Shown here one piece after another: positions 1 to 44,384 of a DNA stretch of 44,384 nucleotides. Position 1 is the first letter of the stretch. Every line of letters begins with the position of its first letter. The stretch is from Candidatus Peregrinibacteria bacterium (GTDB lineage: Bacteria; Patescibacteriota; Gracilibacteria; CAIRYL01): positions 1 to 44,384 of the forward strand of contig JACRHZ010000069.1 in the NCBI GenBank assembly GCA_016220175.1, in the 5' to 3' direction. Under the pieces are notes generated by a model, which was not told the origin of the DNA, did not search any database, and saw only the letters and a list, made by a program, of their open reading frames with translations. The translations under genes and the position numbers were made by a program.

Positions 1-140
1 AGAATCTTTTCTTATATGTTCTGCTTTGAATAGTATGACTGCTCTCGGAATGCCAAAAAGTTACAAAATAGTATGAAAACCTTAGAAAAAGAAAATTGCT
101 CTTTCCTGAGTCTCTATATTATGATTTGTGCAACAAAGCC
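1..140. mobile_element. Terminal ~133 bp of an IS5-type insertion sequence (left copy)
   Basis: Bases 8-141 are an exact inverted copy of 44251-44384. The outer end, read on the minus strand from position 140, begins GGCTTTGTTGCACAAATCA. From memory this resembles the terminal inverted repeats of the IS903 group of the IS5 family. No complete transposase is inside the window, so only one IS end is visible. Its junction with host sequence falls inside an SLH protein gene, which it has cut. Confidence 0.6.
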
Positions 141-141
141 A
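8..141. repeat. 134-bp perfect inverted repeat, left arm
   Basis: Reading the last 134 bases of the window in reverse complement reproduces these bases exactly, starting TTTCTTATATG and ending CAACAAAGCCA. Identity stops where host sequence begins (AGTGGAAG on the left, CTTCCTGA on the right). This is what two copies of one IS end in opposite orientation would give. Confidence 0.95.
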
Positions 142-1585
142 AGTGGAAGCGCTAAAAATTCTCGGAGAACTGGTTTCATGGGATCTTCTCTCTTCAACTT
201 CCGAGGGATCATTGCCATTTCAAGATGTCAGTGCAGATGAATGGTACAGCCGATATCTTCTTTATGCTGTAGAAAAAAACATCATCGACGATTCGGGAAA
301 CTTCTTTGAACCGGCAAAACCAATTACCCGTGGAAAAATGGCGGAATATATTTACCGCGATTATGTCGTTCGGGAAACAGGAGATGCATATGACGTGAAA
401 TATGACGCACAATTTATTGGTGGAGGATCATCAGGAACTCCTTCTGCTGATTGTACAAATGCCGATATCGCACAAAGTATGCTCTACGACCAAGTTATTG
501 CAAATGATCCGAAAAAAGATTTTTTTGCGCTCTACCGAAAAAAAGATCCGGTGCGAAAAAGAGATTATTTTCAGGTATTTACAGATGATTCCAAATCAGG
601 AATAGTGGAAAATGTTTCCGAAAAATCATGGTTTTTTTGGCTCGATACAGCGCCAAATACAAAGTTCGGACATGACACCAAAATGATGACGGTAAATTTT
701 AATGGCTGTACAATTTCGCAAAATTCTTCGTTTTTATGGCCAATTGTAGATGGAAAAGAACTCTGGAATACCGACACAGAAAGAACTAATACAAAGGATC
801 TGACCTACGTCGGAACAAAAGCAGGACTTGCTCCGCAGGCATCACTTCCTAGTCCCGTAATGAAACCCTGCAATGCACCAGCAGATTCCAAGAAGTTCGC
901 ACTCATTGTCTCTTTTGGAGAAGATCGATTCTTCAAACAAGATGCTGTAAATATGAACACATTTCTGTGTAATAAAGGGTATCAAACATCATATATCGAT
1001 AATACTCCAGCAAATCCATTCACAGAAATCAGCAGACAACTCGATGTCATTTCGACCCTTTCCACAAGAAATGGCGGAAACAAAGCATTTTTCTTTTATG
1101 TCACATCACACGGCATGCAGCCTTCGGGAAATCTCGTTGTCAGAATGGAAAACGGAACGGATGCGGCAGGGAATCCGATTCAGAATGTGGTGACAATTCC
1201 CCTCCCTGATCTTGCCGAGACAATGAAGACGCACGGTTTTGAAACCATGAACAGCGAAGAATTTTCTCTCGTGCACGATACGTGTTATTCCGGAAATGTT
1301 GTGCCACTGTATGAACAAAAAGCTGCCGCTCTCGCAAAAACAATTGTCGGTTGGGTGAGCGCATCTTCTCAGTCGAATCAAGAAAGTATTGGAGATTCAA
1401 ATACTGGATCGTATCATACGAATACTCTTCTCCATTGCATCGAGAATTCTCTTCCCTACGCGAGTTTTGCAAAGTGTGTCGACGGAGAAGCACAAAAAAA
1501 TCTGGGAGCAGATTATGCCACCGCAACACCAATTATCGAAAAACTCACTCCAGCAACGGATGATGTGGTGCCGTTTTTGCCGTAA
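128..1585 (+). CDS. SLH-domain protein with caspase-like protease domain, 5'-truncated by IS
   Basis: The reading frame begins at a GTG inside the IS end, just after an in-frame TGA at 122-124, so the native N-terminus (signal peptide and probably more SLH repeats) is missing. Residues about 5-80 form the tail of one SLH repeat and a second one (FQDVSADEWY, then PITRGKMAEYIYRD). These normally bind cell-surface polymers. Residues 255-400 look like a caspase/C13-C14 fold: a strand start (KKFALIVSFG), a catalytic-type His328 in FYVTSHG and Cys386 in HDTCYSGN. The expected role is a surface-anchored cysteine protease, but this copy is probably inactive as a gene because start and export signal are lost. 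It converges with the zinc-ribbon gene, whose stop lies 12 bp away. Confidence 0.7.
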   Translation: MQQSQVEALKILGELVSWDLLSSTSEGSLPFQDVSADEWYSRYLLYAVEKNIIDDSGNFFEPAKPITRGKMAEYIYRDYVVRETGDAYDVKYDAQFIGGGSSGTPSADCTNADIAQSMLYDQVIANDPKKDFFALYRKKDPVRKRDYFQVFTDDSKSGIVENVSEKSWFFWLDTAPNTKFGHDTKMMTVNFNGCTISQNSSFLWPIVDGKELWNTDTERTNTKDLTYVGTKAGLAPQASLPSPVMKPCNAPADSKKFALIVSFGEDRFFKQDAVNMNTFLCNKGYQTSYIDNTPANPFTEISRQLDVISTLSTRNGGNKAFFFYVTSHGMQPSGNLVVRMENGTDAAGNPIQNVVTIPLPDLAETMKTHGFETMNSEEFSLVHDTCYSGNVVPLYEQKAAALAKTIVGWVSASSQSNQESIGDSNTGSYHTNTLLHCIENSLPYASFAKCVDGEAQKNLGADYATATPIIEKLTPATDDVVPFLP

Positions 1586-1597
1586 ATTATAATTTCC

Positions 1598-2284
1598 TTA
1601 CTTTGATTTCTTTTTCGCCTTTACGACTTTTTTTGGCGCAGCCTTCTCCTCTCGCTCTTTTTTCTTGGATTTTTCCTGAGACGCTGCCTTTTTTGGCTCT
1701 TCTTTTTTCTCCTCAAGAATCGGCTTTACTATTGCCGCTTCTTTCTTGAGACCAGCGGCTTCAAGCGCCTTGATGATCTTGTCGAGCTTTGAATTCAAGC
1801 GTTCAAATTCTTGTGCGTAATCGCCACCAGATTTCTTCGGTTTGAATCCACCATCATCCTTGCCGAAACATTTACTGCAATATACAGGTTTTTCGCCTGT
1901 TGGGCGAAACGGAACCTCACAATCGTCGCCACACTCGGCACAGACAACCTTATACATTCTCTTCTCCCCAAAATCTGAGCGTCCTCTGTCTCCTCCTCGG
2001 TCTGCTCTGTCTCCGCGATCTCTTCCTCCAAATTCTTTTCTACCAAAATCTCGACCTCCTGATGAACTGTTCATACTTTTAAAACAATCACTGCAGTACA
2101 CGGGTCTTTCTCCTGTTGGTCTAAACGGGACTTCACAGTCATTTCCACACTCAGAACATGTTGCACTGTGCATCTCTGGTCTCCTGTCTCCCGCACCGAA
2201 TCCGCCCCTACTACGACCGAAATCGTTGCCTCGAGAATGACCTCCAAATCCTCCGCCACTTCTTTTATTATGAAAATTTCCCAT
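1598..2284 (-). CDS. Small zinc-ribbon protein with Gly/Arg-rich and Lys-rich segments
   Basis: This is a 228-aa protein with two near-identical zinc-knuckle units, each with a CxxC (CSECGNDC or CAECGDDC), then VPFRPTGE and PVYCSDCF or PVYCSKCF, at about residues 42-65 and 111-135. The segments around them are rich in Gly, Arg, Phe and Asp, as in RGG-type nucleic-acid-binding tails. Residues about 150-175 look helical (LNSKLDKIIKALE), and the C-terminus is a Lys-rich tail. This composition and its position just downstream of a DEAD-box helicase on the same strand suggest an RNA- or nucleic-acid-associated role, by inference. No exact family name is recognised. No clear Shine-Dalgarno precedes the ATG. 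Confidence 0.8.
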   Translation of the reverse strand: MGNFHNKRSGGGFGGHSRGNDFGRSRGGFGAGDRRPEMHSATCSECGNDCEVPFRPTGERPVYCSDCFKSMNSSSGGRDFGRKEFGGRDRGDRADRGGDRGRSDFGEKRMYKVVCAECGDDCEVPFRPTGEKPVYCSKCFGKDDGGFKPKKSGGDYAQEFERLNSKLDKIIKALEAAGLKKEAAIVKPILEEKKEEPKKAASQEKSKKKEREEKAAPKKVVKAKKKSK

Positions 2285-2432
2285 AGAATTGTTGATAAGA
2301 GTTAAATTGAGCTGAGGGACTCTATTCCTATCCTAGGGAAAAAGCAAAGAGATTCTTCTCTTTTTTCGGCTAAAGATTCTCATTCCCCTGGATGGGAGCC
2401 TGTTTTAATGGAATACAAAAAGTGAAATACCA

Positions 2433-3668
2433 TCAAAAATTCCCTGAATTTCTTCGCTGATGATTGTTCCTGTGGGAAAAATTTCGCCGAGGAGTCCACC
2501 TTCGCTTTTCCTCAGCATTTTCTGATGAAGAAGCAGTTCTTAAGGGAGGCGTGTTTGGAGTTTGGGAAACGGGAAGGTTTTGACGAATGAGGCGTTCAAT
2601 ACTTCGAACTCCTCCACGTTGATGTGGAGCGGCAAAAGAAATAGCATGACCAACTGAGCCGGCACGACCAGTTCTGCCGATACGATGTACATAATCTTCG
2701 GGGTTATCGGGGAGATCATAATTTATCACGAGTTCAATTCCTGATACGTCAATCCCGCGAGCGGCGATATCTGTGGCAACGAGAATTCGATATTTCCCAA
2801 TTCGAAAACCCTGAAGCGCTTCCCTGCGCTGAGAAAGCGAGCGATTGGAATGAATTTCCGAAGCATTATGACCATTGTCGCGAATTTTGCTGGCAATTCT
2901 TTTTGCTTCATATTTCGTCCGAGTAAAAATGAGAACGCTCCCCCTATATTCCGATAATATTTTAATAAGCAGGGAAACTTTGTTCGGTTTATCGACAAAA
3001 AATAATTCCTGCGTGACGTCTTTTGCCGCGGTCCCAGAAGGCGCAACTTCAACGCGAATCGGAAGTTTCATATATTTGGCGGCAATGGCCACGATTTCTT
3101 TTGGCATCGTCGCGGAGAAGAGCATCGTCTGTTTCTCGCTCGGAACACGAGCCAAAATTTTATTCACTTGTGGGGCAAATCCCATATCGAGCATACGATC
3201 GGCCTCATCCAAAACAAGAATTTTGACGGCATCGAGACGAACCGTTCTTTGCTCCAAATGATCGATGAGTCTTCCCGGAGTTGCGATGATTATATGTGGA
3301 TTCGCTTGGATGCGTTTAATTTGGCGAAAAATTGGCTCTCCTCCAATAAGTACAACGGTTTTGAGTCCAAGTTGTCGACCGATTTTCTGAATTGCTTCAT
3401 CAACCTGTAAAGCAAGTTCACGGGTGGGAACGATGATAAGTCCTAGTCCTTTAGCCTGAACTAAACGCTGAAGCATTGGGATACCAAATGCGAGAGTTTT
3501 TCCGGTACCGGTTTGAGCAATTCCCATAAGGTCTTTGCCCTCAAGAGCGTGGGGAATCGATTGTTGCTGTATTGGAGTCGGTACGATGTAATTATTCCTC
3601 GTGAGGATGTCAAGAATTTTTGGTGCAATACCAAGTCCATGAAAACTGCTACTTTGTGGTGGGATCAT
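2433..3668 (-). CDS. DEAD-box ATP-dependent RNA helicase (RhlE-like)
   Basis: Helicase motifs appear in the usual order: Q motif (PTPIQQQSIP), motif I (AQTGTGKT), Ia (PTRELALQ), Ib (TPGR), II (LDEADRMLD), III (FSATMP), V (ATDIAARGIDV) and VI (HRIGRTGRAG). This defines an ATP-dependent RNA-unwinding superfamily 2 protein, 411 aa from the chosen start. The C-terminus is short and basic (RRWTPRRNF and following Asn/Arg-rich residues), which may bind RNA. The frame is open up to a TTG at 3734. The ATG at 3668 (MIPPQ) is preferred because family proteins start close to the conserved F-x-x-L-G region, although neither start has a strong Shine-Dalgarno. Likely roles are ribosome assembly or RNA turnover. 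Confidence 0.9.
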   Translation of the reverse strand: MIPPQSSSFHGLGIAPKILDILTRNNYIVPTPIQQQSIPHALEGKDLMGIAQTGTGKTLAFGIPMLQRLVQAKGLGLIIVPTRELALQVDEAIQKIGRQLGLKTVVLIGGEPIFRQIKRIQANPHIIIATPGRLIDHLEQRTVRLDAVKILVLDEADRMLDMGFAPQVNKILARVPSEKQTMLFSATMPKEIVAIAAKYMKLPIRVEVAPSGTAAKDVTQELFFVDKPNKVSLLIKILSEYRGSVLIFTRTKYEAKRIASKIRDNGHNASEIHSNRSLSQRREALQGFRIGKYRILVATDIAARGIDVSGIELVINYDLPDNPEDYVHRIGRTGRAGSVGHAISFAAPHQRGGVRSIERLIRQNLPVSQTPNTPPLRTASSSENAEEKRRWTPRRNFSHRNNHQRRNSGNF

Positions 3669-4033
3669 GTGCTGAGTGTAGCGCAAGTGGAGGAGAAAAG
3701 ATAGAGATTCATGAAGGAAGTAGGGACGGGACAATACCTTCTTTTTCCGTGAGATTGTTCAATTTACGATATGCCATAATAATTTAAAAAAAATCTGGTA
3801 TCAGTATAGAATATCTGTAAAATTTTTCATGAGACAAAAAAATGCTCATTCACAAAATACGGCTTTCCCCAGGTGTTTTATGAAATGTCTATTCTGTCGA
3901 CGGAGCTCGACAACAGAAAAACATTTAAGAAAATGGCTTCATAACTCAATTTTTCTCGAGTGGTGAATTTTTGCCTTTCATGAAAATTTTAAAAGTGATT
4001 TATACTACATGAGTGATTTTTTCATATATTTTT

Positions 4034-4873
4034 ATGAACGAAGAAAAAATTGCTATTTTTGAGGGCAAAAGAATTCGTCGATATTACGATGAAAAAACTG
4101 AAAAATGGTTTTTTTCAGTGGTGGACATTATTCAAGCTTTGACTCAGCAAAGTAATTATCAAACTGCGAGAAAATACTGGAACAAGCTCAAAGAAAGATT
4201 GAAAACAGAAGGAAGTGAGTTGGTGACAAATTGTCACCAACTGAAATTTGTGGCTCAAGATGGCAAATATTACGCAACAGATGCGGCTGATGTTGCAACC
4301 TTGCTTCGCCTCGTTCAATCAATTCCGAGTAAAAAAGCGGAGCCCATTAAGCTTTGGCTGGCAAAAGTCGGCTATGAACGAATGCAAGAGATGAGTGATC
4401 CAGAAAAAGCTATGAATCGGTCACGTGAATATTGGCAAAAAATGGGGAGAAGTGAAAAATGGATTCAGCAACGAATGATGGGACAGGAAATCAGGAACAA
4501 ATTAACGGATTATTGGAAAAATAATGAAGTTAAAGAACAGAATGAATTCGCAATTCTGACAAACATCATCCACAAAGAATGGAGCGATCTCTCCATTCAG
4601 AAACATAAACAATTGAAACATCTCAGAACACAGAATTTACGTGATCACATGTCGGACGCAGAACTTATCTTCACCGCTCTGGCGGAACTTTCTACCCAAA
4701 AAATTGCCGAAGTGACTCATGCAAAAGGCTTTGAGGAAAACAAAATTCCCGCTAAAAAAGGCGGAAAAATTGCGAAAGATGCACGCCTTGCTTTGGAGGA
4801 AAAAACAGGAAAGTCAGTGATTACTGGAGAAAATTATTTGCCGAAAAAAAATCCAAAGAAATCCTTGATGTGA
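4034..4873 (+). CDS. Bro-N/DinD-like protein
   Basis: The 279-aa protein begins with a Bro-N-type domain (EKIAIFEGKRIRR, then KWFFSVVDIIQALT, and VATLLRLVQSIPSKKAEPIK at about residues 85-105). Phage antirepressors and E. coli DinD share this domain, and the overall length matches DinD (about 270 aa). The C-terminal half is helical (LTNIIHKEWSDLSI, then LRDHMSDAELIFTALAE) and ends in a Lys-rich tail, also as in DinD. DinD in E. coli is DNA-damage inducible and inhibits RecA; no LexA-type operator is visible here. The frame also opens at a GTG at 4013. A TATACT box at 4001-4006 would place transcription start near 4013, which gives a short leader for the ATG at 4034. Confidence 0.75.
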   Translation: MNEEKIAIFEGKRIRRYYDEKTEKWFFSVVDIIQALTQQSNYQTARKYWNKLKERLKTEGSELVTNCHQLKFVAQDGKYYATDAADVATLLRLVQSIPSKKAEPIKLWLAKVGYERMQEMSDPEKAMNRSREYWQKMGRSEKWIQQRMMGQEIRNKLTDYWKNNEVKEQNEFAILTNIIHKEWSDLSIQKHKQLKHLRTQNLRDHMSDAELIFTALAELSTQKIAEVTHAKGFEENKIPAKKGGKIAKDARLALEEKTGKSVITGENYLPKKNPKKSLM

Positions 4874-5062
4874 TTCGAATGGGAGGTGTTTGGGGAAAAC
4901 GGAAAAGTGGGCCTTAAAAGAACAGATATACTTGGCTCGGGAAGTGAGATTCTTCACTTTATGAAGTTCGGGGGTCCCGCAGTTTCGCTTCGCGAAATGC
5001 GGGACAAAGTATCTTCGGACTCACCTCAATGCTCCGCATTGGGCTCGTCTCGAATTCAACTT
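4874..5062. other. Non-coding spacer with hairpin and tRNA-like fragments
   Basis: No credible gene is seen. The spacer contains a stem-loop (cccgca ... tgcggg, near 4976-5004) that could end transcription of the DinD-like gene. A phrase at about 4930-4941 (cttggctcggga) echoes the 3' end of the adjacent tRNA on this strand, suggesting a partial duplication of the tRNA end. Confidence 0.4.
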
Positions 5063-5137
5063 TGGCTCGGGAGGAAGGGATCGAACCTTCGAATGGTGGA
5101 TTCAGAGTCCACTGCCTTACCACTTGGCTACTCCCGA
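5063..5137 (-). tRNA. tRNA-Gln (anticodon CTG)
   Basis: On the minus strand the acceptor arms TCGGGAG and CTCCCGA pair perfectly, followed by discriminator G and an encoded CCA. The anticodon stem GTGGA/TCCAC encloses the 7-base loop CTCTGAA, giving anticodon CUG (reads CAG, Gln). The T arm has GGTTCGATCC and the D arm AGTGGTAAGGC. The length is 75 with CCA. A TACAAT box lies about 12 bases upstream of the mature 5' end (RC of 5150-5155) and is the likely -10. Confidence 0.93.
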
Positions 5138-5395
5138 ATAATGAGTGAATTGTAAACGATTGAACAGATTTTACCAGATCCCGGATAACTCACTTCGTTC
5201 GTTTCCGGGACGATGGGTTCGGCAAGCCGAGCGCATCGCTTGGCGATTCCCGAATAATGAGTGAATTGTAAATAGATGGAAAAATTTTACAAGATCCCGG
5301 ATCAAGTCCGGGACGATGGGCTCCAAAATGCTCGCCTCCGGCTCGCAAATGGAGCGCATCGCTTGGCGACTCCGGATCATTGACGACATTGTAAA
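5123..5395. repeat. Three partial duplications of the tRNA 5' end and its leader
   Basis: The 34-bp segment 5123-5156 (tRNA 5' end plus upstream leader) recurs at 5239-5272 with 32/34 identity, and again in degraded form at 5362-5395. Between the copies lies a second repeated block (agatcccggat at 5176 and 5292, then ccgggacgatggg, then gagcgcatcgcttggcga). Each block contains a cccgga/tccggg inverted repeat. The copies do not form full tRNAs. No gene is present here. Confidence 0.75.
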
Positions 5396-5477
5396 TGTTT
5401 CTTCATATTTTTCCACTAAAAAATCGACTTCTGCTCTTCATGAATGATATATTTCTTTCCGATTTTTGTATGCCTGT

Positions 5478-6002
5478 ATGAATATTCATCCCCTCTTCGT
5501 TCACTTCCCGATTGCGCTTCTCACTTCCTACGCCGTTTTTGAAATCATTTCTTTTGGAAAGCTTCAGAAAAACGTGACATGGAACTTTGTGAAAGGAATT
5601 TTCGTTCTTACAGGATTCATAAGCGCACTCATTACTCTACAAACTGGAGAACTCGCGGCAGAGATTCTGGGAAAAAGCGATCTTATTAAAATGCATTCGT
5701 TCTTCGCGACTATTGCCACATGGATATTTGTTCTGCCGTCTTTTGCGTACGGAATATTTTTTCTGAATCATTTTGAATGTTGCCATTCTGTAAAAACAAA
5801 AATAAAAAACTATCGATTGAGCACTCGAGTGTTTTATGTCTGCAATGTACTTTCTCGAATCCTTCTGAAGAGATGGATTCTCATGATACTGGCAGTGGCA
5901 GGATTTACAACAATGATGGTTACCGGAGCACTGGGAGGAGCTATCGTGTATGGAAAAGATGTTGATCCAGTGGTCCGATTTGTTGTGGATTTTTTGATGT
6001 GA
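5478..6002 (+). CDS. DUF2231-like membrane protein
   Basis: This is a 174-aa integral membrane protein with four predicted membrane segments (about residues 10-28, 40-60, 75-98 and 133-155). It opens with NIHPLFVHFPIALL, the hallmark of the DUF2231 family, whose conserved His residues are thought to bind metal or haem. A second conserved His sits in LIKMHSFFAT. The frame opens at a TTG at 5466, but the ATG at 5478 places the HPLFVHFP motif at the N-terminus as usual. It converges with the giant surface-protein gene (gap 14 bp). Its function is unknown. Confidence 0.75.
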   Translation: MNIHPLFVHFPIALLTSYAVFEIISFGKLQKNVTWNFVKGIFVLTGFISALITLQTGELAAEILGKSDLIKMHSFFATIATWIFVLPSFAYGIFFLNHFECCHSVKTKIKNYRLSTRVFYVCNVLSRILLKRWILMILAVAGFTTMMVTGALGGAIVYGKDVDPVVRFVVDFLM

Positions 6003-6016
6003 AGCGTTGTTGTCAC

Positions 6017-9000
6017 TTAGAGCTCAAATGCTTCACATGAGAGTTTTGCAAATTCATTTCGAGTGATAAATTCTGTAGGGCGGAATGTTCCATCTTCGTA
6101 TCCGTGAACCCATTTTTTTGAATACGCAGAAAGTATTGGCCCAAAATACCAATCATCTTTCGAAATATCTGGAAATGGATTTTCTGTTTCGCTTTCGATT
6201 TCGTCAGATATTTCTGCAGATTTCATCGCTATTTTAAGTGCTTCAGCTCGAAATATTTTGTATTGTGGTCCAAAAGTGTTATCGAAATATCCTTTCACCC
6301 ATCCGAGATTTTTTGCGGTAGTGATATATTTGTGAAACCACGCATCCGAAGGAACATCTGGAAATATCTGCGTTTCGTCGGCGCTAAGCTGTTTTCCACT
6401 GAGAGTAACAACCATTTTGACAACTTCTGCACGAATAATATTGTCATTTCCGCGGAAATTATCGGTTTTCTGCACCACTCCTTTTTCTTGCAATTTTTGC
6501 ACGCATTCTTGCGCCCAATCTGCCGTTCCTGGAACATTTTTTTTCTCTGGAATCGAAGTAAGTTCTCCTTTTGTTTTGGTTTCAAGAATTTCTGCTTTTG
6601 CGGTGCTTTCTGCGACCACGAAAAGTGTAAAGTGATCTACTTCAACGAGCATACTCTTCCCGTCCTCAGAAAGTTTTTCTCCGAGTACTTCCCTATACAC
6701 ACTTTCTTTCACATTATAGAAAAGAACTTTCAATCCTGTTTTTCCATAATATTTTTCGGGAAGTGGTAAAGTAAGAATTGTTATTCCTGGAACCGATTTT
6801 TTTCCAGCAGTACAAATGTCGTTTCCCTGTGATCCAGCGCTCTCTATACATTGATAAAAAGTGAGAGATTCTCCTTTCTCTGCCTTCATTTCATACGCAT
6901 TTACGTATGTAAAAAATGGAGGAAGTTCTTTTGGCAACTTGGTACTTACTACTTTTTGTGGAGAGAGAATTTTCTCTTTATATTTTTTCTGCGTTCCCAA
7001 ATTCATCACAACTGTCCCCTTTGAAAAATGTACACTTGCTTTTTCATCTTTTTCCTCAAGTGTCACATCTCTCGTAAATGTCGCTTCTGAGGCTCCATTA
7101 TCGGGAAGATCAACCGCACGATTTTGTAGAATTATTGGATCTACTAAAGAAGGTGTTTCTGGAAGAGTGTACGGAGTTTCCAGAAGTTCTCGCCTCACTC
7201 CACCACCACCACTTACTGGAGGCGGTGTCTGAGGTGGATTAGGATTAGGATTAGGATTTGGGTTTGGATTTGGGTCTTTATCGAGAACACATTTTCCATC
7301 TCTAAGAGAAAATCCTTCCTTACAGGTGATCTTACATTCTGGTGGCGGACCGACTTCTCCATTATCTATTGGATCACATTTTCCTGGTTCTAAATCATCT
7401 TTTACACATTTATCACCGTCGAGAGAAAATCCATCGTCACAAGTAATTTTACACTCAGGCGGGAGACCAACATCTCCATTATCTACTTCAGACGGATCAC
7501 ATTTTTCTGGTTCTGAGTCATCTTTTACGCATTTATCACCGTCGAGAGAAAATCCATCATCACAAGTAATTTTACACTCAGGCGGGAGACCAACATCTCC
7601 ATTATCTACTTCAGACGGATCACATTCTGTTGGCTCTGGATTTGCCTCGAGAGACGATTCAAAAGCTCCAATATCGATTCTTCCTTTCTGGATTCTGTCT
7701 TGTCCTCTTTGATCGGTTTTTGGAATACCATTTTTTCCTGGTTCGGCATTTTCGTTCCCTGCGTTAATTGCTTTGCTGCCTGGAAGAAGGGCATGAGTAA
7801 ATGTTGTACCACCGTTATCTTTGAGGTCTTCAAGATGAACAATTCCTACAATATCGTCATCACTGGTTACTGATTCATCTTCTGGATAGGTAATAGTTGC
7901 ATTTTCGATTGTTCCAAAGAGGTTATATCCATTGCTCGTAATTGGTCCAGAAACATCATCGAGAATTGCTTCAGCCTGACCAAAGGGAATAATTCCTCGT
8001 GTGTTTTCTGCAACAATTGTATGGCTAAGTTTAACATCTCCAGTTTCCCCATCATTATTCGTAACTATTTTTACGCCACCTCCTTCTCCATCAGTGACTA
8101 CAGAATTTCGAGCAATCGTGCTGTTATTAATAACAATATCTACTGAGTGAGCCCAAATTCCACCACCTAATTTTGCAATGTTTTCAGAAATAGTACTATT
8201 CTCAATCGTTATACTGCCATCATCTTCAATATACATTCCTCCACCTGAAACATCAGCAGTGTTTCCAGAAATAGTACTATTCTCAATCGCTATATCGTTA
8301 TAATTTTCTATTCCAGCACCTAATTTTGCAGTGTTTCCAGAAATGGTACTATTTTCAATCATTATACTGCCATTATTTTCTATTCCTCCACCATAAGTAG
8401 CATTATTTCCAGAAATAGTACTATTCTTAATTGTTATATTGCCATTATCTTTCTCATTTTCTATTCCACCTCCATATTTTGCCATGTTCCCAGAAATAGT
8501 ACTATTTTCAATTGTTAGCGTTGCTTCATTAAAGATTCCACCTCCATTTCCGTCAATATTTCCATCTCGTATTGTCAGGTTTTTCAAGGTTACCTCGACA
8601 TTCCCCGCAGTACCATTAATATGAAATACTCTCACGTTATACTCAATATTTTCTTCTCCCGCCTTTCCGCTGATAGTAATATTCGATTTTCCTTCTTCAT
8701 CAAGAATGCCTTCAATATTCATGCTCGAAGTAATAAGGAGTTCTCCGTATCCGTCACCACTCTTAAGGCGAAGAGTTTTTCCTCCGAGAGCTGAAGAATC
8801 AAATCTAATGACATTGATATCTGGATTTCCATTTGCGACAGCAATTGCTTCTCGAAGACTCAAAACAGAATCTGAATTATCTACAACGTCTACTTCTGTG
8901 GTGACGAGAAGCGGATTCGGATTACATTCGTGATCTGATCCATAATACTCACAAATATTAGGAGGAGGTGCTGGAGCTTTATCTGGCACACACTCTCTTC

Positions 9001-12000
9001 CTTCTCGATGAGTATTTGGCGCACAGATAATGAAACAGGCATTTTCGTGACCTGATCCATAATCATCTTGTACTGTACAATCTTGAAGCTCAAACGCTCC
9101 GATATCAATTTTATCGTTTGCTTTTCTTTGAAATCCTTCGCCTCGTTCATCTGTTTCCGGAGCGCAATAAGCATTTTCTGGAGTTTGCCCTTCACTTTCC
9201 GAACAATCTGCAATAGTTGGGTCGCCTTTATCAAGAGCTATACTGCCTGATTTGAGAGAATGAGTTGGTGTTCTTCCGCCATAATTTACCAGCCATCCAA
9301 GTCTTGGGTCGCTGTCACGAATGTCAGTTGGCTGTTCGCCATTTGCAAAAACAAGCCGTGATCTCTCCTCAAAAATATTATACCCATTGCTGGTGATGAT
9401 CCCGACGATGTCATCAGATCCTTTGACATTCGTTCCATGCGTATTGTCGGCCACAATTGTATGATCTAACGTGACTGTCCCTGCATCTATCAAGATACCT
9501 CCACCGCCAATACTTCGATCCTTTCGAGCAATTGTCTTCCGCTGTGGTATGAAGAAATTTCCAATACTTGCTACGAGTACCCGCTCCCTTGGGAAAGTTT
9601 CAGAAGTCATCGCCGTTTTTATATGACTATTTTCTTCTGTAGCAAGAGGATTTATGGTTTCTTCTGAATTGTTGTTCGCGATTGTACTGAAACGGATATC
9701 TGTATCACCACCAAATACATACATGCCACCACCACCCAATGTACTCGTATTTGTGGAAACAGTTGAGTTTGTCATATGTACTTCCGCATCAGTAGCAATT
9801 CCTCCTCCTTTCGCTGCGGTGTTGTACACGAGAGTACTTTTTTCTAAGAGTACTGTCCCTTCATTATAGATTCCTCCACCACTCACATCCGCGTGATTCT
9901 TCGAAACAATACTTTCGCTCAAAGTAAGAGAACTGTCTTCTGCAACATAAATTCCTCCGCCATTGTCAGCTTTTCCGTTTGTAATCACCAAGTTTTTTAT
10001 TGTTACTGAAGCTCCATTGTTTTCATCGACAATATTCAAAACTCTCCCATTTTTTTCACCGCTCACAATGATTTTTGGGCTTTCATCCTCTTCATTAATA
10101 AGTCCTTGAATCTCCATATCGGAAGTAATGACGAGTTCTTCTTGAAGACGAATTACATTTTCGTCACCCAGAAATCTTTCTGGATCAAATGTAATTGTTC
10201 CCGTAAGCGTGCCATTACCTATATATTGAATTGCTTCTCTGAGGCTCGTTTCCCCGTCTTCTCCATCAACAATGTCTTCTGGAGTTGTAACAAGAAGAGA
10301 AGGTCGTTCGGGAACTAACGGCTTTTCGCTTCCCATTTCGACTGCGCCAATATCAATTTTGTCTTTGATGCGTAAATGATGGAGCTGGTCTGTGTATGGA
10401 ACATTTTCTGCCTCTGGACTTCCTCCTGCATTAAGAGCTTCGCTTCCTACTCCTAAAAGATGCACTTGTGTGTATCCGTCATCATAATTATTGAGCTCTT
10501 CGAGTACTGCGTTTTTTCCCAAGAAATCTCCTTTTGTTTCATCTGCACCGTCCACGATTTCTTGTCCAAAAAGATTATGCCCATTACTCATGATTACACC
10601 AAAAACATCATCAGGATTTTCTCCATTTTTATTTTCCGCAACGAGAGTGTAGCTCAACGTAACCTTTCCATTTTCAGATCGAATCCCTCCTCCTGCCTCG
10701 CTCGTACTTACATTCTTTGCAATAGTGCTGTGTTTTATAATTGCAGAAGCCTCTACATTCACAATCCCTCCTCCCACCTTTGCGATATTTCCAGAAATGG
10801 TGCTGGTATCCATGAGAAGATATGTTCCATGTGTATCACTCCAATTATATATTCCTCCCCCAGAACCATTTACTGCTTCGTTTTGAGACACAGTACTTCG
10901 AATAAGGCTAAGAGAGGCATCTTTATTGAATATTCCCGCCCCCTTTTGATCCTCTTGATCCTCAACAATGTTTTGAGAAACAATGGTATCTTGCAATATT
11001 AGGGTTGATTCTTGACCATAATTCACAATTCCTCCACCACCAAATTTTGCAGAATTTTGGGAAATAACACATCTTTTCAGAAGTACAACACCTCCAAGAT
11101 TCGCAATTCCACCGCCTGAACTAGCATTTTTGTTGTTTATAATATGAACTCCGATGAGAGTTACATTGGCACCTGATGTCACACGAATACCACTTCCTTG
11201 TTCAATTTGATGTCCATTTCCTTCAGTAATTATCACATCACTTACTTTCACTTTGGCGTCATTTCGAGCCGCTATCGCCATAACTATTCTTCTCCCGCCC
11301 CCACTTATCGTAATTACTGGATTTCCTTTTCCATTAACTCGACCTTTAATTTCCATACTTGAAGCAATGTTAAGCGTTTCATCAAGTGTAATTTTTTTCC
11401 CTGCAAGATCCGAATCGAACTCAATCGTATTCAAATCTGGATCCGCATTTGCGGCGTTAATCGCTTCACGCAAACTCGTAAGTTCATCTTCGGCAACAAT
11501 ATCTTGATCTGTGTTTACCAGAAAAGGATTTGGTTCTTGCGGTTCTGGTTCTGCGCCAAATTCAAATGCTCCAACATCAATTCTTTTTTGAGTGCCTCCA
11601 TTTTTTACTCTTTTATGTCCTTCTCCTCGCTGATCATTAAGACTCTCATCTTGAACAGTTGGATCTCCCGAATCAATTGCCGCGCCACTTTCTTGAAGCG
11701 CATGAGTTTTTGTCGCTCCCTCATTATCTTCAAGAGGAAGAAGTCCTGGATCAAGAGGCGCATCTGGAGAATTTCCTACACGATCTGAATCCCGAAGAAG
11801 GAAATTTTGAGTGATATGAGCATATCCGATAATGTTATATCCCAAACTTTCCACAACACTTATTTCAGCGGAATTTCCAGAAGCGTTGATGTCATCGGAG
11901 AGATTTCCTCCATAGAATTTATTCTGCGCAATAATGCTATTCCAAATTTGAATTACCTGAGTATCATCCGGCGCGTGAATTCTTATTCCAGCTCCAAGAA

Positions 12001-12961
12001 CATTTTCAGATCCGTCTTCGCCAGCGGTATTGTATGCCACCGTTGATTCATGCAAAAATACATACATTCCATCCGTGAATATTCCGCCTCCTTCTTGAGT
12101 GGCTGAGTTTCCGGAAATGGTTGAAATTTTAATATCACTTCGAGCTTTCGGACCAGAATTCCAAATTCCTCCGCCTTTAACAGCGGAGTTACCACTGATG
12201 GTAGATGAGTGAATGAGAATTTGTCCAGATGCTGCATTTGCCCCTTCAATTTCTTGCCCATCATTCGCGATACCTCCACCAACGCCATTTTTATCTCCAA
12301 CAATATTATCTGATATGGTTCCGAAAGAATAATAGAGAGTTCCCTGATTGTATACTCCTCCTCCATTTTCTGCGATGTTATGGGTAATGTTTACTTCAAT
12401 GAGGTTAAGCGAGGAATTTATTTCGTTCCAAATTCCTCCTCCCCCATTTTCACCTCTTGCATTTCCATCCTGAATATTGATGCCGTGAAGCATTACCAAG
12501 TTTTGTCCCGCAGGAATTTCTGGAGGAATTTTCACATGCAAGACTCTCACATTGTTGCTCATATCTCCATCATTTCCAACATCTCCACTAATGGTAACCT
12601 TGTCACCAGTATCGACATCAATATTTCCATCACCGTCGAGAATAAGGGGCGCCGTGATGAGAAGTTCTCCCTCAGAGAGATATATTGTATTATTTAAAAC
12701 ATTTTCTGCGAAAATAATAATACTCGTATTTTGATCGGTATTCGCTAATTCTATCGCTTCTCTTAGAGTACAATCACCAACCGCACACGGAGTGCCATCG
12801 AGTGCTCTGTCTTCATTTGTAGTCACTGTATATGTATTCTGTGGAGCTATCTCTGCCTTGTAGAGATATTTCCCTAAGAGCTCGTTCCAATACAGAACTA
12901 CACCTCCCACAATGAGAAGTATAAGAGAAAGGATTGTAGCGAAGAAGTGTTTTGTTTTCAT
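6017..12961 (-). CDS. Giant beta-helix surface protein with CSLREA modules and C-terminal SLH domains
   Basis: The 2314-aa protein has an N-terminal membrane segment (about residues 5-25) that acts as a signal or anchor. Four modules each start with a CSLREA-type motif (DCTLREAIELAN ~64, TSLREAINAAN ~495, TSLREAIQYI ~910, LSLREAIAVAN ~1370). Each motif is followed by parallel beta-helix turns rich in NSTISGN and GGGI, and by a closing DERGEG/DIGAFE segment. Residues ~1780-1890 hold three Cys-rich EGF/TIL-like repeats, then an Asn-Pro linker (~1900-1913), a globular region, and three SLH repeats from ~2145 to the end (IFPDVPSDAWF, PFPDISKDDWY, ITRNEFAKL). SLH domains would hold it on the cell wall, and the beta-helices suggest adhesion or glycan binding. 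A TACAAT box about 45 bases upstream is the probable -10. Confidence 0.9.
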   Translation of the reverse strand: MKTKHFFATILSLILLIVGGVVLYWNELLGKYLYKAEIAPQNTYTVTTNEDRALDGTPCAVGDCTLREAIELANTDQNTSIIIFAENVLNNTIYLSEGELLITAPLILDGDGNIDVDTGDKVTISGDVGNDGDMSNNVRVLHVKIPPEIPAGQNLVMLHGINIQDGNARGENGGGGIWNEINSSLNLIEVNITHNIAENGGGVYNQGTLYYSFGTISDNIVGDKNGVGGGIANDGQEIEGANAASGQILIHSSTISGNSAVKGGGIWNSGPKARSDIKISTISGNSATQEGGGIFTDGMYVFLHESTVAYNTAGEDGSENVLGAGIRIHAPDDTQVIQIWNSIIAQNKFYGGNLSDDINASGNSAEISVVESLGYNIIGYAHITQNFLLRDSDRVGNSPDAPLDPGLLPLEDNEGATKTHALQESGAAIDSGDPTVQDESLNDQRGEGHKRVKNGGTQKRIDVGAFEFGAEPEPQEPNPFLVNTDQDIVAEDELTSLREAINAANADPDLNTIEFDSDLAGKKITLDETLNIASSMEIKGRVNGKGNPVITISGGGRRIVMAIAARNDAKVKVSDVIITEGNGHQIEQGSGIRVTSGANVTLIGVHIINNKNASSGGGIANLGGVVLLKRCVISQNSAKFGGGGIVNYGQESTLILQDTIVSQNIVEDQEDQKGAGIFNKDASLSLIRSTVSQNEAVNGSGGGIYNWSDTHGTYLLMDTSTISGNIAKVGGGIVNVEASAIIKHSTIAKNVSTSEAGGGIRSENGKVTLSYTLVAENKNGENPDDVFGVIMSNGHNLFGQEIVDGADETKGDFLGKNAVLEELNNYDDGYTQVHLLGVGSEALNAGGSPEAENVPYTDQLHHLRIKDKIDIGAVEMGSEKPLVPERPSLLVTTPEDIVDGEDGETSLREAIQYIGNGTLTGTITFDPERFLGDENVIRLQEELVITSDMEIQGLINEEDESPKIIVSGEKNGRVLNIVDENNGASVTIKNLVITNGKADNGGGIYVAEDSSLTLSESIVSKNHADVSGGGIYNEGTVLLEKSTLVYNTAAKGGGIATDAEVHMTNSTVSTNTSTLGGGGMYVFGGDTDIRFSTIANNNSEETINPLATEENSHIKTAMTSETFPRERVLVASIGNFFIPQRKTIARKDRSIGGGGILIDAGTVTLDHTIVADNTHGTNVKGSDDIVGIITSNGYNIFEERSRLVFANGEQPTDIRDSDPRLGWLVNYGGRTPTHSLKSGSIALDKGDPTIADCSESEGQTPENAYCAPETDERGEGFQRKANDKIDIGAFELQDCTVQDDYGSGHENACFIICAPNTHREGRECVPDKAPAPPPNICEYYGSDHECNPNPLLVTTEVDVVDNSDSVLSLREAIAVANGNPDINVIRFDSSALGGKTLRLKSGDGYGELLITSSMNIEGILDEEGKSNITISGKAGEENIEYNVRVFHINGTAGNVEVTLKNLTIRDGNIDGNGGGIFNEATLTIENSTISGNMAKYGGGIENEKDNGNITIKNSTISGNNATYGGGIENNGSIMIENSTISGNTAKLGAGIENYNDIAIENSTISGNTADVSGGGMYIEDDGSITIENSTISENIAKLGGGIWAHSVDIVINNSTIARNSVVTDGEGGGVKIVTNNDGETGDVKLSHTIVAENTRGIIPFGQAEAILDDVSGPITSNGYNLFGTIENATITYPEDESVTSDDDIVGIVHLEDLKDNGGTTFTHALLPGSKAINAGNENAEPGKNGIPKTDQRGQDRIQKGRIDIGAFESSLEANPEPTECDPSEVDNGDVGLPPECKITCDDGFSLDGDKCVKDDSEPEKCDPSEVDNGDVGLPPECKITCDDGFSLDGDKCVKDDLEPGKCDPIDNGEVGPPPECKITCKEGFSLRDGKCVLDKDPNPNPNPNPNPNPPQTPPPVSGGGGVRRELLETPYTLPETPSLVDPIILQNRAVDLPDNGASEATFTRDVTLEEKDEKASVHFSKGTVVMNLGTQKKYKEKILSPQKVVSTKLPKELPPFFTYVNAYEMKAEKGESLTFYQCIESAGSQGNDICTAGKKSVPGITILTLPLPEKYYGKTGLKVLFYNVKESVYREVLGEKLSEDGKSMLVEVDHFTLFVVAESTAKAEILETKTKGELTSIPEKKNVPGTADWAQECVQKLQEKGVVQKTDNFRGNDNIIRAEVVKMVVTLSGKQLSADETQIFPDVPSDAWFHKYITTAKNLGWVKGYFDNTFGPQYKIFRAEALKIAMKSAEISDEIESETENPFPDISKDDWYFGPILSAYSKKWVHGYEDGTFRPTEFITRNEFAKLSCEAFEL
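7386..7631 (-). repeat. Tandem 123-bp repeat encoding 41-aa Cys-rich units
   Basis: Two adjacent 123-bp units (7386-7508 and 7509-7631) differ at only a handful of positions and encode near-identical 41-residue Cys-rich units (CDPSEVDNGDVGLPPEC, then ITCDDGFSLDGDKC). A third, more divergent unit lies at about 7290-7385. High DNA identity with silent differences points to a recent in-frame duplication inside the surface-protein gene. Confidence 0.85.
8165..8525 (-). repeat. Tandem beta-helix repeat units (ENSTISGN)
   Basis: At least five copies of a ~70-bp unit, centred on the plus-strand text ccagaaatagtactattctc (or close variants), follow one another. Each encodes one helix turn containing NSTISGN(N/T)A and GGGI(E/F)N. 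Similarity at DNA level is much higher than in the other three modules, so this stretch has expanded recently. Confidence 0.8.
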
Positions 12962-13071
12962 TTTTGTATATATGAAAAATTTTTATTTCCCCTTATTGTA
13001 CACTATTTTGTCACTTTCTTAAAGTGATTTCGCTGATTTCTTTGAGAAGGAATATTTCGAAGAGACAAAAC

Positions 13072-13098
13072 AAAAAATCCTCTCATACCCTTGAGAGG
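13072..13098 (-). terminator. Rho-independent terminator (minus strand)
   Basis: On the minus strand CCTCTCA and TGAGAGG form a 7-bp stem with a 6-base loop, followed at once by ATTTTTTG. It would end transcripts coming from the ABC operon and the candidate RNA just upstream. Confidence 0.75.
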
Positions 13099-13240
13099 AA
13101 AATTTGGTTCGTACTCACCCGTTACCACTGTCTACGCCTCTATTCCCTAAGATCGCAATGTCCGAAGTGAGTATCTACGACCGAAATCATCTTCGCATAT
13201 TCTCTTAAAAAAGGCAAATAAAAATATGCGAATCTGAGGA
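13079..13240 (-). ncRNA. Candidate structured small RNA or structured 3' UTR
   Basis: Read on the minus strand, a 10-bp stem (13223-13232 with 13192-13201) is followed by a long-range stem joining TACTCAC at 13167-13173 (as GTGAGTA on plus) with 13112-13118, flanked by a partly complementary GGT(T)CG/ACGACC extension. The terminator at 13079-13098 follows. The closed domain of about 48 bases has no ORF. It fits no RNA family I can name: SRP, RNase P, tmRNA and 5S consensus elements are absent. It could be a standalone sRNA or the 3' UTR of the ABC operon. Confidence 0.35.
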
Positions 13241-13263
13241 AATTTGTTATCCTGAGCTCTCAC

Positions 13264-15006
13264 TCACATCACAAATCCAGAAACCTGCGCCTCAACGAGT
13301 CTAGAAAAATTCCCCTTTTTATGCATGAGGGAAGCGTATGTTCCTCTTTCCACAATCTTTCCTTTCTCGAACACGAGAATCATATCTGCTTTTTTTATCG
13401 TCGAAAGACGGTGCGCAATAATGAGCGTAGTTCGATTTTTTATCAATTTCTCTAATGCTTCTTGAATTCTCTGTTCTGTTTCGGCATCGAGAGCGCTTGT
13501 CGCTTCATCGAGTACCAAAATTGGCGGATTTTTGAGGAGCGCTCGGGCAATCGCTACTCTCTGTTTCTCTCCTCCAGAAAGTTTTACACCACGCTCTCCC
13601 ACAACAGTATCAATTCCTTTTGGCAATTCAGAAATAAATTCCCAAACATGCGCAGCTCTGCACGAAGCTTCGATTTCATTCTTTGTTGCCTTTGGATTTC
13701 CAATCTGAAGATTTTCGTAAATACTTTCATGAAACAAATAATTTTCCTGAAATACCATTCCGATATTTTTTCGAAGTGACTCCTGCGTAACCGTGGAGAT
13801 GTTTGTTCCATCGATGAAAATTTTCCCGGAATCAATATCAAAAAATCTCGAGAGCAAATTTACCGTTGTGGTCTTTCCGCTCCCAGTGTGCCCCACAAGT
13901 GCAACGGTTTGACCTGGCGGAATCGAAAATGAAACATTTTTGAGTGCTTCGCTCTGATTATCATGAGAAAAAGAGACATTTTGAAATTCTATTTCTCCGC
14001 GAACAACTGGCATTTTTTGAGCATTTGGCGCATCCATGATATCGGGGACTTCATCCCAGATTTCAAAGAATTGCTGGAGTTTGTATTTTCTCCAGAGAAA
14101 CCTTTGAAAATGCCATAAACTGCTTTCCACATGATTCACCACGAGGAGAGAATATCCGGAGAACATGACAATCTCCCCAATGGTAATTTCGTTCTTCAGA
14201 AAAAGCATTCCTCCGAGCGCAAAAACGGAAATTGTTGCTAGAAAAGAAGCAGCTTTTCCGAGAACAATAATAAAACACCACCATTTGAGAACCTTAAGCT
14301 GTTTTGTATGCGCTTCCCAAATAAGAGCAGTAATCTCGCGCATTTTTCTTCCAAAAGCGGTAAAACTTTGGATTACAGAAATGTTCGCAACCGCATCCCA
14401 GGAAACACCTGACGCTTTTGTCCAATACTTTTCAATCTCATCTTGTCTTTGATTCGTTTTTACCGATCCCCAAATCGCAAGTGTAAGAATTACTGGCAGA
14501 ATGATACTGAGAAGCACTGCCATTTGAAAGTGGAGCCAAAAAAGGAGCGGGAGAATGCAGAGCAGTGTGAAAATACGGGGAAGGTCTTCACGCAAAAAAT
14601 CGAGTTGTGTTTCAAAAATATTATCCGAACCACGTTCAATACGACGCATCGTGCTTCCTACTTTTTTGGAATTATGGAAACGAAGAGAGAGCGAAAGGAC
14701 GCGCTCAATTGCCTCTTTCCAAATTTTGACATGAAGTTTGTGTACGAGAACATCAGTAAAATAGGTAAGAATCACTTGTGCTGTCATCGCAAAAATGGCA
14801 ACAAGTATCCAAAGAAAAAGAACTTGAGAGAGTGCCTCAAGAGTTTCTTCATTTTTTGAAGAATTGGTGAGCGTATCAATGATTTCCCGGAAAAAAATCG
14901 GTTCAACAAGACTTAAACTTGCCTGAAAAAAGGCAACGAAAACAAGCGATGTTACCCACCATTTTTTTTCACGAAAGAAGCCGAGAGTGCGAAGAAATAT
15001 ATTCAT
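13264..15006 (-). CDS. ABC exporter, fused membrane and ATPase domains
   Basis: The 580-aa half-transporter has six membrane helices in residues ~15-310 followed by a nucleotide-binding domain. Walker A GHTGSGKTT (~372), Q-loop (GMVFQENYLF), signature LSGGEKQR (~476), Walker B ILVLDEATSALD (~495) and the H-loop IIAHRLSTI are all intact, so it should be an active homodimeric or heterodimeric exporter of lipid, peptide or drug type. The substrate cannot be told from sequence. It lies 75 bp downstream of the DUF4340 gene on the same strand and is probably the last gene of that operon, before the terminator at 13072-13098. Confidence 0.92.
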   Translation of the reverse strand: MNIFLRTLGFFREKKWWVTSLVFVAFFQASLSLVEPIFFREIIDTLTNSSKNEETLEALSQVLFLWILVAIFAMTAQVILTYFTDVLVHKLHVKIWKEAIERVLSLSLRFHNSKKVGSTMRRIERGSDNIFETQLDFLREDLPRIFTLLCILPLLFWLHFQMAVLLSIILPVILTLAIWGSVKTNQRQDEIEKYWTKASGVSWDAVANISVIQSFTAFGRKMREITALIWEAHTKQLKVLKWWCFIIVLGKAASFLATISVFALGGMLFLKNEITIGEIVMFSGYSLLVVNHVESSLWHFQRFLWRKYKLQQFFEIWDEVPDIMDAPNAQKMPVVRGEIEFQNVSFSHDNQSEALKNVSFSIPPGQTVALVGHTGSGKTTTVNLLSRFFDIDSGKIFIDGTNISTVTQESLRKNIGMVFQENYLFHESIYENLQIGNPKATKNEIEASCRAAHVWEFISELPKGIDTVVGERGVKLSGGEKQRVAIARALLKNPPILVLDEATSALDAETEQRIQEALEKLIKNRTTLIIAHRLSTIKKADMILVFEKGKIVERGTYASLMHKKGNFSRLVEAQVSGFVM

Positions 15007-15081
15007 GAATTCGGAGTGTACTCCAAAGACTGATTCCCAGCAAGAGGAAGCGTATTTTTTGATGTTTGGAATGTTGATTCT

Positions 15082-16035
15082 CTATTCCGAATCTGGACTC
15101 GGTATTGCAAAAATTTTCCCTGCATCCAAAAGAACATCAAAAAGAGCGTAGGTATAAATAGAATAATAGGTATCACTTCCTTCCACATTTCCAAAGTATG
15201 ATCCATCTTTTTCTAGGAGACGAATCACCACCTTCTTTTCTTCATTCTGAGAAAGAAATTGAAGTGTTATTTTTCCTTCCTTTGCTTCATTGAATTCTTT
15301 TTTCTGGTCTTCATTCAAAAAGCCTGAAGCTTCGAGCGGAGAGAGCGCATCAAAAAACTTTTGTACTTTTTCTCCATCAAAAGCTTTCTGCTGATTGCCA
15401 TCAGAAACTGCCCACGTGGATCCATCTGCTGATTTTTCTATGGTGAGAATGTCTTTTCCTTTTTCGAGAATAACTTTGGCAATGGTATTTCGGTCTATCT
15501 CAACAATTTTTTTATCTCTCCATGCATCAACATTTCTTGAAAGAATTTCTCGAAGATTTCCTTTTGCTAAATATACATTATCACTTCCTCCTTTTCGAAT
15601 ATAAAATGTCTGAGGCTCTTTTCCTGGGTTTCCGATGAGAAATTTCCAAAGGACTTCTCCTTTCTTCTCCATGGCAAAGACGATACTTTTTCCTTCAGCA
15701 ACGCCAAATTTTTCATGATTGTTTGGATTTTTTGAAGCAAGATCTTGCACTTCTCTACTGGAAAAACTGTCAAAGATTTTTTTGAGCTCTGACTCTGAAG
15801 CAAGAAATTCATTCACATTCCACGCTCCATCTTTTTTTGTAAAAGATTTTTCAGAGGAAGTATCACTGATCACTATGGTATCAACATCACTCAGAGATGT
15901 ATTTCCGAGTGTAATTTCAGAAACTCCGGAGTTTTCTGTTTTGGGAAACACATACAAGCCCCAGAGAGAATATGTAGAGAGAACGAGCAGCACGGCAAAA
16001 ATGGCGGCAAGAATGAGATTGGTATGTTTCTTCAT
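15082..16035 (-). CDS. DUF4340 domain protein (partner of Gld-type ABC system)
   Basis: The 317-aa protein has one N-terminal membrane segment (about residues 8-28) and an extracytoplasmic part. Residues ~45-240 carry the repeated lipocalin-like strands typical of DUF4340 (ENSGVSEITLG, DGAWNVNEFLAS, then NVYLAKGNLREILSRNVDAWRDK). Members of this family are usually encoded directly after GldF/GldG-like ABC permease genes, as here: its ATG overlaps the stop of the upstream gene by 4 bases (ATGA), indicating translational coupling. Its molecular role is unknown. It probably acts with the ABC complex on the outer face of the membrane. Confidence 0.85.
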   Translation of the reverse strand: MKKHTNLILAAIFAVLLVLSTYSLWGLYVFPKTENSGVSEITLGNTSLSDVDTIVISDTSSEKSFTKKDGAWNVNEFLASESELKKIFDSFSSREVQDLASKNPNNHEKFGVAEGKSIVFAMEKKGEVLWKFLIGNPGKEPQTFYIRKGGSDNVYLAKGNLREILSRNVDAWRDKKIVEIDRNTIAKVILEKGKDILTIEKSADGSTWAVSDGNQQKAFDGEKVQKFFDALSPLEASGFLNEDQKKEFNEAKEGKITLQFLSQNEEKKVVIRLLEKDGSYFGNVEGSDTYYSIYTYALFDVLLDAGKIFAIPSPDSE

Positions 16036-18299
16036 ACTTTAAAATATGAATGGAATGAGAATTTTCGAAGAGAACGACGACGCATGAGCCGATACACGCC
16101 AAAGAACAGTGGGAAAAGAATAGCAATCCCCATATTTCCGAATTTCACCAGCGCTTTTTGGGTTTCATTTTCAAACGTAAGAGGATTCATTGCACGACTT
16201 TTAAGACGAATTCCTGCGAGGGATTCTTCTTGTGCAAGCCAAGAAACAGAATTCATTCCGAATGCAAAATTTTCCGCTGTGCGCTGAACCATATCATTTG
16301 TGAGAAAGTCTGAATCGGTCACTGCAATTATTCGTGATTGTTTCTCATTTTCTCCGGCATTCGTAACACTCACAGCAATAAGTTTTTCGGAAAGATCTGA
16401 ATTGGAAAATCGTTGTTGTGGATCGAGCGTAAATGAGCCATTCTGTTCTCCTGCTCCATTCGTTGTCGTAACCAGTTTCGTAGCAACAAGATTTTTCTTC
16501 GCCATCGCATCAGTATCAATACTGAGGGAACTCGCCCACGGGAAGACCATTTGTTTTATTTTCACCATAATAGGCGACATTGTATCAGCAGGAAGCGCAT
16601 TGATCCAAAATGGATACGGGAGGAATATTGTGACAAATCCTCCTCCAAATTGGACATTTTGATTTGACTTGAGGTCGTACACAATGTTTTTTGCAACTTG
16701 AATACCATATTCGCTGAGGAAATCAGCAAAACTGTTCGCATTTTCACTTGCACTAAATGTTTTAAGATCAACGCTCACCGGATCGACTACAAAAAGTGCA
16801 GCTCCGCCATTTTTTATATAAGAACGAATTCCCTCTCTTTCATCAGATGGAATTTCCTGAGTGGGTCCGGCAATAACGAGTACTGAAGTATTTTCCGGCA
16901 ATGTCTTTACTGGAGTAACTTTTCCTTCTGATGAAGATGCGGGAAATGAAAAATCTTGTACATCAAATTGTCCCTTGAGTTCGTTTACGAAAGTCGAGTA
17001 CCCCTGAGTGATGCTCTTTTCTCCATGACCAGACAGGAATATAACTTTTTTCTTTTCCGTTGTCGTGAGCTTTGCAATAAAACTCGTGAGGAGATATTCC
17101 AAGTCTCCGGTATTTTCAATGAAAGGGATCGCCTCTGTCTTGCCTCCATGTGCTACCGTGAGGCCAAAATATCCTTTTTTTACCTGAAATTCTTCTCCAC
17201 TTACCACGTTAAATTGTACCTCTTGTACACCGAGTGATGTTGCCTCTGACTTCAGAGAAGCGTTATCGGAGGGATCTTTTTCTGAGAATACAATGTTTCC
17301 CTTTGCGAGGGTTTCATAATCACGCAAAATATCTTCTGTATCGCGAAGAAGCGGTTTGAACTGGGCGGGAAGTTCGGCAGAAGCGTACAAAGTAACATTT
17401 ACCACATCTTGAAGACCTCCCACGAGATTTTTCGTGGCGGGAGAGAGTGTGTATAAATTTTCCTCTGTGAGATCAATGCGTCCGGGAATGCGCGAACCGA
17501 GGACATTCAGGAGAACTGCGATTCCGATGAACAGCGCCACTCCTATTTTCCAAGAGCGATATATTTCTTTTTTATTTCCTGATTTTCTTTTGATGAGCTG
17601 GAGATATGCGAGACTCAAAAAGACCGCCGTCATTGAGAGAAAATACCAAATATCTCTGAGATCGATTACTCCTCGAGCCATAGAAGTAAAATGAGAACTG
17701 ATGGAAAGCCTCTCGAGAAGAGATCCAACTGCTACTGGCAAACTTCCAGTAATAAATCCCAATTGGAAAACAATAAAAAAGAAACTCACAACGACAGAGA
17801 TAAGGAGCGCCGTAATCTGACTTTTAAATAAACTAGAAACAAAAACTCCCAGACTAATGAGCACCATTGCCATGCATATGCTCGCCAAGAATTGACCCAG
17901 TATTACTCCTCCGTCCAAATCACCATAGAGACTGAGACTAATACCTATAGGAATAATAAAAAGAAGCGCAATGATTACAAAAATAAAACTTCCCAAAAAT
18001 TTTCCGAGAAGAAATTCCCATTCCTTAAGAGGATGTGTAAGAAGAACTTCGAGTGTTCCTTCAGTCCTTTCCTGAGAGACAGATCCCATTGTGAGCGCTG
18101 GGATGACAAAGAGAAAGAGCCACGGAAGGAGATCAAAAAGAATGCGAAGAGATGCCTCTCCTACAAGAAATATTGATTTGAAAAAGAGAAATTGCCAGAG
18201 GAGGAGAAACACAACAAGAACGATATACGCAGTAGCGCTATCGAAATACGACTTGAGTTCTTTCTTGCCGATCGTTAGGACATTCAAAAAGATGTTCAT
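16032..18299 (-). CDS. ABC-2 permease fused to GldG-like domain
   Basis: The 755-aa protein joins two parts normally encoded separately. Residues 1-240 are an ABC-2 permease of GldF type with six membrane helices and the conserved SQERTEGTLEVLLTHPLKEWEF after the second helix. From ~250 a further membrane helix leads into a GldG/'ABC-type uncharacterised transport' extracytoplasmic domain (VNVTLYASAELPAQFKPLL, KKVIFLSGHGEKS, SVLVIAGPTQEIP), and a last membrane helix lies near 720-740 followed by basic residues. In Bacteroidetes GldA/F/G serve gliding and secretion. In other phyla the equivalents have no settled function. The gene overlaps both neighbours by ATGA, with the ATPase gene upstream. 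Confidence 0.88.
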   Translation of the reverse strand: MNIFLNVLTIGKKELKSYFDSATAYIVLVVFLLLWQFLFFKSIFLVGEASLRILFDLLPWLFLFVIPALTMGSVSQERTEGTLEVLLTHPLKEWEFLLGKFLGSFIFVIIALLFIIPIGISLSLYGDLDGGVILGQFLASICMAMVLISLGVFVSSLFKSQITALLISVVVSFFFIVFQLGFITGSLPVAVGSLLERLSISSHFTSMARGVIDLRDIWYFLSMTAVFLSLAYLQLIKRKSGNKKEIYRSWKIGVALFIGIAVLLNVLGSRIPGRIDLTEENLYTLSPATKNLVGGLQDVVNVTLYASAELPAQFKPLLRDTEDILRDYETLAKGNIVFSEKDPSDNASLKSEATSLGVQEVQFNVVSGEEFQVKKGYFGLTVAHGGKTEAIPFIENTGDLEYLLTSFIAKLTTTEKKKVIFLSGHGEKSITQGYSTFVNELKGQFDVQDFSFPASSSEGKVTPVKTLPENTSVLVIAGPTQEIPSDEREGIRSYIKNGGAALFVVDPVSVDLKTFSASENANSFADFLSEYGIQVAKNIVYDLKSNQNVQFGGGFVTIFLPYPFWINALPADTMSPIMVKIKQMVFPWASSLSIDTDAMAKKNLVATKLVTTTNGAGEQNGSFTLDPQQRFSNSDLSEKLIAVSVTNAGENEKQSRIIAVTDSDFLTNDMVQRTAENFAFGMNSVSWLAQEESLAGIRLKSRAMNPLTFENETQKALVKFGNMGIAILFPLFFGVYRLMRRRSLRKFSFHSYFKV

Positions 18300-19225
18300 G
18301 GATTTTCTTTCGTAAGAATATGGAAAATATCCTCGAGCCCCTTTCCTTCTTCATTCAGCTTCCAAATAATCCATTTATGCTCCTCAGAAAGGCGAGAAAG
18401 TTCGGGCTGGAGTTCAACGCTTGGATTCGACAAAATTTCAGCCCGAATTCTTTTCGGCGAAATTTTCTGAATCTCCAAATGTTTTACGCCTTCTAATGCC
18501 TTGAGTGATGACTCTACATTCTCTCCTTCAACTTCAAAAACGAGGAGCGTATCACCTTGAATTTGCTTGCCGAGATCCTGAGGTGTTCCATCTGCCACGA
18601 GTTTCCCTTTGTGGATAATGAGGACTCGACTGCACACGGCAGAGACTTCCTGCATGACGTGTGTGCTCATCATGATCGTATGATTTTTTGAGAGTTCCCG
18701 AATAAGCTGCCGGATTTCATTTCTCTGAGTTGGATCAAGTCCTTCCGTCGGTTCATCGAGAAGTAGGACTTTTGGTTTATGAAGAAGTGCCGCAGCAAGT
18801 CCAACTCTTTGTTTATATCCTTTTGAAAGTTCTCCAATAGGACGATAAAACACATCACTAATGGCGACAGCAGAAACGACAAATTCAAACGATTTTTTCT
18901 TCTCTTTTTGCGGAATTTTTTTAAGATCTGAAGAAAGATTTAAAAAATCAGAAACGAGCATATCTTTATAGAGCGGGTTGTTTTCGGGCAAATATCCAAT
19001 ATGAAGCTGTGCCGCAACAGGATCATCTGCCACTGAAATTTTATTCACATGAATACTCCCCTCATCTGGAGAAAGATATCCAGAAATCATACGCATCGTT
19101 GTTGTTTTTCCAGCTCCATTTGGACCGAGAAAGCCCACAATTTCGCCAGAAGAAACAGCGAATGAAAGCGAATCTACCGCCACATTCTCTCCATATTTTT
19201 TGGTGAGATTCAAAACTTTGATCAT
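18296..19225 (-). CDS. ABC transporter ATPase (GldA-like)
   Basis: The 309-aa ATPase of the ABC-2 importer/exporter type has Walker A GPNGAGKTT (~34), Q-loop IGYLPENNPLY, signature LSKGYKQRVGL (~129), Walker B VLLLDEPTEGLDP (~150) and an H-loop MSTHVMQEV. The C-terminal ~80 residues form the regulatory domain seen in GldA/NatA-type proteins (EVEGENVESSLKALEGV). The frame extends to an ATG at 19279, but MIKVLNLTKKYG at 19225 is the usual family start. It is the first gene of the four-gene operon and would energise the fused permease encoded immediately downstream. Confidence 0.92.
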   Translation of the reverse strand: MIKVLNLTKKYGENVAVDSLSFAVSSGEIVGFLGPNGAGKTTTMRMISGYLSPDEGSIHVNKISVADDPVAAQLHIGYLPENNPLYKDMLVSDFLNLSSDLKKIPQKEKKKSFEFVVSAVAISDVFYRPIGELSKGYKQRVGLAAALLHKPKVLLLDEPTEGLDPTQRNEIRQLIRELSKNHTIMMSTHVMQEVSAVCSRVLIIHKGKLVADGTPQDLGKQIQGDTLLVFEVEGENVESSLKALEGVKHLEIQKISPKRIRAEILSNPSVELQPELSRLSEEHKWIIWKLNEEGKGLEDIFHILTKENP

Positions 19226-19315
19226 AATCGTCAAAGGAAAACTTCCACGAAATATCGCCTGTAAAAAAAACCAGCGCATACTCTAGCAACTTTTTTGGAA
19301 TGATTCAAGAAAAAT

Positions 19316-19343
19316 TTGCAATTCTTCTAAAATCGGATATAAT
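19316..19343 (+). promoter_or_regulatory. Sigma-70 type promoter for nitroreductase
   Basis: TTGCAA (19316-19321), a 16-bp spacer and TATAAT (19338-19343) lie 29 bases before the ATG. Transcription would start near 19350, leaving a leader of about 23 bases. Confidence 0.7.
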
Positions 19344-19372
19344 TTGTCCTGTATTATTTTATTATCCAAATT

Positions 19373-19993
19373 ATGGACTCTTTTCTTACTGGGCTCAGCT
19401 GGCGATTTGCAACAAAAATATTTGATCCCAAGAAAAAAGTTTCGGATGGAGATCTTGAAAAAATTATTGACGCAATTCGCTTCGCTCCATCTTCTTTTGG
19501 ACTTCAGCCCTATCATATACACGTAGTGAGCGATATGGAAACGCGGAAAAAGCTGAGAGAAGCGGCGTGGAATCAAACACAAATAACCGATGCGTCTCAT
19601 CTCTTCGTATTTGCAGCGCGAAATGACACCAGCGAAAAACGCATCGATGAATATTTTGAAGTTGCCAGCGGCGGTGATGCTTCCGTGCTGGAAAAACTCA
19701 AAGATTATAAAGCGTATCAACAGGGATTTTTTAAGGACATGCCAAAAGAAAAACAAATGACGTGGGCACAACGGCAAGCATATATAGCTCTTGGCTTTGC
19801 GATGGCTGCGTGCGCTGAACTCAAAATAGATTCCTGCCCAATGGAAGGATTTGAACCGGAGAAGGTGAATGAAATACTGGGAATTCCCTCTCACATGACC
19901 GCGACAGCATTGCTGACAATTGGGTATCGTAAAGAAGGACCAGCAAGACCAAAAGTGAGATTTTCAGAGAAGGATTTGTTTACAAAAATGTGA
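19373..19993 (+). CDS. Nitroreductase family NAD(P)H-dependent oxidoreductase
   Basis: The 206-aa, single-domain FMN enzyme is of the NfsB-like type. The FMN-contact segments are visible: RFATKIFDP (residues ~11-19), AIRFAPSSFGLQPYHIHVV (~34-52) and, near the C-terminus, GIPSHMTATALLTIGYRKE. A GFAMAACAELKIDSCPMEGF stretch matches the conserved region of NfsB/YdgI proteins. The likely reaction is two-electron reduction of nitroaromatics or quinones with NAD(P)H; the physiological substrate is unknown. It stands alone on the plus strand, divergent from the ABC operon and convergent with the Cys-rich array, with its own promoter just upstream. Confidence 0.9.
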   Translation: MDSFLTGLSWRFATKIFDPKKKVSDGDLEKIIDAIRFAPSSFGLQPYHIHVVSDMETRKKLREAAWNQTQITDASHLFVFAARNDTSEKRIDEYFEVASGGDASVLEKLKDYKAYQQGFFKDMPKEKQMTWAQRQAYIALGFAMAACAELKIDSCPMEGFEPEKVNEILGIPSHMTATALLTIGYRKEGPARPKVRFSEKDLFTKM

Positions 19994-19994
19994 T

Positions 19995-20067
19995 CGGAAA
20001 GCGACACGGCGCCCATCGGGTCTGAGGACCCTTCAGGGTCTCGAACGACCGTGTCGCTTTCATGATA
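19995..20067. repeat. 73-bp palindromic element, copy 1
   Basis: Outer arms GAAAGCGACACGG and CCGTGTCGCTTTC (13 bp, perfect) enclose two overlapping gggtc/gaccc stems, so the element can fold into a three-armed structure. It is 72/73 identical to 33654-33726 in the same orientation, and both lie exactly 6 bases from the stop of a Cys-rich paralog. It may end transcription of the flanking convergent genes. Confidence 0.9.
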
Positions 20068-20073
20068 AATGAA

Positions 20074-21747
20074 TCAATACACTTCTTTCAAATAACACTC
20101 CTCACAATATACAATCTCTGGTCTCTCCGGCGCGTATGTCGTCTGAATCTCTTTCTGACATTTTGCGCAATTTCTTGTCCAGAGTTTGCGCGGGTTTCTG
20201 AGCGCCATTCGGTGCGCATGTCGAACATCCGGATGATAGTGCGGAATCGGCAAATTCATCTTTCGATAAAATTCGAGTTCTGCTTTCTGGATTTTAAAAA
20301 GCTTCCCCGATTCTTCACAAATTATTGCCCAGTTTAAAATATCGTCTGGAATGTCTGTAATCGAATTTGGTAATTTTTGAGCAGGGATTTTTTTGGTAAT
20401 TCCCGAATCATCAAATTTTTCTTCATCTTTCCATTTCCATCCTTTTTTTAAGACTTCTTCTTTGCTCATTGGAAAGTACTCCTGAGCAATTGTTTCGTTA
20501 TATGCAAATGGTGAAATTTCGACGGGAAAGAATTCTCCCCATTCTCCGGTTTTTTGCATGTATTCAATTATTTTTGGAAGGAGTTTTTTGTATTCTTCTT
20601 TTGAATATTGTTTGTTCAGAATACAGTACTTCTTCCGTTTGAGATCAATACAGCCAAAGAGATATTCCGAATAGAAACATTCATCTGTATATGCAGAATA
20701 TTGCATATCCCAAGAGTGCAATGCAAATTTTGTGTGATAATTATTCACCGGACTCATGCTGTTGTAGACCAATTCAGCTTTTGTCGTGTAATTAATATCC
20801 TGGCAATCTTTGGAATGCCCAGGGACAAGATATGCGTACGAGCAATCTTCAAGTCCATTTGCATCAAAACACGCGAAAGAGTTTTGACACCCAACAAGGT
20901 AATCTCCGAAAGAACTTTCACAATTGATAAGATGGCTAGAACGTTCTGGTTGTGTTAAAAAAAATGTATATGCTTTTTCAAACATGAGCCTTCCATTTCG
21001 GTAGCCTTCAAGTTCGGATTTTGTCTGCGAAAATTCTTCTTCGGATACTTGTTTATTAAAAATACAATACTTCTGATTTACGAGATTTTTACATCCAATA
21101 CAATTGCTACATCCCCGACAGTCTTTGCAGAAAAAGAGAAATCTTGAATTCGTACAATCCCCACAAAATTGACATTGAAACAAATTTTGAGAATGGATGC
21201 ATTCATAACAAAGCTCACAATTATTAACCAAACTACAATCTATTGAATCGCGAGAATAGTGAGTTTGGTACGAGAAAAAAATATCTTCTGATTCAACACA
21301 TGAAACACACATGTAACAATTTTTTGAGTACACCGAATAGGGAGCGTAATCACAATTTTCGCAATGACTTATCGTCATACTTATCCGTGGAACCATTCTT
21401 TGTAATTCCAAAAATTGTTCAAAAAATGTTCGAGAAAAATCAAAATCCATTCCATATTCCAAGCCATCCCATTTGTCCATCCACCATTCATGATGGTCAT
21501 ATACGGGAAATCCTTTGTTAGTATGGTGATAGGAAATAATACTTTTCCCAGAGAGATCACATGTGCGGTAGTATAAGTGTCGTTCATTTCGAAACGTCAT
21601 TCGGCGTTGCATTCGACAATCCGGACACAACGTCGGAGGAGGAATTTCATATTTTTTCCCTCCAAAAATTGGCGAAATTTTATCATAGAATTTTAGATCT
21701 TCGTCTGTTATTCCAAATTCTGCCGAGCAATTTTTACAGGTTTTCAT
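20074..21747 (-). CDS. Cys-rich array protein 1 (function unknown)
   Basis: The 557-aa protein has 36 Cys by my count and no signal peptide or membrane segment, so it is probably cytoplasmic. The N-terminal knuckle has CKNC (4-7) and CPDC (~38-41), with the 'GGKKY' insertion that marks subtype A (copies 1, 3, 7). The middle (~130-240) repeats C-x2-C-x2-C every 14-15 residues, as in a solenoid with stacked Cys. Two long modules each end in a YC(I)xNKQ...(E)EE signature. The last ~90 residues carry CEESGKLFKIQKAELEFYR, HYHPDVRHAHRM and a second knuckle (CAKC, then YCEEC). The family is one I recall only as hypothetical proteins in CPR genomes. The start overlaps the ATPase stop by ATGA, implying coupled translation. 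Confidence 0.9.
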   Translation of the reverse strand: MKTCKNCSAEFGITDEDLKFYDKISPIFGGKKYEIPPPTLCPDCRMQRRMTFRNERHLYYRTCDLSGKSIISYHHTNKGFPVYDHHEWWMDKWDGLEYGMDFDFSRTFFEQFLELQRMVPRISMTISHCENCDYAPYSVYSKNCYMCVSCVESEDIFFSYQTHYSRDSIDCSLVNNCELCYECIHSQNLFQCQFCGDCTNSRFLFFCKDCRGCSNCIGCKNLVNQKYCIFNKQVSEEEFSQTKSELEGYRNGRLMFEKAYTFFLTQPERSSHLINCESSFGDYLVGCQNSFACFDANGLEDCSYAYLVPGHSKDCQDINYTTKAELVYNSMSPVNNYHTKFALHSWDMQYSAYTDECFYSEYLFGCIDLKRKKYCILNKQYSKEEYKKLLPKIIEYMQKTGEWGEFFPVEISPFAYNETIAQEYFPMSKEEVLKKGWKWKDEEKFDDSGITKKIPAQKLPNSITDIPDDILNWAIICEESGKLFKIQKAELEFYRKMNLPIPHYHPDVRHAHRMALRNPRKLWTRNCAKCQKEIQTTYAPERPEIVYCEECYLKEVY

Positions 21748-22895
21748 GAATTCCCCAAGAGAAATTTCTGAAAATTTTCGGGATGGATGACTTCAAATGT
21801 GCTATTTTTATAACTTTCTGAAAAAGCTTTTGGGAGTTTTCTCTTTTTTTTATGATTCCATGAAAACTCATATGCACAAAGCGTATTTCCCGCTTCCTCA
21901 ATATAATCAATCTCTTTTTGCGCGTATGTTCTCCAAAAATAGTGGTTCACGCCTTTTTGATGATTATTCAGGTATTTCATCCGTTCTGCGATACAAAAAT
22001 TTTCCCAAAGCGCTCCGATGTCATTACGAAATTCGAGGCGATTATGATTTTGAATAAGGCTGTTTCGAATGCCAAGATCCCAAAAATAAATTTTTCTGCT
22101 TTTTGTGACTTCATTCCGAAGATTCCGTTTGAGCGCCGAAAGACGAAAAATAACAAAAGCTTCTTCGAGAAGAAATAAATACCGCTGAATTACTGTTTGA
22201 TCAACTCCGAGTTTTTGAGCGAGTTCATGATATGACACTTCAGATCCGATTTGGAACGCGATAAGCCTCAAAAGCTTTGTGAGAAGTTCTGGTTTTTTGA
22301 GTTCTTGAAAGGTAAAAACATCCTTAAAAAGATAACTTCCCGTAAGTTCTTTGAGATATATTTCCGCTTCCGTTTCATTTTTTTCTGCTATTTCCGGATA
22401 ACTTCCGAACCTCAAAAGAAAATCGAGGTGCCGTTTTTGCTCATGCGGAAGTTCTTTTTGAAAAAGCTCTTCAAAGGAAAATGGAAAAAGGAGAAACTCA
22501 TGTTTTCGTCCTGTAAGCGGTTCTGATATTTTATTGGAAAGGTCAAAACTAGAAGATCCAGTCGCAATTACGCGCACATTCGGATAATCATCCACCAGTA
22601 TTTTGAGAACAAGACCAATATTTTCAATGCGCTGAGCTTCATCGAGGACAAGAAGTTGAAGATTTCGCACAACTTCCTTGAGTTTATGGCTGTTTTCATA
22701 GGCAAACACATCCCTCACATCTGCATAATCACAACTCATATATTTTGCCTTCTTTGGGTATTTTTCGATAATGTGTTTTACAAGCGTAGTTTTTCCCGCC
22801 TGACGTGGTCCATAAAGGATAATTGCCCTGTTCTTCTCTGGATGATGCCTAAGAAGCGTGCGTTCTATTTGCTTCAAAACTATTCTGTTTCTCAT
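21744..22895 (-). CDS. AAA ATPase with DUF4143 C-terminal domain
   Basis: The 383-aa protein has Walker A (GPRQAGKTT, ~29-37), Walker B LLVLDEAQRIENIG, the sensor-like IATGSSSFDLS, and a DUF4143 C-terminal half ending with FWRTYAQKEIDYIEEAG, where the E-x-D-Y-I motif recalls a PD-(D/E)xK nuclease fold. These ATPases are widespread in prokaryotes, often scattered in variable regions, and their function is not settled; DNA binding or a toxin-antitoxin-like role has been suggested. Its stop overlaps the start of Cys-rich protein 1 (TCATGA), so the two are cotranscribed and translationally coupled. Upstream, TTGATA and TGTAAT spaced by 18 bp could be its promoter. Confidence 0.88.
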   Translation of the reverse strand: MRNRIVLKQIERTLLRHHPEKNRAIILYGPRQAGKTTLVKHIIEKYPKKAKYMSCDYADVRDVFAYENSHKLKEVVRNLQLLVLDEAQRIENIGLVLKILVDDYPNVRVIATGSSSFDLSNKISEPLTGRKHEFLLFPFSFEELFQKELPHEQKRHLDFLLRFGSYPEIAEKNETEAEIYLKELTGSYLFKDVFTFQELKKPELLTKLLRLIAFQIGSEVSYHELAQKLGVDQTVIQRYLFLLEEAFVIFRLSALKRNLRNEVTKSRKIYFWDLGIRNSLIQNHNRLEFRNDIGALWENFCIAERMKYLNNHQKGVNHYFWRTYAQKEIDYIEEAGNTLCAYEFSWNHKKKRKLPKAFSESYKNSTFEVIHPENFQKFLLGNS

Positions 22896-22976
22896 AAATT
22901 TTAAAATTACATGAGTACGTTCATAATTTTATCAAAAATTACATGAAAATACAATAGAATTTATCATGAATTTTCC

Positions 22977-23006
22977 TTAATAGACTTCTTTCAGATAACA
23001 CTCCTC
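22977..23006 (-). pseudogene. C-terminal remnant of another Cys-rich array protein
   Basis: On the minus strand this reads GAG GAG TGT TAT CTG AAA GAA GTC TAT TAA, that is EECYLKEVY followed by a stop. This is the exact C-terminus of the array family (compare copies 1, 6 and 7). Upstream of GAG the similarity ends abruptly at a short cacctc/gaggtg hairpin (23006-23028). It is the scar of a deleted copy or of a recombination event between copies. Confidence 0.75.
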
Positions 23007-23071
23007 ACCTCTCAACAAGCTCGAGGTGAATCTTGTTTTTTGAATTTCCCAATAATTTACAGCAGTTTTAC

Positions 23072-24745
23072 TCAATAAACTTCTTTAAGATAGCAAGATT
23101 CGCAATACACAATTTCCGGTCTCTCCTGAGCATACGTTGTCCGAATATATTTCTCGCATTTCATACAATTTCTGTCCCAGAGTTTGCGAGGATTTCTCAG
23201 AGCCATGCGATGCGCGTGTCGAATATCTGGATGAAAATGAGGAATCGGTAAATTCATCCTTCGATAAAATTCAAGTTCCGCTTTTTGAATTTTAAAAAAT
23301 TTCCCAGATTCTTCGCATCCAATTGCCCAATTCAAAATATCATCAGGGATTCTTTCAATCGTGGGTGGAAGTTTCACGGCTGGGATTTTTTTAGTAATTC
23401 CGGAGAAATTCGGTTCTTCTGCCTCTCTCCATTTCCATTGTCTTTGAAGAACTTCTGCTTTCTCGAGGGGATAGTATTGCATTGCTATCGTTTCATTATA
23501 TGCGAAAGGAGAAAGTGATATCGGAAAAAATTCACCGAACTCACCAGTTTTTTTCATATGTTCCATTATTTTCGGTATGAGTGCGTCGTATTCCTCTTTG
23601 GAGTATTGCTTATTGAGAATACAATAGGATTTATGCTTGAGGCTGATACATCCAAAAAGATTATGGCTATTTTGGATACAGAGTTTTGAATACCAAATAT
23701 CATGGCATCCAGACCAAATTTGATCTGAGAAAAAAATATTTCGCACACCATCTCCAATTTCGTGAACTTCATAGCAAAATTCGGCTCCTTTTCCTGCTCC
23801 AAATACGAGCATGTCATAAACATTTTTTAGATTTCGAGAATCATACACATACTTTATGTCGCGGGAATTTTGAACATCGAACGAATACTGACAATTTTTT
23901 GTGTTTTGTAAATAATCCCCTGAAGAATCTTCATTCTGAATACTATGAATATGCTTTTGGGGAAATCTCACGATGTATTCTTCAAAAAAAGATTTTTTTA
24001 CTTCCTTTCTGGGTTGATGCTGATTCACAAATACTTCTTGAAGTATTTGAAAATATTCCTCCTTCGTACACGTTTCATTGGAGAAATAATATTGCTTGTT
24101 TCTCAGATTGACACATCCAAAACAATTTTTACATCCAACACAATTCTGGAGAAAAAATGACTCACTGCAATTCTGGCAGTTGACGAGAAATTGAGAATCG
24201 TAACAATTTTGGCAGTCGACACATTCGTAGCACAGCTCTGAATTGGTGATATAAGAGGAGTCGAGACAGAATCGAGAATCATAAATATGACTGCTGTACA
24301 TGCAGCCCTCATCTCCATCAGCTTCAAAGATAAGATAGCAGTTTTTACACCATCCACATTGATTTACATAATCGCAATTTTGATTTCCTGTTGCTGATCT
24401 GGCTAATTGTGGGACTTCTCGAAAAAGCTCTGTAAACTGATCAAGGAATAGTCTGGAGAAATCAAAATTTTTCCCAAATATAAGCCCATCCCATTTATCA
24501 GAGTACCAATAATCATTATCATAGACGGTAATTTTTGTGCTTGGATGGTATGCAGAAAGAATTTTTTTCTGTGTCGCATTGCACATTCGATAATACAGGT
24601 TCCTTTCATTTCTCCAGCCTGCCCTTCGCTGCTCTCGACACTCCGGACAGATTGTCGGCGCTGGAACATCCATTTTTTTGTAGAACTCTTGATCTTCCGG
24701 GAAGATTTCAAATTCTGCCGAACAGTTTTTGCAGGTTTTATGCAT
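23072..24745 (-). CDS. Cys-rich array protein 2 (function unknown)
   Basis: The 557-aa subtype B protein has CKNCSAEFEIFPEDQEFYKK followed directly by VPAPTICPECR, without the GGKKY insertion. Its middle carries CELC- and CVDCQNCYDSQFLVNCQNC-type repeats, then FLQNCVGCKNCFGCVNLRNK. The C-terminal ~90 residues match copies 1 and 3 closely (AELEFYRRMNLPIPHFHPD, YCESCYLKEVY). The frame extends to 24781, but the ATG at 24745 gives the MHKTCKNC start shared by the family. It begins 7 bases after the stop of hepT, so it is likely read as the third gene of the mntA-hepT transcript. Confidence 0.9.
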   Translation of the reverse strand: MHKTCKNCSAEFEIFPEDQEFYKKMDVPAPTICPECREQRRAGWRNERNLYYRMCNATQKKILSAYHPSTKITVYDNDYWYSDKWDGLIFGKNFDFSRLFLDQFTELFREVPQLARSATGNQNCDYVNQCGWCKNCYLIFEADGDEGCMYSSHIYDSRFCLDSSYITNSELCYECVDCQNCYDSQFLVNCQNCSESFFLQNCVGCKNCFGCVNLRNKQYYFSNETCTKEEYFQILQEVFVNQHQPRKEVKKSFFEEYIVRFPQKHIHSIQNEDSSGDYLQNTKNCQYSFDVQNSRDIKYVYDSRNLKNVYDMLVFGAGKGAEFCYEVHEIGDGVRNIFFSDQIWSGCHDIWYSKLCIQNSHNLFGCISLKHKSYCILNKQYSKEEYDALIPKIMEHMKKTGEFGEFFPISLSPFAYNETIAMQYYPLEKAEVLQRQWKWREAEEPNFSGITKKIPAVKLPPTIERIPDDILNWAIGCEESGKFFKIQKAELEFYRRMNLPIPHFHPDIRHAHRMALRNPRKLWDRNCMKCEKYIRTTYAQERPEIVYCESCYLKEVY

Positions 24746-24752
24746 GGATGTT

Positions 24753-25094
24753 TTATTTGTTTTCCAAAAACATAAGCTCAAAATCTCTCTTCAATTCTGG
24801 GAGCTTATTTTTCACAATATCCCACACAATCTCATAATCAACTCCAAAGTAATCATGAATGAGCTTATCTCTTACTCCGCACAGATTTCTCCAGGGAATA
24901 TGAGGATATTTTTCCCTGAAATCAAGCGGCAGTTTTTTTGCGGCTTCCCCTATAATTTCGAGGCTTCGAATAAACGCTCTCTGAAGTACCGAATCTTTGA
25001 GAAAAATCTCTTTTTGAAGACTCGTAGATTCCTTTATGAGGAAATTCATTTCATCAAGAATATGCCGAACATATTCGAGCGGTTCAAATGACAT
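24753..25094 (-). CDS. hepT: HepT-like toxin (HEPN, DUF86)
   Basis: The 113-aa HEPN-domain protein carries the RNase motif R-x4-H-x-Y intact as RDKLIHDY (C-terminal third), followed by FGVDYEIVWDIV, which is typical of HepT. HepT is a tRNA- or mRNA-cleaving toxin neutralised by MntA, which adds AMP units to a Tyr next to the active site. The ATG at 25094 is preferred over a TTG at 25109. It overlaps the mntA stop by 11 bases, the normal arrangement for this pair, and is followed 7 bases later by Cys-rich protein 2. Confidence 0.88.
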   Translation of the reverse strand: MSFEPLEYVRHILDEMNFLIKESTSLQKEIFLKDSVLQRAFIRSLEIIGEAAKKLPLDFREKYPHIPWRNLCGVRDKLIHDYFGVDYEIVWDIVKNKLPELKRDFELMFLENK

Positions 25095-25380
25095 ATTCAA
25101 GCTCTTCAAGAATATGGGGTTTTAGATATGGACTCATGGATTCAGGAGTGAGAACATCAGCATTCCGTGAAGACAAATCTTCAAGAAAAAATACAAGATC
25201 AATATATCGAGAGAAATTCTTTTTCCCCGGTTCAAAAATAACCACAAAATCTATATCACTCTCTTTGTTCGCTGTATCCCGTGAGAATGATCCAAAAATA
25301 CCAAGTTTTTGGACCCCAAATTGACGAATTTCAGCTTCATGCTTCTGAAGTGCCTGAACAATTTCTGATTTCGTATCCAT
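25084..25380 (-). CDS. mntA: MntA-like minimal nucleotidyltransferase antitoxin
   Basis: The 98-aa protein is essentially a bare nucleotidyltransferase domain with GSFSRDTANKESDIDFVV, the GS-x10-D-x-D active site that binds ATP and two metal ions. In characterised HepT-MntA systems it adenylylates the toxin's Tyr and so blocks its RNase activity. It precedes and overlaps the toxin gene. An inverted repeat just upstream of its ATG (GATAAAA/TTTTATC, 25388-25406) is a possible autoregulatory site. Confidence 0.88.
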   Translation of the reverse strand: MDTKSEIVQALQKHEAEIRQFGVQKLGIFGSFSRDTANKESDIDFVVIFEPGKKNFSRYIDLVFFLEDLSSRNADVLTPESMSPYLKPHILEELEYVI

Positions 25381-25387
25381 GGAAACT

Positions 25388-25406
25388 GATAAAATACGGT
25401 TTTATC
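25388..25406. promoter_or_regulatory. Possible operator of mntA-hepT
   Basis: A perfect 7-bp inverted repeat (GATAAAA, loop tacgg, TTTTATC) ends 7 bases before the mntA ATG. TA operons are commonly autoregulated at such sites. No clear -35/-10 pair was found. Confidence 0.35.
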
Positions 25407-25414
25407 TTAAAAGA

Positions 25415-25436
25415 ATTCTTGTTTTTCCTCAAGAAT
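25415..25436. terminator. Possible bidirectional terminator after Cys-rich gene 3
   Basis: ATTCTTG and CAAGAAT form a 7-bp stem with an 8-base loop, 14 bases past the stop of copy 3. On the minus strand the stem is followed by TCTTTT. It is weak in G+C. Confidence 0.35.
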
Positions 25437-25450
25437 ATTTCATTTAAGAT

Positions 25451-27130
25451 TCAGTATACCTCCGCGAGGTAACACTCTTCACAATACACAATTTCCGGTC
25501 TCTCCGGATCATACGTCGTTTGAATCTCCTTCTGACATTTTGCACAGTTTCGATTCCAAAGCTTTCGCGGATTTCTGAGTGCCATTCGATGTGCATGTCG
25601 AATGTCTGGATGATAATGTGGAATTGGTAAATTCATTTTTCGGTAAAATTCCAACTCTGCTTTTTGAATTTTAAAAAGCTTTCCTGATTCTTCACATTGA
25701 ATTGCCCAGTTGAGAATGTCATCTGGAATATCGATGATCGAATCGGGAAGTTTCGATGCAGGAATTTTCTTCATAACTCCTAATGCATGGAATCTCTCTT
25801 GATCTTTCCACTTCCATCCTTTTGTTAGAACTTCCTCTTTGGTCATCGGAAAATATTCCTCAGCAATCGTTTCGTTGTATGCAAATGGCGACATTTGAAT
25901 CGGAAAAAACTCTCCCCATTCTCCTGATTTTTGCATATGCTCGATAATTCTGGAAACGAGCTTTTCGTATTCTTCTTTTGAATATTGTTTGTTCAGAATG
26001 CAATATTGCTCGTGACGCAGTCCAATGCATCCAAAGCAGTTACTACAATTAAAACAGAGATCCGAATAATGAGTGTTTTGCAAATATTCTCCAGTGGTAC
26101 AACTAATAGAAAAATAACTAAAATCATTGCTCATGTTCTCATAAAGAAGCTGCCCCTTCCCTCCTCCTTCAAAATCATACGAATCTTTCACTTCCATTGC
26201 CCGTGAAGAATAAGCAATGTCTTCACACCTATAAGTGGAAAAACAAAACTTCGCATTTTTGCAATTAAAAATAAGATCTCCAGAAACATTTTCATTGCTA
26301 TATCCCCTTATGCTTTCATGAATAACTTTGTTCCTTACGAGTATTCGGAACTTTTCTTTATATTCTTGTAATTTCTGAAAAGAAGAAAATTCATTCTGAA
26401 TTTTTTCGTAATCCTCTTTTGAAACTGGCTTATTTTCTAGATGATATTTTTTATTCCTGAGATTATAGCATCCGATACAATGTTCAACATTCTTGCAATC
26501 AAAACAGAACCAACTTTCTGTTACCTTACTGGAATTTTGACAAAAAAACGCACGATAATTTTCGGAGCAATCTACATTTTCATAGCAAAGTTCAGAGTGA
26601 TCGAAAAGAAAAAGATTCTCCATCGAATCCTTGCACTCACTCAGCATCTGTCCATACATGCAATCCTCATTGAACCACGATCCAAAAAGTAAATAACAAT
26701 TCTTCGAATGAGGAGCATAATTCACATAATCACAATTTTCAGTATCTCTATTAAATACATTGAACCGAGAAAGTTTTTTCTGAAGTTCTTGAAATTGTTT
26801 AAAGAAAGGTCGCGAAAAATCAAAATCCCTTCCATATTCTTTTGGTTCCCATGCATCACTCCACCATTCATGCTGTTCGTACACCGTAAATCCATATTGC
26901 GGAGCATACATGGTAATCATAGGAGCATTGCTCAGCGAAGAAACGCTTCGATACAGAGATCTATCGTTGCGATGCGTATATCTTCTTTGCATTCGACACA
27001 CTGGACAAAGCTTTGGTGGAGGAATCACATATTTTTTCCCATTGAACACAGGCGAAACTTTGTCATAAAATTTTAAGTCTTCGTTTGTGATTTCGAATTC
27101 TGCCGAGCAATTTTTACAGGTTTTGTGCAT
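25451..27130 (-). CDS. Cys-rich array protein 3 (function unknown)
   Basis: The 559-aa subtype A protein starts with MHKTCKNCSAEFEITNEDLK, then VFNGKKYVIPPPKLCPVC. The central repeats include CYENVDCSENYRAFFCQNS and WFCFDCKNVEHCIGCYNLRNK. The second module has YSDLCFNCSNCFGCIGLRHE before YCILNKQYSKEEY. The C-terminal block is conserved, but it ends LAEVY rather than LKEVY, as in copy 5. Its start is divergent from the RHH/RelE operon, with 103 bp between the two ATGs, so it must have its own promoter. The MntA/HepT operon begins 70 bp past its stop. Confidence 0.9.
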   Translation of the reverse strand: MHKTCKNCSAEFEITNEDLKFYDKVSPVFNGKKYVIPPPKLCPVCRMQRRYTHRNDRSLYRSVSSLSNAPMITMYAPQYGFTVYEQHEWWSDAWEPKEYGRDFDFSRPFFKQFQELQKKLSRFNVFNRDTENCDYVNYAPHSKNCYLLFGSWFNEDCMYGQMLSECKDSMENLFLFDHSELCYENVDCSENYRAFFCQNSSKVTESWFCFDCKNVEHCIGCYNLRNKKYHLENKPVSKEDYEKIQNEFSSFQKLQEYKEKFRILVRNKVIHESIRGYSNENVSGDLIFNCKNAKFCFSTYRCEDIAYSSRAMEVKDSYDFEGGGKGQLLYENMSNDFSYFSISCTTGEYLQNTHYSDLCFNCSNCFGCIGLRHEQYCILNKQYSKEEYEKLVSRIIEHMQKSGEWGEFFPIQMSPFAYNETIAEEYFPMTKEEVLTKGWKWKDQERFHALGVMKKIPASKLPDSIIDIPDDILNWAIQCEESGKLFKIQKAELEFYRKMNLPIPHYHPDIRHAHRMALRNPRKLWNRNCAKCQKEIQTTYDPERPEIVYCEECYLAEVY

Positions 27131-27171
27131 GGGAAAAGAATATCGTATTTTTTCTGCATTTCACAATAAGA

Positions 27172-27217
27172 TTGATTTTTTAGAGCATTATTTATATAAT
27201 AAAGGTGTATTTATTAT
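27172..27217 (+). promoter_or_regulatory. Promoter and operator of the RHH/RelE operon
   Basis: TTGATT (27172-27177), a 17-bp spacer and TATAAT (27195-27200) form a good promoter. A perfect inverted repeat ATAATAAA/TTTATTAT (27196-27217) overlaps the -10 and the start site, as expected for repression by the RHH antitoxin. Confidence 0.65.
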
Positions 27218-27233
27218 GTAAATATTCCATCTC

Positions 27234-27464
27234 ATGACCTCCATCACGCTCAAAGTACCAGCAAAAATCCCTCAGGAACTCGATATTATTCAGGAAGAAG
27301 AAGGACTCGGAAACCGAACTTCTACTGTTACTTTTCTCATTAAGTATTATTTCCTGACGAAATCGAATTCTCTCGACAAATCCGTTCAGGTTTTGAACAC
27401 TCTTCTCGATCGCCTTGATGTCAGCAAACTTCCCTCTGCGAGAGATCAGTTACATGATGTCTAA
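27234..27464 (+). CDS. Ribbon-helix-helix antitoxin
   Basis: The 76-aa protein has an N-terminal strand plus two helices (SITLKVPAKIPQELDIIQEE, then TSTVTFLIKYYFL) that fit a CopG/RHH DNA-binding fold, followed by a variable tail that would wrap the toxin. It precedes and overlaps the RelE-like toxin gene. Together with the palindrome over its promoter this fits an autoregulated type II antitoxin. The exact subfamily is not recognised. Confidence 0.7.
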   Translation: MTSITLKVPAKIPQELDIIQEEEGLGNRTSTVTFLIKYYFLTKSNSLDKSVQVLNTLLDRLDVSKLPSARDQLHDV

Positions 27465-27807
27465 AGAAATTATGAAAATATTTTTTACTGAATATTTTAA
27501 AAAACAACTCCGAAAACTGAAGAAGAAATATCCTCAGGTAAATGATGATCTTTTGAATGTGATTGAGCTATTTGATGAAAAGCGCGCAATTTCAATTGGA
27601 AGATCGATCTATAAAATTCGCATTCCGAGTTCTGATATGAAAAAAGGGAAATTAGGAGGATTTCGCGCCTATGTATATTTTTACGTCGCAAAAGATCTCC
27701 TTCTTCCTCTTTGTATGTATGCCAAGTCAGAAACAGAAGCCATTACGGAGAACGAACTCGAATATCATTTTCATCAGACAATTCAGGAAATTGTTGAGAA
27801 GATTTAA
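27457..27807 (+). CDS. RelE/ParE-superfamily toxin
   Basis: The 116-aa basic protein has the family pattern: N-terminal strand (MKIFFTEYFKKQLRKL), two helices with DLLNVIELF, and core strands IYKIRIPSSDMKKGKLGGFRAYVYF and LLPLCMYAKSE. RelE-type proteins cut mRNA on the ribosome; ParE types act on gyrase. The sequence alone leans to RelE because of the K-x2-K-x-G-x-R-AYVYF segment. Starts at 27454, 27457 and 27472 are all possible, and the first two overlap the antitoxin gene. It converges with Cys-rich gene 4 (gap 47 bp, containing two hairpins). Confidence 0.75.
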   Translation: MSKEIMKIFFTEYFKKQLRKLKKKYPQVNDDLLNVIELFDEKRAISIGRSIYKIRIPSSDMKKGKLGGFRAYVYFYVAKDLLLPLCMYAKSETEAITENELEYHFHQTIQEIVEKI

Positions 27808-27821
27808 TCGACCACAAAGCG

Positions 27822-27850
27822 AAGCCTTTGGCTTGCGAATATGGATTCGC
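27822..27850. terminator. Paired hairpins between relE-like gene and Cys-rich gene 4
   Basis: Two adjacent stems, aagcc/ggctt (27822-27834) and gcgaat/attcgc (27835-27850), lie between convergent genes. The second is the reverse complement of the hairpin core at 31938-31957 beside copy 6, so it is part of a repeated element and not only a chance terminator. Confidence 0.5.
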
Positions 27851-27854
27851 GCAT

Positions 27855-29513
27855 TCAATAGATTTCTTTTAAATAGCAAGCCTCACAATACACAATTTCC
27901 GGTCTCTCAGGACTATAGCTTGTTTGAATCTCCTTCTGACATTTCGCGCAGTTTCGATTCCACAATTTCGGAGGATTTTTTCGCTGTAATCTTTTGATAT
28001 AGCGGACATCAGGATGGAAATGGGGAAGAGGAATTTTCATCTTTCGATAAAACTCCAACTCTGTTTTTTGAATTCTAAAAAGTTTTCCAGACTCCTCACA
28101 TTCTATACTCCAATTTAAAATATCATCAGAAACATCTTCAATTTTGTCGGGGAGTTTTGATGCAAAGATTTTTTTCGTTGTTCCAAGAAGTTCAGTTTGT
28201 TCTTCATCTCGCCATTTCCAACCTTTTTTCAGAGCCTCTTCTTTTGTCATGGGAAAAAATTCCTGTGCCATAGTTTCGTTGTAAGCAAATAGAGAAATCT
28301 CGACAGGGAAAAATTCTCCCCATTCTCCTGTTGTTTTCATGTGATCGATAATCTCTGGAAGGATCTTCTCATACTCTTCTTTTGTGTATTGCTTATTTAA
28401 AATACAATTTTTTTTATATCTCAGCCCAATACACCCGAAAATATTTTGCGAATTTGTACAAGAATCAGTGTAGTACGAATCACTGAGCCCTCTTGCAAAA
28501 ATTGCGAAAGCGGAGTGATTGCATCCAAGAGATCCTACATGTTCATAGCATTCTGCCGCCCCAATACCAATGACGAAAGAATCATAAATATGATGGCTTT
28601 TGAGTCCTCCGAGAAAACAATAGCGACAATCTTGAAAATCAAAAGTATCAAAACATTCTTTGCAATTTTTTGAGTGCCGGAGAAGATCGCCTTCGCAATT
28701 TTCTACTTGTGTGTTTCTCACGCATTTTCGCGGGAACCGTAAGAAAAATTGAGAAAATTCTTGGGCGAATTTTTGCAAATGAGAAGAGGAGGAGGTGATT
28801 TCTGCGACTTTTTTCTCAAAATTTTCTTTCGAAAGTGGCTCGTTGAAAAAGTAATATTTTTTGTGCTGAAGATTCGTGCATCCGAAACAATACTGACAAT
28901 CTTTACAATCTAAAAGGAAATAGGAGTTACTGCAATTTTGGCAAAAGCTTGAATAAAAAAGTTCATATGAATATTCCACCGTTGAGCATTCATATACGTG
29001 TTGACAGGAAATGTTGGCATATCCATCTATGTCTTCAAGACACATGCCAGGAGTCCAAGAATAGAGGCATTTCTCTGACTGAACTGGGCAAAATGTCAAA
29101 TAGCAATCCTTTGAAGTTCCCCCATAATTACAATAATCACAATTTTCCATGGTGTCATTCACATGAAGACTTATACGCGGCATATCTTTTTGAAGCTCTG
29201 CATATTGTTCGAAAAATGACCGGGAAAAATCGAAGTCTCGTCCGTATGAAAGAGGATCCCATTTGTCGCTCATCCATTCTTTGTGGTGATATACCGTAAA
29301 TGGTTTTTCAGGAGAATAACACGAAATTATTGATTTTCCGGTGAGATCACAGATTCTCTTGTAGAGATTTCGTTCATTTCGAACAGCCATTCGCCGTTGC
29401 ATCCGGCAATCTGGACAAAGTGTCGGCTCTGGCACTTCCATTTTTTTATAAAATTCCCGATCTTCCGGGAAGATTTCGAATTTTGCCGAACAATTTTTAC
29501 AGGTTTTGTGCAT
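27855..29513 (-). CDS. Cys-rich array protein 4 (function unknown)
   Basis: The 552-aa subtype B protein (MHKTCKNCSAKFEIFPEDRE, then VPEPTLCPDCRMQRR) has the most divergent C-terminal block of the array: FRIQKTELEFYRKMKIPLP, RYIKRLQRKNPPKLW and CEACYLKEIY, where the others have RHAHRMALRNPRKLW. Its middle contains FCQNCSNSYFLLDCKDCQYC and FGCTNLQHKK. It starts 57 bp after the stop of copy 5, across the perfect 30-bp palindrome at 29535-29564. Confidence 0.9.
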   Translation of the reverse strand: MHKTCKNCSAKFEIFPEDREFYKKMEVPEPTLCPDCRMQRRMAVRNERNLYKRICDLTGKSIISCYSPEKPFTVYHHKEWMSDKWDPLSYGRDFDFSRSFFEQYAELQKDMPRISLHVNDTMENCDYCNYGGTSKDCYLTFCPVQSEKCLYSWTPGMCLEDIDGYANISCQHVYECSTVEYSYELFYSSFCQNCSNSYFLLDCKDCQYCFGCTNLQHKKYYFFNEPLSKENFEKKVAEITSSSSHLQKFAQEFSQFFLRFPRKCVRNTQVENCEGDLLRHSKNCKECFDTFDFQDCRYCFLGGLKSHHIYDSFVIGIGAAECYEHVGSLGCNHSAFAIFARGLSDSYYTDSCTNSQNIFGCIGLRYKKNCILNKQYTKEEYEKILPEIIDHMKTTGEWGEFFPVEISLFAYNETMAQEFFPMTKEEALKKGWKWRDEEQTELLGTTKKIFASKLPDKIEDVSDDILNWSIECEESGKLFRIQKTELEFYRKMKIPLPHFHPDVRYIKRLQRKNPPKLWNRNCAKCQKEIQTSYSPERPEIVYCEACYLKEIY

Positions 29514-29534
29514 GATGAAAAAAAATGTAATTTC

Positions 29535-29564
29535 TGTAGAGACGTAGCATGCTACGTCTCTACA
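29535..29564. repeat. Perfect 30-bp palindrome between array genes 5 and 4
   Basis: The two 15-base halves (TGTAGAGACGTAGCA and its complement) match without error or loop. It sits 6 bases from the stop of copy 5, the same place where other copies carry different palindromes. It could form a cruciform or a terminator, with an A/T stretch (attatttt) next to it on the plus side. Confidence 0.9.
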
Positions 29565-29570
29565 TTATTT

Positions 29571-31229
29571 TCAATACACTTCTGCAAGGTAGCAAGTCTC
29601 ACAATACACAATTTCCGGACGTTCCGGCGCATACGTCGTCTGAATCTCTTTCTGACATCTCATGCAATTTCGGTTGCAAAGTCTTAGTGGATTTCTGAGT
29701 TTCATTCGATGCGCATGTCGAATGTCTGGATGATAGTGGGGAATCGGCAAATTCATTTTTTGATAAAATTCAAGTTCTGCTTTCTGGATCTTGAAAAGTT
29801 TTCCCGATTCTTCGCAGATAATTGCCCAGTTCAAAATATCATCGGGAATATCTGTAATTGAATCAGGAAGTTTGGACGCAGGGATTTTTTTTGTCACATC
29901 TGAAAAATCTGGCTTTTCGATGTCTTTCCAGTTCCATCCCTTCGATCCCACATTTTCTTTTGTCATCGGGAAATATTCTTGTGCGATTGTTTCATTGTAT
30001 CCAAAAGGAGAAGTCTCCGGAGGGAAAAATTCTCCCCACGATTTTTCCTGCTCCATTTGGTGGCGAATTTTGTCCAAGAGGGAAGAATATTCTTCTTTCG
30101 AATACTCAGTATTCAAAATACAATATTGTTTGTGGTTCAGAGAAATACATCCCAAAAGATTATTTGAAGAGAAACATAAGTTCGAATACAGCAAATTATG
30201 GTCTTGCCAGCACGAATCGCAGGACATGGAAAATGATGTTGCCGTGCATCCAATAGTTTGATAACACACTTCGCCGCGATCATATCCCATGCATGTCATG
30301 TCCATGGAACTGTACGTTTCATCAATTTGCTGAGAATATGCGACATCTTCACAATTTGTACAGTCAAAAGAATTTTGAACATTTTTACAGTTTTCTAAAT
30401 TATCTCCTGTCGAATTTTCAGTATTGACTTGGTATAGTGCGCGAAATGGAAATTGTGCTCTCAATTCCGTTACAAAAAAATTTCGTGCCTTTGCGAACCC
30501 CTGAAAATTATTCAAATTGAATTCTTTCAATTTTAGAGAATATTCCTCTTTTGAATACTGTTTGTTCAAAATACAATATTCTTTGTGTCTGAGATTGGAA
30601 CAAAAAAAACAATTTTTACAATCTTTGAGTTCTACAGAAAAGAAGCAATTTTGAGAATTCTCTGAGTGATGTACATACACACATTCATAACAACTTTTTG
30701 AAAATGAGCATTCGTAACAGAGTTCAGAACCGTATAACCACAAATAATCCATACAGTTTTTGTTTTTCGTGGAGTATCTTCCATACACGGAGTCTTCTTC
30801 ATAATGATTCCCAAACGTAAGATAGCAATTTTTATTGGCAAAAGAATAATTACAATACTCGCTGTTTTCAGACTGTTTGTTCATGATAGCAAGCCGTGGG
30901 ACTTTTTGCAGAAGTTCTGAAAATTGTTCAAAAAAAGGAATTTTTTCATCAAACTTTTGTCCGTAGGAAAGTCCATCCCATGCGTCGCTGAAATAACATT
31001 CCGGACAATACACAGGAAATGGTTTGTCGGATGAGTACAGGGAAACAATTTTCTTCTCACACAAATCGCACTTTCTTTTATATAAAGTTTTTTCATTTCG
31101 AAATGCCATTCTTTTTTGAGCTCTACAATCCGGACAATATGTCGGCTCTGGCACTTCCATTTTTTTATAAAATTCCTGATCTTCAGAGAAAATTTCGAAT
31201 TCTGCCGAGCAATTTTTACAGGTATTCAT
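29571..31229 (-). CDS. Cys-rich array protein 5 (function unknown)
   Basis: The 552-aa subtype B protein keeps extra knuckle Cys that the other copies have lost: KRKCDLCEKKIV and PVYCPECYF at about residues 60-85, where the others read CDLSGK or CDFTGK and PVY followed by E/N-x-W-W. This suggests the region was originally a complete zinc ribbon. The central repeats include CYECSFSKSCYECVYVHHSE and CKNCFFCSNLRHKEYC. A variant block GEFFPPETSPFGYNETIA replaces the usual SPFAYNETIA. It starts 17 bases after the stop of the MazF-like toxin on the same strand, so it is probably cotranscribed with the toxin-antitoxin pair. Confidence 0.9.
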   Translation of the reverse strand: MNTCKNCSAEFEIFSEDQEFYKKMEVPEPTYCPDCRAQKRMAFRNEKTLYKRKCDLCEKKIVSLYSSDKPFPVYCPECYFSDAWDGLSYGQKFDEKIPFFEQFSELLQKVPRLAIMNKQSENSEYCNYSFANKNCYLTFGNHYEEDSVYGRYSTKNKNCMDYLWLYGSELCYECSFSKSCYECVYVHHSENSQNCFFSVELKDCKNCFFCSNLRHKEYCILNKQYSKEEYSLKLKEFNLNNFQGFAKARNFFVTELRAQFPFRALYQVNTENSTGDNLENCKNVQNSFDCTNCEDVAYSQQIDETYSSMDMTCMGYDRGEVCYQTIGCTATSFSMSCDSCWQDHNLLYSNLCFSSNNLLGCISLNHKQYCILNTEYSKEEYSSLLDKIRHQMEQEKSWGEFFPPETSPFGYNETIAQEYFPMTKENVGSKGWNWKDIEKPDFSDVTKKIPASKLPDSITDIPDDILNWAIICEESGKLFKIQKAELEFYQKMNLPIPHYHPDIRHAHRMKLRNPLRLCNRNCMRCQKEIQTTYAPERPEIVYCETCYLAEVY

Positions 31230-31246
31230 TTTTAAGCGGTTATAAA

Positions 31247-31603
31247 TTACGTATGAGCGATTTCCTGATTGAGTACAAATGCCGTAGAATTTTGAATTTC
31301 CTGTAGGTATTTTTGTTCCAGCCTTCCTATTTTTTTCAGGATTCGCCGTTTATCAAAAGATTTAATTTGTTCAGGAACAGCCTTAGAATTACAAAGAAGT
31401 CCATTCTTTTCTGATGCCTTCACAAAAATGTGAAAGGGCAACATTTTTTGGACATTTCCCGTGATGGGAATTAGGATGCAGAGTGGTCCTTTCACGTTAA
31501 TTTCATTGCGAGAAACGACCAGAGCAGGTCTCTTTTTTGTGATTTCAGCCCCTATTTGAGGCGCAAAATCGGCAACTACGATATCTCCGTACTTAATATT
31601 CAT
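31247..31603 (-). CDS. mazF: MazF/PemK-like mRNA interferase toxin
   Basis: The 118-aa protein opens with YGDIVVADFAPQIGAEITKK, then RPALVVSRN, which is the MazF/PemK fold, and continues with GPLCILIPITGN and FHIFV. The core G-x-E and RPALV elements are present; these proteins cleave single-stranded mRNA. The ATG at 31603 is chosen over the frame's upstream start at 31642. It overlaps the antitoxin stop by 11 bases. Cys-rich protein 5 follows 17 bases after its stop. Confidence 0.88.
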   Translation of the reverse strand: MNIKYGDIVVADFAPQIGAEITKKRPALVVSRNEINVKGPLCILIPITGNVQKMLPFHIFVKASEKNGLLCNSKAVPEQIKSFDKRRILKKIGRLEQKYLQEIQNSTAFVLNQEIAHT

Positions 31604-31886
31604 AGAGATCTTCAATGCCAGAGTCCATAATATCTTTCTCATCCTGAGGAATGTTCTGGTAGTATTCTTCTATTTGATCTGCAAGGGTTTTTCCTGTTTT
31701 CATCTTTTCCTTCTTTCTTTTTTCTAATTCAATATCTTTTATCAGGGAGTATCCGGCGAGGACGCATACGGGCTCATTCTCCTGATTCACAATAACAATA
31801 TAGTCATCCGTCTTCGCAAGGCGCTTTATTTCCCGATAGAGCCTCGGCTGGAGATTTGTGGGACGAATTGTATTTGAAGTCTTCAT
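31593..31886 (-). CDS. Phd/YefM-like antitoxin partner of the MazF-like toxin
   Basis: The 97-aa protein has an N-terminal part resembling Phd/YefM (NTIRPTNLQPRLYREIKR, then DDYIVIVNQENEPVCVL) followed by a charged tail (GKTLADQIEEYYQNIPQDEK) likely to bind the toxin. The ATG at 31886 is preferred over one at 31922. It has a consensus-quality promoter with a palindromic operator in its spacer, and start-site geometry that implies a leaderless or nearly leaderless mRNA. Confidence 0.75.
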   Translation of the reverse strand: MKTSNTIRPTNLQPRLYREIKRLAKTDDYIVIVNQENEPVCVLAGYSLIKDIELEKRKKEKMKTGKTLADQIEEYYQNIPQDEKDIMDSGIEDLYEY

Positions 31887-31892
31887 ACCACC

Positions 31893-31922
31893 ATTGTACC
31901 CAATTGGGTCTCCAATTGTCAA
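31893..31922 (-). promoter_or_regulatory. Promoter and operator of the MazF-type operon
   Basis: On the minus strand TTGACA (31922-31917), an 18-bp spacer and TACAAT (31898-31893). The spacer contains a perfect palindrome ACCCAATTGGGT (31898-31909) and a second CAATTG core (31913-31918), probable sites for autorepression. The predicted start site coincides with the A of the ATG at 31886. Confidence 0.7.
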
Positions 31923-31937
31923 GAACTACACCGGAAA

Positions 31938-31982
31938 GCGCGAATCCATATTCGCGCACGTGAGCGACGATGCGATCGTCGC
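31938..31982. terminator. Twin hairpins after Cys-rich gene 6
   Basis: GCGCGAAT/ATTCGCGC (31938-31957) and GCGACGAT/ATCGTCGC (31964-31982) are perfect 8-bp stems with 4- and 3-base loops. The second ends 2 bases before the stop of copy 6. They probably end its transcript. The first is an inverted relative of 27835-27850. Confidence 0.55.
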
Positions 31983-31984
31983 CT

Positions 31985-33649
31985 TCAATACACTTCTTTC
32001 AAATAACATTCTTCGCAGTACACAATTTCCGGCCTTTCCGGTGAGTACGTCGTCTGAATCTCCTTCTGACATTTCGCACAATTTCGATTCCATAGCTTTC
32101 TCGGATTCCTGAGCGCCATGCGATGCGCGTGTCGAATGTCAGGATGAAAATGTGGAATCGGCAAATTCATTTTTCGATAGAATTCCAGTTCTGCTTTTTG
32201 AATTTTAAATCGTTTTCCAGATTCTTCACATTCTATTGCACAATTCAAAATATCATCTGGAATATCGGTGATCGAATCAGGAAGTTTTGATGCGGGAATT
32301 TTTTTCATAATTCCCGACGCATCAAATTTTTCCTCTTCTTTCCATTTCCAACCTTTTTGTAAAACTTCTTCTTTTGTCATCGGAAAATATTCCTGTGCGA
32401 CAGTTTCGTTGTAGGCGAATGGTGACATTTCAACAGGAAAAAATTCACCCCATTCTCCAGTTTGTTTCATGTGCTCGATAATTTTGGGAATAATCTCTTC
32501 ATATTCTTTCTTTGAGTATTTTTTATTCAAAATGCAATATTCTTCTCTTTTGAGTCCAACGCATCCGAAACAATTTTTTGTTGAAAAACAATGATCTGAA
32601 TACGTGAGATCATGAGAACCAGACCAGCAAAGATTACAAAATCTGAGATTATAGACATCATATCCACATGCATGGCATTCATAGATCCACTCTGCATTTT
32701 GACCCCAATAGTTGTAGTCCATTGAGTTTTTACTACTCTGGAGACAGACGGAATATCGCAGATCTTCTGAATTCGTGCATTCGTAACACAGAAAACAATT
32801 TTTGCAATTATTTAAATAATCACCGGTCGAACTATAAACACTAAGTCCATGAAATTCTTTGACAATGAGATCTTTCAAAACCCCATCAATTCTTTTTTTT
32901 GCTACTGACATTTCTCGGGAACTTCCCGTGTGGACACTTTTGAGAAACTTTTCATATTCCTCCTTCGTCTTTTGCTCATTAAGTACCATGTATTCTTTGT
33001 GAATTTGATTGCTGCAGCCAAAGCAATTGCGGCACTCCGTGCAATTTCGCAGAAAAAAAGAGTCACGACAACCGTATGAGTCTCGACAATATCGCAAATT
33101 GTAACAATTTTTGCAGCCTATACATTCATAACAGAGTTCGCATCGATCAATACTAAGATTATCGATGCAGTTTTTTGAATAGTTTACCCATGAACCGTAA
33201 GAGCAATCTTCAGAATGATTTGTGGAAAATACGAGGTAACAATTCTTATTAAGGCTCGCGCAATTACAATATTCACTGTTTTCCATTGGTCTTTGTTGTT
33301 GCAGTGCAGAACGAGGAATAGTATCACGAAGTTCAAAAAATTGTTCAAAAAATGGCCGCGAAAAATCAAGTGATCGTCCGAATTTAAGTGGATTCCACGC
33401 GTCACTCCACCACACATCATTTCCATATACGGGAAAAGGTGTATCTACGGGAAATTGAGAAATAATCTCTTTTCCCGTGAAGTCACACTTACGACGAAAT
33501 AGATACCGTTCTTTTCGATACCCAAGACGACGTTGCATCCGACAAAGAGAACAGAGTATCGGCTCCAGAACTTTCATTTTCTTATAAAACTCCTGATCTT
33601 CGGGAAAAATTTCGAATGATGCCAAGCAATTTTTGCAGGTTTTGTGCAT
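31985..33649 (-). CDS. Cys-rich array protein 6 (function unknown)
   Basis: The 554-aa subtype B protein has a CSLC in place of CPDC in its first knuckle (VLEPILCSLCRMQRR). Its repeats run CELCYECIGCKNCYNLRYC, then FFLRNCTECRNCFGCSNQIHK, and in the second half CKNCFLCYECTNSED and FSTKNCFGCVGLKRE. The C-terminal block has CEESGKRFKIQKAELEFYRK and ends CEECYLKEVY. It starts 83 bases from the stop of copy 7, with the second 73-bp palindromic element between them. Confidence 0.9.
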   Translation of the reverse strand: MHKTCKNCLASFEIFPEDQEFYKKMKVLEPILCSLCRMQRRLGYRKERYLFRRKCDFTGKEIISQFPVDTPFPVYGNDVWWSDAWNPLKFGRSLDFSRPFFEQFFELRDTIPRSALQQQRPMENSEYCNCASLNKNCYLVFSTNHSEDCSYGSWVNYSKNCIDNLSIDRCELCYECIGCKNCYNLRYCRDSYGCRDSFFLRNCTECRNCFGCSNQIHKEYMVLNEQKTKEEYEKFLKSVHTGSSREMSVAKKRIDGVLKDLIVKEFHGLSVYSSTGDYLNNCKNCFLCYECTNSEDLRYSVCLQSSKNSMDYNYWGQNAEWIYECHACGYDVYNLRFCNLCWSGSHDLTYSDHCFSTKNCFGCVGLKREEYCILNKKYSKKEYEEIIPKIIEHMKQTGEWGEFFPVEMSPFAYNETVAQEYFPMTKEEVLQKGWKWKEEEKFDASGIMKKIPASKLPDSITDIPDDILNCAIECEESGKRFKIQKAELEFYRKMNLPIPHFHPDIRHAHRMALRNPRKLWNRNCAKCQKEIQTTYSPERPEIVYCEECYLKEVY

Positions 33650-33653
33650 GTTC

Positions 33654-33726
33654 CGGAAAGCGACACGGCGTCCATCGGGTCTGAGGACCCTTCAGGGTCT
33701 CGAACGACCGTGTCGCTTTCATGATA
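33654..33726. repeat. 73-bp palindromic element, copy 2
   Basis: Same orientation and sequence as 19995-20067 except for one C/T difference. It lies 4 bases upstream of the start of copy 6 and 6 bases from the stop of copy 7. The two copies bracket six paralogs and all the TA cassettes. Confidence 0.9.
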
Positions 33727-33732
33727 GACGAT

Positions 33733-35415
33733 TTAGTACACTTCTTTCAAATAACACTCCTCACAATACACCATCTCCGGTCTTTCCGGTGCGTACGTCG
33801 TCTCCATTTCTTTCTGGCATTTCGTACAATTTCGATTCCATAGCTTTCTCGGATTTCTGAGCGCCATTCGGTGTTTATATCGAACATCAGGATGAAAATG
33901 CGGAATGGGTAAATTCATTTTTCGATAGAATTCGAGTTCCGCTTTTTGGATTTTAAATGGTTTTTCGGATTCTTCACAAATGATCGCCCAATTCAAAATG
34001 TCATCGGGAATTTCTGAAATATGACATGGAAGTTTCGATGCGGGGATTTTTTTCTTCACGCCAGAAAAATCTGGTATTTCTTCCTCTCTCCACAGCCAAT
34101 TTTTTTGAGTAACTTCTTCTTTTGATAACGGAAAATGCTGCTGAGCAATGGTTTCATTGTAGGCAAATGGCGAAAGAGATACGGGGAAGAACTCTCCAAA
34201 TTCGCCGATTTTTTTCATATGATCTATGATTCTGGGAACGAGATTTTCATATTCTTCTTTTGAATATTGTGTATTCAAAATACAGTATCTTTTATTTTTG
34301 AGTCCAACGCATCCGAAACAATTTTGAGAAGCATGACATTCATACGAATACAGAATATTTGATGATGACGTCCATGCTCCTTGGGTAAAAATGGTGTTAT
34401 AACTCCTATATCCAACACTGATCGAATCGTACGCAAGTTCATTTTCTGTCGTATTCGTCACATCCAAAAGATCTTTTACATTGAATCCAGCGTAAGTGAA
34501 TCTACAGTCTTCACTTGAAACGCAATCGAAACTTTCTGTACAATTTTTACAAGAAACCAAGTAATCTCCAATGCAACTTTCTGAGTTTAAATTATGACTC
34601 GCTCTTTGAATTTGGCTCAATTTGAATTCTGCAAATTCGGCATCAGTCCCCTTTCTGTCTTCGAAAAGACGCTGAAGAAATTCTTCTTTTCGCTTCTGAT
34701 ATTCCTCTTTTGAATATTTTACATTTTTGATGCAATAGCTCTTTTGCACCAGATTGGAACACATGATGCAGTCATTACACCCCTGACAATTGGCGAGATA
34801 AAATGAATCGGAACAGTTTCTGAGGCTTTGGGAAAAAAACACCTGATATGAATTTTCTATATTCACGCAGTCATAACAAAAATGGCAATCGGAAACCTCT
34901 GTTCCATCAAAACAAAAACTCGAACGAATGATGTGTTCTGAATACATCGAATCCTCATTATATTCTCCGGCAAAAACAAGATAACAATTTTTATTGAATG
35001 CGGAGAGATGAACATATTCACTATTTTCATTGGAGAAAGCAGAGAGGTTCATTCGGGGAACGTCAAAAATCAATTCTTTCATCTGATCGAAAAATGAACG
35101 AGAAAAATCAAAATTTCTTCCGTAGCTCAGCGCATCCCATTCCTCACTCCACCAGATTTCATGCGCATACACCTTCATTGGATTTTCTGGATGATAAATG
35201 GAGACAATCGGCTTTCCGGAAAAATCACATTTTCTTCGAAATAAACTGCGTTCATTGCGAAATGCGAGTCTTCGTTGCTGCCGACAATCCGGACAAAATG
35301 TTGGAGATGGAATCAAATATTTCTTTCCTCCAAAAACTGGCGAAATATTTTCGAGGAATTTTTCATCTTCCGGGGAAACCTGAAATGATGCCGAACAATT
35401 GACACATTTTTTCAT
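33733..35415 (-). CDS. Cys-rich array protein 7 (function unknown)
   Basis: The 560-aa subtype A protein (MKKCVNCSASFQVSPEDEKF, then VFGGKKYLIPSPTFCPDC) is the outermost copy of the array. Its repeats include CHFCYDCVNIENSYQVFF, YLANCQGCNDCIMCSN and CIGDYLVSCKNCTESFDC. The C-terminal knuckle is a variant (CTKCQKEMETTYAPERPEMV). It shares with copy 1 both the subtype A start and the 73-bp element 6 bases beyond the stop, so copies 1 and 7 probably descend from one duplicated unit. Confidence 0.9.
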   Translation of the reverse strand: MKKCVNCSASFQVSPEDEKFLENISPVFGGKKYLIPSPTFCPDCRQQRRLAFRNERSLFRRKCDFSGKPIVSIYHPENPMKVYAHEIWWSEEWDALSYGRNFDFSRSFFDQMKELIFDVPRMNLSAFSNENSEYVHLSAFNKNCYLVFAGEYNEDSMYSEHIIRSSFCFDGTEVSDCHFCYDCVNIENSYQVFFSQSLRNCSDSFYLANCQGCNDCIMCSNLVQKSYCIKNVKYSKEEYQKRKEEFLQRLFEDRKGTDAEFAEFKLSQIQRASHNLNSESCIGDYLVSCKNCTESFDCVSSEDCRFTYAGFNVKDLLDVTNTTENELAYDSISVGYRSYNTIFTQGAWTSSSNILYSYECHASQNCFGCVGLKNKRYCILNTQYSKEEYENLVPRIIDHMKKIGEFGEFFPVSLSPFAYNETIAQQHFPLSKEEVTQKNWLWREEEIPDFSGVKKKIPASKLPCHISEIPDDILNWAIICEESEKPFKIQKAELEFYRKMNLPIPHFHPDVRYKHRMALRNPRKLWNRNCTKCQKEMETTYAPERPEMVYCEECYLKEVY

Positions 35416-35491
35416 TCTGATTTTTTGAGAGGCTGAAAGATGTGTTGGTGGAAATTTGGAGAAGACGGCAAAAATGTAGAATATAGAAGGA

Positions 35492-35576
35492 AAAATGTAA
35501 AAATAAATCTTAAATCCTAATTTTTAAACATTACTATTTAGAACTTATTTTTACATTTTACATTTCGCATTTTACA
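35492..35576. repeat. Inverted repeat and TTTTACA heptamers in spacer 35416-35583
   Basis: A 15-bp inverted repeat (35492-35506 with 35545-35559) has a 38-base loop. It overlaps four tandem heptamers of TTTTACA (35549-35576, the third unit altered to TTTCGCA). The spacer holds no gene and separates the TPR gene's stop from the start of array gene 7. Confidence 0.8.
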
Positions 35577-35583
35577 TTGTTCC

Positions 35584-37038
35584 CTACTTCAGCAGCGCAT
35601 TATACTTCTCCACCGCTTTTTCTCCAATCGCACTCAGTGGATCCGCTTTATACACGTATTCATACAGATCGAGGGCTTCCTCAAGCCGTCCTTGTTTTTC
35701 TCTCAAAATTCCCATATTGAGTTTTGCAGGTACAAAGTTGGCATCAAGAGCAAGAGATTTTTGGAGATCTTTTTCCGAAAGTTCTAAATTCCCATTTTCA
35801 AGATACGCCCATCCTCGTAAATTGAAGGACATCGGATCAGTCGGATGACTCTCTATAGCGAGATTTCCGAGGAGAATTCCCATTTCCGGTTTTTGTAAAA
35901 AAGTGAGAACAATATTCATCGGGCGAACGAATTCTTCCTCTGTTCCTCCAAATTTTTTAAGCATATCCTCATATTCCTGAAAAGCGAGTTCGTAATTTCC
36001 CTGAAGATAATAAATGTCTGCAATTTCGCTCATCACTTCTTGAGGAGGCTCGAATCCATTTTTGAGCGCTCGGTCAAAAAAACTGAGTGCGCGATCATAA
36101 TCTCGTAATTTTTTGTACGCAATTCCCAGAAAATACGATGCAAACGTATTTGCGGGATCAATTTCATATGCCTGCTCGAAAGCATTTTGTGCAAACTCAG
36201 GTCTTCGGAGCGCAAGATAAGAATATCCATTCACGATCCACGCATCTCTATATCCCGGATTTTCTACGAGTACTTTTTTTGAGAGCGCAAGCGAGAGCTC
36301 AAATTGCTCGACTTCATTGAGCGCTTTGGCGAGCAAAACATCACGATGAAGTGGGCTCCCATCGGGAAAGAGCGAAAATTCCTTAAACGCCGCGAGAAGA
36401 ATATCGCTTCTGGTTTTGTATTTGGAAGCATCTGTCGTTTTTTGAATCATGTTTTCCGCCTCATCGTATTTTCCATCATAGAGAGCGATAAGGCCGAGAA
36501 AGAAATTCCGTTCAGAAGAATTCTCTGGAAGTGTGAGGAACGTTTCTCTCGCCTTTTCTACTTTCGCCTGCTGCAGGTAGAGATCGCCGAGAAGAACTAT
36601 AAATTCTGAATCATTTGCAAAGTTTCCCTTGAGAGCTTTCTCTGCAGTAGTTTCGGCTGCAGCGAAATCTTTAATTTGTACTTGAAGTTTAATGAGCATC
36701 ACAAAAGCTTCTTTGTGTTTTGAATTTTTTTCGATAAGAATTCCGAGATCGTTTTCTGCAAGGGAGAGAGCTCCGTGAGAATAAAATTGTTGAGCTCTTT
36801 CAAAAAGCTTCACTTCGTCGTCAGGAGTTTCTTCCAAAAATCGTTCTTCTGCGGTTTTTGGAGAATTTTCTTTTTCTGTATTTTCAGAATTCGGATCGAC
36901 ATTTTCAGAAGTATTTGAATAATAAGAGGAGAAATCTAAAATTCCGCCCTGAAACCACTGCGGGAAAAAAAATCGTGCAGTGCCCACAAGAAAAAACGCG
37001 AGGGCAAATGCGAAGAATACACTGGCAAATCGGTTCAT
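35584..37038 (-). CDS. Membrane-anchored TPR-repeat protein
   Basis: The 484-aa protein has one N-terminal membrane helix (NRFASVFFAFALAFFLVGTA) and then, after an acidic linker (~35-65), at least eight TPR-like helical hairpins. Examples are AFVMLIKLQVQIKDFAAAE, YRDAWIVNGYSYLALRRPEF, ASYFLGIAYKKLRDYDRALS and ADIYYLQGNYELAFQEYEDM. TPR arrays bind partner proteins, and no catalytic domain is present. The soluble part is probably outside the membrane, with a role in envelope assembly or secretion scaffolding by inference. It is divergent from glyS. Confidence 0.85.
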   Translation of the reverse strand: MNRFASVFFAFALAFFLVGTARFFFPQWFQGGILDFSSYYSNTSENVDPNSENTEKENSPKTAEERFLEETPDDEVKLFERAQQFYSHGALSLAENDLGILIEKNSKHKEAFVMLIKLQVQIKDFAAAETTAEKALKGNFANDSEFIVLLGDLYLQQAKVEKARETFLTLPENSSERNFFLGLIALYDGKYDEAENMIQKTTDASKYKTRSDILLAAFKEFSLFPDGSPLHRDVLLAKALNEVEQFELSLALSKKVLVENPGYRDAWIVNGYSYLALRRPEFAQNAFEQAYEIDPANTFASYFLGIAYKKLRDYDRALSFFDRALKNGFEPPQEVMSEIADIYYLQGNYELAFQEYEDMLKKFGGTEEEFVRPMNIVLTFLQKPEMGILLGNLAIESHPTDPMSFNLRGWAYLENGNLELSEKDLQKSLALDANFVPAKLNMGILREKQGRLEEALDLYEYVYKADPLSAIGEKAVEKYNALLK

Positions 37039-37044
37039 AGGAAA

Positions 37045-37079
37045 GGAATTAGGAATCAGGAATTAGGAATTAGGAATTA
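37045..37079. repeat. Five tandem GGAATTA heptamers
   Basis: Five back-to-back 7-bp units (GGAATTA, second unit GGAATCA) lie just upstream of the TPR gene start. The reverse-complement array TAATTCC occurs at 44220-44247. Confidence 0.85.
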
Positions 37080-37137
37080 GGTTAGGAATGACGAATGAAG
37101 AACGACGAGAAACACAAAGACATTCTGACAAAAAAAG

Positions 37138-37224
37138 CACAAAACACAAAGCACAAAGTACAAAGCACAAAATACAAAACTTTTTCTTTTTTTGTACTTT
37201 GTATTTTGTACTTTGTACTTTACA
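37138..37224. repeat. Inverted arrays of YACAAAR heptamers
   Basis: Six tandem heptamers YACAAAR (37138-37179) face five complementary units YTTTGTR (37190-37224, the last altered). The core arms 37155-37178 and 37198-37221 match at 23 of 24 positions, giving a long hairpin with a 19-base T-rich loop. The right arm contains the likely glyS -35. Confidence 0.85.
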
Positions 37225-37226
37225 AT
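37199..37226 (+). promoter_or_regulatory. Probable glyS promoter inside a repeat arm
   Basis: TTGTAT (37199-37204), 16 bp and TACAAT (37221-37226) lie 24 bases before the ATG, partly within the heptamer array. Changes in repeat number would alter what lies just upstream of the -35. Confidence 0.5.
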
Positions 37227-37249
37227 ACAGCCAATTTTGACACTTCCCC

Positions 37250-38791
37250 ATGCCCGACCAGAAAGTTTCTATGGACGAACTCACCGCTCTCTGCAAAAGC
37301 AGAGGATTTATTTTCCCCGGGTCTGAAATTTACGGAGGACTTGCGAATTCGTGGGATTACGGTCCCCTTGGCGTCGAACTCGCGAATAACATCAAAAAAG
37401 CATTTTGGGAGTTTTTTGTGTATGGACGCGAAGATATTGTCGGAATTGATGCGGCGATTCTTATGAATCCAAAAGTGTGGGAAGCGAGTGGGCATGTGGG
37501 AAGTTTTTCTGATCCGCTTATTGATTGCAAAAAATGTAAAACACGGCATCGAGCGGACAAATTGCTCTTTGAATGGGTAAAAGCGCATCTGAATGATCTT
37601 TTGAACGACAAGACTCCGACGACAATGAGTACAACGGAGGCAAAATTTTTGATGCAAAATTTGGTGGATTTCAAGAAAGGAGAGGCAAAATCTCTCGATG
37701 GCGTGAATTTGAGCATCCTCTACAAAGCAATTAAGGATATGGGCGTAGAATGTCCCGATTGCAGTGCGAAAGATTTCTCTGAAGCGAGAAATTTTAATCT
37801 CATGTTTAAAACAAAACAGGGAGTGATTGAAGATGAAGGCGCGGATATTTATCTTCGGCCCGAAACCGCGCAGGGAATTTTTGTGAATTTTGTGAATGTG
37901 CAGCGTACGACGCGAAAAAAACTTCCGTTTGGAATCGCACAAATCGGAAAGGCATTCCGAAATGAAATTACACCAGGGAATTTTATTTTCCGAACGAGAG
38001 AATTTGAACAAATGGAAATCGAATATTTTTTCGATCCAGAAAAAGACGATTGGCGAAATGTGTGGGAAGGATGGAAAAGTTCGGTGGTTGAATTTGTCAC
38101 GAAAACTCTCGGAATTAATTCCGAGAATGTGAGAATGCACGATCACAGCAAAGAAGAGCTTTCGCACTATTCCAAAGGAACGACTGACATTGAATACAAT
38201 TTTCCGTTTGGATGGAGCGAACTTTGCGCCGCTGGAGCGTACAGAACGGCGTATGATCTGACGCAGCACCAAAATTTTTCTGGGGAAAATATGGAATATC
38301 GCGATGAAGAAAGTGGTCGAAAATTTATTCCACATGTCATCGAACCGAGCATTGGAGTTGGTCGTCCACTTTTAGCGATTCTGCTGGACGCGTATACAAG
38401 AGAAAAAGTTGCAAGTGACAAGTTGCAAGCGGAAGGAGATTCTGCCAAGGTTGATTCTCAAGAAGAACGCGTGGTAATGAAATTTTTGCCAAGAATTGCT
38501 CCGGTAAAAGTTGCGGTTTTTCCGCTTATGAAAAAAGATGGACTTCCTGAAAAAGCGAGAGAAGTAATTCAGCAACTGAGATCACTTGGAAATGTGGAAT
38601 ATGATGAAACCGGATCGGTGGGAAAACGCTATCGAAGACATGATGAAATTGGAACGCCAGCGTGCGTGACGATTGATTACGACAGCTTGAAAGATGAATC
38701 TGTGACGGTGCGAGATCGAGATTCGATGCAGCAGGAAAGGGTGAAGATTTCTGAACTTTTGGAGTTTTTGAGGGAGAGATATTGTTTATAA
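37250..38791 (+). CDS. glyS: Glycyl-tRNA synthetase, dimeric (alpha2) type
   Basis: The 513-aa class II synthetase charges tRNA-Gly. It starts MDELTALCKSRGFIFPGSEI then YGGLANSWDYGPLG, the signature of the eukaryote/archaeal-like single-chain enzyme. A zinc site is suggested by CKKCKTRH and CPDC. Motif 2 is visible as AQIGKAFRNEITPGNFIFRTREF with EQMEIEYFFDP, and motif 3 as VIEPSIGVGRPLLAILLDAY. The C-terminal anticodon-binding domain (VKVAVFPLMKKDGLPEKA, then RRHDEIGTPACVTIDYDSL) completes the protein at normal length. The downstream HNH-like gene starts 5 bases after its stop. Confidence 0.96.
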   Translation: MPDQKVSMDELTALCKSRGFIFPGSEIYGGLANSWDYGPLGVELANNIKKAFWEFFVYGREDIVGIDAAILMNPKVWEASGHVGSFSDPLIDCKKCKTRHRADKLLFEWVKAHLNDLLNDKTPTTMSTTEAKFLMQNLVDFKKGEAKSLDGVNLSILYKAIKDMGVECPDCSAKDFSEARNFNLMFKTKQGVIEDEGADIYLRPETAQGIFVNFVNVQRTTRKKLPFGIAQIGKAFRNEITPGNFIFRTREFEQMEIEYFFDPEKDDWRNVWEGWKSSVVEFVTKTLGINSENVRMHDHSKEELSHYSKGTTDIEYNFPFGWSELCAAGAYRTAYDLTQHQNFSGENMEYRDEESGRKFIPHVIEPSIGVGRPLLAILLDAYTREKVASDKLQAEGDSAKVDSQEERVVMKFLPRIAPVKVAVFPLMKKDGLPEKAREVIQQLRSLGNVEYDETGSVGKRYRRHDEIGTPACVTIDYDSLKDESVTVRDRDSMQQERVKISELLEFLRERYCL

Positions 38792-38796
38792 CAAAT

Positions 38797-39486
38797 ATGA
38801 AACAGCATAAATGTTACGCCAATTGTATTGGGGAATGTAGTGATAAAATGTCACAAGAGCATTATATATCCGAAAAGATTCTAAATTTACTAATGGGAGA
38901 ACTATGTTATGTTACAGGGATGCCTTGGCAAAAAGAGAAAAAATTTTTGGCGAAGAAAGCTCTTACTGCAAATGTTTTGTGCGTGAAACATAATAATCAG
39001 CTATCCAAACTAGACAATGCTGGTGGTAGTTTTTTTGAAACGATATACACTTGTACTAGAGGAGGAATACAAGGAAGCATATCCACAGAGCATTTAAAAT
39101 TTGAACATAACGGGCGAGATATTCAAAAATGGATGCTAAAACTTGCGTGCGGAGCAATAGCATCTGGCATTTGGGGAGGTCATCATAGAAATGTTCCTTA
39201 TGAATGGGTAAAGATACTATTCGATTTTAAAAAATGGCCACCATTTTTTAATCTTTCATATATTCATCAAAGAATCACATATACCGTTCCGGAAAAAGAT
39301 CATATGAAAATTGATTTTATACGTGACCTCTCCAATGAAAATTTATGGGGTGTATCTCTAGTTTTTATGCCTTTAGAAATAACATTATTTTTTAACGACA
39401 CAATAGATAATCCAGAAAATAGACATCCGAAAGTTATTGGATTTGAAAATGAGAAAAAAAAGTTAGAAATAAAAATCAAATGGTAG
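38797..39486 (+). CDS. HNH-like protein of unknown function
   Basis: The 229-aa protein has an N-terminal Cys/His cluster (CYANCIGECSDKMSQEHYIS, then NVLCVKHNNQLSKLDNAGG at ~70-90). This pattern, C-x3-C ... S-x-EH-x-S ... C-x2-HN-x-L-x2-LD, recalls HNH-type proteins where EH and HN residues bind a metal and DNA. The remaining 140 residues match nothing I recognise. The codon choice is more A/T-rich (many ATA, TTA, AAT) than in glyS, which suggests recent acquisition. The ATG at 38797 is preferred to a TTG at 38782 that overlaps glyS. Nuclease activity is not proven. Confidence 0.6.
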   Translation: MKQHKCYANCIGECSDKMSQEHYISEKILNLLMGELCYVTGMPWQKEKKFLAKKALTANVLCVKHNNQLSKLDNAGGSFFETIYTCTRGGIQGSISTEHLKFEHNGRDIQKWMLKLACGAIASGIWGGHHRNVPYEWVKILFDFKKWPPFFNLSYIHQRITYTVPEKDHMKIDFIRDLSNENLWGVSLVFMPLEITLFFNDTIDNPENRHPKVIGFENEKKKLEIKIKW

Positions 39487-39520
39487 GTCCCTTTTAGCGG
39501 GAGCTGCCCCTCCGCTAATT

Positions 39521-39548
39521 CAGGAGCACGTTTGTAAACGTGCTCCTG
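39521..39548. terminator. Strong hairpin after HNH-like gene
   Basis: CAGGAGCACGTTT and AAACGTGCTCCTG form a perfect 13-bp stem with a 2-base loop. A weaker stem (agcgg ... ccgct, 39496-39516) precedes it. There is no long T-run, so it may act as a palindromic repeat as well as a terminator. Confidence 0.5.
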
Positions 39549-39606
39549 TTCGGAGATGAATAAGCATCGTAGTCCTCTGCGAGAGACTCCGATGAAGGAC
39601 AAGAAC

Positions 39607-39634
39607 TTGATAAAAAAATCAGACATGCTATAAT
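39607..39634 (+). promoter_or_regulatory. Extended -10 promoter, leaderless start
   Basis: TTGATA (39607-39612), 16 bp and TGC-TATAAT (39626-39634). The expected start, 7 bases after the -10, is 39641, exactly the A of the ATG of the sigma-factor-like gene. Confidence 0.7.
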
Positions 39635-39640
39635 GCCCTC

Positions 39641-40414
39641 ATGAGTACAGATACCCCTACCTCTGGGCCGTTAGATAGCGATGATCAAAAAGACTTCGAT
39701 CTTGTGAAAAGATTCGTTGAAGATCCACTAAAACTTACACCAGAAGAAGACCGTAGAGCTCAGGTATTAGCATTTACACCTGACTCGGAATTTTCTGAGT
39801 ACTATGAAAAGCTTATGAAGCAAAAGCGAGAGCAAGAACGAAGACCTGGAGTGTTTGCGGCTGCAAAAGATAGAATACGAGGAGATCTAGAGCGAGATCT
39901 CAGGCAAACACTAGGGATTAATCAAATAAACCCATCAATCATTGACGAATTTTTAAGAACAATAGAACAAATATTTTCAGAAGAAATGAAGAAGGTGGCA
40001 GAACAGAAAAAAGCAGGATCACAGAGAACATCAAATTATGAGATGTTCACTAAAGCATGCACCCAAACTGGAGCTAACCCGGATGATCCCTACTTCCTGA
40101 CTATTGCAGCAAGATTATTGCGGTATTATCTCGCAGAATATGCGAAGAGATTGAACAAAGAATCTCCACTTCCAGATGCAGAATATAAAGCTTTGCGCCC
40201 AGATGATATAAGAAGATCTTCTGAGCTTAGTGCAGCCACAGATGAGATGTCTGAGCACTATCCCGATATGACGAAAATTGTTGATCTCAAATATTTCTTC
40301 CAATTATCTTCAAAAAAAATAGCAGAAGCTCTCGAACTTTCTGAGCAGGAAATCGAAAGAAAATGGACGTTTGCAAGAGCTTACTTATTGAGCAAACTAC
40401 AAAATAAGAGTTGA
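39641..40414 (+). CDS. ECF-type sigma factor, Sig-70 X6-like
   Basis: The 257-aa protein's C-terminal half matches ECF sigma factors of the group often named Sig-70_X6: LTIAARLLRYYLAEYAKRL (region 2 end) at about 150-170, and a region 4 helix-turn-helix IVDLKYFFQLSSKKIAEALE, then LSEQEIERKWTFARAYLL (~210-250). The N-terminal ~110 residues are longer than in ordinary ECF factors and charged (EDRRAQVLAFTPDSEFSEYY). A classical region 2.2/2.4 is not obvious, so the ability to bind core polymerase is unsure. It has its own extended -10 promoter and a terminator-like hairpin follows it. Confidence 0.65.
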   Translation: MSTDTPTSGPLDSDDQKDFDLVKRFVEDPLKLTPEEDRRAQVLAFTPDSEFSEYYEKLMKQKREQERRPGVFAAAKDRIRGDLERDLRQTLGINQINPSIIDEFLRTIEQIFSEEMKKVAEQKKAGSQRTSNYEMFTKACTQTGANPDDPYFLTIAARLLRYYLAEYAKRLNKESPLPDAEYKALRPDDIRRSSELSAATDEMSEHYPDMTKIVDLKYFFQLSSKKIAEALELSEQEIERKWTFARAYLLSKLQNKS

Positions 40415-40415
40415 A

Positions 40416-40459
40416 CCCTCAAAAGAGGGCGACCCAAAGGTCACCCGAAGACGGGTGAC
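40416..40459 (+). terminator. Terminator-like hairpins after sigma-factor gene
   Basis: CCCTC/GAGGG (40416-40429) is followed by GTCACCCG/CGGGTGAC (40440-40459) with loop AAGA, then TCTTGTT on the plus strand. Confidence 0.6.
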
Positions 40460-40496
40460 TCTTGTTAAATTTGGAATTTATATCACAAAACATATT

Positions 40497-40523
40497 TTGA
40501 ATTTCGGACAAAAATGGTATTAT
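40497..40523 (+). promoter_or_regulatory. Promoter of MerT-like gene
   Basis: TTGAAT (40497-40502), 15 bp and an extended -10, TGG-TATTAT (40515-40523). The start site falls at about 40530, leaving a leader of only ~4 bases before the ATG at 40534. Confidence 0.55.
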
Positions 40524-40533
40524 TTTCGATGAA

Positions 40534-40902
40534 ATGAAGTTTAAAGAAATTCTCAAAATCACTGGTGCTCCGATCATACTCGCCTCACTCTGCTGCCTTT
40601 CCCCCGTGCTCCTCGTTCTGCTCGGAGTGAGCACAGTTTCTTTTGCTTCTTCACTTGCAGATACACTTTATGGCGAATACAAATGGATTTTCCGAGGTAT
40701 TGGAATTCTTTTTCTCCTCATTTTTCTCATTTCCTATTTTTGGAAAAAAGAAAAAATTTGCAATTTGAGCGAAGCGATTCGCAAAAGAAATGTCATTTTG
40801 AACACCATTCTCATAACTGGAATTCTTGGAGTTGTCGGATATATTTTCTTTTTGTACGTCGTGGTACATTACACTGGAGTATGGCTTGATCTTTGGAAAT
40901 AA
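40534..40902 (+). CDS. MerT-like small membrane protein
   Basis: The 122-aa protein has three predicted membrane helices (about residues 10-33, 52-70 and 88-112). The first helix carries a Cys pair (Cys20-Cys21 in ASLCCLSPVLLVLLGVS), placed as in the mercuric-ion transporter MerT, and a third Cys lies after the second helix (KEKICNLSE). In MerT these Cys hand Hg(II) across the membrane. No MerR, MerA or MerP gene is nearby, so the metal and even the function are open. It would also fit a general heavy-metal uptake or thiol-carrier protein. Confidence 0.55.
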   Translation: MKFKEILKITGAPIILASLCCLSPVLLVLLGVSTVSFASSLADTLYGEYKWIFRGIGILFLLIFLISYFWKKEKICNLSEAIRKRNVILNTILITGILGVVGYIFFLYVVVHYTGVWLDLWK

Positions 40903-40987
40903 GATTCCCGATTTCTGCCCGTGAGAAAAAATATCATATTTTCAAAAAATGATGGTATACTCTTTTACGTATATATTTTCCCTTCCT

Positions 40988-41674
40988 ATGAAAAAATTTC
41001 TTCCCCCATTTCTCCTCGGAATGCTCCTCGTGGCAATTCCTACCGTCTACGCTGTTTCAAAAGGTTTTATTGATGTTCGTAGTGATGACTGGTTTCAGGA
41101 ATCCGTTCTAAATCTTTCCGAAAAAGGAATTATCAAGGGATATAACGATGGATCTTTTGGTCCAGCGAATCCTGTAAGTCGTGCGGAACTTGCAGTGATG
41201 CTTGATCGCATGATGACATATGTTGACGAAAAAATTGCGAGCGTTCCCATTAATGTGAAAGAATCACAAACTCCACCTCCTAAAAATACAGTAGAAGTTC
41301 AGGAGAACATCCCAAATACTGAGACTCTTCATCCTGTTACCGTTAAAGAAAATTCAGTGACGCTGAGTGGTGAAACACTTAACTTTATTGTTGAGTATAT
41401 CGCGTGTTCCAGTTTGGACATCAAAATTTTATGGGATGGAACCTTTATAGACTCTGTTCCCGTAGGAGCGAATCTTTATATTACGCCACCCAAAAAATCA
41501 GAAAAAACATGCACAACGGGAAGATCTCAGGCGTTTGAGTTTGATCTCACACCTCTCAGAGATGCATATGTGAATGCGTATAAGAAATCTGAAGGAACCC
41601 TCGAAATCAACGTTCTCGATACGGTGGGAAATAAGCGCTCTGCAGAATACGTATTTTCCCTCGCAACAATTTAG
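40988..41674 (+). CDS. Small SLH-domain surface protein
   Basis: The 228-aa protein has a signal peptide (MKKFLPPFLLGMLLVAIPTV, cleavage after ...VYA) and one complete SLH repeat: FIDVRSDDWFQESVLNLSEK, GIIKGYNDGSFGPANPVSRA, ELAVMLDRM. A Pro/Thr-rich linker leads to a beta-rich C-terminal domain (~120-228) with a Cys pair that may form a disulfide. The role is cell-surface display through wall binding. The frame also opens at 40949, but the signal peptide fixes the start at 40988. An extended -10 (TGG-TATACT, 40953-40961) sits about 27 bases upstream. Confidence 0.85.
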   Translation: MKKFLPPFLLGMLLVAIPTVYAVSKGFIDVRSDDWFQESVLNLSEKGIIKGYNDGSFGPANPVSRAELAVMLDRMMTYVDEKIASVPINVKESQTPPPKNTVEVQENIPNTETLHPVTVKENSVTLSGETLNFIVEYIACSSLDIKILWDGTFIDSVPVGANLYITPPKKSEKTCTTGRSQAFEFDLTPLRDAYVNAYKKSEGTLEINVLDTVGNKRSAEYVFSLATI

Positions 41675-41736
41675 TTGCCATAAAACTCTTGCGATGAATT
41701 CATATCCTCGGATTTGATACATCCATCGAATTTTTC

Positions 41737-42621
41737 ATGAATCGCATGCTCCATCATCCTGAATTTCTTCAAAAACTTCTTCGTCCTGTTTCTCTTGAGG
41801 ATCGGAAAATTTTTCTTGAATATTTTCAAAAATATCCACCTCAGATCTCGAATCTTCTTTTCGCAAATATTTTTTGCCTTGCGGAAATATATCATCTCAA
41901 ATTTTGTGAATATAAGAACCATCTTCTCATCTCCTTTCGCGATGAAACTCCACTCTTAAAATTCCTTCCCCCAGTTGGTCCAGATCCTGCTGAAATTCTT
42001 ACAGAACGCCTTCCTGAAATCGAGGAATACTCATGGAAATATGTTGATGAAGGGATTATCAAAAATCTACCACAAAACGTGAAGAATGTTTTTGAAAGAG
42101 ACACCTCTGACTATGCTTATAAAATCGAAGATTTGTGTAATTTGCGCGGAAAAAAATTTGATGGAAAAAGAAACTTTATAAAACGATTTTTGGAATATCA
42201 TCCCGAAGTAAAACTCCTCACTTCAGAAATGATTCCCGAAGCAAGACTCCTTGAAGAAGAATGGTTTGAGCATCGTAAAAAAAGTGTTTCTCTCTTGGTA
42301 GAACATAATTCGCTTCTCAGAGCCTTCGATTTTTTCTCCTCACTTTTTCTCTCTGGAATTGCAGTTTTTGTGGAGAAAAAAATGGTGGGATTTGCTTGCG
42401 GAGAAGCATTAAATACACGTACTTTTGTGGAACAATTCGAAAAATCGGATGATGAGTATGTCGGAATTTCTCCATTTCTCCTTCATGAATTCGCACGATT
42501 TCTCCCGAAAAATTTTACGTACCTCAATCGTGAAGACGATCTCGGAATTCCCGGACTCAGAAAAGCAAAGGAAAGTTGGTATCCTGAATTTCTCGTAAAA
42601 AAATACGCAGTGGAGTCGTGA
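41737..42621 (+). CDS. DUF2156 (phosphatidylglycerol lysyltransferase-like) domain protein
   Basis: The 294-aa protein without membrane segments matches the C-terminal GNAT-like double domain of LPG synthases (DUF2156): DYAYKIEDLCNLRGKKFDGK, then RNFIKRFLEYHPEVKL near 130-160, and a second acyltransferase half with ISPFLLHEFARFLP and FTYLNREDDLGIPGLRKAKE near the end. Related proteins transfer aminoacyl groups from tRNA to lipids or other targets. A free-standing soluble form may use another acceptor. It converges with the DUF4139 gene (7-bp gap). Confidence 0.8.
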   Translation: MNRMLHHPEFLQKLLRPVSLEDRKIFLEYFQKYPPQISNLLFANIFCLAEIYHLKFCEYKNHLLISFRDETPLLKFLPPVGPDPAEILTERLPEIEEYSWKYVDEGIIKNLPQNVKNVFERDTSDYAYKIEDLCNLRGKKFDGKRNFIKRFLEYHPEVKLLTSEMIPEARLLEEEWFEHRKKSVSLLVEHNSLLRAFDFFSSLFLSGIAVFVEKKMVGFACGEALNTRTFVEQFEKSDDEYVGISPFLLHEFARFLPKNFTYLNREDDLGIPGLRKAKESWYPEFLVKKYAVES

Positions 42622-42628
42622 ACTTATT

Positions 42629-44152
42629 TTACCAACACCTCTTTATGGTGTACTTCACGATTTTTTCTTCATTCGCTCCGAGAAATGCTTTCGTTTTAAA
42701 TCTTCCCGCTTCTTCTTTTTCCCAAGAGGCATCGCTGCCTATGATTTCAATTTCATTTCCCCACCACTCATCTGCATAGATAGTTACTGAAACTTTTTCA
42801 TCTTTCCGATTGTGGACTTCTACCTCTTCTTCCACAAATTCACATGTTTTTCCAATGGGAAGAAGTTTGTCCTGAGTTCTCCGATTCATCTCCCTTTTTT
42901 CCACGGTTACGTCAAAGACGTTTCCGAGAAATAATCGAACTTCTTCGTTTTTGGGAGTGTGATCGATACTATCCTCACCAATGAATTGAAGTGATCCTTC
43001 GGAATCAGCTTGATACACTCTCGCTGTTCCTGCAGGAAGTGGCATTCCCATATTATTTTTTTCAGAATTTTCAAAGAAAATTTCTGCGCGAATACGAGAA
43101 CCATCTTTTTGCGGATCATAAACAAGTTCCTTTTCCACGGGGACACTTGGAATTTCGAGAAGAGAAATTTGTTTTTCACTTCGAGCGAGAATATCAGTCG
43201 GAGTATCGAGCGAATAAAGATGATATTCGAATAAATTTTCCTGAACAAAGGCAGGTTGTGGCGCCATCAACTTTTCTTCAGCATATCCATAGTCTGCCAT
43301 TGGCGCATATCCACCGGAAAAAGGCTGAACTCTATTCACTTCCCCCGCAACGAGTTTAAGTTTTGCCGCAGGAAATGTTGTTCCTGATGAATTTGTAAGA
43401 GTGGTCCATCCCTTCAAAAAAATCTCAGTATTTTTTTCATTCACTTCTGCAACATAATCAGCTTTCCAGCTAAATCCTGTCGAGAGATAACTCGTTTCTG
43501 TCTCGTGTTTCCCATCTTCAGGAGAAAAGAGTGTCCAAATAAGTGTTGGCTTGATAATAAGACCATCGGGGAGTTTTTCAAATGAAATATCTTCGGGATT
43601 ACTGACGGCCATGACTTTGTCTTCTGTTTGGAGCACAACATTCCCCCAGTCAGAAGAAAGAAGTGTCCCTGAAACCGTTTGCACAGTATCGCCTCTTGTG
43701 ACATTTACCGAAACCTTTTTTCCGAGATATTTTTCGAGAAGTTTTTCCTTTGAGACAAGATCAAATGAAAATGTCTGATCAAAAACCGATGCTACATTTT
43801 TTGCAAGATCTTGAAAGAGAACGGAAGAACTCATAATTCCTTCGGGGACATCTGTAAATTTTACCTGATTCGCACCTTTCTTGAGATCAATTTCGCGATA
43901 TTCTTTCACGAGTGCAAGATCACCATTATACACCGTGAGCGCAACAGATTCTTTTTCCCCCGCATCAGCGCTTGCTAATTCTGTGAAAAAATTCAAAGGT
44001 TTTTCTGTAGTAGTTTTATGCACATATGTAATCGGCTCATATCGCGGAATAGTTCGCGTATTTTGCGTTTTTGTTGGAAGAAGAAGGGAAATACCAAAAA
44101 GCGCAAGGATTCCAAGAATTCCTGCTATCCACGTAAGAATTTGCTTTTTCAT
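42629..44152 (-). CDS. DUF4139 domain protein, membrane-anchored
   Basis: The 507-aa protein has an N-terminal membrane helix (about residues 5-27, TWIAGILGILALFGISLLLP) and an extracytoplasmic body. After a first beta-rich region (SVALTVYNGDLALVKEYREI), the DUF4139 core spans about 210-507 with YLSTGFSWKADYVAEVNEKN, TEIFLKGWTTLTNSSG and TFPAAKLKLVAGEVNRVQP. Family members are exported proteins of unknown function. It lies last in the window, with the heptamer repeat array and the IS end directly upstream of its start. Confidence 0.85.
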   Translation of the reverse strand: MKKQILTWIAGILGILALFGISLLLPTKTQNTRTIPRYEPITYVHKTTTEKPLNFFTELASADAGEKESVALTVYNGDLALVKEYREIDLKKGANQVKFTDVPEGIMSSSVLFQDLAKNVASVFDQTFSFDLVSKEKLLEKYLGKKVSVNVTRGDTVQTVSGTLLSSDWGNVVLQTEDKVMAVSNPEDISFEKLPDGLIIKPTLIWTLFSPEDGKHETETSYLSTGFSWKADYVAEVNEKNTEIFLKGWTTLTNSSGTTFPAAKLKLVAGEVNRVQPFSGGYAPMADYGYAEEKLMAPQPAFVQENLFEYHLYSLDTPTDILARSEKQISLLEIPSVPVEKELVYDPQKDGSRIRAEIFFENSEKNNMGMPLPAGTARVYQADSEGSLQFIGEDSIDHTPKNEEVRLFLGNVFDVTVEKREMNRRTQDKLLPIGKTCEFVEEEVEVHNRKDEKVSVTIYADEWWGNEIEIIGSDASWEKEEAGRFKTKAFLGANEEKIVKYTIKRCW

Positions 44153-44219
44153 TTTCTGAGAGAAAAATCATCATCCACTATACGAGGAATATTTTCGGAA
44201 GTGAAGAGAGATTTCTCCC

Positions 44220-44247
44220 TAATTCCTAATTCCTGATTCCTACTTCC
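44220..44247. repeat. Four tandem TAATTCC heptamers
   Basis: Units TAATTCC, TAATTCC, TGATTCC, TACTTCC are the reverse complement of the array at 37045-37079. They end 4 bases before the IS copy. Confidence 0.8.
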
Positions 44248-44250
44248 TGA

Positions 44251-44384
44251 TGGCTTTGTTGCACAAATCATAATATAGAGACTCAGGAAAGAGCAATTTT
44301 CTTTTTCTAAGGTTTTCATACTATTTTGTAACTTTTTGGCATTCCGAGAGCAGTCATACTATTCAAAGCAGAACATATAAGAAA
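44251..44384. repeat. 134-bp perfect inverted repeat, right arm
   Basis: Exact reverse complement of 8-141. The IS end proper starts with GGCTTTGTTG at 44252 and runs out of the window, so the two IS copies point in opposite directions. Confidence 0.95.
44252..44384. mobile_element. Terminal 133 bp of an IS5-type insertion sequence (right copy)
   Basis: It has the same terminus as the left copy, entering from the host side with GGCTTTGTTGCACAAATCA. No transposase frame is complete here. The right-hand insertion point lies in the upstream region of the DUF4139 gene and does not cut a recognisable gene. Confidence 0.6.

What the first reader, a model, noticed from the sequence alone, without database searches (positions are those of the whole stretch)
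20074..35415. Seven-copy array of Cys-rich proteins of unknown function interleaved with toxin-antitoxin cassettes
Seven co-oriented, intact paralogs of 552-560 aa occupy most of 15.3 kb. They share both ends but diverge strongly in the middle, and no stop or frameshift spoils any copy, so each seems to be kept by selection. The gaps between them hold four different mobile or addiction-type cassettes (DUF4143 ATPase, HepT-MntA, RHH-RelE, Phd-MazF). The pattern of constant ends, variable middle and many copies resembles recognition or receptor families. The interleaved TA modules resemble those that stabilise repeat-rich islands and superintegrons. What these proteins recognise is not known.
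Basis: partly seen in the sequence, partly recalled or inferred. Interest (0 to 1): 0.85.

Follow-up and report, generated by a model that had tools for sequence, protein, structure and literature searches.

The report
Zinc-solenoid protein array with dedicated ATPase
Seven related cysteine-rich proteins in this tiny bacterium belong to a large undescribed family that tends to come and go together with one particular motor-like ATPase, and their 'variable' middles turn out to be old, fixed, distinct types rather than fast-changing ones.

Summary
The array is real: seven intact, co-oriented paralogs (552-560 aa) at 20074-35415. The host is a 1.49-Mb Patescibacteria genome with about 12 copies; relatives carry up to 25 matches. 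AlphaFold2 and profile comparison give an A-B-B'-A' design: two homologous zinc-finger-like ends around two beta-solenoids of the 12-residue-coil kind known from beetle antifreeze protein.

Between paralogs the solenoids are the most divergent part; between the closest orthologs they are mostly the best conserved part (dN/dS about 0.02-0.07). They form at least 40 old types, rarely two per genome, reshuffled in order. The C-terminal ends are instead homogenised within genomes, in places with tracts that look like gene conversion.

Unforeseen partner: a soluble VirD4/TraG/HerA-type ATPase, in 26 of 28 genomes with the full-length family and 0 of 32 others, usually just downstream of a family gene. 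TrmB-type regulators head a number of arrays divergently. The toxin-antitoxin genes look local.

Best reading: interchangeable, type-specific solenoid proteins serving one motor through shared ends (adaptor or cargo). The genetic link is strong; the biochemical role is inferred. The paper searches made (listings) showed no description of it.

The parts
33733..35415 (-). Copy 7 (560 aa), first of the array in reading direction
31985..33649 (-). Copy 6 (554 aa), modelled by AlphaFold2; solenoid type shared with L075, L054, L034
33305..33649 (-). Copy 6, N-terminal zinc-finger-like domain A (about residues 1-115), homologous to the C-terminal one
32966..33304 (-). Copy 6, solenoid 1 (about residues 116-228): 12-residue coils, inward C/S every third residue
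32531..32866 (-). Copy 6, solenoid 2 (about residues 262-373), homologous to solenoid 1 plus cap
31988..32242 (-). Copy 6, C-terminal zinc-finger-like domain A' (about residues 470-554)
29571..31229 (-). Copy 5 (552 aa); passes the Pfam zf_Tbcl cut-off
27855..29513 (-). Copy 4 (552 aa)
25451..27130 (-). Copy 3 (559 aa)
23072..24745 (-). Copy 2 (557 aa from ATG); passes the Pfam zf_Tbcl cut-off
20074..21747 (-). Copy 1 (557 aa), last of the array
21744..22895 (-). Interleaved DUF4143 AAA ATPase (one of 7 in the genome; matches PADLOC candidate PDC-S01); judged incidental
24753..25380 (-). Interleaved HepT-like plus nucleotidyltransferase pair (the only HepT match of the genome; a relative sits in a gap of L045); judged incidental
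27234..27807 (+). Interleaved 76-aa ORF plus RelE-like ORF; judged incidental
31247..31922 (-). Interleaved PemK/MazF-like toxin plus 109-aa partner; judged incidental

Best explanation
The seven genes belong to a Patescibacteria module: soluble beta-solenoid proteins with a zinc-finger-like domain at each end, plus one dedicated, soluble VirD4/TraG/HerA-type ATPase, often with a divergent TrmB-type regulator at the array head. SHOWN by sequence and model: anatomy, internal duplication, phyletic co-occurrence, adjacency, old solenoid types nearly unique within each sampled genome, and ends (C2 above all) more alike within genomes than between them. INFERRED: the shared ends are the handle through which all types engage the same partner, most simply the ATPase, or each other. 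Each solenoid presents one variable face that is fixed within its type and binds its own conserved target. The ATPase works on, or is directed by, whichever solenoid protein is bound: one motor with many interchangeable adaptors. That the solenoid proteins are adaptors rather than cargo of the motor is a preference, not a result.
For: Co-occurrence: ATPase at 900 bits or more in 26 of 28 genomes with the full-length family and 0 of 32 others, Fisher p 5e-15; concordance 58 of 60, reached by 1 of 20,000 permutations made within taxonomic families, seven of which are mixed. Second set of 34 genomes that I picked: 5 of 6 carriers, 0 of 28 others at 800 bits or more. Adjacency: of the 26 ATPases, the 19 given to all lie within 1.2 kb of a family copy, 13 within 150 nt, 17 on the same strand, 16 directly downstream of a co-oriented copy; the copy beside the ATPase may be of any type (3 of 300 pairs at 0.5 or more; background 1.5%). 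TrmB: 18 of 95 listed genes lie within 1 kb of a listed copy (0.65 expected), 16 of them divergent. Evolution: the nearest relative lies in the same genome for 3 of 235 copies by solenoid and 63 of 235 by C2; end tracts of high nucleotide identity that stop at the solenoid; solenoid conserved between orthologs; C2 identity follows ATPase identity weakly over 23 genomes (Mantel rho 0.28, 47 of 999), the solenoid does not (-0.22). Structure: pLDDT 93, pTM 0.92; duplicated ends and solenoids. No clear membrane segment by hydropathy in the family or in ten ATPases.
Against: No physical contact between the family and the ATPase is shown, and zinc binding itself is inferred from Pfam matches partly below their cut-offs. 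G029 and G211 carry the full-length family without an ATPase above 650 bits. The window's own array has neither ATPase nor TrmB beside it; these stand with another copy on contigs C70 and C8. The ATPase model was built from ATPases chosen because they lie beside arrays, and at least two of its ten rows come from genomes in the test set. Outside the class the score gap narrows: some genomes without the full-length family reach 651-786 bits. The correlation of C2 with the ATPase is weak and not corrected for species phylogeny, and N (84 of 999) and all ends together (57 of 999) are weaker still. N and C1 are homogenised less than C2 (32, 26 and 63 of 235). VirD4-type ATPases usually serve secretion, which favours the cargo rival.
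Confidence: 0.5

Rival explanations
1. Secretion cargo: the solenoid proteins are substrates that the VirD4-like ATPase feeds, through their shared C-terminal domain, to a type IV secretion channel, possibly into the host of an episymbiont.
For: VirD4/TraG/TrwB Pfam matches. A shared C-terminal domain on otherwise different proteins, each nearly the only one of its type in a genome, resembles effector suites with a common C-terminal signal (Stenotrophomonas/Xanthomonas; seen in the listing). Patescibacteria widely encode T4SS parts, and most of their VirD4 homologues lie away from virB4 (PMC12102498, abstract and passages).
Against: Ten of ten ATPases lack a clear membrane segment. Elaborate ends at both termini and Cys-rich solenoids, with no parity of Cys number (124 even, 141 odd), look like reduced cytosolic proteins. 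No T4SS channel gene stood out among array neighbours, but only the 25 commonest families are listed.
Confidence: 0.25
2. Innate-immunity-like sensors: each solenoid type recognises a conserved feature of phage or foreign DNA and signals to the common ATPase.
For: Fixed types, nearly one per genome, reshuffled and patchy; HerA-like ATPases occur in defence systems (recalled; weak PADLOC matches to mad8 and HerA); two cassettes in this array match PADLOC candidate families.
Against: No PADLOC match for the one copy tested; housekeeping neighbours (GatB, SmpB, DNA ligase, ribosomal proteins) in several loci; no nuclease or other toxic effector recurs among the 25 commonest neighbour families.
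Confidence: 0.12
3. A hetero-oligomeric structural assembly in which the ends polymerise and the solenoids form the body.
For: Ends homogenised within genomes; co-oriented, closely spaced genes (161 of 161 adjacent pairs on one strand; opposite-strand copies were later seen in L137).
Against: Composition differs widely between genomes (1 to about 25 matches; different type sets), and G005, 87% complete, shows a single copy.
Confidence: 0.08
4. Metal or thiol storage, or redox buffering, by Cys-rich proteins.
For: 24-52 Cys per protein, most of them in the solenoids.
Against: In solenoid 1 Cys shares its inward positions with Ser, Leu, Val and other residues (0.43 C, 0.18 S, 0.10 L), as core packing would; old types fixed by selection and a dedicated ATPase are not expected for a buffer.
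Confidence: 0.06
5. Hypervariable recognition or antigenic family in an array stabilised by TA modules.
For: Constant ends, diverged middle, many copies, four cassettes in the gaps of this array; HepT-MntA also in a gap of L045; RelB, HEPN and nucleotidyltransferase matches among other gap ORFs.
Against: Solenoid conserved between orthologs with dN/dS 0.016-0.066 in the L031/L037 pairs; few same-type pairs within a genome; TA-type genes are a minority of gap ORFs.
Confidence: 0.04

Closest known systems
Type IV coupling proteins (VirD4/TraG/TrwB) and HerA ATPases
   Same: The partner ATPase matches PF02534, PF10412 and PF12696 (9 of 10 each) and PF01935 (10 of 10) and keeps Walker A (GKSGSGKSK) and a Walker B with DEFQNF in the sequence printed.
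   Different: No clear N-terminal membrane segment; stands beside solenoid genes; within the class its full-length subfamily is set apart by a score gap (914 bits and above against 649 and below).
Tenebrio molitor antifreeze protein (1EZG) beta-solenoid
   Same: 12-residue coil with inward small or Cys residues every third position in solenoid 1; best structural match of solenoid 1 alone, Z 8.2, 82 of 82 residues, rmsd 2.5, next entry Z 5.2.
   Different: 10% identity; Foldseek E 3.0 only, and a best Z of 7-8 is common for models without a clear match (note); Thr is the commonest residue in no outward column listed except one; zinc-finger-like ends; bacterial.
Probable treble-clef zinc fingers zf_Tbcl (PF13451) and zf_Tbcl_2 (PF23477)
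   Same: N and C ends match them; two of seven copies pass the PF13451 cut-off, none the PF23477 cut-off.
   Different: Here both ends are versions of one domain (hhalign 99.8%) around two solenoids.
T4SS effector suites with a common C-terminal signal (X-Tfe type; name recalled, C-terminal consensus seen in the listing)
   Same: Shared C-terminal part, different functional parts, one coupling-type ATPase.
   Different: Both ends are shared, all bodies have one fold, and no channel genes or secretion evidence are known here.

Membership tests
Type IV coupling protein (VirD4/TraG) for the partner ATPase | T4CP-type P-loop ATPase domain | tested here: met
   PF02534, PF10412 and PF12696 each match 9 of the ten proteins scanned; Walker motifs in the sequence printed
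Type IV coupling protein (VirD4/TraG) for the partner ATPase | N-terminal membrane anchor | tested here: not met
   highest 19-residue hydropathy 0.92-1.18 in 10 of 10
Type IV coupling protein (VirD4/TraG) for the partner ATPase | relaxase or T4SS channel genes nearby | tested here: inconclusive
   none among the 25 commonest families of 125 and 59 neighbour ORFs; rarer families were not printed
HerA ATPase (HerA-NurA type) | HerA central domain DUF87 | tested here: met
   PF01935 over its cut-off in 10 of 10
HerA ATPase (HerA-NurA type) | NurA nuclease partner | tested here: inconclusive
   not among the 25 commonest neighbour families
Tenebrio-type antifreeze proteins | 12-residue coil with the matching fold | tested here: met
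   (clear in solenoid 1, weaker in solenoid 2), Z 8.2, only a little above what the tool calls common
Tenebrio-type antifreeze proteins | regular Thr-x-Thr ice-binding face | tested here: not met
   no regular run of Thr among the commonest residues of the solenoid-1 columns printed by phase
T4SS effectors with a common C-terminal signal | shared C-terminal domain on proteins that otherwise differ | tested here: met
   C2 0.78 against solenoid 0.33-0.36 in the window
T4SS effectors with a common C-terminal signal | translocation out of the cell | not testable with these tools
   needs experiment
Hypervariable receptor or antigen family | variable part evolves fastest between orthologs | tested here: not met
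   solenoid against ends in the seven closest pairs: 98/88, 92/87, 93/81, 88/72, 86/76 and about equal 86/86, 83/80%; reciprocal best pairs chosen by ends: solenoid higher in 18 of 28
Hypervariable receptor or antigen family | positive selection in the variable part | tested here: not met
   NG86 dN/dS 0.016, 0.065 and 0.066 over both solenoids in the three L031/L037 pairs
TA-stabilised gene array (superintegron-like) | TA modules recur between copies in related arrays | tested here: not met
   of the window's cassettes only HepT-MntA has a relative among 76 gap ORFs, in one array; TA-type families are a minority of those ORFs; 76 ORFs were picked by me, 94 candidates
TA-stabilised gene array (superintegron-like) | integrase and attC-type sites | not tested
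   -
AAA+/motor adaptor proteins | physical binding to the motor and to a client | not testable with these tools
   needs experiment

The most novel reading that the evidence does not exclude
Patescibacteria of the Peregrinibacteria/Gracilibacteria class run a 'one motor, many modules' system: a soluble VirD4-type ATPase served by up to about 25 interchangeable beta-solenoid proteins with double zinc-finger ends, drawn from an old pool of at least 40 fixed specificities. The common ends are kept matched to the local motor by gene conversion, while the specificities are exchanged and reshuffled between genomes. This would be a modular recognition or delivery machine unlike any described.
Probability: 0.3. 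Interest if true: 0.88.

Novelty: categorically new. Interest (0 to 1): 0.74.

Why it matters
In genomes near 1 Mb, spending up to about 25 genes of 1.7 kb on one family implies an important role, yet Pfam and NCBIfam recognise little more than its zinc-finger-like ends, PADLOC gives no match for the copy tested, and PHROGs gives only one weak match, to a family of unknown function. The partner gene makes the role testable: a published survey found that most VirD4 homologues of Patescibacteria lie away from virB4 and left their role open (PMC12102498, abstract and passages), and one subfamily now has an obvious partner. The inverted conservation pattern (old fixed specificities, ends homogenised within genomes) is a clear evolutionary signature for a shared hub.

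Tried and rejected
Rejected: hypervariable middle; TA stabilisation as a general feature; recent origin of the seven copies (longest exact matches only somewhat above codon-shuffled copies, mean 23.1 against 17.8 nt, no shuffle round reaching it); phage or plasmid origin (copy 6 has no match in phages or plasmids; one fragment among viral contigs; one weak PHROGs match, E 3.8e-5, for copy 6); an acyltransferase function suggested by left-handed beta-helix enzymes in the whole-model comparison (best Z 5.8), since solenoid 1 alone matches 1EZG better; a special 'core' type beside the ATPase. Foldseek with the whole model gave nothing at E 1e-3 in PDB or viral models; a few short viral zinc-ribbon proteins came up at E 0.05 and above. 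In the sequence search of PDB, 1EZG came up only at E 8.5 and LIM-type Cys-rich proteins at 0.06 and above; the ATPase profile matched no PDB sequence at E 1e-3.

Results that blur the picture: type identity across genomes is only weakly vertical (correlation 0.21, permuted 0.00 sd 0.06, the highest of 300 permutations 0.23), so exchange between genomes is likely but was not separated from duplication and loss. Types were made by single linkage at 50% and many genomes are sampled only in part. Three pairs of copies in one genome fall in one type, and one of them, G032 L101, is an adjacent pair with a converted-looking N end. Reciprocal best pairs show solenoid above ends in 34 of 46 (chosen by solenoid) and 18 of 28 (chosen by ends). 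The order test limits gaps in the observed set but not in its shuffles. Opposite-strand copies were seen in L137. Adjacency of ATPase and family was tabulated for 19 of 26 genomes; for the other seven (G001, G013, G015, G033, G034, G038, G050) no nearby copy was in the printed, truncated lists. G047 was counted as a miss, though a 750-aa ATPase (585 bits, 34-37% identity to three rows) lies inside its array when read with code 25. Eleven of the 32 'others' in the first set have weak or short matches to the family. The share of ATPase-adjacent pairs (2.0%) counted one gene several times; one search repeats it without repeats.

Rows dropped: eight code-25 loci, partial copies and identical proteins before the counts (282 to 265 rows); loci L001-L023. 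Gaps are measured between open frames, so gaps between genes are somewhat longer.

By title and start of abstract, paper searches listed nothing that describes the family or its link to an ATPase; one search found no paper. Of PMC12102498 I saw the abstract, outline and passages; of the others the listing only.
Full report
OBSERVATION. The seven co-oriented genes at 20074-35415 are intact, 552-560 aa with ATG starts, and hold 29-40 Cys each. They share ends and differ in the middle: mean identity 0.55 (N), 0.36 (solenoid 1), 0.25 (linker), 0.33 (solenoid 2), 0.69 (C1), 0.78 (C2). Synonymous sites are at or near saturation, with a modest excess of identical codons in N and C2, so the copies are old and the ends are alike mainly through purifying selection. 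The excess of exact nucleotide matches between copies is small (mean 23.1 against 17.8 nt in codon shuffles). The genome (G000, 1.49 Mb, 79 contigs) has 13 matches, two of which cover complementary parts of the protein near contig ends, so about 12 genes.

FAMILY. The profile matches 39 of 60 genomes (the own and 59 relatives), with up to 25 matches per genome. In 28 of these 60, the own included, the best match is of full-length grade (E below 1e-100). In a sample of 239 genomes of the phylum the full-length family is largely limited to the window's class; G072 and G211 outside it carry it, and many others have only a match to the C-terminal domain. Named records that carry it are mostly labelled Peribacteria, Peregrinibacteria, Gracilibacteria, Abawacabacteria or just Patescibacteria (one each labelled Bacteroidetes and Micrarchaeota), and some read TGA as a residue. 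Tandem arrays are common: 161 of 161 adjacent pairs lie on one strand and 97 of 161 gaps between open frames are under 150 nt; opposite-strand copies occur in L137. Copy 6 has no match in phages or plasmids.

STRUCTURE. AlphaFold2 with 107 sequences gave pLDDT 93.0 and pTM 0.92. The order is zinc-finger-like domain, solenoid 1, helical cap, solenoid 2, helical cap, C1, zinc-finger-like domain. Profile comparison shows that N and C domains are homologous (99.8%, E 9e-30) and that the two solenoid-plus-cap parts are homologous (99.9%, E 4e-36), while three cross-controls stay at 1.2% or less. Solenoid 1 has a 12-residue period with inward Cys/Ser every third residue; in solenoid 2 the period is weaker. 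Solenoid 1 alone (pLDDT 83.5) matches the beetle antifreeze protein 1EZG at Z 8.2 over 82 of 82 residues, the next entry at 5.2. Foldseek's own E-value for it is not significant (3.0), and the tool warns that a best Z of 7 to 8 is common, so the fold match rests on the repeat geometry as much as on Z. In solenoid 1 one outward face (phases 0, 1, 3, 4; entropy 1.3-2.2) is conserved; the other (phases 6, 7, 9, 10; 2.8-3.4) varies between types and is nearly fixed within the 15 types with five or more members (0.55-1.15).

INVERSION OF CONSERVATION. Orthologs: the seven closest pairs by overall identity, three of them syntenic in L031/L037, show solenoid against ends of 98/88, 92/87, 86/86, 93/81, 83/80, 88/72 and 86/76% identity; in the three L031/L037 pairs NG86 dN/dS over both solenoids is 0.016, 0.065 and 0.066. 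Paralogs: over 265 distinct copies from 65 genomes, the nearest relative lies in the same genome for 3 of 235 by solenoid, 55 of 235 by ends, 63 of 235 by C2, 32 of 235 by N and 26 of 235 by C1; solenoid identities of 0.6 or more occur in 251 pairs, none within a genome (5.5 expected). On FastTree trees of 184 copies, genome labels change 147 times for solenoids (shuffled 144.0 sd 2.5) but 116 times for C2 (143.7 sd 2.5). At 50% identity there are 40 types with two or more members (203 rows) and 62 singletons; three types hold two copies from one genome. G032, with 20 sampled copies, has 18 different types of that list. Recent conversion is suggested where ends match at 83-97% of nucleotides and drop sharply at the solenoid (G032 L101; G025 L116). 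Order is reshuffled: 85 distinct among 96 typed adjacencies, 10 repeated against 7.8 shuffled.

PARTNERS. The gene next to many arrays encodes a 743-758-aa ATPase with T4SS-DNA_transf, TrwB and HerA-type matches, no clear membrane segment and 54-75% identity to the first of ten rows. In 60 genomes it reaches 914-1414 bits in 26, all of them family carriers; every other listed match is 649 bits or less. So 26 of 28 carriers and 0 of 32 others have it (Fisher 5e-15); the misses are G029 and G047, and G047 has a diverged 750-aa version inside its array. Shuffling within taxonomic families, seven of them mixed, reached the observed concordance of 58 of 60 once in 20,000. In 34 further genomes that I picked, 5 of 6 carriers and 0 of 28 others pass 800 bits; G211 is the miss, and among the others the best are 786 bits in G240, which has a partial relative of the family beside that ATPase, 734 in G122 and 692 in G070, so outside the class the gap is narrower. 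The partial relatives in G240, G122 and G236 lie within about 1.4 kb of an ATPase-like match, a weak one (about 50 bits) in the last two. In 19 genomes tabulated of 26, the ATPase lies within 1.2 kb of a family copy, 13 within 150 nt, 17 on the same strand. In the own genome it is at G000:C70:1863-4097, after a copy that begins on another contig. The copy beside it is of no special type.

REGULATOR. TrmB-type genes: of 95 listed in genomes with listed copies, 18 lie within 1 kb of a copy (0.65 expected) and 16 are divergent from it; both lists were truncated by the tool. TrmB number and copy number correlate over 60 genomes (rho 0.60; not corrected for phylogeny). The minimal locus is G005:C19: TrmB, one copy, ATPase.

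TA MODULES. The four cassettes are real but look local. Only HepT-MntA has a relative among 76 gap ORFs, in one array (L045). HepT occurs in 8 of 60 genomes and beside a listed copy only here; PemK has 2 and DUF4143 has 7 places in the own genome, one of each in the array. Other TA-type matches in gaps (RelB, HEPN, nucleotidyltransferase) are few.

MECHANISM. A hub that all types share best explains ends matched within a genome and solenoids fixed across genomes; the ATPase, the only gene with the same phyletic pattern that I found, is the natural hub. Over 23 genomes C2 similarity follows ATPase similarity weakly (rho 0.28, 47 of 999 permutations) and solenoid similarity does not (-0.22). Whether the motor moves clients chosen by the solenoids (adaptor), or moves the solenoid proteins themselves (cargo), cannot be told from sequence. 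I prefer adaptor because motor and proteins look soluble and both ends are elaborate zinc-finger-like domains. [quoted passage not shown]

NOVELTY. ATPase fold, treble clef and 12-residue solenoid are known; their combination as a module was found in no library searched (Pfam, NCBIfam, PHROGs, PADLOC) and in no paper listing seen. 'Categorically new' refers to this anatomy; if the cargo model is right, it would be a new variant of coupling-protein and effector systems.

Noticed in passing
window 6017-12961 (-), 128-1585 (+), 40949-41674 (+): Three proteins with S-layer homology domains, one of 2314 aa and one with a weak caspase-like (Peptidase_C14) match, in one 44-kb window.
   Followed up: no
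window 1598-2284 (-): 228-aa protein with two zf_Tbcl_2 stretches (117 bits), the finger family that the C-terminal end of the array proteins weakly matches.
   Followed up: no
G240:C19, G122:C1:790-792 kb, G236:C1:119-121 kb: Outside the class, partial relatives of the solenoid lie within about 1.4 kb of an ATPase-like match (weak in G122 and G236), which hints that the pairing is older than the full-length family.
   Followed up: partly
L127:3351-5600 (G047, TGA recoded): A diverged 750-aa relative of the ATPase (34-37% identity to three of the ten rows) inside an array of a recoded genome.
   Followed up: partly
L031 5283-6941, L037 5305-6969, L047 5035-6852: A family copy that scores about half of the others (321-359 bits) is kept in three genomes and is still under purifying selection in the L031/L037 pair.
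   Followed up: no
window 4013-4873 (+); L141:3746-4180 (-): Bro-N domain proteins in the window and beside another family copy of the same genome; ORF6N matches in four gap ORFs of arrays.
   Followed up: no
window 15082-19279 (-): ABC transporter genes of the ABC_transp_aux/DUF4340 kind downstream of the array.
   Followed up: no
window 21744-22895 and 25084-25380: The DUF4143 ATPase and the nucleotidyltransferase match PADLOC candidate defence families PDC-S01 and PDC-S09.
   Followed up: no
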